DNA of 54,563 bases from Chromatiales bacterium (GTDB taxonomy: Bacteria > Pseudomonadota > Gammaproteobacteria > RBG-16-57-12). Where the stretch lies: the NCBI GenBank assembly GCA_026989455.1, contig JALSJH010000093.1, positions 1-54,563 on the forward strand, written 5' to 3'. Both the position numbers and the translations under genes were made by a program. Positions 1 through 54,563 of the stretch are shown piece by piece. Within the stretch, counting starts at the first letter, position 1, and each line of letters starts with the position of its first letter. Under the pieces are notes generated by a model. The model worked only from the letters and a program-made list of their open reading frames with translations, had not been told where the DNA came from and made no database searches.

Positions 1-155
1 ACGGCTGGGAAGAGCTGGCGCGCCGCATTAACATCAAATGCTTCAGCAAAGACCCCAGCATCAACTCCAGCCTAAAGTTTTTACGCAAAACAGCCTGGGC
101 AAGAGAGAAAGTAGAGCGCCTCTACCTAAAAACCCAGTGGCCTGTTGACTCCTAA
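1..155 (+). CDS. VF530-family (DUF2132) protein, 3' part only
   Basis: The gene enters from the left edge in the frame whose first complete codon is at base 3, and it ends with TAA at 153-155. About 50 residues are visible. They contain [14 protein letters not shown], then [17 protein letters not shown], which match the conserved C-terminal half of the small VF530/DUF2132 proteins (family members are about 70-90 residues). The name comes from a Vibrio fischeri protein with a proposed nucleic-acid-binding fold; the cellular role is unknown. The first 20-40 residues lie outside the window. It ends about 256 bp before the convergent DUF3037 gene, and no strong terminator is visible between them. 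Confidence 0.75.
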
Positions 156-411
156 AACCCTAATCCCCAGATAGATGAACGCGAGGTGGTGCACTTCGAA
201 GTTGAATCTGCCTCATATATAACTCATCACACCAAGTGCAGATCAGAAATGTGTGATTGCAAGACCTAACCCCATAGAATTGGGCAGGGCAATCAGACTT
301 AAATTCCCTTGCCAATTACTCTGAGCAGAGTAGGCATTATCCCAGCCCACCTTTAACCGTTTTGTTTTCAAACGGGAGAAATCCACATAAGTTACCTTAA
401 TACTTAATCTT

Positions 412-1242
412 TCAAGCGCGAGCAAACTCCACAATTTCAGCCTGATGATTGTACGGAAGAACAACCGCCCCAGTGTCACTAAGCATGTCAACAGCTTCAT
501 TATAGGCTTCCATCTGCTTACCCTCTTGAGGCCCTTCTACAGCAAATAACACCATTTCAGGCAGAGCGTGGCGCCTTTTTAATTGAGTAATTTTAAAGTG
601 CCATGCACCGCCATGTTCAAGAATTTTACTAGGGCTGTCCTGACCTAGATTTAAAGGCTTAATTATCTTCACTGGAAGATTGCCTTCCTGCTGAACAAAT
701 GGAAATTTAGCACGATAGACATCATCACCTACATCCACCTGCGTAAACAGGCGGTCTAAATGTGCATCATGTAGCCACTTCCGTACATTTTTCTCAAGCA
801 CCCGCTCTCGATATTGTTTAGTGAGAAAGTCACGCTCCACATAGTAACTGTAGAGTTTTTCGAGTGTTTGGTGAGGGCAGTCAGCCAAAATGGTTCTAGG
901 ATCACTAAAGCGTAGAATGGTTTCTCTAGGGCGAATCAATTCAGTAAAAACTTGCTGGCGCACTGAAGAGGTTATAGTTATATTGTACCTCATGCCTACA
1001 TTGATTAGACGCTTATTGATCCGGTCTAATTCTTTGGTAAGATCCTGCATGGCCGCTTTAAATACCGCGACATCTAACTCATTGAAAAAGCTAGTAACAC
1101 GGCGGTGACGGCGAGTAAGCAGCTTGCAGCTCATCTCCTGCCCCTTGGCAGTGAGCATAACGATGCCTACGTTAGCGAACTCTCCAGTTTCAATGAACGG
1201 AGTGAAACGTACAATGGCATATTGGCAAGCTGTTTTACTCAT
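412..1242 (-). CDS. DUF3037 domain protein
   Basis: The 276-residue protein opens with CQYAIVRFTPFIETGEFANVG, the signature of the DUF3037 N-terminal domain. The rest is mixed alpha/beta with no signal peptide or membrane segment, so a cytoplasmic location is expected. The chosen ATG at 1242 overlaps the TGA of the upstream HipA-like gene as ATGA (1239-1242), the usual geometry for translational coupling. An in-frame ATG four codons earlier (1254) is possible but less likely. As I recall, DUF3037 genes often sit next to HipA-like kinase genes in other bacteria, so the two products probably act together. The biochemical function is unknown. Confidence 0.8.
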   Translation of the reverse strand: MSKTACQYAIVRFTPFIETGEFANVGIVMLTAKGQEMSCKLLTRRHRRVTSFFNELDVAVFKAAMQDLTKELDRINKRLINVGMRYNITITSSVRQQVFTELIRPRETILRFSDPRTILADCPHQTLEKLYSYYVERDFLTKQYRERVLEKNVRKWLHDAHLDRLFTQVDVGDDVYRAKFPFVQQEGNLPVKIIKPLNLGQDSPSKILEHGGAWHFKITQLKRRHALPEMVLFAVEGPQEGKQMEAYNEAVDMLSDTGAVVLPYNHQAEIVEFARA

Positions 1243-1973
1243 AACCATATCCAAAAATCGTTGCGTGTATAGCGGTTTAGCATTTCAAATGCCAACTTAG
1301 GGTTAAAATTTGCGGGTACTGTCATTTCATTATCGGCAAAATACCAGCTGGCTGGAATTTGATCAACTATCGTATCCCACTGTAGTAGCGCCTGAGCTAG
1401 CCTCTGATTGTATTTACCTGTGCATAAAAAGTCACCACAGATTGCGGGAGCCTCTTCTTTAAATATATGTAAATCGAAAAAGCTTTCTTTTGAGAAAGTT
1501 TGATCAAAGGCTTGGTTATGGTCAATAACAACCAACTCTTTCTTATTTGGTTTCCAGAAAAGATTAGGGTTACCTCCTTGCTCAGTGTACTTTCTATCCT
1601 CATTAAATACCCACCAGTCAAACACCAGCAAATCTCGCTTGGTTTGTATGGGGATATCTGAAATCACTGAAAAAGAGAGTTCAGTTACTGTTTGCTTGCA
1701 AGAGCCAAACGCAATGCCTGCACCAAGGTCAGAGTATTTTTCTAAGGTATCAGACAGTAAAAGCTCTTCTGGGATGTTAACCAACGAAAATGGGGCTATT
1801 GGCAGCCCCATCGCTAACCCTAGTTTTCCTGCAATCCACTCTTTGAATAGGCTATCGCGGCCTGCACCAAAGCCTTTGACAAAGTAGATTTCATCATCAT
1901 TGCCGCGGCAGATGAAGGGTTTTGTCATCCCCTGATCAGAGCGCCGAATAATTTCTAAAATTTCGACTGTCAT
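1239..1973 (-). CDS. HipA-like (HipA_2 type) kinase domain protein
   Basis: This 244-residue protein looks like a reduced HipA-fold kinase. YFVKG near residue 33 could supply the ATP-binding lysine. FNEDRKYTEQGGNPNLFW (residues 123-140) resembles the catalytic NxDR loop, with the NEDR motif at 124-127. VVIDHNQAFD (148-157) would carry the metal-binding Asp. It is about half the size of E. coli HipA (440 residues) and has no recognisable HipB-like partner beside it. Instead it is followed by the DUF3037 gene with an ATGA overlap. Known HipA proteins phosphorylate an aminoacyl-tRNA synthetase; whether this one does so, or uses another substrate, cannot be told from sequence. Confidence 0.75.
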   Translation of the reverse strand: MTVEILEIIRRSDQGMTKPFICRGNDDEIYFVKGFGAGRDSLFKEWIAGKLGLAMGLPIAPFSLVNIPEELLLSDTLEKYSDLGAGIAFGSCKQTVTELSFSVISDIPIQTKRDLLVFDWWVFNEDRKYTEQGGNPNLFWKPNKKELVVIDHNQAFDQTFSKESFFDLHIFKEEAPAICGDFLCTGKYNQRLAQALLQWDTIVDQIPASWYFADNEMTVPANFNPKLAFEMLNRYTRNDFWIWL

Positions 1974-2206
1974 ATCAACTCCATAGAGACATGAAAAAGG
2001 AAAGAGGTCAAATTCAATATTGACTCTTTATCTTTTTTTTCTGATAAACCAAACGCTTATTTTCTTCCAATCGGCTCCTCAGCCTGCCAGTGAAAAGACG
2101 ATAGGGAGACTCTGTATCAGTAGTTACGGACTATAGAAGAGATATTCTCTGCGGTATCAAGCAAGTGAGGTTACGCAGCGTTTATGAAATATTGTAACTA
2201 TTCAGG

Positions 2207-2686
2207 TTAGTGAAGTTGACTATTGGCACCATAGATCATCCGCTCTTCTTCAGCCTGTGTGTGCTCTGAAAACTCTGCGAGGCGTTCAAGTAAGGCGGCG
2301 ACCGTTTTACGCGAAAGCCAGGCTTCACCCAGTGCAATCGCTTCAATCGCCTTCACCAGAAAAACACCGCAAGCCTCTTGCTCCAAATAACCCTTTGCGC
2401 CGACTGTAACCCCATCGAGAATCAGCTCTTCATCGGTAAAATTAGAGATCAAGAGTATTTTTCCGGCTTCATTTTTAATGTTAATCATGCGAATCAAGCC
2501 CAGCGAAACTTCCGCCTGTTCGGCAAAGTCCATGATCAAAACCCGTGGCTGCTTTTCAAGCAGCGGTATTGCGTCATGCAAATGTTCAGAGGAGCCAACA
2601 ATATGAACGCCTGCGGCCATGAGCTGCTGCTCTAATTTTCCGCAAATATCACAAATTATCTCGCCTACTATGACAACATCCGTCAT
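2207..2686 (-). CDS. Receiver-only response regulator (NarL-like, output domain missing)
   Basis: The 159 residues form a CheY-like receiver. VLIMDFAEQ places the phospho-acceptor at Asp53, SNF at 81-83 occupies the beta4 Ser/Thr position, and GAKGYLEQEA holds the Lys99 region. The segment KAIEAIALGEAWLSRKTVAALLERL is the linker that normally leads into a LuxR-type helix-turn-helix, but the protein ends about 20 residues later with no DNA-binding domain. The N-terminal acidic pair is not clear (VIVGEIICD). It may be a single-domain regulator or a decayed NarL-type regulator. A 40-bp MITE derivative lies 27 bp upstream of the start codon. No histidine kinase gene is adjacent. Confidence 0.7.
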   Translation of the reverse strand: MTDVVIVGEIICDICGKLEQQLMAAGVHIVGSSEHLHDAIPLLEKQPRVLIMDFAEQAEVSLGLIRMINIKNEAGKILLISNFTDEELILDGVTVGAKGYLEQEACGVFLVKAIEAIALGEAWLSRKTVAALLERLAEFSEHTQAEEERMIYGANSQLH

Positions 2687-2712
2687 CTGCTTTCCTTTAT
2701 CTGATCACTGAA

Positions 2713-2752
2713 GGAAGCGCTGATCAAGTCATGAACCCTAATCAGAGCTTCC
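2713..2752. repeat. 40-bp MITE derivative consisting of the two terminal repeats
   Basis: The ends GGAAGCGCTGAT (2713-2724) and ATCAGAGCTTCC (2741-2752) are inverted copies with one mismatch. They match the terminal repeats of the 155-160 bp elements elsewhere in the window. Almost nothing of the interior remains. The element lies just upstream of the response regulator gene, so it sits in that gene's promoter or leader region. Confidence 0.75.
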
Positions 2753-2816
2753 TGAATAAACCGTACAACTCTGTAAACCTATCACAACCTGAAAAATTAG
2801 CACTGAATTATCTAGG

Positions 2817-2970
2817 GAGGCTCTAACCAAGCCATGAATGTTTTATGCTGGCTGCCCCCCTCATTCGCCTCGAAAGTTGCACCAATAGAACGACTATTAC
2901 TGCGCATTTCGGAACAAATGAGAATAATTTCCTCTCAGCCTAAATTCACCCAGACTTAATCAGAGATTCC
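2817..2970 (-). mobile_element. MITE-like palindromic element, copy 1
   Basis: This copy is full length in reverse orientation. Read on the minus strand it begins GGAATCTCTGATTAAGTC at 2970 and ends CTTGGTTAGAGCCTCC at 2817. The interior contains the conserved core GAAATGCGCAGTAATAGTCG seen in the other long copies. The element begins 9 bp beyond the stop codon of the Sel1 lipoprotein gene. The triplet CTA flanks both sides within one base, a possible target duplication. There is no coding capacity. Confidence 0.85.
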
Positions 2971-2979
2971 CTAGGGAAG

Positions 2980-3462
2980 CTACTGCCAGCTCTTTGTCGC
3001 CCATTCACGGGACTGCGCTAGATCTTTTTCGACACCTTGGCCGGTTTTATACATGTGAGAGACCATTTTCATGGCGTTGTTGTCCCCGGTTTCTGCTAGG
3101 CGCAAGTACCAGTAAAAGGCCTGTGGTTCGTTTTTATTCACCACCGTGCCATCAAGATAGGTTTGTGCGAGATAGCTCACCCCCTCTAGACAGCCGCTCT
3201 CGGCGGATGCTTTAAACCACTCAAATGACGTTTCAGGCTCTTCAGCCCAATAAATAAACCCCAGGAAATATTGTGCTGCTGCTTCACCGTTATTGGCGCG
3301 GATCTGTAACTGATTCAGCAACTCATCCCGCCGCCCCTGTTCAATATAGGTTTGCACCTGCTCCATGGATATTCCGTCATCTAGGCAGGAGTCAATGCTT
3401 GGGCTACACGCAACGACACCGAATAGTAGCAAAATCGTGATAGGTAATTTCATATTCAACAT
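2980..3462 (-). CDS. Sel1-repeat lipoprotein
   Basis: The protein has 160 residues. MKLPITILLLFGVVACSPS is a lipoprotein signal with lipobox VVAC. The mature part contains Sel1-type (TPR-like) repeats, visible as AAAQYFLGFIYWAEE, SFEWFKASAESGCLEGVSYLA and AMKMVSHMYKTGQGVEKD. Sel1 repeats usually mediate protein-protein contacts, so an envelope scaffold or regulator is likely. The ATG follows the upstream gene's stop directly (TAAATG), so the two are probably co-translated. An ATG three codons downstream could also serve as the start. The gene ends 9 bp before MITE copy 1. Confidence 0.8.
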   Translation of the reverse strand: MLNMKLPITILLLFGVVACSPSIDSCLDDGISMEQVQTYIEQGRRDELLNQLQIRANNGEAAAQYFLGFIYWAEEPETSFEWFKASAESGCLEGVSYLAQTYLDGTVVNKNEPQAFYWYLRLAETGDNNAMKMVSHMYKTGQGVEKDLAQSREWATKSWQ

Positions 3463-4182
3463 TTAGAACAGGCTTCCTGAAGGGAGATAACGCCACTCAC
3501 CCGGCTTAAGCTTGCCCATAGAGACGCGGCCAATCCGTATCCGCAGCATCGACACTACCGTCAAACCAACCTGCTGGCACATATATTCAATTTGTCCGGG
3601 ACGTACATTTTTCAGCGCAAAACGTAAACAGTGGTCACTCTGCCAGCTCACTTTTGTGCTGGGTAGTTGCCAGCCATCCAGACTCATTGGCTGATTAAGC
3701 CGATCGATGCCATCCTCGGCTATTTCACCCATCACTTCCACCACATACTCTTGCTCATTTTTGCTGGCATCATCGATCAAGCGCCGCAGAATACGGCCAT
3801 CCTGAGAGAAAACCAGCAGCCCTGTTGCAGCGGACTCCAGCGGTACGGTTGGCCGTTGACGGGCGAGGTGGCGCTTAAGAAGGGTGATACCTGAAACATC
3901 ATCCTTCGAGCGTGTCTGTGGGGTAATCTGTGGTAACGCTGCCGCTGGAGCTTCAATATCGTAGCCGTCCGGCTGGTGAAACAGTATTGTGGCGGGCATA
4001 ACGGGGGTCAGCGTGGCATCGGTATGTAGCTCTATTTTTTCTGATGTGACTTTGAATTGCGGCTGGTCGATCATCTCGCCATCCACCCGCACCCAGCCCC
4101 CTTCGATATATTTTTGTGCTTCACCACGGGAGCACTGAATCAGTGCCACCAGCCGCTTATCAAGACGTATCGACTCACTCAT
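3463..4182 (-). CDS. RsuA/RluF-type pseudouridine synthase homologue with altered catalytic motif
   Basis: The 239 residues comprise an N-terminal S4 RNA-binding domain (RLDKRLVALIQCSRGEAQKYI, about residues 6-50) and a C-terminal pseudouridine synthase fold. The latter shows QEYVVEV (144-150) and VRPGQIEYMCQQVGLTVVSMLRIRIG, typical of the RsuA branch. The universally conserved GRLDxxTxGLL motif here reads VPLESAATGLL (113-123), placing Glu116 where the catalytic Asp should be and losing the Gly-Arg before it. The protein may therefore be inactive on uridine, binding RNA only, or be a divergent enzyme. It overlaps the upstream DUF4124 gene by 8 bp and abuts the Sel1 gene, so all three look like one operon. 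Confidence 0.75.
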   Translation of the reverse strand: MSESIRLDKRLVALIQCSRGEAQKYIEGGWVRVDGEMIDQPQFKVTSEKIELHTDATLTPVMPATILFHQPDGYDIEAPAAALPQITPQTRSKDDVSGITLLKRHLARQRPTVPLESAATGLLVFSQDGRILRRLIDDASKNEQEYVVEVMGEIAEDGIDRLNQPMSLDGWQLPSTKVSWQSDHCLRFALKNVRPGQIEYMCQQVGLTVVSMLRIRIGRVSMGKLKPGEWRYLPSGSLF

Positions 4183-4426
4183 TATTTATTACCTTATCGT
4201 TCGATATAGCAGCTTCACGCCTTGCCCTTATGGCCTCAGCTCTTGCCACCGCCTGTGCCCGTGATGAGATATTATTGGGGTAGACATTCTCATCAACCCG
4301 CGCTGCTTTCTCAGCACAGGGTTGATCGCGACTCACCACCTCGCCACTGGGCAGCGTACATTGATAGGTGGCGGCATGAACGGGCAGTGACAGCAGTGAT
4401 AAAAGAAAAAAGCAGTGCCATTTCAT
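4175..4426 (-). CDS. Small secreted DUF4124-type protein
   Basis: The protein has 83 residues. MKWHCFFLLSLLSLPVHA is a clear Sec signal peptide, and the mature part starts ATYQCTLPSGEVVSRDQPC. The pattern of Tyr-x-Cys followed by a Cys near PC is typical of the short DUF4124 domain of periplasmic proteins of unknown function. The C-terminal 40 residues are Arg/Ala-rich and probably helical. It is first in a three-gene minus-strand operon with the pseudouridine synthase homologue and the Sel1 lipoprotein. Confidence 0.7.
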   Translation of the reverse strand: MKWHCFFLLSLLSLPVHAATYQCTLPSGEVVSRDQPCAEKAARVDENVYPNNISSRAQAVARAEAIRARREAAISNDKVINNE

Positions 4427-4570
4427 TATGTTAACCCTAGGGAGTGACTTTAAGATAACTAGCGTGGTGCAAATTTTAACATCCAGCCAATAAAAACCAA
4501 CCGCAGTGTTCCACTCTTCTCGCTAATTCGCTACCATTGCGCCAGAAAATATCTGAATCAGAGTAAACGC

Positions 4571-5668
4571 ATGTTACCCCGGTTAAATGTAATTTTAAGT
4601 AAACAGCGCCAGAAAGCGGTCTATCTACGCGACCATGCGGTAGGTTTCAGCATTTTTAAATCCTTTACCTTTCTTCTCATTATTTTAATCGTCCACACAT
4701 TTTTGATGACGCTGTTCGAGGGGTTATCATGGGGTGATGCCATTTGGCTCACCCTGACCACAGCGACCACGGTGGGTTATGGTGATATCTCTGCAGTGAC
4801 AACCGAGGGGCGCTGGACAACGGCACTGCTGCTCTATTGCGGGGGTATTTTTGTGCTCGCCAATTTTGCAGGTGAATATCTGGAAGCACGCAATGAACGT
4901 AAATCACGCAAGATCAAAGGTCAGTGGAACTGGAATATGAAAAATCACATCGTCATTATTAACACCCCCGCACACGGTGGTGACCGTTTTTTTCAAATGT
5001 TGATCAAGCAGATTCGCAACGATAGTAACTATGCCGATATTCCGATTCAAATCATGACCCGACAATACCCTAACGCACTTCCCCGTGAGCTTAGAGATCT
5101 TGGGGTTATTCATTACCACGGTGCTCCCGATGTTGATGAGAGCTTCAATATGGTCAACATCACCCATGCCAAACATATTATTGTGCTGTCAAAAAATGAA
5201 CACGAAAGCCTTTCAGATGCCTTGAGCTACGATATTATTGCGCGATTAGCTGACTTAAATCTGGATAAAAAGAGAGTGATTGTTGAGTGTGTAGAAGATA
5301 GTAACCGTAGCCGCTTTCATCGACTCGGCTTCCATACCGTCATCCGCCCAATCCGTGCCTATCCCGAAGTGTTGGTTCGCACCTTGGTTGCACCTGGCTC
5401 TGAGCAACTTCTGGAGGAGCTATTCACCCACAGTGGCACCCATCCACGACGTTATCCGGTAGAGATCGATAATATCTCATGGTCAGATATTGTGGTTCGT
5501 ATTATGCAAGCGGGGTTTGGTACTGCCCTCTCATACATCAATCAAGCGGGTGAGGCCATCACCAACCCTGATGCCGATGCACAGGTAACCACCCGCGCCC
5601 TGATCATCATGGTTAACGCAAAAAACCTACCAAACCATCAGGATATTAGTCGCTGCCTACAGCCCTAA
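4571..5668 (+). CDS. Potassium channel with cytoplasmic RCK/TrkA-N domain
   Basis: The protein has 365 residues. Two transmembrane helices (about 28-48 and 85-105) flank a pore loop with the K+ selectivity filter TVGYGD at residues 67-72, so it is a two-TM tetrameric channel. After the second helix, NHIVIINTPAHGGDRFF begins a Rossmann-like RCK domain, although the usual GxGxxG is replaced by NTPAHGG. Beta strands such as HIIVLSK and RVIVECVED continue the fold. It resembles bacterial Kch/MthK-type channels. The gene is divergent from the DUF4124 operon across a 144-bp gap. Confidence 0.88.
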   Translation: MLPRLNVILSKQRQKAVYLRDHAVGFSIFKSFTFLLIILIVHTFLMTLFEGLSWGDAIWLTLTTATTVGYGDISAVTTEGRWTTALLLYCGGIFVLANFAGEYLEARNERKSRKIKGQWNWNMKNHIVIINTPAHGGDRFFQMLIKQIRNDSNYADIPIQIMTRQYPNALPRELRDLGVIHYHGAPDVDESFNMVNITHAKHIIVLSKNEHESLSDALSYDIIARLADLNLDKKRVIVECVEDSNRSRFHRLGFHTVIRPIRAYPEVLVRTLVAPGSEQLLEELFTHSGTHPRRYPVEIDNISWSDIVVRIMQAGFGTALSYINQAGEAITNPDADAQVTTRALIIMVNAKNLPNHQDISRCLQP

Positions 5669-5687
5669 AGCAATCCAAGGTGACCCC

Positions 5688-6065
5688 TCAATTCTCTGGG
5701 TTTTCAGCCTTATCCATCCAGTAGCGGTATTTCTGATAATCCATTGGCAAACCCCACCACCCTTCACGGTAACCCGCTGCTAGGTATTGCTGCGCTTCGA
5801 CCACATCGTTTTGCGCTGCAATTTTATAAAGCTCAACCGCTTTTTGCTCATTAAACTCCACCTCAACACCACTGTGATACATGATAGCGAGGTTGAAAAT
5901 TGAGCGAGAATCACCCTTTTCTGCAAGTGATTGCAGTGTCGGCAGTGCCTGTTCGTACTGTTGGTTTTTCAACTGGGTTATCGCTTCTTCATACTCATCA
6001 TTTACCGCCTGTACGGTTGTAAACATCGCAGCCATGACGAGCCCGGAGATCATCTGTTTTTTCAT
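5688..6065 (-). CDS. Secreted Sel1/TPR-repeat protein
   Basis: The protein has 125 residues. MKKQMISGLVMAAMFTTVQA is a Sec signal without a lipobox cysteine. The mature domain has TPR/Sel1 helices (YEQALPTLQSLAEKGDSRSIFNLAIMY, then AVELYKIAAQNDVVEAQQYLAAGYREGWWGL). It is probably a periplasmic protein-interaction module. It converges with the K+ channel gene 19 bp away. It is the second Sel1-repeat protein in this part of the window. Confidence 0.75.
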   Translation of the reverse strand: MKKQMISGLVMAAMFTTVQAVNDEYEEAITQLKNQQYEQALPTLQSLAEKGDSRSIFNLAIMYHSGVEVEFNEQKAVELYKIAAQNDVVEAQQYLAAGYREGWWGLPMDYQKYRYWMDKAENPEN

Positions 6066-6168
6066 CTCTGTTCCTCAATAAAGTATCGTACCGTTCATAA
6101 TTTCTTTGCAGGAACGCAAACTATTTTTCCTGTAGAGCGCTCTCCACCTCTTAGCTCTGGTATCGACG

Positions 6169-6211
6169 CGCTTAATAATTACATTAGTTTTCTTAATGTA
6201 ATTATTAAGCG
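6169..6211. repeat. Perfect 18-bp A/T-rich inverted repeat (hairpin)
   Basis: The arms CGCTTAATAATTACATTA (6169-6186) and its exact complement (6194-6211) are separated by a 7-base loop. No T-tract follows, so it does not look like a standard terminator. It lies between the divergent Sel1 and cytochrome genes, 20 bp before MITE copy 2. It could be an operator, a cruciform site or a remnant of another repeat. Confidence 0.7.
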
Positions 6212-6230
6212 GGAATATAAAGCAGCATAA

Positions 6231-6388
6231 GGAACCTCTGATTAAGTCTGGATGGATTTAGGCTGAGAGGAAATTGCTCTCATTTGTTCTGAAATGCGCA
6301 GTAATAGTCGCTCTATTGGTGCAATTTTCGGGGAAAATGAGGGTAATTTCAGCCAACATAAAACACTCATGACTTGATTAGCGCTTCC
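6231..6388 (+). mobile_element. MITE-like palindromic element, copy 2
   Basis: This is a full-length forward copy. The left end is GGAACCTCTGATTAAGTC (6231-6248) and the right end is GACTTGATTAGCGCTTCC (6371-6388). The interior pairs with itself: GGCTGAGAGGAAATTGCTCTC near the left is complemented by the stretch around GAGGGTAATTTCAGCC near the right. It lies 91 bp upstream of the five-haem cytochrome start, within that gene's presumed promoter region. Confidence 0.88.
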
Positions 6389-6479
6389 GTAATCAGGGTG
6401 CGGCAATTTGCCACATTGCATGACTCCATGTTTATTAGCATTATCTAATGCATATAAAAACAACCGATGGAGAGTGGAG

Positions 6480-8171
6480 ATGCTTCAATACAAACAACTC
6501 ATATTAATGGTTTTAGGGGGGCTCTATCTCTTATCAATAACCGCCTGCAACAGCAGTCCAGATAAAAACGAGTTAGCCGATAACGATACCAGCGCCACTG
6601 AACAGCTGGTTTTTAAACTAGCCCCTCTCTCTTCGGGGGATCCCACCTTCACATCAGAGCATTTTTCGGGTTCAACAAACTGCGTCATGTGTCACGATGG
6701 GCTGAGTGATGAAGTGGGTAGTGATGTCTCAATCGTGACGGACTGGTCGTCCACCATGATGGCCAATGCCACCCGCGATCCATTTTGGTTAGCTAAAGTG
6801 CGCAGCGAACTCAACCGAAACCCTCAACTAAGTGATCTAATCAACGATAAGTGCACACGCTGTCATGCGCCGATGGCGAATGAAGAGATTCGTCGCAGCG
6901 GCAACAAAATATCTATTTTTGACGCTGGCTTCCTAGATGAAAACCACCCTCGACACGATGCGGCAATGGACGCGGTTAGCTGTACCTTATGTCATCAAAT
7001 AACAGACGACCCTCAGCTTGGTACCGCAGATGGTTTTTCCGGTCATTTTGAAATCAATGAAGCTAAAATCATCTACGGCCCCTACGATAATATCTACACC
7101 CAACCAATGATTAATCACACTGGGTACACCCCGACCTATAGCACCCATGTACAAAAGTCTGAACTCTGTGCAACCTGCCACGAATTAAAGACACCCTATG
7201 TGGATAAGTCGGGAACAATCTTGAGTCAAACTTATGAAGATGAGTTTCCTGAGCAGACACCCTACAGCGAGTGGCTCAATAGTGATTATGCTGAACTAAA
7301 GAGTTGCCAAGATTGCCATATGTCGCGTGCTGACGGTGTCATTATGGCGACACGCCCCCGCTGGCTAACCACTCAGCGAGACAATTTTGCGCTCCACGAC
7401 TTTATTGGTGCCAACAAGATGATGCTGGATATTTTTGATAAAAACCGTGATCAGTTAGGTATTCTTTCAAACAACTTTGCTGAGACCATCGCCAAGACAG
7501 AAACCATGTTATCTAACGCGGCCACCCTTCAGCAGGTACAATCCTCTCTGGTTGATGGCCAGTTAGATTTCACCTTGAAAATAGAGAGTCAGACAGGCCA
7601 TAAATTACCCAGTGGATATCCCTCTCGCCGCGTAGTATTGCATGTAACGGTTCGAGACAGTGCCGGAGATATTGTGTTTGAGTCTGGCCGCCCCAATGAG
7701 AATGGCAGTGTCGAGGGTCTGGATGCCGATAATGATCTAGCGCGCTACGAGCCACACTATGACCTCATCACCTCCGCCGACCAAGTACAGGTATATGAAG
7801 CCATTATGGCCAACAGTGACGAAGAGGTGAACTATACCCTGTTGCGAAGTATGAAATACCTCAAAGACAACCGTATACTCCCGATTGGCTTTAATAAAGA
7901 GACAGTGCCAAATGACATTGCCGTAAAAGGTCACGCCCTCACGGACCCTGATTTCATCGGCGGCAGTGATCAAATCAGTTATCAAATTAACGGACTTTCA
8001 GCGGGGAGTTATACCATTGAGGCCGAATTACTCTACCAGACGATATCCTACGCATTCGGACAAGATCTATTTCAAGACTCAAGCCTTGAGGTGGCAGATT
8101 TTGAAGCGATGTATAACGCCTCTACTTTCAAATTTGTACCCATGACAAAGCTACAATTTCAACTACCATAG
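6480..8171 (+). CDS. Five-haem c-type cytochrome lipoprotein
   Basis: The protein has 563 residues from the ATG at 6480, which is preceded by a GGAGAGTGGAG purine run. MLQYKQLILMVLGGLYLL leads to a lipobox ending at Cys23 (ITAC). Five CxxCH haem-binding motifs follow: CVMCH (68-72), CTRCH (125-129), CTLCH (168-172), CATCH (230-234) and CQDCH (276-280). About 280 C-terminal residues have no haem motifs and look beta-rich. The spacing resembles multihaem cytochromes of the cytochrome c554/NapC-like superfamily, but I cannot assign a substrate. It should be membrane-anchored and face the periplasm. A small monohaem gene follows 62 bp downstream and is probably co-transcribed. Confidence 0.85.
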   Translation: MLQYKQLILMVLGGLYLLSITACNSSPDKNELADNDTSATEQLVFKLAPLSSGDPTFTSEHFSGSTNCVMCHDGLSDEVGSDVSIVTDWSSTMMANATRDPFWLAKVRSELNRNPQLSDLINDKCTRCHAPMANEEIRRSGNKISIFDAGFLDENHPRHDAAMDAVSCTLCHQITDDPQLGTADGFSGHFEINEAKIIYGPYDNIYTQPMINHTGYTPTYSTHVQKSELCATCHELKTPYVDKSGTILSQTYEDEFPEQTPYSEWLNSDYAELKSCQDCHMSRADGVIMATRPRWLTTQRDNFALHDFIGANKMMLDIFDKNRDQLGILSNNFAETIAKTETMLSNAATLQQVQSSLVDGQLDFTLKIESQTGHKLPSGYPSRRVVLHVTVRDSAGDIVFESGRPNENGSVEGLDADNDLARYEPHYDLITSADQVQVYEAIMANSDEEVNYTLLRSMKYLKDNRILPIGFNKETVPNDIAVKGHALTDPDFIGGSDQISYQINGLSAGSYTIEAELLYQTISYAFGQDLFQDSSLEVADFEAMYNASTFKFVPMTKLQFQLP

Positions 8172-8233
8172 ACGAGCCATCATCGGACTCACTGAAAAGC
8201 ATTAATACCCAACAAAAACAGAGGAGAAATAAA

Positions 8234-8680
8234 TTGATAATTCCCCCTATTAAAAAGGCCGCTTTGGTTGCGGGCTTCATCACCACTCTTTTTTCGCATC
8301 AAATAATGGCTGAACAGAGTGAGCCATTAGTTTTGCAGAAAATCATGTTCGATATGGGAGAGGAGATGCAAAACATTACGGCGGGCATTTCAAGTGAAGA
8401 TTGGCAGCGAGTTGCCGAAGCGGCCATTAAAATAGCAGATCACCCCAAGCCACCCGTCAGTGAGCGTATGCGCATTATGAGTCTGCTAGGAACAGAGATG
8501 GCGGCGTTCAAGGAGGGGGATATGGAGACCCATCAATCTGCGCGAAAACTCGCTGAAATTGCCAAACAGGAAAATGGTCAAGCGGTCATTTCAGCCTTTT
8601 CGGTCCTTCAAAACAACTGCCTGAGTTGTCATGAAAATTACCGTGAAAAGTTTCAGGCACATTTTTACGGCACACCGTAA
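8234..8680 (+). CDS. Small monohaem cytochrome (cytochrome c'-like), TTG start
   Basis: The protein has 148 residues from a TTG codon at 8234, preceded by GAGGAG at 8221-8226; no nearby ATG gives the signal peptide. The N-terminus up to HQIMA is a Sec signal. The mature protein is helical and carries a single CLSCH motif at 129-133 close to the C-terminus, the arrangement of class II cytochromes (cytochrome c'). Haem attachment would occur in the periplasm. It follows the five-haem cytochrome and is followed at once by a shortened MITE. It is probably paralogous to the gene at 10377-10844, which has the same layout. Confidence 0.8.
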   Translation: MIIPPIKKAALVAGFITTLFSHQIMAEQSEPLVLQKIMFDMGEEMQNITAGISSEDWQRVAEAAIKIADHPKPPVSERMRIMSLLGTEMAAFKEGDMETHQSARKLAEIAKQENGQAVISAFSVLQNNCLSCHENYREKFQAHFYGTP

Positions 8681-8684
8681 ATTA

Positions 8685-8769
8685 GGAAGGTTCTGATTAG
8701 ATCTGGATGAATTTAGGCTGAAAACAATTTCAGCCAGCATAAAACATTTATGACTTGATCAGAGCTTCC
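8685..8769 (+). mobile_element. MITE-like element, internally deleted 85-bp copy 3
   Basis: Both ends are present: GGAAGGTTCTGATTAGATC on the left and GACTTGATCAGAGCTTCC (8752-8769) on the right. The central part, including the GAAATGCGCAG core, is missing: AGGCTGAAAAC runs directly into AATTTCAGCCAGC. The remaining stem is still self-complementary. TTA stands on both flanks (8682-8684 and 8770-8772), a possible target duplication. It starts 4 bp after the cytochrome stop codon and could serve as that transcript's 3' stem. Confidence 0.82.
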
Positions 8770-8835
8770 TTAACAGGCTCCGCTCACTTCACCCCACCAA
8801 GTCTACTTGAGGGCCGTGGTGGCCAGCAACAACCA

Positions 8836-9942
8836 CTAGGATGGATTCAAATAGTGCTGTTTAATCACCGTATTCAACACCCTTACCCAACGCTCTGAAA
8901 ATTGTGTGGCTTTGTTGTTATTCAGCTCCAATATCGCACGCATAACCGAACGCTTGTGCAGACGATCCGCCCTGGGTCGTGTCAGTGAGATGTAGGCATC
9001 CACAACACTGATCAGCTGAGCACCCTCACAGATGGCATCACCCTTCAACTTTTTGGGGTAGCCATTGCCATCGATACGCTCATGATGTTGCAAAATCATT
9101 TCGCTCACGCTCTCCCAGCCGGGAAGGCGCTCCGCCAGTTGTGCCGCCACTACGGGGTGATTTCGTAACTGCGCCAACTCATCCTCATTCAAACGTTCAT
9201 TTTTTGAGATGATAAACTCCGGCAGCAAGCCCATGGCAAAGTCATGCAGATAGATCGCCGCAGTGAGTTTGTAGGGTTCGACCGGTGTGCCCGCCAGTGC
9301 ATTCATCTCCATTGCCAAAGCCAAGGTTCGCTCTCCCCGCCCCTGCCAGAAGAGGGAGCGTTGCTCGCACTGCTTCATTAAAAGATAGAAGTAGTCCAGA
9401 TCACCCTCCATTCCGCAAGAGGCGGCAGAGTCCGCTTCACCACTCTCTGCTGAAAGGTCAAAGTCGCTACCCAGATCATCAAAACTTTCACTTAACAAGC
9501 AGAGGCTGTACTGAATGGCCGCATACTGCTCTCCCCCCTGCACGCCACAAATATCGGTCAGGCTCTCTTCAATTTTACGATTCCCCTCAATATCTTGAGG
9601 TTCACCCGCAACAAAACATTCAACAATGGTATTAAGGCGATCCATTGAGAGCAACACCACTTCACCCAGCTGAGGCGTAAAGCTCATCTTGCCACTGCGT
9701 AACACCTGCAATAGCTCCTCAAGCGAGTGTGCAAACTGAGAAACCGGATCCATTTTACAAAAACAGGCGTTGCCTTTAATCGTGTGGACAGCGCGGAATA
9801 TATTGGCCAGTAGCTCTTTATCATCAGGATCAGCCTCAAGATGGGTAAGATCCCCTTCAAGCTCACGCTGTTTTTCAACAAAGTCTTCGAGGAAATCTTT
9901 TAGAAGATCGCCATCGATCTCCAAGTCATGCTCTAACGCCAT
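8836..9942 (-). CDS. HPt domain fused to HD-GYP-type domain protein
   Basis: The protein has 368 residues from the ATG at 9942; an in-frame GTG at 10002 would add 20 residues without a clear domain. Residues about 5-115 form a histidine phosphotransfer domain, with FRAVHTIKGNACF carrying the phospho-His53. The C-terminal 170 residues resemble an HD-GYP phosphodiesterase: YLHD (231-234), then HHE (286-288) and DGNGYP (291-296). The usual LHDIGK segment is degenerate (LHDFAMG). HD-GYP domains hydrolyse cyclic di-GMP, so this is probably a signalling protein fed by a phosphorelay; activity is uncertain because of the altered metal-site region. No receiver domain is present. Confidence 0.8.
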   Translation of the reverse strand: MALEHDLEIDGDLLKDFLEDFVEKQRELEGDLTHLEADPDDKELLANIFRAVHTIKGNACFCKMDPVSQFAHSLEELLQVLRSGKMSFTPQLGEVVLLSMDRLNTIVECFVAGEPQDIEGNRKIEESLTDICGVQGGEQYAAIQYSLCLLSESFDDLGSDFDLSAESGEADSAASCGMEGDLDYFYLLMKQCEQRSLFWQGRGERTLALAMEMNALAGTPVEPYKLTAAIYLHDFAMGLLPEFIISKNERLNEDELAQLRNHPVVAAQLAERLPGWESVSEMILQHHERIDGNGYPKKLKGDAICEGAQLISVVDAYISLTRPRADRLHKRSVMRAILELNNNKATQFSERWVRVLNTVIKQHYLNPS

Positions 9943-10089
9943 AAAAACAACACCCCGTAAAGATATAAATGTATCGCCATGACCATCGACAAAACCTGTC
10001 ACTAATTAATGTTTAATTTGTTTTTTTAGCTCTTCTCCACTCTTGTGAGTAGATATTAAAGAGTACGGACACTCCCTAGCCAATCGAGG

Positions 10090-10125
10090 AAAACAAAAAA
10101 CCGGGGCGCAGTTGTTTTTTGTTTT
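10090..10125. repeat. 12-bp A/T inverted repeat upstream of tRNA-fMet
   Basis: AAAACAAAAAAC (10090-10101) and its exact complement (10114-10125) enclose the 12-base loop CGGGGCGCAGTT, and further T residues follow on the plus strand. It resembles a rho-independent terminator reading rightwards, but no gene ends just before it. The 87 bp before it, back to 10003, contain no convincing coding sequence. Confidence 0.5.
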
Positions 10126-10230
10126 TCTTTTAATTCAATAGGTTAAAGTTACTTCACATCTCTACCTAGGGAGTAGTCGTAAATAGTTCTCGCATTACTA
10201 CAGCAAGCTGCTATTATGCGCTCCAGTTGA

Positions 10231-10307
<77 letters not shown>

Positions 10308-10376
10308 ATTATCCTACCTGTAAATTTAGATCAAAACTCAATCGATAGACCATAGACACTCAAACAGAACCCGTTT

Positions 10377-10844
10377 TCAATGGTGACTGTGTGATGATGG
10401 CGATGAAAAACCCTCAAACCGATCACTCACATACTCTGCATGACAAGCCACACAAGCCTCATTCATTTTATAAATATAAAAATTCACTAACTCTGCATCA
10501 TGTTGCTGCGCTGCTACTGCCAACAAACCTGCTTGCGCATGAAAGCGCTGATCAAGTGCTTTAAATCCCGAGGGCAATGTGGCGACCAATAGATGACGCT
10601 GCTCTTTGCTGAGCTTGTGCTTCATGATGTAACCCGCTTCCAGCTCTTGAGCCACCTTGGCCACTGCCGAAAAATTACCGGATGCCACCAACCAGGTGAG
10701 AGACTCCATACCCTGACGTATTTGCTGCATCTCCTGCTGCAGTAGCAGGGAGATATCCTTCGGCAACTCAATCGACGCTTTATCCTCCGTTGCTGAGAGG
10801 GGTAGGACTTGCAATAGCAATAGAAACAAAATGACCTTTTTCAT
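10377..10844 (-). CDS. Small monohaem cytochrome (cytochrome c'-like)
   Basis: The protein has 155 residues from the ATG at 10844, preceded by GAGGTG; an upstream in-frame start would give an implausible N-terminus. MKKVILFLLLLQVLPLSA is a Sec signal. The body is helical, with CVACH at 131-135 near the C-terminus and a His-rich tail (SHSHH). Size, helix pattern and haem position match the protein encoded at 8234-8680, so the two are probably paralogues. The haem would sit in the periplasm. Possible roles are electron transfer or binding of small ligands such as NO; the sequence does not decide. Confidence 0.8.
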   Translation of the reverse strand: MKKVILFLLLLQVLPLSATEDKASIELPKDISLLLQQEMQQIRQGMESLTWLVASGNFSAVAKVAQELEAGYIMKHKLSKEQRHLLVATLPSGFKALDQRFHAQAGLLAVAAQQHDAELVNFYIYKMNEACVACHAEYVSDRFEGFSSPSSHSHH

Positions 10845-10974
10845 CAACACACCTCGTATTTTAGTATCCACACTCACCCTACACTTCATAAAAACCAAAA
10901 ACAGCCACCTTGAACAATATTCAGGAGTGAACTAGTGTTTAGAGATCTGCATAAAATATCAAGGAGAGTTGGTT

Positions 10975-11568
10975 ATGGCAGCAAACTACACACCCATTGC
11001 ACAATCGATATTAGAGCGACCCGCATCGATCACGCCGCCCTCTACTCATTACACAAGGGCGATCACTGAAGAGAGCCCCGCCGTTAAGGTGATGAGTGAC
11101 CTGAAACTAACCACACCAGCAACAACCCAGCAAAATAGTACCCTGAAAAATGCCAACCAACAAATGATAAATCGTGGTGTGCGTATGCTGTTTGTAGTGG
11201 ATGAAACCCGGCAACTACAAGGCATCATTACCAGCAATGATCTGTTAGGTGAAAAGCCGATCCAACATATGCGCAACTTTCATTGCGGCACCCATGAAAT
11301 CACCGTAAAAGAGCTCATGACACCGCTGGGTGAAATAGAGATATTGGACTACAGCGACATCGAGCAGGCCAAGGTCGGCGATATTATCAGTACCCTAAAA
11401 GAGAGTGGCCGACACCACGCCCTGATCGGCAACTATCAGGATGATGGCTCACTCACCATATGCGGCACCTTTTCGCTCTCACATATCAGCCAACTGATGA
11501 ATACTCAAACTACAGTTGTAGACTCTTCCAGAGCAATGGCCACCAAAGAGAGCCAACCGCACCATTGA
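10975..11568 (+). CDS. CBS-domain protein (first of a tandem pair)
   Basis: The protein has 197 residues from the ATG at 10975, spaced well from AAGGAGAG at 10961-10968. An in-frame TTG two codons earlier lies too close to that site. Two CBS motifs are visible: VRMLFVVDETRQLQGIITSNDLLGE and, after a VKELMTP linker, a second unit ending SLTICGTFSLSHISQLM. CBS pairs bind adenosine nucleotides and usually regulate an attached enzyme or channel, but none is attached here. It has no signal peptide. The next gene encodes a close paralogue. Confidence 0.82.
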   Translation: MAANYTPIAQSILERPASITPPSTHYTRAITEESPAVKVMSDLKLTTPATTQQNSTLKNANQQMINRGVRMLFVVDETRQLQGIITSNDLLGEKPIQHMRNFHCGTHEITVKELMTPLGEIEILDYSDIEQAKVGDIISTLKESGRHHALIGNYQDDGSLTICGTFSLSHISQLMNTQTTVVDSSRAMATKESQPHH

Positions 11569-11617
11569 TAGCTCCGTCGTGCAAAATCGGTTGGCGTGCA
11601 ATTCTTGACTTGAATAA

Positions 11618-11658
11618 TCAACTTTACTGAGCTAGGTTTAAACGGCTCATAAAGTTGA
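11618..11658 (+). promoter_or_regulatory. Inverted repeat in leader of second CBS gene
   Basis: TCAACTTTACTGAGC (11618-11632) pairs with GCTCATAAAGTTGA (11645-11658) apart from one bulged base. The hairpin ends about 5 bp before the AAGGAGAGG ribosome-binding site of the second CBS gene. It could be an operator or an RNA hairpin controlling translation. No equivalent is visible before the first CBS gene. Confidence 0.5.
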
Positions 11659-11676
11659 CATCAAGGAGAGGAAACT

Positions 11677-12270
11677 ATGCATTCAAAATATGCAGCCATT
11701 CAGCAAACAACACTCAACAAGCCCACCCCCATTATACGACCCAGTGCGGACTATATAACTGAAATTACAGAAGATAGCCCTGCCGCCAAGGTGATGACAA
11801 ACCTTAAACAGGTCATACCCGCTACTACCCGCGCCACGACCCCGCTAAAAAAAGCCAATCAGCAGATGATCGAAAGAGCGGTGCGTATGCTGTTTGTCAT
11901 TGATAATAATCAACAGCTAAAAGGCATCATCACCAGCATCGATATATTGGGAGAGAAACCAATAAAGCATATGCAGCGAGTCGGTTGTCAGCGAGATGAT
12001 ATTAACGTGGAAGATGTGATGACACCGATCGACAAGATTCAAGTGCTCGATCTCAGTGACGTAGAGTATGCAAAAACGGGCAATATACTTGAAACACTCA
12101 AGCGTAGCGGTCGACACCATATCCTGATTGCTGAACACCAGCCCAATGGACAACAAGCGATCTGTGGTATTTTCTCACTGTCACACATCAGCCGACTAAT
12201 GAACAAACAGGTGGATGTGGTCGAAATTGCCAGTACCTTCGCTGAAGTAGAGAGCGCACTGCATCACTAA
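11677..12270 (+). CDS. CBS-domain protein (second of a tandem pair)
   Basis: The protein has 197 residues from an ATG behind AAGGAGAGG. It is aligned end to end with the preceding CBS protein, for example NQQMIERAVRMLFVIDNNQQLKGIITSIDILGEKPI against NQQMINRGVRMLFVVDETRQLQGIITSNDLLGEKPI. The pair therefore arose by tandem duplication. Both keep the C-terminal FSLSHISRLMN segment and end in a His pair. No enzymatic domain is fused. The gene converges with the CDF exporter gene across 67 bp. Confidence 0.82.
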   Translation: MHSKYAAIQQTTLNKPTPIIRPSADYITEITEDSPAAKVMTNLKQVIPATTRATTPLKKANQQMIERAVRMLFVIDNNQQLKGIITSIDILGEKPIKHMQRVGCQRDDINVEDVMTPIDKIQVLDLSDVEYAKTGNILETLKRSGRHHILIAEHQPNGQQAICGIFSLSHISRLMNKQVDVVEIASTFAEVESALHH

Positions 12271-12289
12271 AACAGACTAAACAGCAGCG

Positions 12290-12313
12290 GCAGATCAATA
12301 GGGGTTGATCTGC
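12290..12313. terminator. Hairpin between convergent genes, possible terminator
   Basis: GCAGATCAA (12290-12298) and TTGATCTGC (12305-12313) are exact complements around a 6-base loop, and the stem can extend with mismatches. There is no long T-tract on either strand, so intrinsic termination is only possible. It lies between the second CBS gene and the convergent CDF gene. Confidence 0.4.
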
Positions 12314-12337
12314 TGTTGCGTTCTAACCGCACGCAGA

Positions 12338-13231
12338 TCACTCACATGAGTTACAAGCTTCACCACAGTGATCCTCTTCAAACTCCAGCGTTGAATGGGT
12401 GATCGCATATTTTTCTGCCAGCTCTTTTTTTAGAGCCGCCTTGATGCTTTCAATCTTAGAAAAATCATCGATCACTACATGGGCTTCCAGTGCATTTTTG
12501 TGTTCATCAAGTTGCCACAGGTGAAGGTGATGAATATTCGAGACACCTTCAACCTGTGTCATCACCTCGATAACCGCATCAATATCAATATCTCCCGGTG
12601 AGCCTTCCATCAAAACATGTATCACCTTCGGCAGCAGCGTTGCAGCCTGATAAAGGACATAACCGGCAATCAGCAACGTCAGCAGCGTATCTGTCCAGTA
12701 CCAGTCGTAGAGCAGAATCAGCGTTCCGGCAATAATAACCCCCACCGAGGCCAGGGCATCTGAAACGTTGTGTAAAAAAGCCGCTCGCATGTTCATACTG
12801 TGCTTTGAGAGGCGATAGGTCAGCATGGCGGTAACCACATCAATAATCAGCGCGATACTGGCAACCACTACCACCATCCACCCCTCAATGACCTGTGGTT
12901 CAAACAGACGCCACATCGCCTCATAAACCAAAAAAAGCCCGATCAATACCAGTGTCACCAGATTAATCAGTGCCGCAATCACTTCCGCACGCTTATAACC
13001 AAAAGTCTTAAAGTGATCAGCCGGTTGTCGACTAATCCTTCGTGCCACCCAGGCAATTAACAGCGACGTGGCATCACTGAAATTGTGTAAAGCATCTGCA
13101 ATCAGGGATAAACTGCCCGAAATAATGCCACCCACTACCTGTGCCAATGTCAGCAACATATTGATGACAATGGCAATAATCAGCCGCCGGTCGCCCATAT
13201 TTTCAACATCATGATGATGGTCGTGTCCCAT
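12338..13231 (-). CDS. Cation diffusion facilitator (zinc-type exporter)
   Basis: The protein has 297 residues, six predicted membrane helices and a cytoplasmic C-terminal domain. Metal-site motifs HNFSD (His49, Asp53) in TM2 and HNVSD (His154, Asp158) in TM5 give the His/Asp pattern of zinc/cadmium-type CDF proteins such as ZitB and CzcD. The N-terminus MGHDHHHD is His-rich and the C-terminus CGEACNSCE is Cys-rich; both could bind metal. It should exchange cytoplasmic Zn2+ or a similar ion for protons across the inner membrane. It lies about 22 kb from czcCBA, so the window carries two metal-export systems. The ECF sigma gene is 38 bp upstream on the same strand. Confidence 0.9.
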   Translation of the reverse strand: MGHDHHHDVENMGDRRLIIAIVINMLLTLAQVVGGIISGSLSLIADALHNFSDATSLLIAWVARRISRQPADHFKTFGYKRAEVIAALINLVTLVLIGLFLVYEAMWRLFEPQVIEGWMVVVVASIALIIDVVTAMLTYRLSKHSMNMRAAFLHNVSDALASVGVIIAGTLILLYDWYWTDTLLTLLIAGYVLYQAATLLPKVIHVLMEGSPGDIDIDAVIEVMTQVEGVSNIHHLHLWQLDEHKNALEAHVVIDDFSKIESIKAALKKELAEKYAITHSTLEFEEDHCGEACNSCE

Positions 13232-13269
13232 TTACTTCTCCCTGCGGAAGCTCGATAGCTAACTGTGGT

Positions 13270-13812
13270 TTAATTCTGCTGCCGCAACATCTCTTTTAGC
13301 TTGGCTGCCGTGCGGTGGGCAGAGACCTTTACCGCAGAGATCGAGAGCCCTGTTTTCTCTGCCACCGCCTTCACGCTGTGCCCTTCGATACGCACCATTT
13401 TGAATACACTCCGCTGCTGTTCTGTGAAGTGGCTGAGCATCCGTTCTAAATCTTCGTTACTTTGAAATTGAGCCAACGGATCACGCACTTCCGCTATCGT
13501 CTCATCCAGAGGGGCTTTCATGTGACCCATTGAAGTGTAGTAGCGGCTGAGAAACTCCGCTCGTCGATAACGAATAATGGCATTCACCCAAGGGCGAAAG
13601 GGTTGCCCGGGCATGTAACGCGCCAGTGATTTGTGAATACCCAGCAAAATATCTTGTAGCAGGTCGTCCACCCAGTCCGAGTTAGCGAGCCTAGGGGCGA
13701 TAATTTTCTGAATATAGGGGATGAGCTGCTTTAGCAGAGCGTGGTAGGCCTGTTTATCACCCGATTGAGCGGTGGTGGCCAGTTGATCCCAATCGCTGTG
13801 TTTTTCATTCAT
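13270..13812 (-). CDS. ECF-type RNA polymerase sigma factor
   Basis: The protein has 180 residues from the ATG at 13812. A GTG at 13899 in the same frame would add 29 residues that run into the promoter region of the divergent gene. Region 2 is visible as WVDDLLQDILLGIHKSL and FRPWVNAIIRYRRAEFLSR. Region 4 is the helix-turn-helix HSVKAVAEKTGLSISAVKVSAHRT. The usual Leu-Pro-x-x-Gln motif is not seen before region 4. No anti-sigma factor gene is adjacent; the same-strand gene downstream is the CDF exporter, and the divergent gene upstream is a thioredoxin-like protein. Targets cannot be inferred directly. Confidence 0.85.
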   Translation of the reverse strand: MNEKHSDWDQLATTAQSGDKQAYHALLKQLIPYIQKIIAPRLANSDWVDDLLQDILLGIHKSLARYMPGQPFRPWVNAIIRYRRAEFLSRYYTSMGHMKAPLDETIAEVRDPLAQFQSNEDLERMLSHFTEQQRSVFKMVRIEGHSVKAVAEKTGLSISAVKVSAHRTAAKLKEMLRQQN

Positions 13813-13913
13813 AAAAGCAGGTGAGCCAAAAAATATTGTAACCAAATGATTAAATCGACGAATGACGGGGTGTACACCATTTTTCAACGACCCTATCACT
13901 TGGAGATTACGAC

Positions 13914-14309
13914 ATGATAACGATAAAAGCGTTTAAATCAATCGCACTACTTTTGCTGCTGCTAGCTATTTCAAACACCGCTTTTGCGGCTGAGGGGGTG
14001 CAAGTGTATCAACCAGAACGTTTTAACCACGCACAGTACCACGACAAGATGATTGTGGTAGATATCTATAAAGATGGCTGCGGCACCTGTGCTAAGCAGG
14101 AGCCTGCACTGCAAGCGGCGCGTGAGATGTATCCTGATGCTGCATTCTTTCGTGTCGATTTTGCCCGCGACAAAGAGGCAGTCAAGCGGTTCCGGGCCAT
14201 TAAACAGAGCACCATTATTGTGTTCAAAGGTGATCAGGAGCGCGCACGCTCCATGGGAGAGACCAATAAAGAGAAGATTTTACAGATGATTGCCAAGGGG
14301 AGTTCATAG
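13914..14309 (+). CDS. Periplasmic thioredoxin-like protein
   Basis: The protein has 131 residues. The N-terminus to NTAFA is a Sec signal peptide, and the mature domain has a thioredoxin fold with the redox motif CGTC at 56-59 (DGCGTCAKQEP). Downstream FFRVDFARDKEAVKRFRAIKQSTIIVF fits beta3-alpha-beta4, but the cis-proline position reads QSTI, so the usual cis-Pro is absent. It is probably kept reduced by the CcdA-like protein encoded next. GGAG precedes the ATG. A terminator follows the gene, so the downstream gene may have its own promoter. Confidence 0.82.
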   Translation: MITIKAFKSIALLLLLLAISNTAFAAEGVQVYQPERFNHAQYHDKMIVVDIYKDGCGTCAKQEPALQAAREMYPDAAFFRVDFARDKEAVKRFRAIKQSTIIVFKGDQERARSMGETNKEKILQMIAKGSS

Positions 14310-14327
14310 CAACCCATTCTGACACTG

Positions 14328-14356
14328 GGAGTGCACTCATCTGCACTCCTTTTTTC
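14328..14356 (+). terminator. Rho-independent terminator after the thioredoxin-like gene
   Basis: GGAGTGCA (14328-14335) and TGCACTCC (14342-14349) are perfect complements around a 6-base loop and are followed by six T residues. It sits between the thioredoxin-like and CcdA-like genes. Confidence 0.85.
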
Positions 14357-14390
14357 TTCGAAAGAGTAGTAATATTTATTGGGAGTGGCT

Positions 14391-15107
14391 ATGACTGCTT
14401 TTTTTTTAGCTTATATTGCGGGGGTGGTGACGATACTTTCACCGTGTGTTTTGCCGCTGCTACCGATCATTTTAGGCAGTTCAATTAATGAGCATAAAAG
14501 GGGGCCGCTTTTTTTGGTGGCCGGTCTGATTATCTCTTTTACTTCGTTTGGCATGATTGTCTCAACCATCGGGTTTTCGATTGGTCTGACCACGTCAGTG
14601 TTACAAACCCTCGCGGCAAGCGTCATGATTTTGTTGGGTGCCGTGTTACTGTTCAACCCCCTCTATGAACGCTTTTCGGCGCTTGCCTCATCATCCACCA
14701 GTGGCATCAACAGCAAAATAGCGACCCTGCGATTTTCTGGTGTGCGGGGGCAGTTTGCACTGGGCATCTTGCTGGGTGCGGTTTGGTCACCTTGTGTCGG
14801 GCCAACATTGGGGGCTGCGATCACCCTGGCTGCACAGGGGGAGAGTCTACTCTACGCGGCGACCATTATGCTGCTATTCTCGATCGGCACCTCAACCCCC
14901 ATCCTTGCCATGTCATTCGCCTCACAAAAAACCATGCTGAAGATGAAAGGCCAGATGATGAGCGCCTCAAAGTGGATGAAACCGGCGATGGGCGCTCTTT
15001 TTGTTGCGGTGGGCCTCATGATTTTGACCGGCTTTATGACCACCATTGAGGAGACCATGCTCAACATTATGCCCGATGCGATGATTGATTTTATCTATCG
15101 ATTTTAG
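14391..15107 (+). CDS. CcdA/DsbD-type thiol-disulfide transporter
   Basis: The protein has 238 residues from the ATG at 14391, which follows GGGAGTGG; the in-frame TTG four codons earlier overlaps that site. It has six hydrophobic helices. The two active-site cysteines lie in SPCVLP (Cys19) and SPCVGP (Cys135), the arrangement of CcdA and the DsbD membrane domain. CcdA moves reducing equivalents from cytoplasmic thioredoxin to periplasmic partners, here plausibly the thioredoxin-like protein encoded just upstream, and this often supports cytochrome c maturation. That fits the c-type cytochromes nearby. Its stop overlaps the convergent DUF389 gene by 4 bp. Confidence 0.88.
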   Translation: MTAFFLAYIAGVVTILSPCVLPLLPIILGSSINEHKRGPLFLVAGLIISFTSFGMIVSTIGFSIGLTTSVLQTLAASVMILLGAVLLFNPLYERFSALASSSTSGINSKIATLRFSGVRGQFALGILLGAVWSPCVGPTLGAAITLAAQGESLLYAATIMLLFSIGTSTPILAMSFASQKTMLKMKGQMMSASKWMKPAMGALFVAVGLMILTGFMTTIEETMLNIMPDAMIDFIYRF

Positions 15108-17008
15108 AAGCGAATGCGCTGTACCACTTCCAGCGCAAGCGGCATATCCAGCTCTGATTGCAGGATCAATTTAAATTGATCCAGCTCCTCTCGGCTCAAT
15201 ATTTCATCAACAATAAAGTCACACTTCACCACCAGCACACCGGCATGTTTAATTTCAACATTTTCAATCTGTACCTGCTTACCGGCTACGCTGTACTCGG
15301 TATGCTCCAATACCGAAAGGATTCTGGAGTCAAAAGCCATGGTGGTAAACGACAGATAGAGGGGTATGGCAACAATCAACGAGGTTGCCAAGGCATAGGC
15401 CAAGCCCTTTTTAGCACGTTTGACGGGGGAGAACCCCATAACCAAAAAAGTCAGCGATGCCGCAAAAATAATCCCCACTAGGTTGGTAATAAACAGCAGA
15501 AATGCCGGGTAGAAGATCTCCATATTCACCCAACCAAGGCCGATCCCCGCTGTGGCGAGTGGTGGCACCAGCGCAACGGCAATCGACACTCCAGCCAGTG
15601 AGCCGACAATTTTTGAGTTATTTTGCGCATACGCTGCCGCAATGCCGGATATGAGCGCGACTATCAAATCCAGCAGCGTAGGACTGAGCCTGGCAGAAAT
15701 TTCGTCGGTCAAATTCTCAAGCGGCAGTAAAAACGCAATGGTCGCCGCACTAAACAGCGCAATTAATACACCAGTGAGTACTGTTCTCATCGAACCAAAC
15801 AGCAAGCTTTGGTCACTGCGCAGTACCCCCATCGAGGTGGATACAATCGGCTGCATCAGAGGAGCCAACAGCATGGCACCAATCACCACCGAGGCGCTGT
15901 TCAAAAATAGCCCAACGGTGGCCAATACAGTACTCAAAAACATCAATATCACATAGGTTGACTCTGTTTTTCCCTGCCTTCTTAGGTCGGCGAACAGATC
16001 TTTATAGCGCTCTTCACTGGCATGGGTGAAAAATGGCAGTCTCTTTTGTGCGTAGCCCACCGCATCGGTCGTAACGGGGAGGCCCGATAGCTTAAGTGTC
16101 TCCTTATCCGATGTATCATTTGTGATTTCAGCCCAAAACTCTTCACTGGCGATGAATTGAATAGCCTGTTTTTTTACACCGAATTCCACCGGGGTTTGGG
16201 CGACTTTTTCACCATCAATCACCACATCAAGTGGCTGGACACTCTCTATAGTGAGTGATTCACTTTTGATAAATCCCACCGAGTCAGGCAAGTTGCTGTT
16301 TTTTGTTTTTTTGAAAATGGAGACGTAGAGATAGTAGAGGTAGTCCGAAATTGAGGCGGGAGAGAGCAAAAGCGCAGAAAGTTTGCCATCATTAACGGAT
16401 AAGAAATCCTGAACCAACGAGGATGCACCGGTATGATTATCGTGCTCAATGATCACCACACCACTAGCCGAAGTATTAACCTCTTGGCCTTTGGCGGTGG
16501 TTAATTTAATTTTATTCTGCTTAAGCGATTTCAGCTTTCTTAAGGCACCAAGCAATAGTTTGTATCGCTGAAAAAAGGTTATTTCGCTATAAACATCACT
16601 ACTATAAGTCAGGGGTGGCGCATCACCAATCACCGCTCCCCATAAAACAATTTCGCCATTGGCATAGAGCAGATCCAACGGTTTTGGCTCGCTCTCCAGC
16701 GCTGCTTTCAGCGACTCTTCTCTGTTTTTGGGGATTTCAAAAGTCGAACGCAGTGTGCTTTGGTTTTTCTGCGCCAACAGCGCCACACTAAAACTGTACT
16801 CGCAGGCTGTTTTTAATATCTGTTTAATCTCATCGGTACTACCACACACAATCACCCGATCAGCTGTGGTGGCTAACTCATCCGTTATGAATGCTTCAAT
16901 AGCAACCGATTTAAAGTGCGTAGCGTATTGACTCTCAGCAAGCTGCTGCGAAATATCTTCGCACTGCTGACCATAAACAAAATATATATTTCCGTTCGCT
17001 TCACTCAT
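15104..17008 (-). CDS. DUF389 membrane protein with DAGK-like N-terminal domain
   Basis: The protein has 634 residues. The C-terminal half has several membrane helices and the DUF389 core SASVVIGAMLLAPLMQPIV and GVSIAVALVPPLATAGIGL. The N-terminal 300 residues resemble the lipid-kinase (diacylglycerol kinase/YegS) fold in its second lobe: VQPLDVVIDGEKVAQTPVEF is close to the DGE-xx-xTPv segment. I cannot find the GGDGT nucleotide-binding motif, so kinase activity is doubtful. DUF389 (TIGR00341) proteins are of unknown function. The gene converges with the CcdA-like gene, overlapping by 4 bp. Confidence 0.8.
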   Translation of the reverse strand: MSEANGNIYFVYGQQCEDISQQLAESQYATHFKSVAIEAFITDELATTADRVIVCGSTDEIKQILKTACEYSFSVALLAQKNQSTLRSTFEIPKNREESLKAALESEPKPLDLLYANGEIVLWGAVIGDAPPLTYSSDVYSEITFFQRYKLLLGALRKLKSLKQNKIKLTTAKGQEVNTSASGVVIIEHDNHTGASSLVQDFLSVNDGKLSALLLSPASISDYLYYLYVSIFKKTKNSNLPDSVGFIKSESLTIESVQPLDVVIDGEKVAQTPVEFGVKKQAIQFIASEEFWAEITNDTSDKETLKLSGLPVTTDAVGYAQKRLPFFTHASEERYKDLFADLRRQGKTESTYVILMFLSTVLATVGLFLNSASVVIGAMLLAPLMQPIVSTSMGVLRSDQSLLFGSMRTVLTGVLIALFSAATIAFLLPLENLTDEISARLSPTLLDLIVALISGIAAAYAQNNSKIVGSLAGVSIAVALVPPLATAGIGLGWVNMEIFYPAFLLFITNLVGIIFAASLTFLVMGFSPVKRAKKGLAYALATSLIVAIPLYLSFTTMAFDSRILSVLEHTEYSVAGKQVQIENVEIKHAGVLVVKCDFIVDEILSREELDQFKLILQSELDMPLALEVVQRIRF

Positions 17009-17076
17009 AAACAGTCTCTTTTAACGCCATGCAAACAAGTATACACGCTCAAGGTTTCAAACCAGATATTCCAGCG

Positions 17077-19017
17077 CTATCCTGCGCTGTATTTGAGTGA
17101 GAAGGGTAAACTATCGCCGCTCCCCTGTTTTGTCTCATCAATTTCACTTAGGGAAAATAACACTCTGCTCAATGCGCCGGGTGTGCATATTTTGTGGTGC
17201 AGCATCGGAAGAGCAGCACATTGGGAGGGTTGCCAAGAGAGCATCAGGCGGCGCCCGCTGTTATGCAGTATGATTTCGCCCGATTCACTACTCAAGCCGG
17301 TGGTGCAGCTGATCATATTAGATGCGGGCTGGCCATGCTCAACATCACAGTCGAGGGTATAAAGCTCAGCTTTGGGGCCACCACTTCGATTTTCAACAAC
17401 AACCTCTTTTTGCCAGCCGCCCAATAAGGTCAATGCATGAAATCGAACGATAGCGTGCTGATGCGACCAGTTTTTCAGGCTGAATAGGACACTAACCGAT
17501 TGTTCAGCAGCATCGATGCTGATCGACTTTATAATCTCGCCATAGGGTGTTTGATGTGTTGCAGTGATCTTTAATTGTAAGGGCAACCACTCCATCATCG
17601 GCTCTGCCCACTCCAAATCGGTCACTCTGCGGTGCTCTTTGGGCAGCTCAACCACCACACAGGCACTATAAAAATCTGCCGCCAGCTCAATTGACTCAAA
17701 ATAACCTTGGCTCAAAGTACCCAGCACCGGCTCAAAGCCATGCTTTTCGAAGGCGAGAGATTCGATACTTAAACCCCGGCGCAAATTAAGCACCAGCCGC
17801 ACAAAACGATGGCTAATGGTGAGATAGATGCCCTCATCGTCATAGACTATTTGAAATGCTGAATCGACTGGCGTTGCACTCTCCTGCTCCCCTGCGGGAG
17901 GCGGCTCTTGTTGTAAAGAGGTAGCCTGCTGCTGGCAAAACAGCGCTAGCTCGGTGAGGTTATTTTGCCACCGCTCATCGCCAATATGGGTACGCAGATC
18001 ACTTGCCCAGAACTCACATAACTTACGTTGGTACTGTTCATTATCAAGGGTTCGGATCGCTTGATAGAGGCGATGGCAGAGGGTGTTCATCCAGAGATCA
18101 TTTCGCCCAGTGACGGCCCAACGACTGATGTTATATTTCGCCTGTTTTTTGACCGGAATAGGTTGCTGCACCGAGGTGAGGCGGGTCGGTTTATCGTGTT
18201 GATCCTGCTTGCACTGCAATGCAAGCGCCCGTGAAGGCAGATGCCACTGCACTTGTTTTAGCGAACAGAACAGTTGCGCAAGTCGATGCCACTCACTCTC
18301 TTGATGTTTGACCGGTTCCTCTTTAAAACGGCCCGGGCGAAAATCAAAAATCTCAGCATCATTACTATAAAGAGGCAGTGGTACCCCGCTCTGCTCTGCA
18401 CGCTTAGAGAAATAATCGAGATAGTCTTGGCGGGAGATGTCACCATGGGCATAGCGCTGGAGCTTTTGAAACAGCGTGGTATCTGACCATAAGATGGGGA
18501 GCTGTGCGCCATCACAACCCAGCGCATAGCTTGAGGGCAAGCAGCGACCATCACTCATACCAAGCGCCAGCATCACATTATCCCGATCCATTACGATCCC
18601 CCGATAACCGGCATCGGCATACAGCTCCACCATCCCTGATGAGTAGGCCATCTCATTAACCATCGCCAATGATGGCGTAATACCCAATAGCTTTTGGTAA
18701 CATGCAGTAGCTATTTTCTGATTCCACTGGTTAACCTGGTAGGGCACTAAAGGGCCAATTATTTGCGTGTAGCCACTGCCAATCAATTCGCACTGGCCGC
18801 TGTTGAGCAGTTTTTTAAATCGCGCCACCCAAGCGGGATTAATGGACTCAATGCAGTTGAGCGTCCAAGCGGTCATTTCAATCCCCAGCGGCAGTTGCTG
18901 CTGCTCTACCAGATCGAGCAAGGGGGTGTAACAGCGCTCAATAACCTCTTTCCGCTGCGCAATCGAAACAGAAGAAAAAGCGAGATTCAGATGAAAAATG
19001 GCATATACCGGGGTCAT
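17077..19017 (-). CDS. Glycoside hydrolase family 57-like protein
   Basis: The protein has 646 residues and no signal peptide. The N-terminal 250 residues look like a GH57 (beta/alpha)7 barrel: IFHLNLAFSS, CELIGSGYTQIIGPLVP and LGITPSLAMVNEMAYSSGMVELYADAGYRG. The C-terminal third is beta-rich and resembles the domain after GH57 catalytic domains in alpha-amylase and glucanotransferase members. GH57 enzymes act on alpha-glucans, so a glycogen-related role is plausible, but the catalytic residues were not identified with certainty. The start codon is only 4 bp from the end of MITE copy 4, and no good ribosome-binding site is visible there. Confidence 0.72.
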   Translation of the reverse strand: MTPVYAIFHLNLAFSSVSIAQRKEVIERCYTPLLDLVEQQQLPLGIEMTAWTLNCIESINPAWVARFKKLLNSGQCELIGSGYTQIIGPLVPYQVNQWNQKIATACYQKLLGITPSLAMVNEMAYSSGMVELYADAGYRGIVMDRDNVMLALGMSDGRCLPSSYALGCDGAQLPILWSDTTLFQKLQRYAHGDISRQDYLDYFSKRAEQSGVPLPLYSNDAEIFDFRPGRFKEEPVKHQESEWHRLAQLFCSLKQVQWHLPSRALALQCKQDQHDKPTRLTSVQQPIPVKKQAKYNISRWAVTGRNDLWMNTLCHRLYQAIRTLDNEQYQRKLCEFWASDLRTHIGDERWQNNLTELALFCQQQATSLQQEPPPAGEQESATPVDSAFQIVYDDEGIYLTISHRFVRLVLNLRRGLSIESLAFEKHGFEPVLGTLSQGYFESIELAADFYSACVVVELPKEHRRVTDLEWAEPMMEWLPLQLKITATHQTPYGEIIKSISIDAAEQSVSVLFSLKNWSHQHAIVRFHALTLLGGWQKEVVVENRSGGPKAELYTLDCDVEHGQPASNMISCTTGLSSESGEIILHNSGRRLMLSWQPSQCAALPMLHHKICTPGALSRVLFSLSEIDETKQGSGDSLPFSLKYSAG

Positions 19018-19021
19018 TTAA

Positions 19022-19177
19022 GAAAGCTCTGATTAAGTCTGGGTGGTTTTAGGCTGAGAGGAAATTGCCCTCATTTATTCCGAAATGCGCAGTAATAGTG
19101 GCTCTATAGGTTGTTTTTGGGATAAATGAGGGCGGCTTTAACCAGTATAAAACATTCATGACTTGATCAGAGCCGCC
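19022..19177 (+). mobile_element. MITE-like palindromic element, copy 4
   Basis: This is a full-length copy. The left end is GAAAGCTCTGATTAAGTC (19022-19039), and the right end finishes GATCAGAGCCGCC at 19177. The interior has GAAATGCGCAGTAATAGT and the complementary pair around GAAATTGCCCTC and GAGGGCGGCTTT. TTA flanks both ends. It fills the intergenic space between the serpin gene's 3' end and the GH57-like start codon, so the leader of the GH57-like gene is MITE sequence. Confidence 0.87.
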
Positions 19178-19200
19178 TTAAAGCACCCTAATCCCCAGCA

Positions 19201-20832
19201 TTACTCGATCAATAGCGACGACCACAGTGCAAAGCCCAAAGCTTCGGCAGCCGCCAGTTGACTCTCATAGATAACAAAGATATTGATCGCGTCGTCTGCA
19301 CCACCGCAAACTTGGATATAATCCTTACCATCACTGCCTTCCCAAGCACCGAGCACATGGATGCCAGCATCCGTAAGGATCTGCCTCATTTCCAGGTAGT
19401 CGCTACCACTCTCGTAATCACATTGCAGCGACTTTTTATCACGATAGACTTCCACTGGAGGGCTATCTCCGCAGCCCCAACCAAATCTCACGTACCAGTC
19501 AGCTTCCACCGTCACACCATCGAGGCTCTTTACTTGACCAAGATGAAGAAGCGACTCTGTACCACTTTCATACACAGCAAAGAGGAAGGGCTGCTGATCC
19601 GGCGGGTAAAAACAGGGGTTGGAGTTCGGCGGAGCCGTCATGAAAAGGCCAGCACCCAGAGGTGGTGGGTCGAGAAGATACAATGGCTCATCCTGAGTTG
19701 CGGCGAGTACTGCTGCCGTCATCGTAATGGCGTTCAACCCGCTTTCAGCCACACCCAGCTTGATGGATTGATACTGGGACTTCAGATAAAGAAAACCCGC
19801 CCCGTTAACAGGTGAAAAATCAGCCTCCTGTTCATCCTGAGCGACCTCTAGGCTAGGCAGATCACTGTCGGTCAGGATTCGTTGCAGTGAAAACAGCGGC
19901 AGGTTGAATCTGCTCTGCACTGGTGTCAAATCCGCGTTGAGTTGGCTCCAAAATACAGCATCCATACGACCACGCACCGCATCGAAGTGGCCCGCATCCG
20001 GAACAATCACCACCAGCGACAACCCCTCCTCGGCCAGCGGCACGGCAACTGCCCGGTACGCCTCGCCCTCAGCCGCCAACAGCTCACCGTCAATGCGCAG
20101 CATAGACATTTGGCGCTGCGCCTCATGCTCACCAAAGCGACCCTCGAACCGCTCAATTGTCAGGTCATCCGCCCAAGCGATCTGTAAACGAGTGGAGTGA
20201 GCAAGAATCAGACGACTAAGCGCATCAGCATCATCTAATACCTGCTGCTCATCTAACGCGCCCCCAATAAGGTTACGCGCCGAGAAAAACTCGTTTTGAA
20301 AATCCAGCCCGGCAACCTCAGAACCAAACAGTTCAGCCTGGGCCTGCAAATAGTCACGATTGAAGCGATAACCCGACTGCCCCCACAGCCAGCGCTGGCG
20401 TTCAACACTGGCAAGGCCATCTATACGTTGTTCCCACAGGCTGAGACCGGCCATAATTTCAGCGGCAGCCGAATCTGACAGCGATGGCCAGCCACCCGCT
20501 TCAGCAATCGATTGCAGGGTTTCACCCGTGGCACCTAGGGCTAGGTTTGCCAACTGCTGCTGTACATCGAAGGGAGCGATAAAACTATTCTCCTCACCCG
20601 CATGCTTCTGAAAGTGGTCGAAGGAAAAAGCTTGGTGAACCGGGGCTGGATCGACGGCAGCAGCGGCCACTAATGCATCAGGAGAGAGACGTTTGTCATC
20701 ACTCGAGTAGGATTCAAGCGTCACCTGATCATCGTCGACCGGCGGGGTACCCTCCTCAACGCAGGCGGTCAGCAATATGGCAACCATAAGGTACCCTGTG
20801 AGGGTAGTTTTATTCACTCCCAAACACACCAC
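19201..20832 (-). CDS. Serpin-family lipoprotein with C-terminal extension
   Basis: The protein has 543 residues from GTG at 20832, which follows AAGGAG with 5-base spacing; an ATG at 20892 would add 20 residues. The signal NKTTLTGYLMVAILLTAC ends in a lipobox, so the protein is anchored outside. Serpin features include AFSFDHFQKHAGEENSFIAPFDV, VAVPLAEEGLSLVVIVPD, the hinge ESGLNAITMTAAVLAA and QQPFLFAVYESGTESLLHLGQV. The reactive loop is Pro-rich and unusual (DEPLYLLDPPPLGAG). About 100 extra residues follow the serpin fold and contain several cysteines. Serpins trap serine or cysteine proteases; the target here is unknown. Confidence 0.85.
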   Translation of the reverse strand: MVCLGVNKTTLTGYLMVAILLTACVEEGTPPVDDDQVTLESYSSDDKRLSPDALVAAAAVDPAPVHQAFSFDHFQKHAGEENSFIAPFDVQQQLANLALGATGETLQSIAEAGGWPSLSDSAAAEIMAGLSLWEQRIDGLASVERQRWLWGQSGYRFNRDYLQAQAELFGSEVAGLDFQNEFFSARNLIGGALDEQQVLDDADALSRLILAHSTRLQIAWADDLTIERFEGRFGEHEAQRQMSMLRIDGELLAAEGEAYRAVAVPLAEEGLSLVVIVPDAGHFDAVRGRMDAVFWSQLNADLTPVQSRFNLPLFSLQRILTDSDLPSLEVAQDEQEADFSPVNGAGFLYLKSQYQSIKLGVAESGLNAITMTAAVLAATQDEPLYLLDPPPLGAGLFMTAPPNSNPCFYPPDQQPFLFAVYESGTESLLHLGQVKSLDGVTVEADWYVRFGWGCGDSPPVEVYRDKKSLQCDYESGSDYLEMRQILTDAGIHVLGAWEGSDGKDYIQVCGGADDAINIFVIYESQLAAAEALGFALWSSLLIE

Positions 20833-20892
20833 TTTGACTCCTTCCAATATCGATATAAACAAGCCATAAGCGTACCACAAAAAGGGCTTCAA

Positions 20893-21187
20893 CCTACTCT
20901 ACTGCATTTGAGGCGACCTAATCCCCGCAATCAGCGGGATCAAATCAGTCTCGCATAGGTTTACTTTCTTTTTCTCTTGGTCGAGAGCTGAAGGTACCCG
21001 TTACCGTAGTCTCGATAAAACCGATGCGACTCTCCCCAGCGTAGCTGGGGGTTTACCCAATTGAATTATCTATTCAGTGTGTTTTGATTTTGCTACAAAT
21101 TGAGGCAAAGATAAATACGCTGAGCAGCTACTCCAGATGCTTCACAAGTTTTTGGAAACTTATGAAACATCCAAATGATAGCCCTTC
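20893..21187. other. Intergenic region with two REP-like hairpins
   Basis: No open reading frame is convincing here. An imperfect stem lies at 20921-20940 (ATCCCCGC with GCGGGAT). A perfect 7-bp stem CCCCAGC-GTA-GCTGGGG lies at 21034-21050. Neither has a clear T-tract. The second resembles short GC-rich REP hairpins of other gammaproteobacteria and the one at 50740. Confidence 0.5.
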
Positions 21188-22306
21188 TCAAGAAGCCGTT
21201 ACAAAGCTTTTCAGATCCACCATTTGACGTCGCGCACCCCAACCACCTGGCCGTGCTTCAAAATAGCCAGCACAGGGGGTGTCGCAGAAGCGACAATGCC
21301 CCTGCGAAGTCAGGTTCCACTCAGAGAGTTGGTACCAATCCCGGCCAATTAACATCTCACCACAGTGGTCGCAATAGGTGCTCTCTCCGGCTTTATCGTG
21401 CAGGTTTCCGGTATAGACATAATGCAGGCCGTTATCGAGTGCGATTTTCCGCGCCCTCTGTAGGGTTTCAAAGGAGGTTGATGGCCTGTCCATCATCTTA
21501 TAATCAGGGTGGAAGGCGCTAAAGTGTAGCGGCACATCGGGCCCCAGCTGCTCGACTACCCACTGGCTGAGCTGCTGCAACTCCTGATCTGAATCATTTT
21601 CACCGGGAATCAGCAGTGTCGTGAGTTCCAACCAGACATCCGTCTCATGTTTAATATATTGAATAGTCTCTAGTACCGTCTGCAAATGCCCTCCGGTGAG
21701 TTTGTGGTAAAACGGCTCACGCATCGATTTGAGGTCAATATTCACCGCATCCATATTTTTATAAAACTCAGCACGGGGAGCTTCACACACATAACCGGCA
21801 CTAACAGCTATCGACTTTATCCCCTGCTCTGCACACGCCTGGGCAACATCAATCGCATATTCGTGAAAAATAACCGGGTCATTGTAGGTGTAGGCGACAC
21901 TGCGGCACTTTAGCGCCACCGCAGCCCTTGCAATTAACTCGGGAGAAGCAGCATCTGCCAGGGTATCGACCTCCCGAGACTTGCTGACATCCCAATTCTG
22001 GCAAAATTTACAGGCCAAATTACAACCCGCTGTGCCAAATGAGAGCACCGGGGTGCCTGGTAGAAAATGGTTAAGTGGCTTTTTCTCAACAGGGTCGATG
22101 CAGTAGCCACTTGAGCGACCATATGTGGTTAATACAATGGCGTTATTCACATTAGCCCGTACAAAGCAGAATCCGCGCTGCCCTGTTTTCAACTGGCAAA
22201 AGCGTGGACAGAGATCACACTGCACCCGGCCATCATCCAGCAAGTGCCAGTAACGAGTTGGCCATGGGTGATCAAGCGCATCCTGATAATCATCTTTCAC
22301 TGTCAT
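21188..22306 (-). CDS. amrS: AmmeMemoRadiSam system radical SAM enzyme
   Basis: The protein has 372 residues. GCNLACKFCQNW holds the radical SAM CxxxCxxC (Cys95, Cys99, Cys102) that binds the 4Fe-4S cluster. An N-terminal set CDLCPRFC plus CFV (Cys30, 33, 37, 47) and a C-terminal set CDHC ... CRFCDTPC may bind further metal. This layout is that of the AmrS/PflA-like proteins that occur with MEMO and AMMECR1 proteins. The ATG follows a near-perfect Shine-Dalgarno, GGAGGTGATGAT. The gene diverges from amrB-amrA, which completes the three-protein system. Its reaction is not established. Confidence 0.92.
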   Translation of the reverse strand: MTVKDDYQDALDHPWPTRYWHLLDDGRVQCDLCPRFCQLKTGQRGFCFVRANVNNAIVLTTYGRSSGYCIDPVEKKPLNHFLPGTPVLSFGTAGCNLACKFCQNWDVSKSREVDTLADAASPELIARAAVALKCRSVAYTYNDPVIFHEYAIDVAQACAEQGIKSIAVSAGYVCEAPRAEFYKNMDAVNIDLKSMREPFYHKLTGGHLQTVLETIQYIKHETDVWLELTTLLIPGENDSDQELQQLSQWVVEQLGPDVPLHFSAFHPDYKMMDRPSTSFETLQRARKIALDNGLHYVYTGNLHDKAGESTYCDHCGEMLIGRDWYQLSEWNLTSQGHCRFCDTPCAGYFEARPGGWGARRQMVDLKSFVTAS

Positions 22307-22337
22307 ATCATCACCTCCAGAGTAGTGCTACACACTG

Positions 22338-22353
22338 CTATACTTGAGTATAG
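22338..22353. promoter_or_regulatory. 16-bp dyad between divergent amr genes
   Basis: CTATACT-TG-AGTATAG is a perfect inverted repeat with a 2-base centre, lying between amrS and amrB. Its symmetry and position suggest a shared operator for both transcripts. The regulator is unknown. Confidence 0.5.
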
Positions 22354-22382
22354 AAGATGACTGTAAGGGTGGGGATGACAAC

Positions 22383-23168
22383 ATGAAAGTGAGCAGAAAG
22401 CCGGCGGTTGCGGGAACCTTCTACCCTGACGATCCTCAGGTACTTGCTTTAATGGTGGATGAGCTCCTGGCTCAGAACCCTGGACGGTGTGCTCGGCCAA
22501 AGGCACTGATTGTGCCCCACGCCGGTTACATCTACTCCGGTGCGATTGCTGCTAGCGCCTATAACACGCTGCATCCCCTGCGTGACAGCATTCGCCGAGT
22601 GGTCTTACTGGGTCCCTCACACTACGTCGCATTCCACGGGCTTGCTTACAGTGAGGCGGATGCTTTTGCCACCCCATTAGGAGCCGTCGAGCTAAACAAA
22701 AAAGATCTCCCGCTAATTCAGAGCCTTCCACAGGTAAAACAGCTGGAGCAAGCCCACCAACGGGAACACAGTCTAGAGGTGCAGCTCCCTTTTTTACAAC
22801 GCACGCTGGCACGGTTCACACTGCTGCCGCTGGTGGTTGGTGAAGCCTCGGCCAAAGAGGTAGGTGAGGTTTTAGAGCGACTGTGGGGCGGCGACGAAAC
22901 ACTGATAGTCGTGAGCTCAGACCTGAGCCACTACCTTAGCTATTCAGAGGCAAAAATGGTTGATTTGGCCACCAGTCAGGCAATTGAAAAACTGAACACA
23001 GCGGGCATTGGCGCAGAGCAGGCGTGTGGACGAACACCTATTATCGGGCTGTTAAACAGAGCCAAAGCCCACCACCTACAGGTGACTACCTTAGATCTAC
23101 GCAACTCAGGAGATACCGCAGGCACAAAAGATCGTGTGGTCGGATATGGTGCCTATGTCTTACAATAA
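22383..23168 (+). CDS. amrB: AmmeMemoRadiSam system protein B (MEMO family)
   Basis: The protein has 261 residues from the ATG at 22383, behind GGTGGGG. MEMO-family features are RKPAVAGTFYPDD, IVPHAGYIYSGAIAASAY, VVLLGPSHYV, REHSLEVQLPFLQ and VVSSDLSHYL. The conserved His residues in PHAGY and GPSHY match the metal-binding site of the nonhaem-iron dioxygenase-like fold; human MEMO1 binds iron or copper there. It overlaps the start of amrA by 14 bp, so the two are co-expressed. The partner AmrS is encoded divergently. Confidence 0.92.
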   Translation: MKVSRKPAVAGTFYPDDPQVLALMVDELLAQNPGRCARPKALIVPHAGYIYSGAIAASAYNTLHPLRDSIRRVVLLGPSHYVAFHGLAYSEADAFATPLGAVELNKKDLPLIQSLPQVKQLEQAHQREHSLEVQLPFLQRTLARFTLLPLVVGEASAKEVGEVLERLWGGDETLIVVSSDLSHYLSYSEAKMVDLATSQAIEKLNTAGIGAEQACGRTPIIGLLNRAKAHHLQVTTLDLRNSGDTAGTKDRVVGYGAYVLQ

Positions 23169-23742
23169 ACAGCTCCTAGAAAGCCATACAAAGCAGCCGC
23201 TACTCTCCCTGGCCAGAGAGTCCATAATATATGGCTTGCTGCACCATCAGCCGGCTACGGTAAAACTCGACCGCTACCCAAAAACGCTCCAACAGCGAGG
23301 AGCAAGTTTTGTGACACTGGAAAAGCAGGGTATGTTACGGGGCTGTATCGGCACACTTGAAGCCTATCGACCGTTGGCTATTGATGTAGCGGAGAATGCC
23401 TTTGCCGCCGCTTTTCGTGACCCTCGCTTCACCCCCGTGCAAGCGGATGAGATTAACGATTTACAGATCCACATATCGCTACTTACCCCACCGGAGCCAC
23501 TCCCGGCTAAAGATCAAGCCGAGCTGCTACACCGACTACAACCGGGCATAGATGGCATTATTCTGCATGAGGGCAACCATCGCGCAACCTTTCTCCCCTC
23601 AGTATGGGAGAGCCTGCCAGAGCCACACCAGTTTATTACTCAACTCAAACTAAAAGCAGGCCTGCCGGCGGATTACTGGTCTGAAACACTCCACTTTGAA
23701 CGCTATCAAACCATTGGCATTAAAGCACCCTTCACTCAATAA
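23155..23742 (+). CDS. amrA: AmmeMemoRadiSam system protein A (AMMECR1 family)
   Basis: The protein has 195 residues from the ATG at 23155, inside the end of amrB. The AMMECR1 signature appears as GASFVTLEKQGMLRGCIGTLEAYRPL, the RGCIG hexapeptide region being the most conserved part of the family. FAAAFRDPRFTPVQADEI and LHEGNHRATFLPSVWESLP also match. It is predicted cytoplasmic. The function is not known beyond its association with the MEMO and radical SAM partners. Alternative starts 3 or 7 codons upstream exist. Confidence 0.9.
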   Translation: MSYNKQLLESHTKQPLLSLARESIIYGLLHHQPATVKLDRYPKTLQQRGASFVTLEKQGMLRGCIGTLEAYRPLAIDVAENAFAAAFRDPRFTPVQADEINDLQIHISLLTPPEPLPAKDQAELLHRLQPGIDGIILHEGNHRATFLPSVWESLPEPHQFITQLKLKAGLPADYWSETLHFERYQTIGIKAPFTQ

Positions 23743-23783
23743 CGAGGCGGTATAAAGACCTCTGGCTTACACGTTCCCCCGTA

Positions 23784-23821
23784 GGAATCAGATCAACACT
23801 CATGATTTGATCAGCGTTTCC
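23784..23821 (+). repeat. MITE derivative of about 38 bp overlapping a gene 3' end
   Basis: The right 28 bp (23794-23821, CAACACTCATG followed by ATTTGATCAGCGTTTCC) match the right end of MITE copy 2 with few changes. The left side, GGAATCAGATCAA, looks like a damaged left end. The last codons and the TGA (23800-23802) of the minus-strand hydantoinase-type gene lie within it. Confidence 0.65.
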
Positions 23822-25356
23822 CTTGGGCGGCCCCAGCCGCCACCCCCGGCACTTTCAACGCAGAGCCGATCACCGGGCTGAACCTCACCGTGTACTTTTC
23901 CTGCGATGAGTTGCCCATTTAGCCGATTTCTCCCCGCGATGCCAGCCAGGCCACCTTCTAGCCCCCAGGGCTGATGTTGCCTGCGCTCTGTTAACAGCGT
24001 AAACGAGGCTGGCTTCAAAAACTCAAACTCACGAACCAGCCCATCACCACCACGCTGCTGCCCCTCACCACCGGAGTCACGACGAATAGCATAGCGCCAA
24101 ACCCGCAGCGGGTAGTTCATCTCCAGCGCCTCAATGGGGGTATTCAATGTATTGGTCATATGGGTTTGCACCGCACTGAGCCCCTCATTTTGCAGACTGG
24201 CTCCCATTCCACCCCCCATGGTTTCATAATAATCCCAACTTCCTGCCGCTTCTCGACTACCCATAGCCAAATTATTCATGCTGCCATGACTAGCGGCAGG
24301 GATGCGTTGTGGAATAGCCTGTGCCAGTGCGCCCATCACCACATCAACAATCCGCGTGGAGGTTTCTACGTTACCGGCAGTGACCGCAGCAGGATAGCGC
24401 GCATTCAACAGCGAACCTGCGGGTGCCTGTAGTCGAATATGTCGAAAGCTTCCCGCACAAGCGGGGGTTTGTGCGGGCATCAAACAACGAAACACATAAT
24501 AGACACTGGCGGCGGCTACCGATAATGGCGCATTAATATTGCCCGCCACCTGTGCTGAGGTGCCACTAAAATCAACCGTGACCTGGCCATCATCAACCCT
24601 TACTGAGCAGTGAATAACAATATCCTTCTGCCCATGGCCATCATCATCCATTAAATCTGTAAATAGATATTTACCATCAGGAATCGCTCTCAGTGCCACG
24701 CGGGATAGTCGTGCTGCATACTCATTCAGCTCATCCAAGCCTGCCGCAAATTGCGCTTCTCCCAGCCGAGTAATCAGTGCACTCAGCCGCTCAACACCAC
24801 AACGATTGGCACTGATTTGTGCTAAAAAATCACCCCGTGCACGCTCCCCATTGTGCAGCTCACTCAATATTGAATGCATTATTTGATCATCAACCACACC
24901 CTGATGAAGCAAGCGGGTGGGCGGTATCACCACACCCTCTTGATCAAGATGTGTTGAGAGCGGCATCGATCCCGGTGCATCGGCACCAATATCGGCATGG
25001 TGGGCGCGGTTCACTACAAAACCTGACAACTGCTTATTAACAAATACCGGTGCAATCAGAGTGATATCCGGCAGGTGCGTTCCCCCGAGATAGGGGTCGT
25101 TAAGAATCACCATATCCCCCGCTTCCCACGCCTGCTTATTCACAATGTCGCGCATGGCGTAGGCCATGGAGCCGAGGTGTACCGGGATATGAGCCGCTTG
25201 CGCGCAAAGCTCTCCCTCTCGACTGAAGATAGCGCAAGAGTAATCCAGTCGCTCTTTGATGTTGGGCGAGAACGCTGAGCGGCGCAGTACCACCCCCATC
25301 TCATCACAAATGGCCTCGACACGACTGGAGAAAATATTGAGTTCTATTGCATTCAT
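23800..25356 (-). CDS. Hydantoinase B/oxoprolinase family protein, lone HyuB type
   Basis: The protein has 518 residues from the ATG at 25356. HyuB features are LRRSAFSPNIKERLDYSCAIF, HIPVHLGSMAYAM, GDMVILNDPYLGGTHLPDITL, NRAHHADIG and, near the end, GGGMGASLQNEGLSAVQTHMTNTLNTPIE. These proteins form the beta part of ATP-dependent N-methylhydantoinase, 5-oxoprolinase or acetone carboxylase-like complexes and normally pair with a HyuA gene. No HyuA homologue is in this window. The last residues, ETLIKS, are encoded within a MITE fragment, so the natural C-terminus may have been replaced. GGGGWGRP just before is typical of the family's end. Confidence 0.85.
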   Translation of the reverse strand: MNAIELNIFSSRVEAICDEMGVVLRRSAFSPNIKERLDYSCAIFSREGELCAQAAHIPVHLGSMAYAMRDIVNKQAWEAGDMVILNDPYLGGTHLPDITLIAPVFVNKQLSGFVVNRAHHADIGADAPGSMPLSTHLDQEGVVIPPTRLLHQGVVDDQIMHSILSELHNGERARGDFLAQISANRCGVERLSALITRLGEAQFAAGLDELNEYAARLSRVALRAIPDGKYLFTDLMDDDGHGQKDIVIHCSVRVDDGQVTVDFSGTSAQVAGNINAPLSVAAASVYYVFRCLMPAQTPACAGSFRHIRLQAPAGSLLNARYPAAVTAGNVETSTRIVDVVMGALAQAIPQRIPAASHGSMNNLAMGSREAAGSWDYYETMGGGMGASLQNEGLSAVQTHMTNTLNTPIEALEMNYPLRVWRYAIRRDSGGEGQQRGGDGLVREFEFLKPASFTLLTERRQHQPWGLEGGLAGIAGRNRLNGQLIAGKVHGEVQPGDRLCVESAGGGGWGRPRETLIKS

Positions 25357-25435
25357 ATCAGCGATTACAATCAATTGGGTATAAGATTACAGAAGATACT
25401 ACACTAGTAACCCCTTGAACCACAGGAGCATCACC

Positions 25436-26017
25436 ATGAGTTTTGAGCTTGCCCCCCTCCCCTATGCAATGGATGCCCTCGCGCCGCATATTTCGGCTGA
25501 GACGCTTGAATACCATTACGGAAAACACCACCAGGCCTATGTCACCAACCTGAACAATCTGCTCGAAGAGAGTGATTTTGAAGAGGCGACGCTCGAAGAG
25601 ATTATTCTTAATTCGAGTGGAGCACTTTTCAATAACGCGGCGCAAGTGTGGAACCACACTTTCTACTGGAACTGCTTGAGTCCTGAGGGCGGTGGTGAAC
25701 CTACGGGCCGCCTTGCCGAAGCGATTAAACAACAGTTTGGCTCATTTGAGGCTTTTAAGGCGCAATTCACCCAAGCCTGTATTACTAATTTTGGCTCTGG
25801 ATGGAGTTGGCTGGTAGAAAATAGTGAAGGTGAGCTGGAGATTGGCAGTACCGGTAATGCCGATAACCCAATGACCGACAAGAAAATTCCGTTACTAACC
25901 TGCGATGTGTGGGAGCACGCTTACTACATTGACTATCGCAATGCGCGCCCTCAATACGTTGAGGCGTTCTGGTCACTGGTTAATTGGGACTATGTCGCGG
26001 AAAACTTTGAGCCCTAA
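25436..26017 (+). CDS. sodB: Iron superoxide dismutase
   Basis: The protein has 193 residues from the ATG at 25436, behind AGGAG. The family's metal ligands are present: His27 in YHYGKHHQAYV, His74 in WNHTFYWNCL, and Asp and His in DVWEHAYYID. FELAPLPYAMDALAPHISAETL is typical of bacterial Fe-SOD. The glutamine-containing segment between the second and third ligands is less clear; FGSGWSWLV is present. It detoxifies superoxide in the cytoplasm as a dimer. It is probably monocistronic, with a terminator 164 bp downstream shared with phoU. Confidence 0.94.
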   Translation: MSFELAPLPYAMDALAPHISAETLEYHYGKHHQAYVTNLNNLLEESDFEEATLEEIILNSSGALFNNAAQVWNHTFYWNCLSPEGGGEPTGRLAEAIKQQFGSFEAFKAQFTQACITNFGSGWSWLVENSEGELEIGSTGNADNPMTDKKIPLLTCDVWEHAYYIDYRNARPQYVEAFWSLVNWDYVAENFEP

Positions 26018-26180
26018 AAGGTAACTACGCAGTGTATTCATCTTTTGCTTCAACTCTTCGTTATTTTCGTACTCAATCGGTCACCCGTTCCCTATAGGCT
26101 CCCTCTGTGTGTGAAAAGGCCTCGATTTGAAGAGAAGCATAAACACGTTGGATGGTTACAATAAACTATTCATAGTGAAC

Positions 26181-26214
26181 AAAAAAGGGACTCTGATGAG
26201 TCCCTTTTTTGTTT
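26181..26214. terminator. Bidirectional terminator between sodB and phoU
   Basis: AAAAAAGGGACTC and GAGTCCCTTTTTT (26181-26210) pair perfectly around a 4-base loop. A-run and T-run flank the stem, so it can end transcripts from both convergent genes. Confidence 0.9.
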
Positions 26215-26232
26215 TAGGAGAGTAAGGCTAGG

Positions 26233-26949
26233 CTATCGCTTACCCGCCTCCTCTTCCATCTGCTCTAGGCTAATATGACGAACATCACGCCCTTTCACCA
26301 GATAGATCACATATTCGCAGATGTTGCGTGAGTGGTCACCAATGCGTTCTAGGGCGCGGATGGTCCACATCAGATCCAGTGAGCGGCGAATCATGCGCGG
26401 ATCTTCCATCATATAAGTGATCAGTTGACGCATCAGGGATTCATACTCTCGATCCACCCTGACATCTTCGTGAGCCACTTTCAGCGCCGCTTCAACATCA
26501 GTGCGCGCAAATGCATCCAACGCATCATGCAGCATCTGGCGAACACGATTACCTAGGTGCTCGATCTCAATACCGTGCTCAGAGTTGTTCTCTCGCCCAG
26601 CCAACGCAGTGGTCATCTTAGCCACTTTTCCCGCCTCGTCACCAATGCGTTCAAGATCGGTAATTGTCTTGATAACTGAGACAATCAAACGAAGATCGCT
26701 GGCCGCAGGCTGGCGGCGCGCCAACACCTGGGTGCACTCTTCATCGATAGCCACTTCCAGTGCATTAACCTGGTAATCATCCTTAATGACCTGCTCAGCC
26801 AACTCAGCATCGCGGTCAATGTGAGCCTGTAGCGCATTATCCAGTTGCTGCTCAACCAAGCCACCCATGGCCAACACCTGATTACGAATATCTTCCAGCT
26901 CTTGATTATAGCGCTGGGAGATGTGGTGACCGATATCAATTGTATCCAT
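26233..26949 (-). CDS. phoU: Phosphate signalling protein PhoU
   Basis: The protein has 238 residues, the usual length, and is all-helical with two PhoU repeats. Conserved metal-binding stretches are KTITDLERIGDEAGKVAKM in repeat 1 and MWTIRALERIGDHSRNICEYVIY in repeat 2. PhoU links PstSCAB to PhoR, repressing the regulon when phosphate is plentiful. It is last in the pstC-pstA-pstB-phoU group, 35 bp after pstB. Confidence 0.96.
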   Translation of the reverse strand: MDTIDIGHHISQRYNQELEDIRNQVLAMGGLVEQQLDNALQAHIDRDAELAEQVIKDDYQVNALEVAIDEECTQVLARRQPAASDLRLIVSVIKTITDLERIGDEAGKVAKMTTALAGRENNSEHGIEIEHLGNRVRQMLHDALDAFARTDVEAALKVAHEDVRVDREYESLMRQLITYMMEDPRMIRRSLDLMWTIRALERIGDHSRNICEYVIYLVKGRDVRHISLEQMEEEAGKR

Positions 26950-26984
26950 TATATTGCTCCTCTCTACCAGGGTTATTAGGCTGA

Positions 26985-27821
26985 CTAACCATAACGCCCT
27001 GTAATATAATCTTCTGTCTGTTTTTTGCCTGGGTTTGTAAACAGGGTATCTGTATCCGCAAATTCGATCATGTCGCCCATATACATAAATGCAGTATAGT
27101 CAGAGACACGCGCCGCCTGCTGCATATTGTGTGTCACGATGACAATCGTGTAATCACTCTTCAACTCGTAGATCAACTCTTCAATTTTCAGTGTTGATAT
27201 CGGATCAAGTGCGGATGCCGGCTCATCCAGCAACAGCACCTCAGGCTCCACGGCAATGGCACGGGCAATCACCAAGCGCTGCTGCTGACCACCGGAGAGG
27301 CCTAGCGCCGAATCATTCAGACGATCTTTAACCTCTTCCCAAAGCGCAGAACCCTTTAGAGACTTCTCGACCGATTCATCCAAAATACGGCGATCCTTGA
27401 TGCCCTGTAGGCGCAAACCGTAGGCTACATTTTCGTAGATCGACTTTGGAAACGGATTGGGTTTCTGGAAAACCATCCCGATACGGCGACGCAGCTCCAC
27501 CGCACTAACCGATTTAGCATAGATATTATCACCATCCAGCAATATTTCCCCTTCAACACGCACACCATCCACCAGATCATTCATGCGGTTAAAACAGCGC
27601 AACAGTGTCGATTTACCACAACCACTGGGGCCGATAAAAGCGGTTACGCGCTTTTTGCTAATATGCATATCAATGCCATTCAGCGCCTGCTTATCACCAT
27701 AGAAGAGTTTCAGGTTCTTTACTTCAAGGCTGCACTCTTCATCTTCAGGTGGCTTTTGTTGAGCCTTGCGGCCCAGTGCGTCCATATTAACGCCGTGTGT
27801 CTTTACTTGAGAATCACTCAT
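26985..27821 (-). CDS. pstB: Phosphate ABC transporter ATP-binding protein
   Basis: The protein has 278 residues. Walker A is GPSGCGKST, the Q-loop region is [21 protein letters not shown], the ABC signature is LSGGQQQRL, Walker B is [13 protein letters not shown] and the switch is [17 protein letters not shown]. The QKPNPFP segment is specific to PstB. A 30-residue polar N-terminal extension precedes the ABC domain, as in many gammaproteobacterial PstB proteins. It powers phosphate import through PstC-PstA. It starts 12 bp after pstA. Confidence 0.97.
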
Positions 27822-27833
27822 AATGCTATCCCG

Positions 27834-29510
27834 TTAGCTCTCTAGGGCGCGGTATTTTTCGCGCAGATGATTACGTATTGCGATTGCAGCCAGGTTAAGG
27901 GCGATAATCACGAGAACAAGTAGCAACGCAGTGGCGTAAACCAACGGGCGTGCCGCTTCAACATTTGGGCTCTGGAAGCCCACATCATAGACGTGGAAAC
28001 CCAGATGCATAAATTTTCGATCCAGATGCAGGAAGGGCGCTTCGCCATCCAGTGGTAACGAGGGTGCCAGTTTTACCACACCGACCAACATCAAGGGAGC
28101 CACCTCACCCGCCGCACGGGCGACCGCCAAAATCAATCCTGTCATCAAGGCCGGGCTGGCCATGGGAATAACAATGCGCCACAAGGTTTCAGCCTTAGTT
28201 GCCCCCAGTGCCAGAGAACCTTCACGTACCGAACGAGGAATCCGCGACAGCCCCTCTTCCGTGGCCACGATAACCACCGGCAAGGTCAGTAGTGCCAAGG
28301 TGAGCGATGACCATAAAATACCCGGCGTACCAAAGGTAGGCGCAGGCAACGCCGCCTTAAAGAACAGCTGATCGATATTGCCCCCCAGAAAATAGACGAA
28401 GAAGCCGAGGCCAAATACCCCATAAACAATCGAAGGTACCCCTGCCAGATTATTGACCGAGATGCGAATCATCTGGGTAACCGGCCCCTGCTTAGCATAT
28501 TCACGCAGATAGACCGCTGCCACCACACCCAGTGGTGTCACAAAGACCGTCATAATCATCACCATCATCACGGTGCCGAAAATCGCTGGAAAAATACCCC
28601 CTTCGGTATTGGCCTCACGCGGATCAGCGGTGACAAACTCAACCACCTTGGCGACATAGTGAACCATTTTATCCAGCACGCCCATCTCATTAGGGAAGTA
28701 GGCACGCACCACCATGTGCAGCGAGATCTCTTTTTGATTCCCCTCAGAATCGCTCACCGTGATGCTGTCACGCTTGCTCAACTCATAGAGCTTATTCAGC
28801 TGCCCCATCAATATCTGATATTCGGCATCCAGCTCGTGCTTCGCCTCTTCAAGACGACCATAGGGTGCAGGATCAGTCACTTCATCCAGCTCTAGGGAGC
28901 GCTTAGCCAGGCGCAATTTTTCCATCCGGTAGTTCACCGAACCGATGGCACCCTTCTCAATGGTTTTAATTTGGTCATGCAGATCCAGCGCCCGCACCAT
29001 GCGTCTGTCCATCTCTTCCCGTGCGGCATCACCCTCGGCAACCACCTTGCCATGCTCCTTCACCTGATGAAGGTAGCCAAAAAAGTTACCCCATTCGTGG
29101 CGCTCCAGCACCATTAAATCTTCGGGATAGCTGATTTCACCGATGCTTGGCTCAATAATCCAGCGAAAATCCTGGCCATAGAAGTCACGGTTACCTACTT
29201 TAAACAGATAGCGTTTAACTAACTCATCATCGTTGGGCAAATAGAGCCCGCCTTCACGGAGTTGAACACTGGGCACCATCTCATGCTCATGAAACTCACC
29301 TACCTTGACGATTGAGGTATCCGCATCCAGATGATATTCAAACTGTGCAAGATTGGCCGGCCAAAAATAGCCAAGACCACGCAGTGCAATCAGTGATAAC
29401 ACACCAAACACCATCAATAGCGAGATACTCACTGCGCCAGCACTGGTCCACACCCAGGGTGCACCCGTACCAAACCATTTATTAAAACCACTCTTACCAG
29501 ACATCACCAT
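27834..29510 (-). CDS. pstA: Phosphate ABC transporter permease PstA (large form)
   Basis: The protein is 558 residues, about twice E. coli PstA. An N-terminal membrane helix is followed by a periplasmic region of about 240 residues with a probable coiled coil. The permease domain then carries the EAA loop VREGSLALGATKAETLWRIVIP and several helices. This enlarged form is common in marine and sulfur-oxidising gammaproteobacteria, as I recall. A start two codons downstream (ATG at 29504) fits GAGGG better. It forms the inner-membrane channel with PstC. pstC ends 44 bp upstream. Confidence 0.95.
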   Translation of the reverse strand: MVMSGKSGFNKWFGTGAPWVWTSAGAVSISLLMVFGVLSLIALRGLGYFWPANLAQFEYHLDADTSIVKVGEFHEHEMVPSVQLREGGLYLPNDDELVKRYLFKVGNRDFYGQDFRWIIEPSIGEISYPEDLMVLERHEWGNFFGYLHQVKEHGKVVAEGDAAREEMDRRMVRALDLHDQIKTIEKGAIGSVNYRMEKLRLAKRSLELDEVTDPAPYGRLEEAKHELDAEYQILMGQLNKLYELSKRDSITVSDSEGNQKEISLHMVVRAYFPNEMGVLDKMVHYVAKVVEFVTADPREANTEGGIFPAIFGTVMMVMIMTVFVTPLGVVAAVYLREYAKQGPVTQMIRISVNNLAGVPSIVYGVFGLGFFVYFLGGNIDQLFFKAALPAPTFGTPGILWSSLTLALLTLPVVIVATEEGLSRIPRSVREGSLALGATKAETLWRIVIPMASPALMTGLILAVARAAGEVAPLMLVGVVKLAPSLPLDGEAPFLHLDRKFMHLGFHVYDVGFQSPNVEAARPLVYATALLLVLVIIALNLAAIAIRNHLREKYRALES

Positions 29511-29554
29511 CCCTCATTTGGATTGGGGTGTAGCACTAATTCAATTCAGCCAGC

Positions 29555-31822
29555 TTACAATGAACTGTATTTCTTACGCAGACGCTGCCGCACAACTTCC
29601 GCTATCGTATTAAAGAAGAAGGTAAAGGCAAACAGCACCAGTGCGGCCAAAAATAGAATTCGATAATGGGTACTGGCCACTTCTGACTCAGGGACCTCCA
29701 CCGCGATATTTGCCGACAAGGTACGCAGCCCCTGGAAGATGCTCATATCCATTACTGGCGTATTACCGGTTGCCATCAATACAATCATGGTCTCACCGAC
29801 GGCACGACCAAAGCCGATCATCACCGCTGAGAAGATACCTGGGCTTGCAGTCAACAAAACAACGCCCCACATGGTTTGCCAAGGGGTCGCACCCAGGGCT
29901 AATGAGCCGTTACTCAAATGCCGTGGCACCCCAAACACCGCATCTTCAGCAATAGAGAAGATGGTGGGTATAACCGCAAAACCCATGGCAAGGCCAACCA
30001 CTAAGGCATTTCGCTGGTCAAAATCGATACCTAGCTCATTGGAGAGGTAGTGGCGCATATCGCCACCAAAAAAGGCGGTTTCAATACTGGGGCTAAAGCC
30101 GTATGAGATCCAGAGTGCGAGTACAATCACTGGCAGTAACAGAGCCGCCTCCCACCCTTCAGGAATGGCATCGCGCAACCGGCGGGGGGCAAGCTGCCAA
30201 GAGAACGCCGCCAAAATAATGGCCGAAGGAACCAGTATCAGCATAATAAAGATACCGGGCAGATGGCTCTCTATGAAGGGTGCCAGCCACAACCCAGCCA
30301 GAAAGCCGAGAATAACGGTGGGCAACGCCTCCATTATTTCAATACTCGGCTTAACAATATTGCGCATTTTAGGCGCCATAAAGTAAGCGGTGTAAATAGC
30401 ACCCAAAATAGCCAGCGGCATCGCCACCAACATCGCGTAAAAAGCGGCCTTCAAGGTACCAAAAGAGATGGGAACCAAGCTATATTTTGGCTCAAAGTCA
30501 CTACTGGAAGAGGAAGATTGCCAAGTGTACTCCGGCTCTTCATAGCTCTCATACCACACCTCACCCCATAAAGAGGACCAGGAGACCTCTGGATGTTCGT
30601 TGTGAATGCGCCAAAACTGCATCTTGCCATTTTGATCTTCAAACCACATGGCGTTAGCCCGTGGGCTAATGGCAATGGCATGGATTGCAGCATCGGCTAA
30701 TGGCTCCACCAGCAGCGTCCGATGCGCGGTGCTATGGTAAAGGCCAATATTGCCTTCGCGATCTGCGGCGACAAAACCTTTACGCCCAGACTCTATGGCA
30801 ATTTTATCGATCGGTTTATCTTGTGCATCAAAGCTCCGAATCAGCGTCAGCACCTTATTATTATGTTCATCGCGCACCGGAAACCACTGACTAATCTGTC
30901 CGTTAGAGTCCCCCACCATCAGTGAGATCCCCCCGGTGAGGAACATTGCAGTGGTGACGCGGGCACCCTGCTCAACAATACGCAAACGCTGCTCTAACTC
31001 AGGCTCTTCCTTATCTCGGATATTGAAAAAGCTAAGTTCGCCACGCCGATCAATAGCATAGATCTTATCTTGCTCTTGGCCCATCAACAGGTAGTCCAGG
31101 ATACTGGAGTCATAATTAAGCGTGAGGTTCTCCTGCTCTATATCGAACATCCCCTCATCCATCATCGACTCTTCTTTGATGAGATGGGTCATCAGCAAGC
31201 GGCCATCATTGGTCGCTGCGGTGATGGTTGCCTCCTCTTCACCATTCTGAAACGCGATATAGCTCAGAATGTCGCCATCATCATCAATGGTAATGGGCTC
31301 TTCACCAAAGGGGTAAGCAATTTGCGGGGTAATCTTACGCTGGTCATTTGGAAAGGTGACTTTGTATTGGTGTTTAACCACAACCGCCTGACCATTTGAG
31401 AGACCATAAACAACCAGGCCATGCTCAAGTGCTGCTGAAGCAAAGGAGCTGACGGTTGCTCCGGCAGGCAGTTCGATCTCTTCGCGATAGCGTAGTGAAC
31501 CATCGTCCAGATTATAAAACTCAGCAACCGCCGAACGGGTAAAGCGCACACCGATCTCAGACTGCTCTTCCATTGCCAGGTAGAGCGTTTCACTACTACC
31601 CGCACCCTCCACACTATAACTGGCCACATGGTCAATTTCTGCGGATTTGAAGAGCGGCACCACCACAAAGAACAGGTAAAAGAAGATCAGCGCAATCGCT
31701 AAAATGACACTGGTACCACCGATAGTAACGGCATACCTAGCCAGCACATCTTTCACCATGCGTATTTTGTTGTGGCGCAAGCGTGCTGCAGCCGTTTTAT
31801 TGGTATCTATCTTGGCAGTCAT
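29555..31822 (-). CDS. pstC: Phosphate ABC transporter permease PstC (large form)
   Basis: The protein has 755 residues. A first membrane helix (about 34-56) anchors a periplasmic domain of some 400 residues with WD-like repeats (ISLMVGDSNGQISQWFPV, KGFVAADREGNIGLYHS). The C-terminal permease domain carries the EAA loop HLSNGSLALGATPWQTMWGVVL. The long periplasmic part is absent from E. coli PstC and may contact PstS or sense phosphate. A Pho-box-like site lies 46 bp upstream of the start, so pstCAB-phoU can be transcribed independently of pstS. Confidence 0.95.
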   Translation of the reverse strand: MTAKIDTNKTAAARLRHNKIRMVKDVLARYAVTIGGTSVILAIALIFFYLFFVVVPLFKSAEIDHVASYSVEGAGSSETLYLAMEEQSEIGVRFTRSAVAEFYNLDDGSLRYREEIELPAGATVSSFASAALEHGLVVYGLSNGQAVVVKHQYKVTFPNDQRKITPQIAYPFGEEPITIDDDGDILSYIAFQNGEEEATITAATNDGRLLMTHLIKEESMMDEGMFDIEQENLTLNYDSSILDYLLMGQEQDKIYAIDRRGELSFFNIRDKEEPELEQRLRIVEQGARVTTAMFLTGGISLMVGDSNGQISQWFPVRDEHNNKVLTLIRSFDAQDKPIDKIAIESGRKGFVAADREGNIGLYHSTAHRTLLVEPLADAAIHAIAISPRANAMWFEDQNGKMQFWRIHNEHPEVSWSSLWGEVWYESYEEPEYTWQSSSSSSDFEPKYSLVPISFGTLKAAFYAMLVAMPLAILGAIYTAYFMAPKMRNIVKPSIEIMEALPTVILGFLAGLWLAPFIESHLPGIFIMLILVPSAIILAAFSWQLAPRRLRDAIPEGWEAALLLPVIVLALWISYGFSPSIETAFFGGDMRHYLSNELGIDFDQRNALVVGLAMGFAVIPTIFSIAEDAVFGVPRHLSNGSLALGATPWQTMWGVVLLTASPGIFSAVMIGFGRAVGETMIVLMATGNTPVMDMSIFQGLRTLSANIAVEVPESEVASTHYRILFLAALVLFAFTFFFNTIAEVVRQRLRKKYSSL

Positions 31823-31867
31823 AATACAGAGCCACTATTGTTGTGGAGGCAAATTTAGCGGCCAATT

Positions 31868-31885
31868 ATGACAGCAATGTGACAG
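31868..31885 (-). promoter_or_regulatory. Pho box upstream of pstC
   Basis: On the minus strand the site reads CTGTCACATTGCTGTCAT: two CTGTCA-type 7-mers with a 4-base spacer, very close to the PhoB consensus CTGTCATAAATCTGTCAC. A weaker third repeat lies 11 bp upstream. A TAAATT -10-like hexamer follows about 10 bp downstream on the minus strand. Confidence 0.85.
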
Positions 31886-31988
31886 CGATGTAAAAGCGAT
31901 ATCACAAGCTTTTCGCCATCCTTGTTTAACCGCATGAATTCACAGGATTAATAGGGTAATACCGAAGCTATTATTTCTTTTTTGTGAC

Positions 31989-32020
31989 AAAATAAAACCC
32001 GCAGAAGCGGGTTTTATTTT
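31989..32020 (-). terminator. Terminator after pstS
   Basis: AAAATAAAACCCGC (31989-32002) and its exact complement (32007-32020) enclose a 4-base loop. The minus-strand reading ends in a T-rich arm. It separates pstS from pstCAB-phoU and would lower read-through, matching the need for more PstS than permease. Confidence 0.87.
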
Positions 32021-32040
32021 GTCCACTGACCTGTGCAGCT

Positions 32041-33021
32041 CTAGTGAGAGATGCGCAACTTAGCCAGCTCTTTTTCAGCAATGGCAGCCGATACCGGTAC
32101 ATAACCATCCTTCACAACGACCCCTTGGCCCACTTTAGAAAGTACCAGCTTAAGGAACTCATACTCCATAGGTGGCAGCGCTCTGTTGGGATGTTTGTTT
32201 ACATAAACATACAGATAGCGTGACAGTGGATATTTACCTGAGCTTGCGGTCTCATTGGTTGCCGGAATATAAGGTTTGCCCGCCTTTTTAGCCAAGGGCA
32301 GCAATTTCACCCCGGCAGTCCTATAACCGATACCGGAATAACCAATGGCATTCAATGAAGCCGTCACTGACTGCACCACAGAAGCCGAACCCGGCTGCTC
32401 ATTCACCGTATTTTTGAAGTCACCCTTACACAGCCCTTTTTTCTTAAAATAGCCGTAAGTTCCTGAAACCGAGTTACGACCAAACAGCTGTATATCCCGA
32501 TCAGCCCAGCTACCGGTCAGTCCCAGATCACCCCATTTACGAACATCAGCATCCGCGCCGCACTTACGTGTGGAAGAGAAGATGGCATCAATCTGAGGAA
32601 TTGTTAACCCTTCCAGAGGGTTATCCTTGTGAACGTAGACAGCCAGCGCATCGATAGCCACACGAACAGCCGTTGGTTTATAGCCGTGTTTTTTCTCGAA
32701 AGACTCAATCTCCTTGCTCTTCATTTTGCGACTCATTGGCCCCATGCTGGCAGTACCTTCACTGAGCGCAGGTGGCGCAGTTGATGAACCCGCCGCCTGA
32801 ATCTGAATATTGACATTAGGATAAGCTCGCTTGAACTCCTCAGCCCAGAGTGTCATCAAATTTGCCAGCGTATCAGAGCCAACACTACTTAAGTTGCCTG
32901 ACACACCACTTGCACGTTCATAATCCGCTAACGCCGGATCTACTTCGGCAGCGGCAACCGCCACACCTGACATCAGGCCAAATGCAATACTGCCTGCAAC
33001 CAACTTCTTGAATATCTTCAT
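32041..33021 (-). CDS. pstS: Periplasmic phosphate-binding protein
   Basis: The protein has 326 residues from the ATG at 33021, behind GGGAG. The signal peptide [25 protein letters not shown] is clear. Ligand-binding features of PstS are [40 protein letters not shown] and [19 protein letters not shown]. The protein is of the shorter type common outside enterics. It delivers phosphate to PstC-PstA. It sits between phoR and pstC on the same strand, with its own Pho box upstream and terminator downstream. Confidence 0.95.
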
Positions 33022-33189
33022 CTCATCTCCCAACATTACAGTTTGAACGCATCAAAATTTGATCGACCCGATATCTTTAAATTATCGACGCATCCATTCG
33101 GCCAAAGATCTTGCGCTTATTATTCGCATACCAGTACAGCGACAATACAATATGATCGCTGGATTAGATAACAGTAGTATTAAATATTT

Positions 33190-33207
33190 ATGACACTTTT
33201 ATGACAC
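33190..33207 (-). promoter_or_regulatory. Pho box upstream of pstS, overlapping the phoR stop
   Basis: On the minus strand the site reads GTGTCATAAAAGTGTCAT: two TGTCAT repeats 11 bp apart, the PhoB-binding spacing. TAATACT follows about 7 bp downstream as a -10 candidate. The site includes the phoR TAA (33199-33201), so the pstS promoter is built into the end of phoR. The predicted pstS leader would be about 145 nt. Confidence 0.85.
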
Positions 33208-34530
33208 CATGACAGGGCGCTCACGTTTCGGCTTTTTTGCTGCCAAATTCAACGGAAAGCAGCCACGAAAAATACTCCCTTTACCCACTGTGCTCTCAAT
33301 GGTCAGGCGCGCATCATGGTTTTCCAATATATGTTTAGCAATCGCCAACCCCAAGCCAGTTCCCCCGGCATCACGGGAACGCCCAACATCCACCCGATAG
33401 AATCGCTCGGTCAAACGGGAGATATGTTGCGGTGCGACACCCACTCCGGAATCCTCCACTTCAAAAAAAATAGTCGCGTCAGTCGCATACCAGCGAATAG
33501 AGATCTCACCACCAGCAGGGGTATAATGAACCGCATTAAAGAGGAGGTTGGTAAAAACACTAAACAGCTGTGCCTGATTGCCACGCAACCAGATCGAGTC
33601 ATCAATATCTACGTTAATAAGGTGCTTTTTATCACCACTCAACACCCGTCCCTCCTCCGCAACAATACGCACCATTGAGGGAATATCAATCACATCACTA
33701 TGCACCTCTCTAGGGCCGGTCTCCAGCCGGGAGAGCATCAGAAGATCTTCCACTATCGAGGTCATTCGCAAGCTCTGCTCATGCATCACCCGCACCGGAG
33801 AACCCCAGCTTTTTTTGAAAGGGTCGTTCTCTGGCAGGTCCGACATCATCTCAAGGTAGCCATTAATCACCGTCAATGGCGTTCGCAGCTCATGGGAGGC
33901 ATTGGCTACAAAATCACGGCGCGTCTCTTCTAGGCGATGCAGCTGCGTGACATCACGCGCCACCAACAGACGCCGATCCTTTCCGTAGGGAACCACCACC
34001 AGTGAAAGTGTCACATTGTCGTGACTGGGGGACGGGAGCTCAAGTGGCCCACTCCTGTTTTTATCTCGAAGAAATGCAACAAATGAAGGGACACGAATCA
34101 GGTTATCAATACGTTGTGCCAGATCTTGCGGATGGCGCAACCCCAACTGGCGCCGGGCCGCTTTGTTAAACCACTCAATCTCACCATCTTGACGCAACAC
34201 CACCGTGGCATCCGGCATCGCCTTGGTCATCATTTTGAAACGATTAAGATAGCTTACAAGTAATTTCTTACGCTTGCGCTGGCGCTGCTGAGCGCGGTAG
34301 AAAAGATAATAGACCTCACCCCAAACACCCCCCACATCTGGAGGGTTATAGCTTTTGGAGTGGCGCAACCTTGCATCTAGGCGATACAAAGCACGCAGGT
34401 GTAAAAAAAGAAACAAGGCCAACACCAAGCAGATTAACAGCAACGCATGCCCAATCAACAGACCCAATAACAAAGCGGCCAGCAGCGACAGGCCAATCCG
34501 CCACAACTCATCTGCCCATTGCGCGCTCAT
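33199..34530 (-). CDS. phoR: Phosphate regulon sensor histidine kinase
   Basis: The protein has 443 residues. Two N-terminal membrane helices (about 10-45) are followed by a PAS-type domain (PDATVVLRQDGEIEWFNKAARR). The HisKA domain FVANASHELRTPLTVINGYLE carries the phospho-His, and the ATPase domain has the N-box FTNLLFNAVHYT and G-box GTGLGLAIAKHIL. There is no large periplasmic sensor, as in E. coli PhoR, which reads phosphate status through PstSCAB-PhoU. It starts 3 bp after the phoB stop, so the two are one operon. Confidence 0.95.
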   Translation of the reverse strand: MSAQWADELWRIGLSLLAALLLGLLIGHALLLICLVLALFLFLHLRALYRLDARLRHSKSYNPPDVGGVWGEVYYLFYRAQQRQRKRKKLLVSYLNRFKMMTKAMPDATVVLRQDGEIEWFNKAARRQLGLRHPQDLAQRIDNLIRVPSFVAFLRDKNRSGPLELPSPSHDNVTLSLVVVPYGKDRRLLVARDVTQLHRLEETRRDFVANASHELRTPLTVINGYLEMMSDLPENDPFKKSWGSPVRVMHEQSLRMTSIVEDLLMLSRLETGPREVHSDVIDIPSMVRIVAEEGRVLSGDKKHLINVDIDDSIWLRGNQAQLFSVFTNLLFNAVHYTPAGGEISIRWYATDATIFFEVEDSGVGVAPQHISRLTERFYRVDVGRSRDAGGTGLGLAIAKHILENHDARLTIESTVGKGSIFRGCFPLNLAAKKPKRERPVMVS

Positions 34531-34533
34531 CCA

Positions 34534-35223
34534 CTACAACCTAGTTGAAAAGCGGTAGCCAGCCCCACGCACCGTCTGTACATATCGATCATATTTTTCA
34601 GGCTCCAGTGCTTTGCGTAGACGGCGAATATGCACATCCACCGTGCGCTCATCGATGTATACATTGCCACCCCAGACGCGATCAAGCAACTGCCCCCGAC
34701 TAAATACCCGCTCAACATGGGACATAAAAAAGTGCAACATGCGAAACTCTGTCGGCCCCATCTCCAGTGAGTTGCCATTAGCCATCACTCGGTGGCTCGA
34801 CATATCCAGCCGCAATCCATCCACATCAATAATCTCTTCATCCAGCGCTGGCGCGGTGCGGCGCAACACCGCCTTAATACGTGCCTGTAGCTCCTTCACC
34901 GAGAAGGGCTTAGTGATATAGTCATCTGCACCCACCTCAAAGCCGCGAATTTTATCAAACTCATCACCCCGTGCCGTCAACATAATAATCGGGATATGCT
35001 TGGTCATCTCATCCTTTTTAAGTGTACGGGCATACTCAATGCCACTCACACCCGGCAACATCCAGTCCAATAAGATCAGATCAGGCAAACTATCGGCAAT
35101 CGCCACACGGGCAGCAGCAACGCTCTCCGCCTCCAACACTTGATAACCGGCTTGGGTGATCGTAAAACAGACCATTTCACGAATAGCCGCCTCATCCTCA
35201 ACCATTAAAATCTTAATCGACAT
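34534..35223 (-). CDS. phoB: Phosphate regulon response regulator
   Basis: The protein has 229 residues, the normal length. The receiver has [10 protein letters not shown] with the phospho-Asp, [27 protein letters not shown] and the conserved Lys. The C-terminal winged helix shows [33 protein letters not shown] and [15 protein letters not shown]. It activates genes with Pho boxes when phosphorylated by PhoR. Two Pho-box-like sites lie 69-111 bp upstream, indicating autoregulation. Confidence 0.97.
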
Positions 35224-35291
35224 AACAGACTCTCAGCAATACATTAACAGGCGCAACCTCAAGGGAAGCGACAACATCGAAGGTAACCGAT

Positions 35292-35309
35292 GTGACAAAA
35301 CTGTAACAC
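35292..35309 (-). promoter_or_regulatory. Pho box 1 upstream of phoB
   Basis: The minus strand reads GTGTTACAGTTTTGTCAC: two 7-mers related to CTGTCAT with a 4-base spacer. The first repeat is imperfect. It is 69 bp upstream of the phoB start. Confidence 0.72.
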
Positions 35310-35316
35310 AGCAGAT

Positions 35317-35334
35317 ATGACAAAATTGTGACGA
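35317..35334 (-). promoter_or_regulatory. Pho box 2 upstream of phoB
   Basis: The minus strand reads TCGTCACAATTTTGTCAT, again 7-4-7. It lies 25 bp upstream of the first site and 15 bp from the left end of MITE copy 5. Confidence 0.72.
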
Positions 35335-35348
35335 AACATTATACCTTG

Positions 35349-35480
35349 GGAAGCGCTGATTAACTCTGGATCAATTTAAGCTGAGAGGGAATGGCTGTTA
35401 TTTATTTCGAAATGCGCAGCAATAGTCGCTCTATGGGTGCGATTTTTGGAGATACAAAGGAGGCGGTTTCAACCAGAAGA
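35349..35480 (+). mobile_element. MITE-like element, right end missing (copy 5)
   Basis: The left end GGAAGCGCTGATTAACTC is at 35349. The core CGAAATGCGCAGCAATAGTCG and the segment to TTTCAACCAGAAGA follow, but the expected ATAAAACATTCATGACTTGATC end is absent after about 35480. The truncation lies 43 bp before a separate 20-bp inverted repeat. Because the left end faces phoB, the element bounds the phoB promoter region. Confidence 0.8.
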
Positions 35481-35522
35481 TTGCTCCCAGAGCGTTGAGT
35501 TGACATCAAAATTTATTACCCC

Positions 35523-35574
35523 GGGGTCAGAGTAAAACAAGCACCAATGTCGGCGCTTGTTTTACTCTAACCCC
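35523..35574. repeat. 20-bp inverted repeat, 12-bp loop, after czcA
   Basis: GGGGTCAGAGTAAAACAAGC (35523-35542) pairs with the complementary arm at 35555-35574 except for one base. There is no T-tract. The GGGGTCAGAGT head recalls sequences near REP-associated transposases in other gammaproteobacteria; that link is from memory and unproven here. It lies 23 bp beyond the czcA stop, so it may also stabilise or end that transcript. Confidence 0.72.
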
Positions 35575-35597
35575 AGGGCGTTCGATTGCTCGATGGG

Positions 35598-38500
35598 CTA
35601 TCTTTCAGCCAGTTTGGCTTTGGAGAACCAGGCAAACAGGGTGGGTAAGATAAACAGGGTCAGGAAGGTGGCGGTTAGTAGCCCACCGACAATCACGGTG
35701 GCGAGGGGTTTTTGAATTTCTGCCCCTACGCCGGTCGAGATCAACATCGGTATCAGCCCGAGCGCTGAGGTGATGGCGGTCATCAATACCGGGCGCAAGC
35801 GTGAGGTTGCGCCACTAAAAACGGCATCGTCCACCGACAATCCATCGGCAATCCGTTGATTGATACTCTCTACCATCACCACGCCATTCAGCACTGCAAC
35901 TCCAAACAGGGTTATAAAGCCGATAGAGCTGGGTACCGAGAGGTACTGCCCGGAGAAGTAGAGGGCGAAGACTCCGCCAATCACCGCCAGTGGCACATTG
36001 ACCAAAATAAGCAGCGCTTGCCCTACTGAGTTAAATGCGAAATAGAGCAGCAGTGCAATCAGTGCCAAAGAGAGCGGAACAATCATACTGAGTCGTTGTT
36101 GTGCTCGCTGCTGGCTCTCAAACTGCCCACCAATATCGACGGAGTAGCCAGAAGGCAACTCTACCTGCTCTGCAATGACACGCTGGATATCTGCCACCAC
36201 GCTGCCCATGTCACGCCCCTGCACATTGGCTTGAATAACCACGCGCCGCTGCACATCGTCTCGGCGCACTTGAGGCGGGCCGGATTCAATGCTGATTTGA
36301 GCCACATCACCCAGTCGCACCCAGGCTCCGGTGGGGGCTTGTAGGCGCAGGTTGTTAATCGCAGTGGGATCAACACGGAAGGATTCCGCCAGACGAACGT
36401 AGATGTCATAACGCTCGTTGCCATTGATAATCTGCCCCGCCTCGCGGCCACCCAGGCCATCCCGGACAATCGCCATCACATCACCCACCGCCAATCCATA
36501 ACGTGAGAGCTGCGCTCTGTCTGGGCGTATCACCAGTTGCGCTTCGCCAACAATTTGCTCCATTGCCACGTCCCGCGCACCGTCTACACTCTGTATGACT
36601 TTTTCGATGGCGGCACCCTTCTCTGCTAATACCGCCAGATCAGGGCCAAACAGTTTAATCGCCAGCTGCGCCTTCACCCCTGACAATAGCTCATCAACCC
36701 GGGTGGCTATGGGTTGTGAGAAATTGAGCAACAGGCCGGGATGCTGCTCCAGCTTATGCTCCATCAACCCTTGCAACTCCTGACGGTTGCGGGCGCTACT
36801 CCACTCGCTAACCGGCTTCAAGCCAATGTAGATTTCGATATTGTTGACCGGCTCCGGATCACCACCAATTTCTGGGCGACCCACTCGACTCAGGGCGTAA
36901 ATAACTTCAGGGAACTCCAGCAACATCGCTTCCAGTTTTGGGGCAACCGTGAGCGCGGTCTCTAGGCTGGCAGAGGGGGCCAGTGTGACCCGCAGGTTGA
37001 TGGTCCCCTCTTCAAGCTCAGGCACAAACTCGGTACCCAGCTGCGGCACCAGCGCCACTGTTGCGATCATCAGCAACACTGCGCCACCCACCACTACTCG
37101 GGTTCTTTTTAGTGCCCAACGTAAGCCACAGCGATAAAGGTTATCCAGCGGTTTCAAAACAAAGCTCTGTTTTTCGCGCACCCCGTGGCGAAACAGGTAG
37201 GTAGCCAGCGCCGGTACAATGATTAGCGCCACAAAAGCGGCCGCCACAACCGCCAGCATAATGCTGATCGCCATGGGCTGAAACAGCTTCGCCTCAACAC
37301 CTTCAAAACTGAACAGCGGTAGAAACACTACTAGAATAATAGAAGTGGCAAAGAATATCGGACGCACCACCTCCCTACCGGCAATTTGTAATCGCAACGC
37401 AATACCGTTTTTATCATGAGCCACATCATAAGGATCCAAATCCTGAGCGCCGGTACGGGCTTTGGCCTGTTTATCATGCTCGGCATCGGGGTGTGACAGG
37501 TGCTTGAACATATTATCCACCATCACCACCGAGCCATCCACCAACATACCAATGGCCACCGCAATGCCACCCAGTGACATCAGGTTGGCTGAGAGTCCAA
37601 ACCAGGCCATGATCATCAAGGCGATACCAATCGATATGGGAATGGAGATCAACACCAGAAAGGTAGCCCGCAGGTTCATCAAAAACAGCGCCAGCACCAC
37701 CACAATAAAGATGAAGGCCAGCAGCAGTGCATTGACAACCGTCATCACCGCCTGGCTAATCAGATCACTCTGATCATAAAAGACCTCAAAACGCACCCCT
37801 TCTGGCAGTGCCTGTTGAATTAACGCCACACGACTCTCTATGCCGTCAATGGTACTTTTGGTATTGGAACCCATGCGTTTCAGTACAATACCGGCAACCA
37901 CTTCACCCAGCGCCTGCGGGTTACCCTGCGCATCGCGACGCGTCATGGTAACGGCACCCTGGCGTATTTCACTGCCCAGCGCCACCGTGGCTACTTGCGC
38001 CACGGTAACCACGGTGCCATCGACCGTTTTCAGGGGGATTTGGCGTAACTCTTCCAACCCCTGCTCATCGTGGCCTAACCAGCCGACACCACGAATAACC
38101 AACTGCTCTTGACCACGATCCATATACCAGCCACCGGCATTGGCGTTATTGTTTTCCAGCGCTTCTACAACATCTTGCTGGTTCAAACCATAGGCCAGCA
38201 GGCGGGATGGATTCAAGTTGACCTGGTACTGCTTTACATCACCACCAAAGGATAAAACATCGGTCACGCCATCCACCGGCATCAGTAACAGTTTGACGAT
38301 CCAATCATTCAGGCTGCGCAGCGCCATCGCATCAAAACGGGTTTTGTCATCTGCCACTAATAGATATTGATAGATCTGCCCCAGCCCCGAGGTATTGGGG
38401 CCAATCTCCGGCATACCCACCCCCTCCGGGATCAGCTCTTTTGCCGATTGCAGTCGCTCGAAGACCAACTGACGGGCAAAATAGATATCCTTCCCCTCCT

Positions 38501-38792
38501 TGAAAACCACGGTAATGCCCGACAGGCCGGTTTTGGAGATAGAGCGCACTTGCTCCACATCAGGCAGTGCATACATCACCGCCTCAATGGGGAAGGTAAT
38601 TAACTGCTCAACCTCTTCAGAAGCCAGACCGGGCGCTTCTGTGTTAATGGAGACCTGTACATTGGTCACATCAGGAAATGCATCTAGGTTCAGTTTTGGA
38701 ATAATAAGTGTCGCTGCCGCCGTTAGCGCCAGCAAGCCAATCACAACCAGTAAACGGTTGATAACTGACCAGTCGATAATACGATTCAACAT
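35598..38792 (-). CDS. czcA: CzcA/CusA-type heavy-metal RND efflux pump
   Basis: The protein has 1064 residues and the RND topology of 12 membrane helices with two large periplasmic loops. HME-subfamily features are DAFPDVTNVQVSINTEAPGLASEEVEQLITFPIE at the start and ISIPISIGIALMIMAWFGLSANLMSLGGIAVAIGMLVDGSVVMVDN in TM4, which holds the proton-relay acidic residues. It exports divalent cations (Co, Zn, Cd) or monovalent Cu/Ag across both membranes with CzcB and CzcC; the sequence alone does not settle the metal. It is the last gene of the czc group, and the 237-bp gap to czcB is unusually large. Confidence 0.94.
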   Translation of the reverse strand: MLNRIIDWSVINRLLVVIGLLALTAAATLIIPKLNLDAFPDVTNVQVSINTEAPGLASEEVEQLITFPIEAVMYALPDVEQVRSISKTGLSGITVVFKEGKDIYFARQLVFERLQSAKELIPEGVGMPEIGPNTSGLGQIYQYLLVADDKTRFDAMALRSLNDWIVKLLLMPVDGVTDVLSFGGDVKQYQVNLNPSRLLAYGLNQQDVVEALENNNANAGGWYMDRGQEQLVIRGVGWLGHDEQGLEELRQIPLKTVDGTVVTVAQVATVALGSEIRQGAVTMTRRDAQGNPQALGEVVAGIVLKRMGSNTKSTIDGIESRVALIQQALPEGVRFEVFYDQSDLISQAVMTVVNALLLAFIFIVVVLALFLMNLRATFLVLISIPISIGIALMIMAWFGLSANLMSLGGIAVAIGMLVDGSVVMVDNMFKHLSHPDAEHDKQAKARTGAQDLDPYDVAHDKNGIALRLQIAGREVVRPIFFATSIILVVFLPLFSFEGVEAKLFQPMAISIMLAVVAAAFVALIIVPALATYLFRHGVREKQSFVLKPLDNLYRCGLRWALKRTRVVVGGAVLLMIATVALVPQLGTEFVPELEEGTINLRVTLAPSASLETALTVAPKLEAMLLEFPEVIYALSRVGRPEIGGDPEPVNNIEIYIGLKPVSEWSSARNRQELQGLMEHKLEQHPGLLLNFSQPIATRVDELLSGVKAQLAIKLFGPDLAVLAEKGAAIEKVIQSVDGARDVAMEQIVGEAQLVIRPDRAQLSRYGLAVGDVMAIVRDGLGGREAGQIINGNERYDIYVRLAESFRVDPTAINNLRLQAPTGAWVRLGDVAQISIESGPPQVRRDDVQRRVVIQANVQGRDMGSVVADIQRVIAEQVELPSGYSVDIGGQFESQQRAQQRLSMIVPLSLALIALLLYFAFNSVGQALLILVNVPLAVIGGVFALYFSGQYLSVPSSIGFITLFGVAVLNGVVMVESINQRIADGLSVDDAVFSGATSRLRPVLMTAITSALGLIPMLISTGVGAEIQKPLATVIVGGLLTATFLTLFILPTLFAWFSKAKLAER

Positions 38793-39029
38793 AATCTTTA
38801 TCTCTCTGTTCAGTTAACTCGAATATTTCATTAATTCGCAAAAAATCACGCAGTCGTTTGTTTTTACAGGCAAACACCCCGAAAAATCGCCGCATCAATG
38901 ATAACAAACGATAGCGGAAGTATTACCTGTGGGGTCAAAGCTGTCGCGTCCTGCTATCGCCCCTTACCTGCGTCCATGCAGGGATTAAACAGATGAAATT
39001 GTGCTTAATTTATAAATTATCCGGGTTAA
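38793..39029. other. Non-coding gap between czcB and czcA
   Basis: No supported reading frame is present. A short stem CCTGC-GTCCAT-GCAGG lies near 38967-38982, with scattered A/T-rich sequence. The czc genes are usually tightly spaced, so this gap may hold a processing site, an extra promoter or an eroded insertion. Confidence 0.45.
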
Positions 39030-40313
39030 TTAATGGTTGTGCGGATCAAAACCACCTTTGGCCATCTCCGACTGCACAAAAAAAGCACCTTTACCCACAA
39101 TGGTGGTGCCCTCTTCAATACCCTCAATCAACATGCGGTCACCCACCGTATCCAGCACCGTCACCTCTGTAGGTTCAAAGCGACCTTGAGCGGTCTCCAC
39201 AAATAGTTGCCAATCGCCATCGGGGCTGCGTAAAACAGCCGCTACCGGCACCACCAGCCCTTGGCGCTTTTGGTTGCCTTCGATCACCACATTTACAAAC
39301 TGACCGGGGTGGATCTCATCGTTACGATTGGCCACTTCAATATGCACCGCCAGGGTGCGAGTGGTCTCATCCAGGGTGTGGCGAGCGCGCACCACTTCGC
39401 CGCTGATCCAACGCTGGCCAACCTGCACTTGAGCAGGTGATCCCAGTGCGATACGGGCGGCATCATCCGGGGTGAGTCGTGCCTCAATCCAGAGCAGAGA
39501 CTCATCACTGATCTCCATCAATACATAACCCGGCTCAATCAATTCACCCACCACAAAATCATCACTGATAATGGTGCCCTTTTGAAACGAGAGCAGATGA
39601 AACTCGCCTGTAGCGTGAGTTGCATCGCCGGTTTCGATCAAAGATTCGATCTGTTTTTTGGTCATACCGTAAGCGTTGACCTTGGCATAAGCCTGTTGAT
39701 AGGCGATTTGAGCCGCAACAAAGCGCTTTTCGGAAACCACTTTACGCCCCAGCTTTTCAACTCGACGCAGCTCAACACCCGCCTCCATCAACGCCCCTTG
39801 TGCCTCAGCCATCTCAACACTAGAGAGGGTAATCAGTCGCTGCCCTTTTTTAATATGATCCCCAAGGTGGGCATGGCGTTTAATCACCTGAGCCGGTGTG
39901 CGCGGTGTCACCTTGGTGGTTCGATAAGCGTTCAATATCGCCTCACCCGGTGCGGTAATCGCATCACCCAGCGACTGACGGGTAACCCTCATGGTCTCAA
40001 TACCGGCGATACGGCGTTGAGTCTCGCTCAGCTCAACATCGCTCGCCTCTTCACCATGGCCGTGACCATCATCACCCGCCTCATCGTGGCCACCGTGGTC
40101 ATGACCCTGCTCTTCATGACCATCATCCTGATGCCCATGCCCCTCTTTCTCGTGTTGGTGTCCCTCATCACCATGCGGTGCATGACTCTCCATCATTTCG
40201 ATATCTGAAAAATCATCCATACCCTCATCATCGTGGCCATGACCCTCACCGGCAAAAAGAGCGCCGGGTGCGGTCAAACTCAATAAAATCCATAACATCA
40301 ATCTACTTTTCAT
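39030..40313 (-). CDS. czcB: CzcB-type periplasmic adaptor with His-rich N-terminus
   Basis: The protein has 427 residues from the ATG at 40313, just inside the end of czcC; longer in-frame starts add no signal. MKSRLMLWILLSLTAPGALFAG is the signal. Residues about 23-100 are rich in His, Asp and Glu (repeated HGH, HEH and HDH motifs) and probably bind metal. The membrane-fusion core follows: barrel-sandwich hybrid, helical hairpin and beta barrel (VKRHAHLGDHIKKGQRLITLSSVEMAEAQ, RTLAVHIEVANRNDEIHPGQFVNV). It links CzcA to CzcC and may hand metal to the pump. The C-terminus ends GGFDPHNH. Confidence 0.92.
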   Translation of the reverse strand: MKSRLMLWILLSLTAPGALFAGEGHGHDDEGMDDFSDIEMMESHAPHGDEGHQHEKEGHGHQDDGHEEQGHDHGGHDEAGDDGHGHGEEASDVELSETQRRIAGIETMRVTRQSLGDAITAPGEAILNAYRTTKVTPRTPAQVIKRHAHLGDHIKKGQRLITLSSVEMAEAQGALMEAGVELRRVEKLGRKVVSEKRFVAAQIAYQQAYAKVNAYGMTKKQIESLIETGDATHATGEFHLLSFQKGTIISDDFVVGELIEPGYVLMEISDESLLWIEARLTPDDAARIALGSPAQVQVGQRWISGEVVRARHTLDETTRTLAVHIEVANRNDEIHPGQFVNVVIEGNQKRQGLVVPVAAVLRSPDGDWQLFVETAQGRFEPTEVTVLDTVGDRMLIEGIEEGTTIVGKGAFFVQSEMAKGGFDPHNH

Positions 40314-41619
40314 CTGTTTTATCTCCGGAATTCTCTGTTTGTGCGGGGGTAAAACCCAGCCAAGCCTCAACCTGCGCCGAGGCATCCAACCAACCAATGG
40401 CCGCCCGCCACACCTCACCCACCAACACAGTCGCCGCTGTCTGGGTATTAATATTCTGCTTTGCTTGAATCAGGTAGTCAGTGGCCGTCAACTCTTCGGC
40501 CTGCCATAGCTGCTCCAGCAAGCTCATCTGTTCACGGTGCGCCTGCTGCCCAGTGGCAACCCAAGCACGCCACGCACGGCTGGTGTTTTTAAAGCGCCCC
40601 AATGAACCGGCCAGACGTGCTTTAGCGCGGCGATGAGCATCACGATAAGCCAGCTCTTCGACCACTGCATCGTAAGAAGCTGCACGCACTTCCGCCTTAA
40701 AGTTGTTACGCACAAACAGCGGGATTTCTAGGCTCAGCCCCAACAGAGTCTCAGAACCTTCTCGACCCGCACGAACACCAATGGTGGGGTCTGCCCGCCC
40801 TTGCCGCTCCGCCAAGCCAATGCGCGACTTAGCAGCCTCCATCCGGCTACGCAACACCACGAGCGCGGGGAGTGACTGAAGCAGCGCCGGATCAACCTGC
40901 TGCGGAGGCGCTGCCAACCGAGTCGGTAACGATGGCCAATCAACACGACCCGAGCCGCTTACCGCCTGTAGTGCCGCTTCAGCCTCAGCCAGCTCACTCT
41001 CTCTCGCCGCCTGCTTCATCAAGGCTTCACTGTAAGTAACGTGCGCCAAGGTGCCCTCTAGCGCCCCCATATCACCCGCCGCCTGACGCTGTTGCACCGC
41101 ATCAACAAACCCCTTCATCAGCTGACTACGGCGCACCGCCAACATCTGCATTTCACGCGCTGTGAAATATTGCGCCAACGCCTCAAGCGCCTCCACCGCC
41201 ACTTGCTGGCGATACTCCCGCAGTTCAGCCTCAGCGGAACGAACAGCAGAGAGCGCAATACCCGTTTGAGCCGCTCGCTTATCCCCCCAGTCCAACGTCT
41301 GGCGAAAACCGATTGAAGCGGTATTCACATCGGTGCGCTCAGCTTCCAGCTCAAGGCTTGGGTTATAGAGAGGGCGATCAGCCCCCGCCACTCGCGCCCG
41401 AGCGGCCTCAACCGCCGCTTGCGCCCCTAGCATTATTGGGCTATCCCGCCACACCTGCTGAATAAAAGCCTGGAGTGATGGATCAGAAAAGTGTGCCGTA
41501 TCAGCACTGATAGTCAGGGTCGAGAGAGGTCTCTGCGGGTACTCGGGGGGAGGTGCTGCCCAAACGGGTAACACCAGACAAGCGAGTACGCCTGCCGATA
41601 AATATTTTTTAAACAACAT
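40303..41619 (-). CDS. czcC: CzcC-type outer-membrane efflux protein
   Basis: The protein has 438 residues. MLFKKYLSAGVLACLVLPVWAAPP is a signal peptide. The body shows the TolC-like repeated coiled-coil architecture: SIGFRQTLDWGDKRAAQTGIALSAVRSAEAELREYRQQV and, in the second repeat, LLGLSLEIPLFVRNNFKAEVRAASYDAVVEELAYRDAHRR. It forms the outer-membrane channel for CzcAB. The start of czcB lies within its last codons (11-bp overlap), so the two are translationally coupled. Confidence 0.92.
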   Translation of the reverse strand: MLFKKYLSAGVLACLVLPVWAAPPPEYPQRPLSTLTISADTAHFSDPSLQAFIQQVWRDSPIMLGAQAAVEAARARVAGADRPLYNPSLELEAERTDVNTASIGFRQTLDWGDKRAAQTGIALSAVRSAEAELREYRQQVAVEALEALAQYFTAREMQMLAVRRSQLMKGFVDAVQQRQAAGDMGALEGTLAHVTYSEALMKQAARESELAEAEAALQAVSGSGRVDWPSLPTRLAAPPQQVDPALLQSLPALVVLRSRMEAAKSRIGLAERQGRADPTIGVRAGREGSETLLGLSLEIPLFVRNNFKAEVRAASYDAVVEELAYRDAHRRAKARLAGSLGRFKNTSRAWRAWVATGQQAHREQMSLLEQLWQAEELTATDYLIQAKQNINTQTAATVLVGEVWRAAIGWLDASAQVEAWLGFTPAQTENSGDKTDEK

Positions 41620-41695
41620 AAACTAAATCCTTCGCGTACAAAGAAAAATCACTACGCATTACACAGCGGCAATACATAACAAAACAGCGAAAAAT

Positions 41696-42013
41696 TTAGG
41701 CGATAGGGGGTCTTAAAAGTGGGGCTATATAGAGGGAGCGGGGAGTCTGGGCGGAAACAATAAAATCACTATTGCTCACCATAGAGAAAGGCGCGGTTTG
41801 AGTAAAAACAAGACCCACCAAATGGGCACTGCCATGACCACAGTGATTATCATGATGCAGATCACCCTCCGCATGGTCATGCTTTTCACAAGCGGAGAGA
41901 TCGGCAGAGAGCAGATCGTGACCCACCACTGACCCGGGATGGACATCCCAAGCATAAGCCAAACCTAAACTAAGGTTGGCCAACAGTAATAGACAGATCA
42001 GTACTTTCTTCAT
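41696..42013 (-). CDS. Small periplasmic His-rich protein upstream of czcC (CzcI-like)
   Basis: The protein has 105 residues. MKKVLICLLLLANLSLGLAYA is a Sec signal. The mature part is rich in His, Asp and Cys (SACEKHDHAEGDLHHDNHCGHGSAH), a likely metal-binding segment. Its size and position just before czcC recall CzcI-type regulatory or metal-buffer proteins, but I cannot confirm family membership. It is 76 bp from czcC and probably transcribed with it. Confidence 0.7.
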   Translation of the reverse strand: MKKVLICLLLLANLSLGLAYAWDVHPGSVVGHDLLSADLSACEKHDHAEGDLHHDNHCGHGSAHLVGLVFTQTAPFSMVSNSDFIVSAQTPRSLYIAPLLRPPIA

Positions 42014-42273
42014 AATGGTGGCTAATTTAGGTGAAGTATGGCTACGCTGTCAACACCAAAGCAAGGAAATGCGAAGTTCTTCCACAGTAGTCCATTGATC
42101 AATAACTCTCCAACTTACGGACTACCGTTGTCAGAAACCTTTACACTCATGACCATAGCCGCTCCCAAAAAGCCGTACACATCCTTTAAAATCATGCCAT
42201 TATAGCTTGGGCATGAATATTGCTTACAACCTCAGCATAACTATATTTAGTTTGTTAAATTTACGCTATTCAG

Positions 42274-42433
42274 GGAAGTTTCTGATTAAGTCTGGATGAA
42301 TTTAGACTGAGAGGGGATTGCTCTCATTTATTCCGAAATGCGCAGCAATCATCGCTCTATGGGTGCGATTTTCGGGATAAATTTAGGGTGATCTCAGTCA
42401 GCATAAAACATTCATAACTTGATCGGAGCGTCC
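42274..42433 (+). mobile_element. MITE-like palindromic element, copy 6
   Basis: This is a full-length 160-bp copy. The left end is GGAAGTTTCTGATTAAGTC, and the right end finishes CTTGATCGGAGCGTCC at 42433. The interior shows the shared core CGAAATGCGCAGCAATCATCG. It fills much of the gap between the His-rich protein gene and the PEP-CTERM gene (42014-42457), whose start codon is 24 bp beyond. The rest of that gap shows no other signal. Confidence 0.87.
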
Positions 42434-42457
42434 TCAAACATATGGAGAAATGGACAC

Positions 42458-43192
42458 ATGAAATACTCAGCTATATTGGCAACGAGCTTACTGGCACTTA
42501 GCTTCGCAGGTGGGGTTGTTGCTGCACCACTTCAGTGGGAATCAAATTACGGCACTTGGAGTGATCTCAGCGACGAAGATGATGAAACGGAGCAGTACAA
42601 CCTCGGCTTTGATTTTACCTTTTACGGTGCAACGTACAGTTCAGTATGGGTCAACTCCAATGGTGCTCTCCAGTTTGATGATAATGATGATGACTATGAA
42701 GTTGGTGATCAGATAGAAGATGATTATGGCCGGGTTATCGCCCCGTTCTGGGCGGATCTTGATCCGGATGAAGGTGGTGATATTTACTACAATACTCTGG
42801 GTACGCTCGGAGATCGTAGGTTTGTTGTTACTTGGGATGATGTCATTGACTATGAAGAAGAGTTCAATAACACCTTTCAGGTCATTCTTTATGAAACGGG
42901 ACTAATACAGTTTGGTTATCAGAGCCTCCTAGGTAGTGGTGACAATGATGATGAAGATGTGATCGGTGTCTCTCGGGGTGATGGCATTAATTACAACTAC
43001 TTCACCGCCGCTGATGGTGATGATAACGGCATATACCCCAATGGTGAAAACTTGTTTTACACTTGGAATGCTGGCGCACAAAACTACGATGCATCCAATA
43101 CCCACTCAGTACCTGAGCCCGGCATGATTTTTCTCCTAGGCGCTGGTTTTGCAGGTCTGCTAGTCAGAAACAGAAGAAAAATAAAGGGATAA
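42458..43192 (+). CDS. PEP-CTERM protein with nidogen-like domain
   Basis: The protein has 244 residues from the ATG at 42458, preceded by GGAGAAATGGAC; a longer start at 42419 would lie in MITE sequence. MKYSAILATSLLALSFAGGVVA is the signal. The middle resembles a NIDO (nidogen-like) beta domain: NLGFDFTFYGATYSSVWVNSNGALQF, GRVIAPFWADLDP, RFVVTWDDV and NTFQVILYETGLIQFGY. It is Asp/Glu-rich and could bind calcium. The C-terminus VPEPGMIFLLGAGFAGLLV followed by RNRRK is a PEP-CTERM sorting signal, cut by an exosortase EpsH/XrtA-type enzyme. No exosortase is in the window. Confidence 0.87.
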   Translation: MKYSAILATSLLALSFAGGVVAAPLQWESNYGTWSDLSDEDDETEQYNLGFDFTFYGATYSSVWVNSNGALQFDDNDDDYEVGDQIEDDYGRVIAPFWADLDPDEGGDIYYNTLGTLGDRRFVVTWDDVIDYEEEFNNTFQVILYETGLIQFGYQSLLGSGDNDDEDVIGVSRGDGINYNYFTAADGDDNGIYPNGENLFYTWNAGAQNYDASNTHSVPEPGMIFLLGAGFAGLLVRNRRKIKG

Positions 43193-43246
43193 CCACCTTT
43201 ACCGCCCATACTCACACAACTCTAATATGTGAGGGGGAGTGCGCTT

Positions 43247-43279
43247 AAAGCGGGTCATTCACATGGCCCGCTTTTTTTG
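43247..43279 (+). terminator. Terminator after the PEP-CTERM gene
   Basis: The GCGGG and CCCGC arms (43250-43254 and 43267-43271) close a 12-base loop and can extend outward through AAA and TTT. Seven T residues follow. It lies about 55 bp past the stop codon. Confidence 0.78.
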
Positions 43280-43463
43280 TGGCTGTATCGCTGCCCCATT
43301 GAAGTCCCCGCCAAAAGCCTCCCCCGCACACCCATCGCCCTCCACATCCACTTAACCCCCTTCACTATAGATAAAACACTATATTCCGCCCACCTCTACA
43401 AAAATACAGTTATGATGACTTGCCGCCATACAAAGGCGCGGCACTTAGGGAGCTACTTTAGGA

Positions 43464-43664
43464 ATGAAGTTCAACGAAGATTCACGGGTAAAAATCCCCA
43501 CCCTCCTGCATTTAATGCGTTTGGGTTATGAGCACCTCTCGCTAAAAGGCTCTAAAGTCACACGGGATGAGTCAACCAATATTTTCACCGACATCTTCAA
43601 CCAAAGCATCAAGCGTATAAATCCAGACCTTAGAGCCTCTTGCAAAACACTCAGAAACAAATAA
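43464..43664 (+). pseudogene. Type I restriction enzyme R subunit, N-terminal fragment
   Basis: The ATG opens MKFNEDSRVKIPTLLHLMRLGYEHLSLKG, then DESTNIFTDIFNQSIKRINPDL. This matches the N-terminus of HsdR (motor/nuclease subunit) proteins, which are normally about 1000 residues. Only about 57 residues are HsdR-like. At about 43632 the sequence changes to unrelated DNA and the frame stops at 43662. The break coincides with GAGCCTCTTGCAAAACACT, which may be the end of the IS whose transposase fragment lies downstream. The fragment cannot encode a working enzyme. Confidence 0.8.
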
Positions 43665-43842
43665 TCTAAGTTTTTCTTGGCACTTGAAAATGCGTAAAAA
43701 ATCCAGAACTAGCCATATGTTGCTTAAGGTGGGTCCATTTCCACTCCCGTCACTATTAAAATAGAAATCGAAGGCAAACAATGCCGTAACACAACTGTTT
43801 CAATGTGCTTTTTGTTAGAACTAATAAAATGGGTCGCGTAAT

Positions 43843-44166
43843 TTATTCAACCACTTTCATTAATTGATCCACCGTGAGCGCAACGATTCCAAACATTAAA
43901 TGTGCCATCACCTTGGCATGACCCCGCACTCGAACCCTACGCGCACCGAATTCATCTTTGATTCGCCCATTGACCCGCTCAACTGTGCTGCGCTCATTGT
44001 AGCGTTGATCTTCAGCGGTCACGTAGTTTACTCTCTTGCGCCGTTTTGCTTCTGTTTCCAGCGCTGCTTTTTTTACTTTACTGCGAGGATTAGTGTCAAT
44101 GATCGGAACATGCCCTAAACCTTTACTATGATCCTTGATCTGTGGCGCATCATAGGCGGCATCCAT
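43843..44166 (-). pseudogene. IS transposase C-terminal fragment (DDE type)
   Basis: About 107 residues starting DAAYDAPQIKD contain a DDE-transposase second Asp (DAAYDA), GHVPIIDTNP and the third acidic motif YNERSTVERVNGRIKDEFG with ARRVRVRGHAKVMAH. This is the C-terminal half of an IS4/IS5-like transposase. The N-terminal half is missing: TAA stands just before the ATG, and sequence from an hsdS gene follows. The C-terminus is intact. About 200 bp of probable IS flank separate it from the hsdR fragment. No complete IS boundary can be fixed. Confidence 0.78.
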
Positions 44167-44179
44167 TTATTTGAAATAA

Positions 44180-44290
44180 GCTATTGAAAAGATACTGATT
44201 AACTCTAAGGAGAATAATAAACTCACAGAGTTAAGAGACTGGCTCCTACCCATGCTAATGAACGGCCAAGTCACCGTTAACGATTCATAA
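44180..44290 (+). pseudogene. Type I restriction specificity subunit (HsdS), C-terminal fragment
   Basis: In the frame ending with TAA at 44288-44290, the translation reads AIEKILINSKENNKLTELR and then DWLLPMLMNGQVTVNDS. The sequence LTELRDWLLPMLMNGQVTV is the conserved C-terminal tail of many HsdS proteins, which give type I restriction systems their DNA specificity. A stop codon at 44177-44179 and the transposase fragment precede it, so only about 36 residues remain. With the hsdR fragment it marks a destroyed type I system whose hsdM and most of hsdS and hsdR are gone. Confidence 0.8.
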
Positions 44291-44370
44291 CCATCAACCC
44301 AATAGTGCTTCGGCATTAAGGCCAAGTTTCGGGGTGTAAACGCGCTGGCATAGGAGATGATAGGCAATAA

Positions 44371-44410
44371 AAAACCCGATAGACCATTAATATAATGGGT
44401 CTATCGGGTT
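44371..44410 (-). terminator. ssrA terminator
   Basis: The arms AACCCGATAGAC (44373-44384) and GTCTATCGGGTT (44399-44410) pair perfectly. On the minus strand the second arm is followed by TTTTTTATTG. It ends the tmRNA transcript about 28 bp past its CCA. Confidence 0.9.
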
Positions 44411-44437
44411 GTTTTAGGCTTTTATCAAACCCGTTTT

Positions 44438-44801
44438 TGGTGGAGCTGGCGGGAGTCGAACCCGCGTCCGCAAATCCTCCGCCTTCGGTTCTACATGTTT
44501 AGTCTATTTTTAGTTTTAGTCAGCAGCTACCCAACAGACAGGGAAAACCGATGACGATTCTGGTACTTTTTAGCGCTTTAGCCCCAGACGAGCCTCGGTC
44601 GCGATCCTATGAGAGTCGACCCCGGTTGCTGCGTGCATAGGCACAGACACAGGCCGAGGGCACTACAACAGGTGTTTAAGCTGCTAGTGCGTAGTTGTCG
44701 TCGTTGGCAACTATAAAGTTTGTAGATTAGATTTACGAGGTAGTCTACCCCTCGACATGCCCCTCAGGTTTTGCAATCCGCGTCGAAGCCGGGACAGCCC
44801 C
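44438..44801 (-). ncRNA. ssrA: tmRNA
   Basis: This is a 364-nt one-piece tmRNA. The 5' end GGGGCTGTCCCGGCTTCGACG and the 3' end TTCGACTCCCGCCAGCTCCACCA form the alanyl tRNA-like part, with CCA encoded. The tag reading frame runs from 44708 to 44676: GCC AAC GAC GAC AAC TAC GCA CTA GCA GCT TAA, giving ANDDNYALAA, close to the E. coli ANDENYALAA. It rescues stalled ribosomes with SmpB, whose gene is just upstream on the same strand. An HsdS remnant lies beyond its 3' end. Confidence 0.97.
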
Positions 44802-44816
44802 AAGTGTAAGTGAGAC

Positions 44817-44845
44817 ATTCTACTCTAGTTAATAGTTCCCGTCAG
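44817..44845 (-). promoter_or_regulatory. Sigma-70-type promoter of ssrA
   Basis: On the minus strand CTGACG (-35, 44840-44845) and TAGAAT (-10, 44817-44822) are exactly 17 bp apart. The -10 ends 15 bp before the mature tmRNA 5' end, which fits a short processed leader. Confidence 0.8.
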
Positions 44846-44864
44846 CTTGATTTTTTCGGTAACC

Positions 44865-45338
44865 TTAACGCCCTCTCATCAGGCGCTGTTTATCCCGTTT
44901 CCAATCCCGATCTTTTGCGGTGGCGCGCTTGTCGTGCTCACCTTTGCCTTTAGCGAGGCTAATCTCTATTTTTACCCGGCCATGTGACCAGTACATGGAG
45001 AGTGGCACGATGGTGTAGCCTTTGCGGTCAACAGCACCCATTAGTTTATCTATTTGGCTGCGGTGCAGCAGGAGTTTACGCACCCTAGTGGCGTTTGCCT
45101 GTACATGGGTTGAGGCGGTGATGAGCGGGGTAATCAGCAGGTTTGATATCCACGCTTCGCCATTTTTTATGAAAACATAGCTGTCTACCATCTGACATTT
45201 ACTGGCTCGCAGGCTTTTAACTTCCCACCCTTGCAGTACCATACCCGCTTCAAATTTTTCATCGATTTGATAGTCAAAGCGCGCTCTTTTGTTAAAGGCG
45301 ATGTTGTTACTGGGTGTTTTGGGTTTCTTCTTGGCCAT
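44865..45338 (-). CDS. smpB: SsrA-binding protein
   Basis: The protein has 157 residues, normal for the family. [33 protein letters not shown] is the conserved N-terminus, and [16 protein letters not shown] and [13 protein letters not shown] belong to the oligonucleotide-binding fold. The C-terminal tail [27 protein letters not shown] is the basic helix that reads the mRNA channel. It binds tmRNA and brings it to stalled ribosomes. The gene lies 63 bp upstream of the mature ssrA. Confidence 0.97.
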
Positions 45339-45598
45339 AGCGCAGCATTATAACCAATCTATGGCGAGCGGCCTACTGTTGCTACACAGCAGCTCGCGTT
45401 TCTAGCTCAAGAGTTGAATTTTAAGCTGGCCATAAGGCATCGAAAATACTCCATTTTATAAGGGGTTTGTTTTAAATATATTCTTTATAATCAAGGCACT
45501 AACCACAACACCCTAAGCACTGGTGGTTCGGATTAATATAGGGTATCATTAGTTTTTAACGCTTATTTTATATAAAAATAAATAGACATGGAGGGAGT

Positions 45599-46198
45599 AT
45601 GAGAATTTCGATTAAACCTATGGCAGGATTAGCTTTGGTGGTTTTGCTGGCCGGCTGTAGCGGCCAAGAGAAGATTGTTATGGATGTGCCTGATTGCGTA
45701 TTCCCGGACTCACCTACCGTAGCGGCACCTGCGTGGATTTGTGATGCACCCGTTGAAGGCATTGAAGTCAGTGCCGTGGGTATGTTCCGAAAAACAAATG
45801 CTGGTGCTCAGTTCCAAAAAACTCAGGCGACAGCGGCTGCCAGAAACATGTTAGCGGCACAGATGAAAGTTCATGTAAAACAGCTGGTGAAAAACTACTC
45901 GGAAGTGACCGGTGTGGGTGATGATGAGACGGTTGATACGGTGAGCTCTGATGTGAGCAAACAGGTAACTGCGGCCACTTTATATGGTTCAAAAGTTTAC
46001 AAAACACGGGCCAACCCTGAAACAGGCGCACTCTATGTTTTGGTGGGTTTAGATCCGGATCAAGCGGCTGCACAAGCGACAGAGGCGCTAAAAACAAGCT
46101 ACAAAAACAAAAAGGCACAGTGGCAGAAGTTTCTCGCGGGTAAAGCTCATGACGAGCTAGATGCTGAGTTTGAGAAGATCGCTAACCAGGATCTTTAA
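45599..46198 (+). CDS. LPP20-type lipoprotein
   Basis: The protein has 199 residues. MRISIKPMAGLALVVLLAGC is a lipoprotein signal with lipobox LAGC. The mature part, with PAWICDAPVEGIEVSAVGMF and KTQATAAARNMLAAQMKVHVKQLVKNY, resembles the LPP20/LPP20-like domain: short Trp-containing strand, Gly-rich turn, then a long Ala-rich helix. GGAGGGAG precedes the ATG. It is the first of four linked envelope genes. A terminator follows it. The second LPP20-type protein of the cluster is at 49694. Confidence 0.8.
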   Translation: MRISIKPMAGLALVVLLAGCSGQEKIVMDVPDCVFPDSPTVAAPAWICDAPVEGIEVSAVGMFRKTNAGAQFQKTQATAAARNMLAAQMKVHVKQLVKNYSEVTGVGDDETVDTVSSDVSKQVTAATLYGSKVYKTRANPETGALYVLVGLDPDQAAAQATEALKTSYKNKKAQWQKFLAGKAHDELDAEFEKIANQDL

Positions 46199-46222
46199 TA
46201 CCGTATTCGAGAAGGTGTTCAT

Positions 46223-46266
46223 AAAAAACCGCTACTGATAGATGAAATTATTGGTAGCGGTTTTTG
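46223..46266 (+). terminator. Terminator after the first LPP20-type gene
   Basis: ACCGCTAC and GTAGCGGT arms near 46228-46235 and 46254-46261 close an 18-base loop and extend through A and T runs. Five T residues follow. It lies about 25 bp past the stop. Confidence 0.8.
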
Positions 46267-46329
46267 TGTATCTAAAACCTCGATTTTCCCTGCGGAAGCT
46301 CTAAAAAATGACAAAACAAGGAAGCGTAG

Positions 46330-47820
46330 ATGGGTATTCATGATGGAGGCGGGTTAACCCTGATAAACAGAGTCGGACTGATCACGGCTCTTATGCTCTC
46401 TTTTCAAGCAACGGCAGAGAGTGAGTTCGACCTGTGGATGAAGCAGCAGTCGGATGGTTTTTCGTCGTATCAAGAGAAACACGACCGTGAGTTCTCCTCT
46501 TTTTTAGAAGCGGATTGGAAAGCCTTTCAGCTTAATCATGGTGCCAAGCGAGATGAAGTGCCCAAGCCGGTCACACTCCCTACAGCACCCGAACCTGCGG
46601 TCACTAAACCGACGCCCAATACACCCCCTGAAAATCTTATTTCAGTCAAAGAGCGGTTAACGCCGGTTGTTAACCCACCCATAAAAAAACAGCCCCCTCC
46701 AAGCCCCGAAAAAACCATGGTGGGTGAGCGGATTGATGTCGATTTTTTAGGCAGCACACTCCCCCTTTATCTGGAAAAAAGAGTCCAAATCTCTTTAGGC
46801 AGAAGTATTGATAATAAGAGCATTGCGCTTTTTTGGGATCAAATCAGCTCATCACCCTACACGCCTTTAATTGAGCAGATTAATGCTTATCGCAAAACCA
46901 TCGAATTTAATGATTGGGGAACTGTTCAGCTGATTAATGCGCTGGCCAACACCCTCTACCGCCCGCAATCAAATGAAGCACACCTCTTTAGCTGGTTTTT
47001 ATTGGTTAAATCCGGTTATGCCGCCCGCATTGGTTATACAAAAAACCGCATTCACCTGATGTTGCCATCACAAACAAAACTCTTCGGCATGCCCTATTTC
47101 ACCTATGACAAGGTGCGTTACTACGTGATTACCCGTAAAAAAGGCCAAGACCTGGGCTCTGTTTTCTCATATGAAGGGAGTTATCCCGATGCCACACGAA
47201 AAATGAACCTCTATATATCCAATACTCCTTCACTGAAAGTCGATAAAACAGAGAAGGTATTGAGATTCAATTATGCCAACAAACAGCATGAGTTCAGTAT
47301 CAACTACGATAAAAATGCAGCCCGTTATTTTAAAGATTACCCGGCCACGCAACTTAGCGTCTATTTCAACGCCACTATTTCCGATAGCCTCAAGCAGTCA
47401 CTCCTGCTCCCACTGGGCCAACTGGTGGAGGGAAAGAGCGAACAAGAGGCGGTGAATATCCTATTGCGCTTTGTACAGACCGCATTCGCTTATAAGACAG
47501 ACGATGAGCAGTTTGGACGGGAAAAATACTTCTTTCCGGAAGAGCTGTTTCTATACGATTACTCTGACTGTGAGGACCGCTCGGTACTGTTTGCCTATTT
47601 GGTCAAAACACTACTGGGCCTGGAGGTGGTTGCCGTGACCTTCCCGGGGCATGTCGCCACCGCAGTGCATTTTAGTCGCGATATTGCAGGTGCCAGCGTC
47701 AAAAAAGAGAACAAAAAGTATCTCATTGCCGACCCGACCTATATCAATGCCAATGTTGGCATGATCATGCCCCAATTTAAGAGTAGCGCCGCAAAAGTTA
47801 TCTCAATTAGTGACATTTAA
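46330..47820 (+). CDS. Secreted transglutaminase-like protein
   Basis: The protein has 496 residues from the ATG at 46330, behind AAGGAAG. The signal peptide ends about FQATA. A Pro-rich linker (about 75-130) follows a short charged region. The C-terminal domain has the transglutaminase/papain-like triad pattern: Cys414 in YSDCEDRSVLFAYLVKTLLG, His441 or His447 in GHVATAVHF, and Asp468 in LIADPTY. Bacterial members include proteases and crosslinking enzymes; activity here is unproven. The COG3014-type gene starts 17 bp after its stop, so they are co-transcribed. Confidence 0.82.
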   Translation: MGIHDGGGLTLINRVGLITALMLSFQATAESEFDLWMKQQSDGFSSYQEKHDREFSSFLEADWKAFQLNHGAKRDEVPKPVTLPTAPEPAVTKPTPNTPPENLISVKERLTPVVNPPIKKQPPPSPEKTMVGERIDVDFLGSTLPLYLEKRVQISLGRSIDNKSIALFWDQISSSPYTPLIEQINAYRKTIEFNDWGTVQLINALANTLYRPQSNEAHLFSWFLLVKSGYAARIGYTKNRIHLMLPSQTKLFGMPYFTYDKVRYYVITRKKGQDLGSVFSYEGSYPDATRKMNLYISNTPSLKVDKTEKVLRFNYANKQHEFSINYDKNAARYFKDYPATQLSVYFNATISDSLKQSLLLPLGQLVEGKSEQEAVNILLRFVQTAFAYKTDDEQFGREKYFFPEELFLYDYSDCEDRSVLFAYLVKTLLGLEVVAVTFPGHVATAVHFSRDIAGASVKKENKKYLIADPTYINANVGMIMPQFKSSAAKVISISDI

Positions 47821-47837
47821 AATTATGGGTATGCATT

Positions 47838-49634
47838 ATGTTAATAAGGATTAGATTTCATAGCGTAAAAGTTGTGCTCGGATTGTTGCTGGTGGCTATT
47901 GCAGCCTCAGGCTGTGCGATTAACCCAGCAGGAAAAGATCGCAATACCAGCGCACAGCTCAGCGAAGCGCTGCGTGCAAACAACTATACTGGCGCACAAA
48001 AGACCATTGCCGATGCCTATGACGATAAAAAAAATCGCTCGCTTATGCTGATGGAGGGCGGACTTGTTGACTACTTGAGCAAAGACCATCAACAGAGCAT
48101 TCACAGGCTAAATGAAGCGGAGGTGTTAACCGACGAAGCAGAAACAAAAAGAGTCAGTGAGTACCTGAAATCGATAATGGCAGGGCCTACCAGCCTCAGC
48201 TATGGTGGGGCACTTTTTGAGCGGGCATATATCCACTACTATAAAGCGATGAACTTCCTGGCTCTGGCTAACAACCACACAGGAAATGACAGAGAGGATG
48301 CACTGGAAGGTGCGCGGATTGAAGCACGCAAAATCGACCGATTACTCAATAGCATTCAAGATCAGGAGCCTACCTATGACGAGGCAAAAGAGGGTAAGGA
48401 GTCTACTTTTAAACAGATGACACTGCTGCTGCGTGGTTTATACGGAAGAACCCTTGACCGAGACGCACTCGCATACCGTGAGGATGCCTATATACGCTAC
48501 ATGGAAGGGGTTATCTATGAGTCCAATGGTGAATTGGACAGTGCCCGCATTGCTTATCAAGGCGCTGCAAACCTGTATGAAAAAGGGTATGCCAAGCAGT
48601 ATGGCCTTGGGCAAGCCATTGTCGAGATGGCATGGTTTGAAGTGGTTCGCGTCATGCGCAAAGCGGGTGGATATAGAAATGAAGTTGCCGACCTGACAAA
48701 GCGCAAGCTTTCAAAAGAGATGGAACAGCGACTAAATGAGTTTGACCGAGACAGCGCTCAATTAGTGGTTATTAATCACATCGGCTTTGCTCCCAAACCT
48801 AAAGAGATGGTGCTGCGCCTTCAGCTCGACACCCAGACCAAAGAGTTGATACTTACACCGGCTGTTTTGGTTCCAGGCTTGATTTCAACCTCAGACAGTG
48901 TCGATCCTATTGATATTAAAGAGCAGTTGATGTGGTTCAATGGGATGTACTCTGACCGTGGAATAGTTGACATCATCTCTAATTATAAAAAGCGCGGTGT
49001 TTATGGTGTGGTCCAGGGCATGATGGAGAAGCGCACCTCCATCGCCCCCCTCTGGTCAGTGGCGGAAGAGAGCGGTTTGGTATCTGGGCTAGATTGGGGT
49101 GGAACCATTGTTCAGGTTCCCTATTTAGGCTCCATCGCCACTGACTTTGATAGCAGCCAAGTCACCCTTGATGGCGAGAAAAAAGGTACCATGATTGCTG
49201 CCGAGTCCATCGCCACCATTGCACTGCAACAGCAACTGCTCGGTGCCGGAAGTGGTCTGCGCGCAGCCTTGGCACGAGAGCTAACAAAAGTAGCTTTTTG
49301 TACTCAAACGGCAAAAGCTGCGGGGGGTGGATTTAAAAGCGAGATAGCCAAAAAGCTCTGTATTCTTGGTTTTGGCATGGTATCGGGCGCGGATACTCGA
49401 AGCTGGTCGACACTGCCCCACACTATTATGATACAGCGCTTTGCCGTAGAGCCTGGACAACATACGGTAACCATAACGACCCCTCGGGCGGGTGGAGGCA
49501 TTTTTCATCACGCCGAATATGAAATTGAGATCAAAAAGGGGCAGTTAATGGTACTCAAAAACCGCGCAGTTGCAGCAGCCCCGGTTGCTACAGGCCAGTT
49601 AATAGCCACTCAATCTGGGCAAAACATAGAGTGA
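47838..49634 (+). CDS. COG3014-type lipoprotein
   Basis: The protein has 598 residues. LGLLLVAIAASGC provides the lipobox. The first 300 residues are TPR-like helices (RSLMLMEGGLVDYLSKDHQQSIHRLNEAE, YIRYMEGVIYESNGELDSARIAYQGAANLY). The second half is beta-rich: GGTIVQVPYLGS, TWS-like TRSWSTLPHTIMIQRFAVEPG and HTVTITTP. The whole resembles the COG3014 family of conserved lipoproteins, whose role is unknown. It is likely anchored in the outer membrane. Its neighbours are the transglutaminase-like protein and the second LPP20-type lipoprotein. Confidence 0.8.
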   Translation: MLIRIRFHSVKVVLGLLLVAIAASGCAINPAGKDRNTSAQLSEALRANNYTGAQKTIADAYDDKKNRSLMLMEGGLVDYLSKDHQQSIHRLNEAEVLTDEAETKRVSEYLKSIMAGPTSLSYGGALFERAYIHYYKAMNFLALANNHTGNDREDALEGARIEARKIDRLLNSIQDQEPTYDEAKEGKESTFKQMTLLLRGLYGRTLDRDALAYREDAYIRYMEGVIYESNGELDSARIAYQGAANLYEKGYAKQYGLGQAIVEMAWFEVVRVMRKAGGYRNEVADLTKRKLSKEMEQRLNEFDRDSAQLVVINHIGFAPKPKEMVLRLQLDTQTKELILTPAVLVPGLISTSDSVDPIDIKEQLMWFNGMYSDRGIVDIISNYKKRGVYGVVQGMMEKRTSIAPLWSVAEESGLVSGLDWGGTIVQVPYLGSIATDFDSSQVTLDGEKKGTMIAAESIATIALQQQLLGAGSGLRAALARELTKVAFCTQTAKAAGGGFKSEIAKKLCILGFGMVSGADTRSWSTLPHTIMIQRFAVEPGQHTVTITTPRAGGGIFHHAEYEIEIKKGQLMVLKNRAVAAAPVATGQLIATQSGQNIE

Positions 49635-49693
49635 GCGCTTTCGTGCGCAAGAGATGTAACGGACTCTAAATAACAACAACACAGGATGAAAGC

Positions 49694-50725
49694 ATGTACA
49701 GAACATACTCGGCACTTTTAGTGCTTTTAATCACAACCCTATTGGTAGGTTGCCAAACGGCACCCAAACAGAAAGGGAGCGATTTTTCCGACGACAAGCC
49801 CGACTGGATTTTAAATACACCCATTAAAAGCGGCTTCATCTATGGTGTCGGTTCGGCAGAGGTATTTGGCGGTAATGAAACAGCGGCGCTAAGCCGTGCA
49901 AAAGATTTCGCCCGAATTGAGTTAATTAAACAGATTGAAGTTGAGATGCAAGGCAGTGTTGAGCAGGAGATTTCTGAAATTACGCGCAATAATAAAAGCG
50001 AATTCACCGAACAGCTTCGCCAGACAGTCTCCAGTCGAGTACCTGAATTCAAGCTCTCTAATGTTGAACAGGTTGACTCATATAGTGATGAGAAAAATCG
50101 CCAGGTTGCGGTATTAGTAAAATTTGATGTCAACGAAGAGATTCAGTCATTGAAGGGAGAGATCCGCTCACTCGACCAGCAACTACAAGAGATCGATGAA
50201 ACACTCTCGCAAAACCAAAAAAGAGGCCTCACTCGCCTACGCACCGCCACCTCAGCACTGGTACTCGCCGACCAGCGGGCGGGCTTGCAAGCACGCCTCA
50301 ATCAACTGCAATCGGGTGCAGAGCGAGAGCCGCTGCTCACCAAGCCGATACGCCAACTTATCGCAAAAGTTTATAAAATAACCTCCGAGATAAAAGTCGC
50401 TCTGCGAGCAGAGAAAAAGAGTGAGCGAGCACTGCAAGTCGGGCTAATTGCCCAGCTGACTAAAAGAGGATTAACCGTATCAGAAGAAGGCGCGCATGAT
50501 ATTGAAATTGTCTATGGTGTGAGTAGCAACACCATCAAACGCGGTGATATGAACTTTGTGGTCACCGAAGGAAATATCTGGGTAAAAGATGATGCCGGAA
50601 AGATCATTAACGCCGTACAGAAAAGAGTGAAAGGTGCCTCGATAGATCCAAAACTCGCCCACTCTCGTGCGATTGAAAAACTATCAGAAAGCTTGGGAGA
50701 AGCGTTAGTGGACGCACTGTTTTAA
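49694..50725 (+). CDS. Second LPP20-type lipoprotein with coiled coil
   Basis: The protein has 343 residues. LLVLLITTLLVGC carries the lipobox. PDWILNTPIKSGFIYGVGSAEVFGG followed by AALSRAKDFARIELIKQIEVEM is a better LPP20-type match than the protein at 45599. A probable coiled coil lies at about 155-185 (IQSLKGEIRSLDQQLQEIDETL). The C-terminal 100 residues resemble a small alpha/beta domain. It is 59 bp after the COG3014-type gene and probably in the same transcript. The function is unknown; LPP20-type proteins occur in outer-membrane assemblies. Confidence 0.8.
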   Translation: MYRTYSALLVLLITTLLVGCQTAPKQKGSDFSDDKPDWILNTPIKSGFIYGVGSAEVFGGNETAALSRAKDFARIELIKQIEVEMQGSVEQEISEITRNNKSEFTEQLRQTVSSRVPEFKLSNVEQVDSYSDEKNRQVAVLVKFDVNEEIQSLKGEIRSLDQQLQEIDETLSQNQKRGLTRLRTATSALVLADQRAGLQARLNQLQSGAEREPLLTKPIRQLIAKVYKITSEIKVALRAEKKSERALQVGLIAQLTKRGLTVSEEGAHDIEIVYGVSSNTIKRGDMNFVVTEGNIWVKDDAGKIINAVQKRVKGASIDPKLAHSRAIEKLSESLGEALVDALF

Positions 50726-50739
50726 CCGGGTATTATGCA

Positions 50740-50761
50740 TCCCCACGCGGGAGCGTGGGGA
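50740..50761. repeat. REP-like GC-rich hairpin
   Basis: TCCCCACGC and GCGTGGGGA (50740-50748, 50753-50761) are perfect complements with a 4-base loop, followed by CGAGG. It lies between the convergent LPP20-type gene and uvrB. It may be a REP sequence and can also act as a weak terminator. Confidence 0.65.
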
Positions 50762-50791
50762 CGAGGTGCAAGCTCTGATCCCCCAACTCCA

Positions 50792-52804
50792 CTAGCTGGT
50801 AGAAAGAAGTGCCCGCTCTTTAAGGTGATGGATTTGGTCTCGCACCACACTGGCCTGCTCAAACTCTAGGTTGCGGGCATGAAGGTACATGGTGTCTTCC
50901 ATTTTTTTGATCTCTTTTTCGAGTTGGCTCGGGCTCATTTTCGCATAGACCGCCGCCTCATCGGCCACATGTGCATACTCTTTTGCGCTGGTCACGCCAC
51001 CCGGTCGCCCGCCTTGCATAACATCAAGTATCGCTTTCTCAATGCCCTTCGGTGTAATGTTGTTGGCTTGGTTGTGCGCGATCTGTTTCTCTCTGCGCCG
51101 CTCGGTTTCATCCATCGCAAAACGCATTGATTTGGTTATTTTATCGGCATATAAAATAGCGCGGCCATTCAGGTTACGCGCAGCACGACCAATGGTTTGA
51201 ATCAGCGAGCGCTTGGAGCGTAAAAAACCCTCTTTGTCTGCGTCGAGAATCGCCACCAGTGAAACTTCGGGGATATCTAACCCCTCACGCAGCAGGTTAA
51301 TGCCCACCAGAACGTCAAACACCCCTAGTCGTAAATCCCGTAGAATTTCGACCCGCTCGACGGTGTCGATATCCGAGTGCAAATAGCGCACTTTAATTCC
51401 ATGCTCATTCAGGTAATCACTCAAATCTTCGGCCATTCGTTTGGTCAGTGTGGTGACCAGCACCCTTTCGCCAAGCGCAATACGTTTGTTGGCTTCCGAC
51501 AGCAGGTCATCCACTTGGGTGGCCACCGGGCGTATTTCGATTTGTGGATCAACCAATCCGGTGGGGCGTACCACCTGCTCGGCCACTTCACCGGAGTGTT
51601 CCATCTCATAGTCAGCCGGGGTTGCCGAGACATAGATGGTTTGTGGCGAGCGCTGTTCAAACTCCTCAAACTTCATGGGTCGATTATCCAGCGCTGAGGG
51701 GAGCCGAAAACCATACTCGACCAGGTTCACTTTTCTGGCTCGATCCCCTTTGTACATGCCGCCAATTTGCGGCACGGTGACGTGACTCTCGTCGATAACC
51801 AGCAGCGCATCGTCGGGGAGATAGTCAAACAGTGTTGGCGGTGCATCACCGGGGGTACGGCCAGAGAGGTAGCGCGAGTAGTTTTCGATGCCCGAGCAGT
51901 AGCCCAGCTCCAGCATCATCTCAATATCGTAATTAACCCGCTGCTCAATACGCTGCGCCTCCACCAATTTATCAAGGCTACGCAGCTGTTCTAAGCGCTC
52001 TTTTAACTCGGCTTTAATAGGGTCGATGGCATCCAAAATTGTTTGGCGGGGTGTCACGTAGTGGGTGCCGGGATAGACCGTAGCGCGAGGTACTCGCTGC
52101 AACACTTCGCCGGTCAGCGGGTCAAACCACGCCAGCGACTCCACTTCATCATCAAACAGCTCAATTCTCAGTGCCCGCTTCTCCTCATCTGCCGGGAAGA
52201 TGTCGATCACTTCACCCCGCACCCGAAAAACACCGCGGTGAAAATCCGTATCATTGCGGCTATATTGCAGCTCTGCCAAGCGCGCCAGTACCGCACGTTG
52301 GTCAACGATCTCCCCTGTCGAGAGGTGCAACATCATCTTCAAATAGGCGTTAGGGTCACCCAAACCATAAATGGCCGAAACCGTGGCGACGATGATGGTA
52401 TCTTTGCGCTCAAGCATCGCCTTGGTGGCTGAGAGACGCATCTGCTCTATGTGCTCGTTAATTGAGGCATCTTTCTCAATGAAGGTATCGGTGCTTGGCA
52501 CATAGGCTTCGGGTTGATAGTAGTCATAGTAGGAGACAAAATATTCAACCGCATTTTCGGGGAAAAACTCACGTATTTCAGCATAGAGTTGGGCGGCCAG
52601 TGTCTTATTGGGTGCCATGATCAGGGCGGGTCTTTGCAGCTCTGCAATGACGTTGGCAATGGTAAATGTTTTACCCGAGCCGGTAACCCCTAGCAGGGTC
52701 ATTCCAGCCTCACCGGCTTTTAACCCCTCGACTAATGTTGTAATCGCGGAGGGTTGGTCTCCGGATGGTTTAAACTTTGAATTTAATTTGAAGGATTTGC
52801 TCAT
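50792..52804 (-). CDS. uvrB: Excinuclease ABC subunit B
   Basis: The protein has 670 residues, normal length. Motifs include Walker [34 protein letters not shown] (beta-hairpin that clamps DNA), DESHVT (Walker B) and [24 protein letters not shown] with QTIGRAARN. The C-terminal UVR domain [24 protein letters not shown] binds UvrC. It loads at UV lesions for nucleotide excision repair. It diverges from the aminotransferase gene. No clear LexA box (CTGT-N8-ACAG) was found upstream. Confidence 0.97.
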
Positions 52805-52830
52805 AAAATGATTCTGAAATTCGCATGAAT

Positions 52831-52863
52831 ACAGTAGTATATTACCACCCTAAGTACTACTGT
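52831..52863. promoter_or_regulatory. 9-bp inverted repeat between uvrB and the aminotransferase gene
   Basis: ACAGTAGTA (52831-52839) and TACTACTGT (52855-52863) are exact complements 15 bp apart in the divergent promoter region. It is not a LexA box. It may be an operator for one or both genes, or span a -10 region. Confidence 0.45.
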
Positions 52864-52892
52864 ATTTGATTTGTGGACTAAAAGGCTTTCAC

Positions 52893-54080
52893 TTGAACAT
52901 ACATCTTTCAAAGCGCGTCCAGCGTGTAAAACCATCCCCCACTCTCCTTGTTACTGCCCGGGCCAATGAGCTCAAAGCGGCTGGAAAAGATATTATCGGG
53001 CTGGGTGCTGGCGAGCCCGATTTTGATACGCCCGAGCACATAAAACAAGCGGCAATCGAAGCGATCAACAGTGGATTTACCAAGTATACCGCAGTTGACG
53101 GCACCGCAGAACTCAAGCAGGCGATCATTGATAAACTGCAACGCGATAATCAGCTAAGCTATCAAGCAGATCAGGTGCTAGTCTCTTGTGGTGGTAAGCA
53201 GAGTTTTTTCAACCTTGCCCAGGCGATGCTGGATGAGGGAGATGAGGTGATCATCCCCGCCCCCTACTGGGTTTCATACCCGGATATGGTGCTGCTGGCC
53301 GACGCCACGCCGGTTATTGTTGAAACCTCGCTGCATCAACAGTTCAAGATGACGGCGGAAATGCTTGAGGCCGCCATTACAGATAAAACACGCCTAGTGG
53401 TGATTAACAGCCCCTCCAACCCGAGTGGTGCCTGTTACAGCCAAGCCGAGTTGACCGCATTAGCTGCGGTACTCGAAAAATACCCGAAGATCATCATTGC
53501 CAGTGATGATATGTATGAACACATCATCTTGGGTGATCAGCCTTTCTGTAATATCTTGATGGCTTGCCCGGCACTGTATGAGCGCACGATGGTCTTAAAC
53601 GGAGTCTCTAAAGCCTACTCCATGACCGGCTGGCGTATCGGTTATGCCGCAGGGCCAGCGCCGTTAATCAAGGCGATGAAAAAAATCCAGTCACAAAGCA
53701 CATCTAACCCCACTTCTATTTCGCAAGTGGCCGCCACCACAGCACTGAGTGGCGGCAGTGAGTGTATTGATGTAATGTTGACTGCATTTAAAGCACGCCA
53801 TAACTACATTGTGACAGCCTTAAACCAGATCGATGGCGTTGAGTGCCTCCCTTCACAGGGTGCGTTTTACTCTTTTCCTTGTATGCAGGGTGTGATTGAT
53901 CGGATGAGTGGCATCAACAATGATGTTGAATTGGCCGAGTTTTTACTGACCAAAGCAGGTATCGCACTGGTACCCGGCTCAGCCTTTGGATCCCCCGGCT
54001 ATATGAGACTCTCTTTTGCCACCAGCATGGAGAACCTTGAAAAGGCAATTAATCGTATGAAATCAGCACTTTGCGTGTAA
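52893..54080 (+). CDS. Class I aspartate-type aminotransferase, TTG start
   Basis: The protein has 395 residues from TTG at 52893, with AAAGG 8 bp upstream; the resulting start MNIHLSKRVQRVKPSPTLL matches the family better than the longer frame. Features are IIGLGAGEPDFDTPEHI, YTAVDGTAELKQAI, PAPYWVSYPDMV, NSPSNPSGACYS and the pyridoxal-phosphate lysine in NGVSKAYSMTGWRIGY. It is the subgroup I-beta aspartate aminotransferase type, interconverting aspartate and 2-oxoglutarate with oxaloacetate and glutamate in the cytoplasm. Some homologues also use prephenate. Confidence 0.92.
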   Translation: MNIHLSKRVQRVKPSPTLLVTARANELKAAGKDIIGLGAGEPDFDTPEHIKQAAIEAINSGFTKYTAVDGTAELKQAIIDKLQRDNQLSYQADQVLVSCGGKQSFFNLAQAMLDEGDEVIIPAPYWVSYPDMVLLADATPVIVETSLHQQFKMTAEMLEAAITDKTRLVVINSPSNPSGACYSQAELTALAAVLEKYPKIIIASDDMYEHIILGDQPFCNILMACPALYERTMVLNGVSKAYSMTGWRIGYAAGPAPLIKAMKKIQSQSTSNPTSISQVAATTALSGGSECIDVMLTAFKARHNYIVTALNQIDGVECLPSQGAFYSFPCMQGVIDRMSGINNDVELAEFLLTKAGIALVPGSAFGSPGYMRLSFATSMENLEKAINRMKSALCV

Positions 54081-54112
54081 ACAAGAGCATCAAATAAATA
54101 TCATTTTTGGTA

Positions 54113-54141
54113 TTGACCCACTTGGGGTGTTTCTGTACTAT
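54113..54141 (+). promoter_or_regulatory. Sigma-70-type promoter of the tRNA-Asn genes
   Basis: TTGACC (-35, 54113-54118) and TACTAT (-10, 54136-54141) are 17 bp apart. The -10 lies 28 bp before the first tRNA-Asn. GC-containing discriminator bases follow, as in stable-RNA promoters. Confidence 0.82.
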
Positions 54142-54169
54142 ACGCACAACTTATCGAGTAGATAATTAT

Positions 54170-54245
54170 TCCCTGATAACTCAGTTGGTAGAGTAGCGGA
54201 CTGTTAATCCGTTTGTCGCTGGTTCGAGCCCAGCTCAGGGAGCCA
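54170..54245 (+). tRNA. tRNA-Asn (GTT), first copy
   Basis: This is a 76-nt cloverleaf with CCA encoded. The acceptor stem is TCCCTGA/TCAGGGA, and the anticodon loop CTGTTAA gives GTT. The D-arm AACTCAGTTGGTAGAGT and the T-arm GCTGGTTCGAGCCCAGC are normal. Confidence 0.97.
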
Positions 54246-54254
54246 TATTCAAAC

Positions 54255-54279
54255 ACCCGGATGTGATGCCGGGTTTTTT
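54255..54279 (+). terminator. Hairpin with T-run between the two tRNA-Asn genes
   Basis: CCCGG (54256-54260) and CCGGG (54269-54273) close an 8-base loop, followed by six T residues. It could end transcripts of the first tRNA, leaving partial read-through to the second. Confidence 0.72.
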
Positions 54280-54290
54280 AGTTTTACCAT

Positions 54291-54366
54291 TCCCTGATAA
54301 CTCAGTTGGTAGAGTAGCGGACTGTTAATCCGTTTGTCGCTGGTTCGAGCCCAGCTCAGGGAGCCA
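54291..54366 (+). tRNA. tRNA-Asn (GTT), second copy
   Basis: The sequence is identical to the first copy, base for base, from TCCCTGA to GCCA. The 45-bp spacer shows no separate promoter, so it probably relies on read-through from the first copy. Confidence 0.97.
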
Positions 54367-54371
54367 AACAT

Positions 54372-54408
54372 AAAAAAGCCTATAGAGTGATCTATAGGCT
54401 TTTTTTTG
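54372..54408 (+). terminator. Terminator after the second tRNA-Asn
   Basis: AAAAAAGCCTATAG (54372-54385) and CTATAGGCTTTTTT (54392-54405) are perfect complements with a 6-base loop and a T-run. It is stronger than the hairpin between the two tRNA genes. Confidence 0.9.
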
Positions 54409-54428
54409 CCTGCGCGTAACACAACTAC

Positions 54429-54563
54429 CCATCGCAAGCTGAAGCTTGCTCCTACCAATACATGTCGCGGATACCGCATATTGTAGGAGCCATCTTTAGA
54501 TGGCGAAATAGCTAACCATCGCAAGCTGAAGCTTGCTCCTACCAATACCTATGGCGGATGCCA
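54429..54563. repeat. REP/BIME-like cluster at the right edge
   Basis: A 32-bp unit beginning CATCGCAAGCTGAAGCTTGC occurs twice, at 54430-54461 and 54517-54548, each followed by a similar GCGGAT-containing tail. Between them, in the opposite sense, is GTAGGAGCCATCTTTAGATGGC (54483-54504), a GTAGGAG-headed hairpin. The unit's inverse is also headed GTAGGAG. The GTAG head plus short palindrome is the pattern of REP sequences of Pseudomonas and related bacteria. The cluster may continue beyond the window. Confidence 0.8.

Follow-up and report, generated by a model that had tools for sequence, protein, structure and literature searches.

The repeat family of the window (the whole stretch of 54,563 nucleotides that was analysed) is mobile DNA, composed of short non-coding transposons. 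We interpret it, with a probability of about 0.6, as a non-autonomous MITE of IS5 type that is served in trans and whose body is kept as an RNA folding from one strand. IS5-family transposases would act in trans on its terminal inverted repeats (TIRs), the body would be retained because the RNA of one strand, the one that starts with the CTGG end, has to fold, and it is the amplifying lineages, not neighbouring genes, on which selection would act.

Copies, targets and hosts

The elements are mostly 158 to 161 bp long with TIRs of about 18 bp, the left end reading GGAA-N-CTCTGATTAAKTCTGG and the right end being the complement of GGAA-N-CTCTGATCAAKTCATGA. Scanning the window for the TIR with up to 3 mismatches gave 9 matches against 0.04 expected, a number reached in 0 of 100 shuffles. 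The sequence-only reading had listed eight copies, of which seven are convincing and that at 23784-23821 is doubtful. Its four full-length copies were recovered by sequence, alignment and model search, one start being moved from 2817 to 2816: 2816-2970 (155 bp, minus strand, flanks CTAG/CTAG), 6231-6388 (158 bp, plus strand, ATAA/GTAA), 19022-19177 (156 bp, plus strand, TTAA/TTAA) and 42274-42433 (160 bp, plus strand, TCAG/TCAA). The core said to be common to these long copies is not invariant; in the alignment of the four it has AGTGG at 19022 and CATCG at 42274. Among the shortened forms, the internally deleted copy given as 8685-8769 lies at 8686-8769 (84 bp, plus strand, flanks TTAG/TTAA), keeps both ends and was matched by the model at E 6.6e-13. 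The copy starting at 35349 (plus strand; sequence and model search) lacks its right end as described and extends to about 35456 instead of 35480. The element at 2713-2752, reported as little more than ends, is a mini-element of 40 bp with two TIRs only (no strand assigned, flanks TGAA/TGAA, model E 6.7e-6). The doubtful end-only remnant at 23784-23821, likewise with no strand assigned, gave a model E of 0.55, and no target duplication was found there, its flanks CGTA and CTTG being different.

The repeats occur not only here, as a search beyond the window detected further copies across the source genome and in related genomes. In the source genome, 185 TIR matches were found in 2.37 Mb at up to 2 mismatches (reversed control, 0), and 77 near-full-length copies were extracted after leaving out matches aligned over less than about 120 query positions, those running off the locus end and duplicates. 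Identical 4-bp flanks were present in 42 of these 77 copies (shuffled mean 9, maximum 17) and in 76 of 121 elements when all hosts were pooled. The target duplications are YTAR-like and 4 bp long, the commonest being CTAA, TTAA and CTAG. None of the 77 copies had a spanning ORF of at least 150 aa around it, and the sites are intergenic. The elements are non-coding, a body of 160 bp leaving no room for a transposase gene. In the congener G002, a syntenic contig (83-85% identity) is without the elements at 2713-2752, 2816-2970 and 6231-6388. The proposal of a MITE-like family is thus upheld by the TIRs, the 4-bp target duplications, the high copy number and the empty sites in the congener, and the elements are, judging from sequence, most likely moved by another transposon's enzymes.

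Searching 369 genomes of the class with the model gave matches in 99 at E<=1e-4 and in 43 at <=1e-15, and the strong matches span, by our count, about thirty labelled host families. A metagenome-assembled genome titled Methylophaga had 66 matches, both strands counted. From host to host most of the stem sequence has been replaced while the architecture persists: the length is near-constant, and the apical core and the internal loops stand at fixed places. A virus, phage or plasmid as the vehicle was rejected, as neither the plasmid and phage search with two elements nor the search of viral contigs with two patterns gave a match.

IS5-type ends and the parent transposase

YTAR-like 4-bp targets are used by IS5. 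The ends and target of the repeats resemble those of IS5-type insertion sequences, so that, as far as sequence tells, their kind is known. The earlier statement that no named family has these ends is correct in that Rfam, plasmids and phages gave no match, but the ends themselves are of a known type. Rfam 15 matched no element at gathering scores and nothing in 6200-6420 at E<=1, and a known structured RNA family was rejected on this basis; the E. coli collection, searched in distant mode with the L266 element only, gave no match either. No description of the family was found by topic in a literature search limited largely to the main texts of open-access journals, and TIR strings led to no paper with a relevant title.

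Matching of insertion sequences to MITEs by their ends is limited to few cases, and the matching ends are in other hosts only. In genome G258, an open frame of 275 aa, cut by the contig end, passes the NCBIfam model transpos_IS5_4 (287.9 bits, cut-off 140) and starts 47 bp inside the TIR GGAAGCTCTGATTTATTCAT, with the flank CTAA (locus L107). This end equals that of L054, a 207-bp MITE relative in the same genome, over 20 of 20 bases; L093 and L266 have 17 of 17 terminal bases in common, and G025 contains a 1092-bp element with a DDE-transposase frame and similar TIRs. The IS5_4 type (NF033581) is like the MITE in 15-20 common terminal bases and in 4-bp YTAR-like flanks (TTAA/TTAG in L076, CTAA in L107), but it carries a transposase, whereas the MITE has none, and the similarity between them never reaches beyond 29 bp at the ends. 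This limit comes from a comparison of four MITEs with 9 IS-bearing loci, in which similarity never went past the ends (E<=1), and from which the true parent may be absent; an interior derived by deletion from an IS5 element was not found among those loci.

No IS5 gene with MITE ends was found in the source assembly (116 contigs) with the models PF01609 and PF05598, the latter giving no match in the genome. It had been stated that the origin transposase is not in the window, and this holds for the parent: the window contains a C-terminal transposase remnant of 107 aa at 43843-44166 (minus strand), the sole PF01609 match of the genome. The remnant was rejected as the parent, since it is followed, by eye, by the end AAATGGAYCCRCCTTAAG and not by the MITE TIR. 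Contig 146 of G001 carries a partial copy (95% identical) with the same end. The best match of the remnant is an IS1182 model, though far below that model's cut-off. A 526-aa transposase frame on G001 contig 146 (L039) was also rejected; it encodes an IS5_1-type protein, and locus L112, which covers the frame, has no TIR-like site at up to 2 mismatches.

Paired arms and strand asymmetry of the hairpin

The suggested fold-back of the interior was confirmed but is an understatement, because the whole element folds end to end: the copy at 6231-6388 has a predicted energy of -62.2 kcal/mol (z -7.0), a value that none of 200 shuffles reached. The hairpin arms change together across host families. 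In 29 diverse elements, 94.5% of cells were paired versus 80.5% when shuffled, two-sided changes occurred at 22 of 40 pairs (0 of 500 shuffles as high), and double-changed cells numbered 168 versus 60 in shuffles. As a control, slid structures of these elements paired only 32-54%.

Co-varying arms are also expected from arm-to-arm copying. An ordinary IS5-type MITE without an RNA role, whose arms are kept alike at the DNA level through correction of one arm from the other during replication or through a transposase that needs matched ends, would account for them, and we regard this as rather unlikely although it is the likeliest of the rival explanations. Dispersal is accounted for by the TIRs and target duplications together with the empty sites and the IS5-type genes of other hosts, and resident copies decay, with 454 one-sided versus 24 compensated cells at consensus pairs in the 77 copies of the source genome. 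However, an ordinary MITE does not predict the conserved apical core and fixed internal loops across hosts, nor an excess of G.T over A.C mismatches within the helix.

Such an excess was observed, with the caveats given here: when one strand is read, the imperfect pairs within the helices are G.T and seldom A.C. Counting only wobbles with Watson-Crick pairs on both sides, in 29 elements less than 85% identical, gave 123 G.T versus 20 A.C overall and 76 versus 13 beyond the terminal 24 nt. Interior G.T occurred in 36 and A.C in 11 distinct column pairs; G.T exceeded A.C in 24 elements, was fewer in 2 and equal in 3. Of the 76 interior G.T cells, 28 come from two column pairs, and the elements share ancestry. 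For this count and its column-pair breakdown, L191 and L194 were left out because their ends are ambiguous, and the orientation of L036 and L212 was reversed by hand after alignment to the family. The folding energy was lower on the CTGG-first strand in 131 of 135 elements. A looser count, over all aligned arm positions with loops included, gave 735 interior G.T versus 270 A.C over the 135 elements; here, as for folding energy, L036, L191, L194 and L212 were kept as the end rule placed them. Over 15 representatives, 3 of them wrongly or ambiguously oriented, the looser count was near even (59 versus 51, with G.T more frequent in 7 and less in 5), as an ordinary MITE would have it. The in-helix criterion was adopted after the looser count had been seen, in which the fixed internal loops supplied A.C cells.

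An excess of G.T over A.C is expected if RNA of one strand is conserved, and the sequence looks as if evolution has preserved its folding into an RNA hairpin when one of the strands is read. Rare C>T and G>A changes were balanced, numbering 13 and 17 in the source genome; a second genome had 11 and 10. The G.T to A.C ratio in the source genome was 30:22 for common and 28:32 for rare changes, a difference that was not significant (p 0.26), and among its rare changes T>C (27) exceeded A>G (15; p 0.09, two-sided). The second genome showed no larger share of pair-keeping among common changes (9 of 24) than among rare ones (25 of 48), which argues against the proposed selection on amplifying lineages.

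Possible roles of a putative RNA, and related repeats

A bolder reading, which we consider speculative and which the pair-keeping result of the second genome makes somewhat less likely, is a mobile structured RNA: a hairpin some 158 nt long that would take part in its own amplification, spread through much of Gammaproteobacteria and perhaps other groups on borrowed IS5 ends. The RNA could, for example, engage the transposase or its mRNA, and this non-coding RNA would be conserved by selection among transposon lineages, not by host benefit.

A module useful to the host, with mRNA hairpins setting stability, processing or termination, is improbable. The hairpins are very stable, the copies lie outside long ORFs as noted above, and where a side of the element faces a stop codon, the gene is no more than 30 bp away in 33 of 63 cases; ERIC and Correia/NEMIS are precedents for hairpins affecting mRNAs, as reported in PMC2229807 and PMC10969869. 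However, no orientation bias relative to tandem genes was found, either in the source genome (22 of 49, from the 71 of 77 copies with the two predicted neighbours needed) or elsewhere (7 of 18, with L191 and L194 left out and L212 turned), and a role in host mRNAs was rejected by this measure. Resident copies decay, and in the sequence alignment the element is without its own T-run after the terminal stem. A scan of 6150-6480 gave one short terminator-like match and no sigma-70-like promoter, the latter counting against the preferred reading with a folding RNA. The lack of gene-orientation bias suggests that the putative RNA may serve the element itself. In a further alternative, the structure is selected as single-stranded DNA from one strand, which would serve mobilisation or copying in the way that attC sites and IS200/IS605 ends do when folded. 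Strand asymmetry alone cannot separate this from RNA, and G.T is the better-tolerated mismatch in DNA hairpins too. TIRs with 4-bp target duplications, however, point to a double-strand DDE mechanism, and neither IS200/IS605 nor attC recombination is known to leave duplications of this sort; we consider this reading very improbable.

Several known repeats resemble the family and, in part by description only, are set apart from it. ERIC/IRU of enterobacteria is also intergenic, high-copy and hairpin-forming, with 127 bp, an RNA stem-loop, TA termini and a 7-bp TIR according to PMC2229807, but the family described here has an 18-bp TIR, a 4-bp duplication, mostly 158-161 bp and other hosts, and its L266 element, as noted above, matched nothing in E. 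coli. Correia/NEMIS elements of Neisseria are MITEs of similar kind (107 and 155 bp) with long RNA hairpins and reported RNase III processing (PMC2229807, PMC10969869); they differ, by description only, in a 24-bp TIR and TA termini (table of PMC2229807). QMITE1 and QMITE2, from the gammaproteobacterium Coxiella burnetii, are MITEs whose hairpins are likewise predicted to be very stable, QMITE1 being thought by its authors unique to C. burnetii; they differ, again by description, in their direct repeats (for QMITE1, 2-4 bp WW, SS or GAAG; PMC5896051). The hupL MITE of Thiomargarita nelsonii, high-copy in a sulfur-oxidising gammaproteobacterium, is distinguished, by description only, by direct repeats of 10 bp and inverted repeats of 19 bp, and PMC4853749 reports no IS parent for it.

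In the family described here, one MITE architecture persists while the substitutions in its stem respect base pairing, as it seems on one strand. Bacterial MITEs are commonly regarded as decayed insertion sequences; if the reading as a trans-served MITE with a folding RNA is right, the family would amount to a natural experiment showing which features a MITE needs in order to amplify. The in-helix asymmetry between G.T and A.C would provide a simple comparative test, with which one could ask of palindromic repeats such as ERIC and Correia whether these are RNA elements as well.

Copies, mobility and gene context

The terminal inverted repeat (TIR) GGAAGCTCTGATTAAGTC matched the window nine times at up to three mismatches, against 0.04 expected. 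Repeat finding and alignment recovered all long copies, the truncated copy from 35349 and the deleted copy at 8686-8769. A covariance model (R1), whose training elements include three window copies, was run on the window without filters and returned the elements at 6231-6388 (E = 1.5e-31), 19022-19177 (1.9e-28), 2816-2970 (3e-26) and 42275-42433 (8e-26), the deleted copy (6.6e-13), the truncated copy (1.6e-10) and 2713-2752 (6.7e-6). The last is a true 40-bp mini-element with identical TGAA flanks. Seven of the eight copies in the sequence-only reading were thus recovered at E ≤ 6.7e-6, but the eighth, 23784-23821, is doubtful (E = 0.55, target duplication absent).

Other repeats were also seen in the window. 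Directly downstream of the truncated copy, a 27-bp inverted repeat (89%) surrounds GGGGTCAGAGTAAAACAAGCACC (35519-35578), and the similar GGGGCCAGAGTAAAG flanks the MITE at another fetched locus, L010. A second dispersed repeat (c. 1994-2092) has many matches in G001 and in the congener G002. Two REP-like direct repeats (CTACCCATCGCAAGCTGAAGCTTGCTCCTACC) lie 87 bp apart at 54425-54562, and two identical tRNA genes, 121 bp from start to start, at 54168-54366.

The assembly comprises 2.37 Mb in 116 contigs, the window being contig 93. The TIR matched it 185 times at up to two mismatches (reversed control, 0), and R1 gave at least 143 matches on the two strands combined, from 150 scored candidates out of 1024. 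Identical 4-bp flanks were found in 42 of the 77 copies extracted from fetched loci, whereas shuffling the flanks among copies gave 9 on average and 17 at most; TTAA (17), CTAG (7) and CTAA (5) were the commonest. No ORF of ≥150 aa spanned the element in any of the 77 copies. A G002 contig syntenic with window 2200-10000 (83-85% identity) lacked the element at 2713-2752, 2816-2970 and 6231-6388 in a side-by-side alignment; around 8686 the sequences were too divergent for a call. The target duplications favor insertion over loss at the empty sites, although gain and loss are indistinguishable in single cases. The interpretation as a MITE stands, given the TIRs, 4-bp duplications, high copy number and empty sites. 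Head-to-tail pairs of full elements separated by only 4 bp occur at contig 62:11036-11355 and contig 38:7513-7835 of this genome and at locus L216:267-586 (TTAA in L216), and look as if a second copy had inserted into the target duplication of the first.

With neighboring predicted genes taken as simple ORFs, the gene lay within 30 bp on 33 of the 63 sides that face a stop and on 19 of the 79 that face a start. Among copies flanked by tandem genes, the strand starting with the CTGG end ran in the sense direction of those genes in 22 of 49 from the own genome and in 7 of 18 from elsewhere; the orientation bias expected for a cis role in host mRNAs was not seen in these counts.

Hosts and IS5-type relatives

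R1 matched 99 of 369 genomes of the class at E ≤ 1e-4, and the right-end pattern with one mismatch matched 29 (reversed control, 1 match overall). Matches reached 1e-15, a cut set post hoc, in 43 of the 99 genomes from 31 labeled families; the other 56 are weaker and may include unrelated hairpins. Across 84,980 species genomes, a 23-base end pattern occurred in at least 84 stretches, all titled MAG among the matches listed, which included Gammaproteobacteria, Thiotrichales, Pseudomonadales, Ca. Thiodiazotropha, Methylophaga and Porticoccaceae, and also records titled Zetaproteobacteria and Ca. Manganitrophaceae. R1 was positive in 9 of the 10 genomes behind loci picked from these stretches. 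Over both strands, the match count was 142 for a Guaymas MAG, 95 for a Thiotrichaceae MAG, 75 for the Zetaproteobacteria MAG and 14 for the Manganitrophaceae MAG; the Porticoccaceae record had none. Single odd host records could be explained by binning errors. Two patterns had no match in viral contigs, two elements had none in phages or plasmids, and one element used as query had no match in E. coli. The JALSHQ MAG (isolate 354-166) carries the L216:267-586 copies, 95-96% identical to the consensus of the window's subfamily, and a member of the other main subfamily (L239:138-296, 89% to the element at L266).

The parent transposase is absent from the window, as had been supposed. The single PF01609 match in the genome is a C-terminal DDE transposase remnant inside the window (43843-44166), which among NCBIfam models scores highest with IS1182 (39 bits, against a cut-off of 270) and whose downstream end, judged by eye, is unlike the MITE TIR; PF05598 had no match in the genome. 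A 95% identical partial copy of the remnant lies at one edge of contig 146 of G001, near an IS5_1-type transposase and a frame resembling a group II intron reverse transcriptase.

IS5-family frames adjoin MITE-like ends in other hosts. At L107 (G258), a 275-aa frame cut short by the edge of the contig scores 287.9 bits against NF033581 (cut-off 140). The TIR of this locus, GGAAGCTCTGATTTATTCATCATT, is identical over 20 of 20 bases to the right end of L054, which is a MITE relative of 207 bp also found in G258. L093 (G074) holds a 119-aa frame fragment (84.7 bits, below cut-off) and an end with 17 of 17 bases in common with the L266 element, and at L076 (G025) similar ends lie 1092 bp apart. 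Between four MITEs and nine IS-bearing loci, no similarity extended beyond 29 bp at the ends, so the MITE body is not an obvious deletion product of the IS elements compared.

Length and hairpin architecture

Among 178 unique TIR pairs in fetched loci (spacing 40-400 bp), 116 span 158-161 bp (48, 51, 13 and 4, respectively); the remainder, between 40 and 390 bp in length, includes neighboring ends paired by chance. The proposed hairpin was predicted to fold end to end in four examples (-84.1, -62.2, -103.3 and -81.0 kcal/mol; z = -12.4, -7.0, -16.7 and -11.6). Published reviews describe bacterial MITEs of about 100-200 bp whose transcripts fold into long stem loops (PMC2229807, PMC10969869), so the present elements are of a kind already known. 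In the literature searched, no description was found of this particular family, nor of its breadth, near-constant length or strand-specific wobble.

In a diverse 29-element alignment, the TIR, the apical stem (AATAG...CTATT) and the loops beside it are kept, while much of the stem is variable. RNAalifold gave 40 pairs, 22 with two-sided changes. Paired cells amounted to 94.5% (80.5% in shuffles) and double-changed cells to 168 (59.7 in shuffles; 0 of 500 as high), a comparison that ignores relatedness and gives an advantage to a structure inferred from the very sequences on which it is tested. Sliding the structure by 1-3 columns lowered pairing to 32-54%. Co-variation extends to TIR positions (columns 5-160, 12-153 and 16-149). 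Five G353 loci (L056, L165, L167, L168 and L171) have near-identical ends and core, and their middle stems are quite different yet self-complementary, which looks like the joint exchange of one segment in the two arms.

A signal on one strand

Elements were oriented by their ends, CTGG left and TCATGA right. Across 135 unique elements, folding energy averaged -79.3 on the CTGG-first strand, the proposed RNA strand, and -54.0 on the other, and the CTGG-first value was the lower in 131 of them; the same held for 21 of 24 representatives. For an energy-free test, each element was aligned with its reverse complement under scores that treat the two strands alike. When all aligned interior positions were counted, the result was mixed, with 735 GT versus 270 AC mismatches in the 135 elements but 59 versus 51 in 15 representatives. 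Many AC cells of this loose count sat in fixed internal loops; therefore, a stricter count was adopted, limited to mismatches with Watson-Crick pairs on both sides in 29 elements below 85% identity. GT then exceeded AC by 123 to 20, and by 76 to 13 beyond the terminal 24 nt, where the wobbles occupied 36 (GT) and 11 (AC) distinct column pairs. Per element, 24 had a GT excess, 2 an AC excess and 3 equal numbers. The window's own consensus has eight GT and one AC, the latter in a loop. Descent matters for the GT excess, because two column pairs contribute 28 of the 76 interior GT.

Mutation bias is argued against by the balance of rare C>T and G>A changes in resident copies (13 versus 17 in the own genome, 11 versus 10 in the 25 copies of a second genome), although rare T>C versus A>G changes numbered 27 versus 15 (P = 0.09) and 14 versus 19, respectively. 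At consensus Watson-Crick pairs in the own genome, 28 of the 149 rare changes were pair-keeping (GT), compared with 30 of the 62 common ones (Fisher P = 3e-5); in a 41-copy set the figures were 34 of 88 and 14 of 20. The GT:AC ratio alone did not differ between rare and common changes in the own genome (P = 0.26), and the second genome showed no pair-keeping trend (rare, 25 of 48; common, 9 of 24). We read the own-genome pattern as decay of resident copies together with retention in amplifying lineages, the latter unsupported by the second genome. Constraint at the RNA level, unproven as it stands, probably acts on this MITE family.

Follow-up and report, generated by a model that had tools for sequence, protein, structure and literature searches.

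A lipoprotein cluster with a transglutaminase-fold protein, proposed as part of an LpoB-linked accessory complex for peptidoglycan synthesis and remodelling

The window considered here is a stretch of 54,563 nucleotides from a Chromatiales bacterium (contig JALSJH010000093.1 of assembly GCA_026989455.1). The analysis was computational and covered gene content, conservation of a catalytic triad, fold, operon and genome co-occurrence, a repeat common to several proteins, and the absence of the MltC lipid anchor in certain genomes. Four genes of the window, all on the forward (+) strand, form a cluster flanked by smpB/tmRNA on one side and uvrB on the other, both on the minus strand. ORF1 (45599..46198) encodes a 199-aa LPP20 lipoprotein, LPP20#1, with a lipobox at Cys20 (LAGC). 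ORF2 (46330..47820) encodes a 496-aa secreted transglutaminase-fold protein, TG, which carries a signal peptide but lacks a lipobox. ORF3 (47838..49634) encodes a COG3014-type lipoprotein of 598 aa, with a lipobox at Cys26 (ASGC), and ORF4 (49694..50725) a lipoprotein of 343 aa, LPP20#2, with a lipobox at Cys20 (LVGC). The successive intergenic gaps are 131, 17, and 59 bp. An earlier note on this DNA had described three lipoproteins and a secreted protein running in one direction, the last three genes being close together, and the ORF calls, the lipoboxes, the signal peptide, and the gap lengths agree with that description. The label COG3014-type is taken from the same note; the protein family itself is real. 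For ORF2 and ORF3, the Pfam search gave nothing above the cut-off and the NCBIfam search no family at all.

Two of the lipoproteins had been assigned to the LPP20 family (PF02169, cut-off 25.9 bits). The assignment holds for ORF1, which scores 34 bits and belongs to a 34-member alignment, and is borderline for ORF4, which scores 25.3 bits on the protein and 28 bits in a six-frame search. In LPP20#2, the LPP20 domain is followed by a probable coiled coil and a C-terminal domain, and the neighbourhood survey identified it as the type that adjoins COG3014 and LpoB. In 28 of the 32 gammaproteobacterial loci surveyed, the gene just before TG encodes LPP20#1. Proteins with 63-65% identity to the LPP20#1 of the window were also found on contigs labelled Flavobacteriales (L007) and Manganitrophaceae (L008), which may be mis-binned gammaproteobacterial DNA and were therefore left out of the evidence for spread.

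The model of the COG3014-type protein (pLDDT 85.6) comprises a TPR-like alpha-solenoid at about residues 30-300, followed by beta domains and a long helical hairpin at about residues 305-577, and Foldseek matched it to TPR/BamD/MamA structures. Its genomic company is well defined. In a sample of 370 gammaproteobacterial genomes, LpoB was present in all 57 genomes encoding the COG3014-type protein, and in 53 of them it was located within 5 kb. Both the COG3014-type TPR lipoprotein and LPP20#2 are part of the gene neighbourhood of LpoB, the activator of PBP1B. This recalls the ycfL-lpoB/ycfM neighbourhood of E. coli: the COG3014-type gene almost always neighbours LpoB, and a YcfL-like protein is often encoded between the two (the one tested was DUF1425). 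The window cluster differs in lacking lpoB and ycfL and in having additional LPP20 proteins and TG, and a part for COG3014 in PBP1B activation is putative. In the genome of the window, LpoB is encoded on another contig (G000:C35:1408-2013), and a protein with a PBP1B-type UB2H domain is likewise encoded away from the cluster. Outer-membrane lipoproteins tied to peptidoglycan synthases and hydrolases are known elsewhere. NlpI of E. coli is a scaffold for hydrolases with PBP1A/LpoA (PMC7049810), and LpoP is a TPR lipoprotein that activates PBP1B (PMC7943195). Both are of the TPR type like the COG3014-type protein, a likeness drawn from their architecture; the COG3014-type protein carries large extra beta domains.

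The four genes had been proposed to form a single system. The co-occurrence survey did not show one conserved cassette; the cluster is two modules side by side, COG3014-LPP20-LpoB and LPP20-TG, each strongly conserved and co-occurring across genomes. It could be argued that these are independent modules, juxtaposed by rearrangement and not acting together. The exact four-gene order was found only in two species of the genus of the window (G000 and G002), TG lies beside neither LpoB nor COG3014 in most genomes, and LpoB is unlinked in the genome of the window. Among 21 TG loci of Cloacimonadota, none had LPP20, COG3014, or LpoB near TG; there, a class A PBP is encoded two genes upstream. No LpoB match was found in the TG genomes G006 and G049, and G142 gave a weak match only. 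Against independence, COG3014 is present in 12 of 15 TG genomes versus 45 of 355 others (Fisher 2e-8, a P value inflated by related genomes), and it co-occurs in 7 of 10 TG families. Furthermore, genes of both modules are found together elsewhere. In the sister species G001 (L093), LpoB, LPP20#2, COG3014, LPP20#1, a small LPP20-like gene, TG, and MltC are all together, the Calditrichota contigs L059 and L080 carry LpoB-COG3014-LPP20s-TG-FecR, and in a Bacteroides record, an LpoB-family protein (PF13036, 25.5 bits), LPP20s, and TG are encoded consecutively. Independence of the two modules is considered unlikely.

TG consists of an 11-residue-repeat helix, a proline-rich linker, a non-catalytic N-terminal domain, and a putatively catalytic C-terminal domain. 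The Cys-His-Asp triad suspected from the sequence is confirmed by the alignment, in which Cys414 (codon 47569..47571, +; motif D-C-E-D-R), His441 (47650..47652, +), and Asp468 (47731..47733, +; motif D-P-T) are invariant across 65 aligned family members. In the AlphaFold model (pLDDT 88), the catalytic Cys414 starts a helix (414-429), His441 starts a strand (441-447), and Asp468 follows a strand (462-467). This order fits the arrangement of the transglutaminase fold, with a conserved Cys at the N-terminus of a helix, His on the next strand, and Asp after the following strand. The window TG had no Pfam match at E<=1, PF01841 included; within the family, PF01841 weakly matches 21 of 66 members (best E 4.5e-4) and PF04473 19 of 66. 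The succession of structural elements hints at an internal domain duplication (residues 133-280 versus 306-491), which is not claimed, as comparing the profiles gave no significant match (E 0.08). The family, which has more than 550 matches in species-representative genomes, appears to be chromosomal.

The N-terminal module of TG (46420..46530, +) is an 11-residue aromatic repeat (F33/W36, F44/Y47, F55/F58, F66) predicted to form a helix. The same repeat occurs in an MltC-type lytic transglycosylase and in a FecR-domain protein, a common feature that was previously unremarked and is new here. It was found in 10 of 10 genomes with TG and in none of 8 without it. MltC, which is linked to TG in several genomes, lacks a lipobox in 5 of 5 TG genomes, whereas in 10 of 10 TG-less genomes it is a lipoprotein with a lipobox and without the repeat. 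In TG genomes, the repeat seems to have taken the place of the MltC lipid anchor. The repeat could alternatively mediate membrane binding or homo-oligomerization and not lipoprotein docking.

The nature of TG leaves room for other readings of the cluster. TG could be a LapG-like regulatory protease that acts on a surface adhesin or some other protein of the envelope; the lipoproteins would then regulate it, and the cell-wall link would be secondary. LapG, a periplasmic protease that depends on calcium, has a transglutaminase fold (PMC4359373), and the TG model weakly resembles it: the best-supported Foldseek matches were to LapG (probability 0.97-0.98, TMt 0.46-0.49, E 0.05-0.09), and no match had E < 0.001. 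The note had named a triad out of register with transglutaminase structures as a refutation; in an indirect comparison, the order of elements and the positions of the three residues fit, and the LapG matches carry the probabilities and E-values just given. The two proteins also have in common the DCED nucleophile motif, the Cys-His-Asp triad, and a periplasmic location. Profile-profile comparisons were marginal (E 0.01-0.06). With hhalign, the alignment to LapG (PF06035) gave E 0.011 over 46 columns of the Cys region only, and with TgpA-type domains, Cys and Asp fell into register while His did not. Sequence searches of solved structures, with TG alone and with its profile, returned nothing credible. 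On the other side, the PF06035 profile (LapG/Peptidase_C93) found no match in the genome of the window, and TG adds an N-terminal domain, a proline-rich linker, and the repeat helix to the LapG plan. Its gene company also differs: neither a LapD-like partner nor a large adhesin gene was noticed among the recurring neighbours, which are peptidoglycan genes, and the repeat common to TG and MltC points to the wall. This role seems rather unlikely. It is improbable that TG is a true transglutaminase that cross-links envelope proteins or lipoproteins, whether among themselves or with peptidoglycan; the fold and the invariant triad would suit such an enzyme, but the closest fold matches are proteases and a conserved acceptor or donor partner was not identified. 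FlgP is an LPP20 protein, but a motility accessory built on FlgP-like parts is very improbable, since the genome has a separate FlgP/FlgT-like pair elsewhere (L092) and the window LPP20s are tied to TG or COG3014/LpoB, and flagellar genes were not noticed to recur beside TG or COG3014.

The earlier note had also envisaged an outer-membrane machine. Of that proposal, the combination of envelope lipoproteins with a transglutaminase-fold Cys-His-Asp protein is supported. Its secretion and surface-layer variants were abandoned, since genes of those kinds were not noticed among the recurring neighbours; the links are to peptidoglycan, through LpoB, MltC, and the class A PBP of Cloacimonadota. As the note had supposed, the system is undescribed in the literature searched. 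We consider it an even chance that the cluster encodes components of an accessory complex that is anchored in the outer membrane, serves the synthesis and remodelling of peptidoglycan, and elaborates the LpoB-PBP1B activator operon. We infer a physical complex in which the COG3014-type TPR lipoprotein and the LPP20 lipoproteins would sit beside LpoB as a platform on the inner face of the outer membrane. TG would act as a soluble periplasmic transglutaminase-fold cysteine hydrolase, kept at this platform by its repeat helix, and the MltC-type lytic transglycosylase and the FecR-domain protein would dock through the same kind of helix. TG would most likely cut an amide bond, either within the stem peptides or cross-links of peptidoglycan or in a protein associated with it. 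Cutting of glycan and peptide would in this way be coupled to synthesis by PBP1B. More tentatively, the repeat helix may be a docking code that replaces lipid anchors and recruits all three proteins to the LPP20/COG3014/LpoB platform, making up an undescribed envelope machine.

Outside E. coli, it is an open question how hydrolases are held close to the synthases of peptidoglycan. The proposal would give a concrete pathway to the widespread, unnamed TG family and ties orphan COG3014 and LPP20 lipoproteins to LpoB. It also predicts that three unlike proteins of the envelope have a docking helix in common, which in one of them seems to have replaced a lipid anchor.

Four neighbouring genes on the + strand at 45599-50725, which the earlier note had proposed as an undescribed envelope system, are confirmed in their ORFs, three lipoboxes and one further signal peptide. 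They encode the LPP20-type lipoprotein LPP20#1 (45599-46198), a secreted protein of likely transglutaminase fold (TG, 46330-47820), a COG3014-type lipoprotein (47838-49634) and a second LPP20 protein, LPP20#2 (49694-50725), separated in this order by 131, 17 and 59 bp. The window is contig C93 of a 2.37 Mb gammaproteobacterial draft genome, 99% complete, whose class was assigned by gene content and by the class-mates it matched. smpB/tmRNA and uvrB flank the genes, both on the opposite strand. An IS5-type transposase-like fragment (43843-44166, - strand) adjoins the tmRNA gene. In the three lipoproteins the signal peptide ends at the lipobox Cys, followed by Ser, Ala and Gln, respectively. Since by the Lol sorting rule this next residue predicts the membrane of anchoring, all three are predicted to be held in the outer membrane. 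TG has a signal peptide without lipobox.

TG belongs to no family in Pfam or NCBIfam. Strong matches occur in 15 of 370 evenly sampled gammaproteobacterial genomes, and at least 559 relatives turned up when GTDB species genomes were scanned, from Gammaproteobacteria, Cloacimonadota, Calditrichota, KSB1, Bacteroidota and Desulfobacterota among others. An alignment of 65 members has D413-C414-E415-D416-R417, H441 and D468-P469-T470 invariant. The AlphaFold2 model (mean pLDDT 87.6, pTM 0.85) consists of a long helix (11-61) and two domains, with a proline-rich linker between the helix and the domains. In the second domain C414 starts a helix, H441 starts a strand and D468 lies behind the next strands, which in the model is a transglutaminase-like arrangement. 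Foldseek against PDB placed the putative protease 3kd4 and LapG (4fgp, 4fgo) on top, with probabilities of 0.80-0.98 and no E-value below 0.001; weak Pfam matches were to PF01841 (21/66 members) and PF04473 (19/66). The transglutaminase fold is likely, and we infer an enzymatic activity. LapG, a calcium-dependent protease (PMC4359373), has the same acidic residues flanking the nucleophile (DCED). TG residues 134-280 (46729-47169) and 306-491 (47245-47802) share their strand/helix order in the model; the first domain is possibly a degenerate copy of the catalytic one, but a profile test of this duplication was not significant.

The COG3014-type family is linked with LpoB. It was found in 57 of the 370 genomes, and LpoB in 57/57 of those (in one, G369, the match is a short piece adjoining COG3014), within 5 kb in 53/57. 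The commonest orders are COG3014-LpoB with a ~140-aa YcfL-like protein (DUF1425 in the one tested) between them, or COG3014-LPP20(~350 aa)-LpoB. In the window genome, LpoB lies on a separate contig (C35) and C37 encodes UB2H, the PBP1B domain that binds LpoB. The COG3014-type model (pLDDT 85.6, pTM 0.85) shows a TPR-like solenoid, then beta domains and a long helical hairpin; its Foldseek matches were TPR proteins of a generic kind, BamD and MamA among them. It is a plausible scaffold, comparable by role alone to NlpI, through which peptidoglycan hydrolases are brought together with PBP1A/LpoA in E. coli (PMC7049810), or to the TPR activator LpoP (PMC7943195). In the literature searched, no paper names COG3014, the six naming LPP20 with transglutaminase deal with different topics, judged by their titles and abstracts, and the sole match for LPP20 with LpoB concerns an H. 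pylori lipoprotein.

Around TG, neighbourhood clustering showed that 30/34 proteobacterial loci have an LPP20 gene no more than 6 kb away, and LPP20#1 is the immediate upstream, same-strand neighbour in 28 of the 32 having an upstream gene. LPP20#1 is also near TG in Calditrichota (5/6 loci) and KSB1 (2/2), and in 0/21 loci of Cloacimonadota. There a class A PBP and a glycosyltransferase, identified by reading their sequences, usually precede TG. In Cloacimonadota and similar contigs (L015, L022, L026, L034, L038, L039, L046, L048, L052, L053, L055, L071) this order is well kept and runs on through nucleotidyltransferase, PSP1-like and rlmN genes, without LPP20 genes. In KSB1, Poribacteria and other groups (L040, L067, L020, L032, L060), TG and LPP20 genes have caspase-like (peptidase C14) proteins with CARDB-like repeats in their vicinity. 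In one Bacteroides record, genes for an LpoB-family protein, DUF6175, two LPP20s and TG follow one another. The Bacteroides "plasmid" L006 (NZ_OY725910.1), which carries a TG cluster and where the TG ORF is close to the end of the record, may be chromosomal DNA, because it also bears the housekeeping-type genes dprA and peptidase U32.

The four genes do not make up one cassette but belong to two modules, LPP20#1-TG and COG3014-LpoB; each pair is conserved and the modules co-occur. In the sister species G001 (L093) LpoB, LPP20#2, COG3014, LPP20#1, a small LPP20-like gene, TG and an MltC-type lytic transglycosylase lie in one place, and in G054 and G109 TG and COG3014 are both present though unlinked. 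COG3014 occurs in 12/15 TG genomes vs 45/355 others, far more than expected (Fisher P 2e-8, weakened by shared ancestry, which leaves the recurrence across families and phyla unaffected), and co-occurs with TG in 7/10 TG families. A third LPP20 protein of the window genome (contig C2; L092 3671-5588, - strand) sits beside a FlgT-like protein, as a FlgP/FlgT-like pair apart from the cluster.

TG also shares a repeat with other proteins. An HMM built solely from TG residues 24-70 was searched against the 1402 ORFs in the retrieved loci. Beyond TG it had hardly any matches other than the N-termini of MltC-type proteins and the C-terminal tails of FecR-domain proteins, and these two groups occupy every non-TG place at E <0.009. 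In all three, aromatic residues recur every 11 positions (F-x2-[YFW]-x7), with autocorrelation z at lag 11 of 26 for TG and 18 for MltC, both partly built in by motif-picking of the segments, and 8 for FecR tails, chosen without pattern selection. A combined profile, trained partly on sequences it matched, hit 10/10 TG genomes vs 0/8 TG-less ones; the sequences matched in G054, G082, G024, G125, G224 and G369 were outside its training set. Its matches are TG, MltC and, in G109, G125 and G369, unlinked FecR-domain proteins. In G369 a VWA-like lipoprotein precedes the repeat-bearing FecR-domain protein (L258 286-930 and 952-1716).

The MltC-type enzyme of the window genome (contig C18; L212 1444-2718) has the repeat and lacks a lipobox. 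MltC appears to have swapped its lipid anchor for the repeat where TG exists, because a lipobox is found in 0/5 MltC of TG genomes (in one, L214, the repeat is degenerate) vs 10/10 of TG-less genomes, where the repeat is absent (0/10). Lipobox-like matches in TG (2/98) and FecR proteins (0/8) indicate that these are likewise non-lipoproteins. This fits a docking helix holding soluble proteins at a common partner; the main alternative is a membrane-binding 11-mer helix.

The observed anatomy, conservation and association, the shared repeat and the missing MltC anchor in TG genomes best support the reading that outer-membrane lipoproteins of the LpoB-PBP1B neighbourhood form a platform, which would recruit a transglutaminase-fold cysteine hydrolase together with a lytic transglycosylase. 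The platform lipoproteins, TG and MltC would form a complex in which the repeat would dock TG and MltC, and TG would act as a cysteine hydrolase, with presumed catalysis on a presumed substrate.
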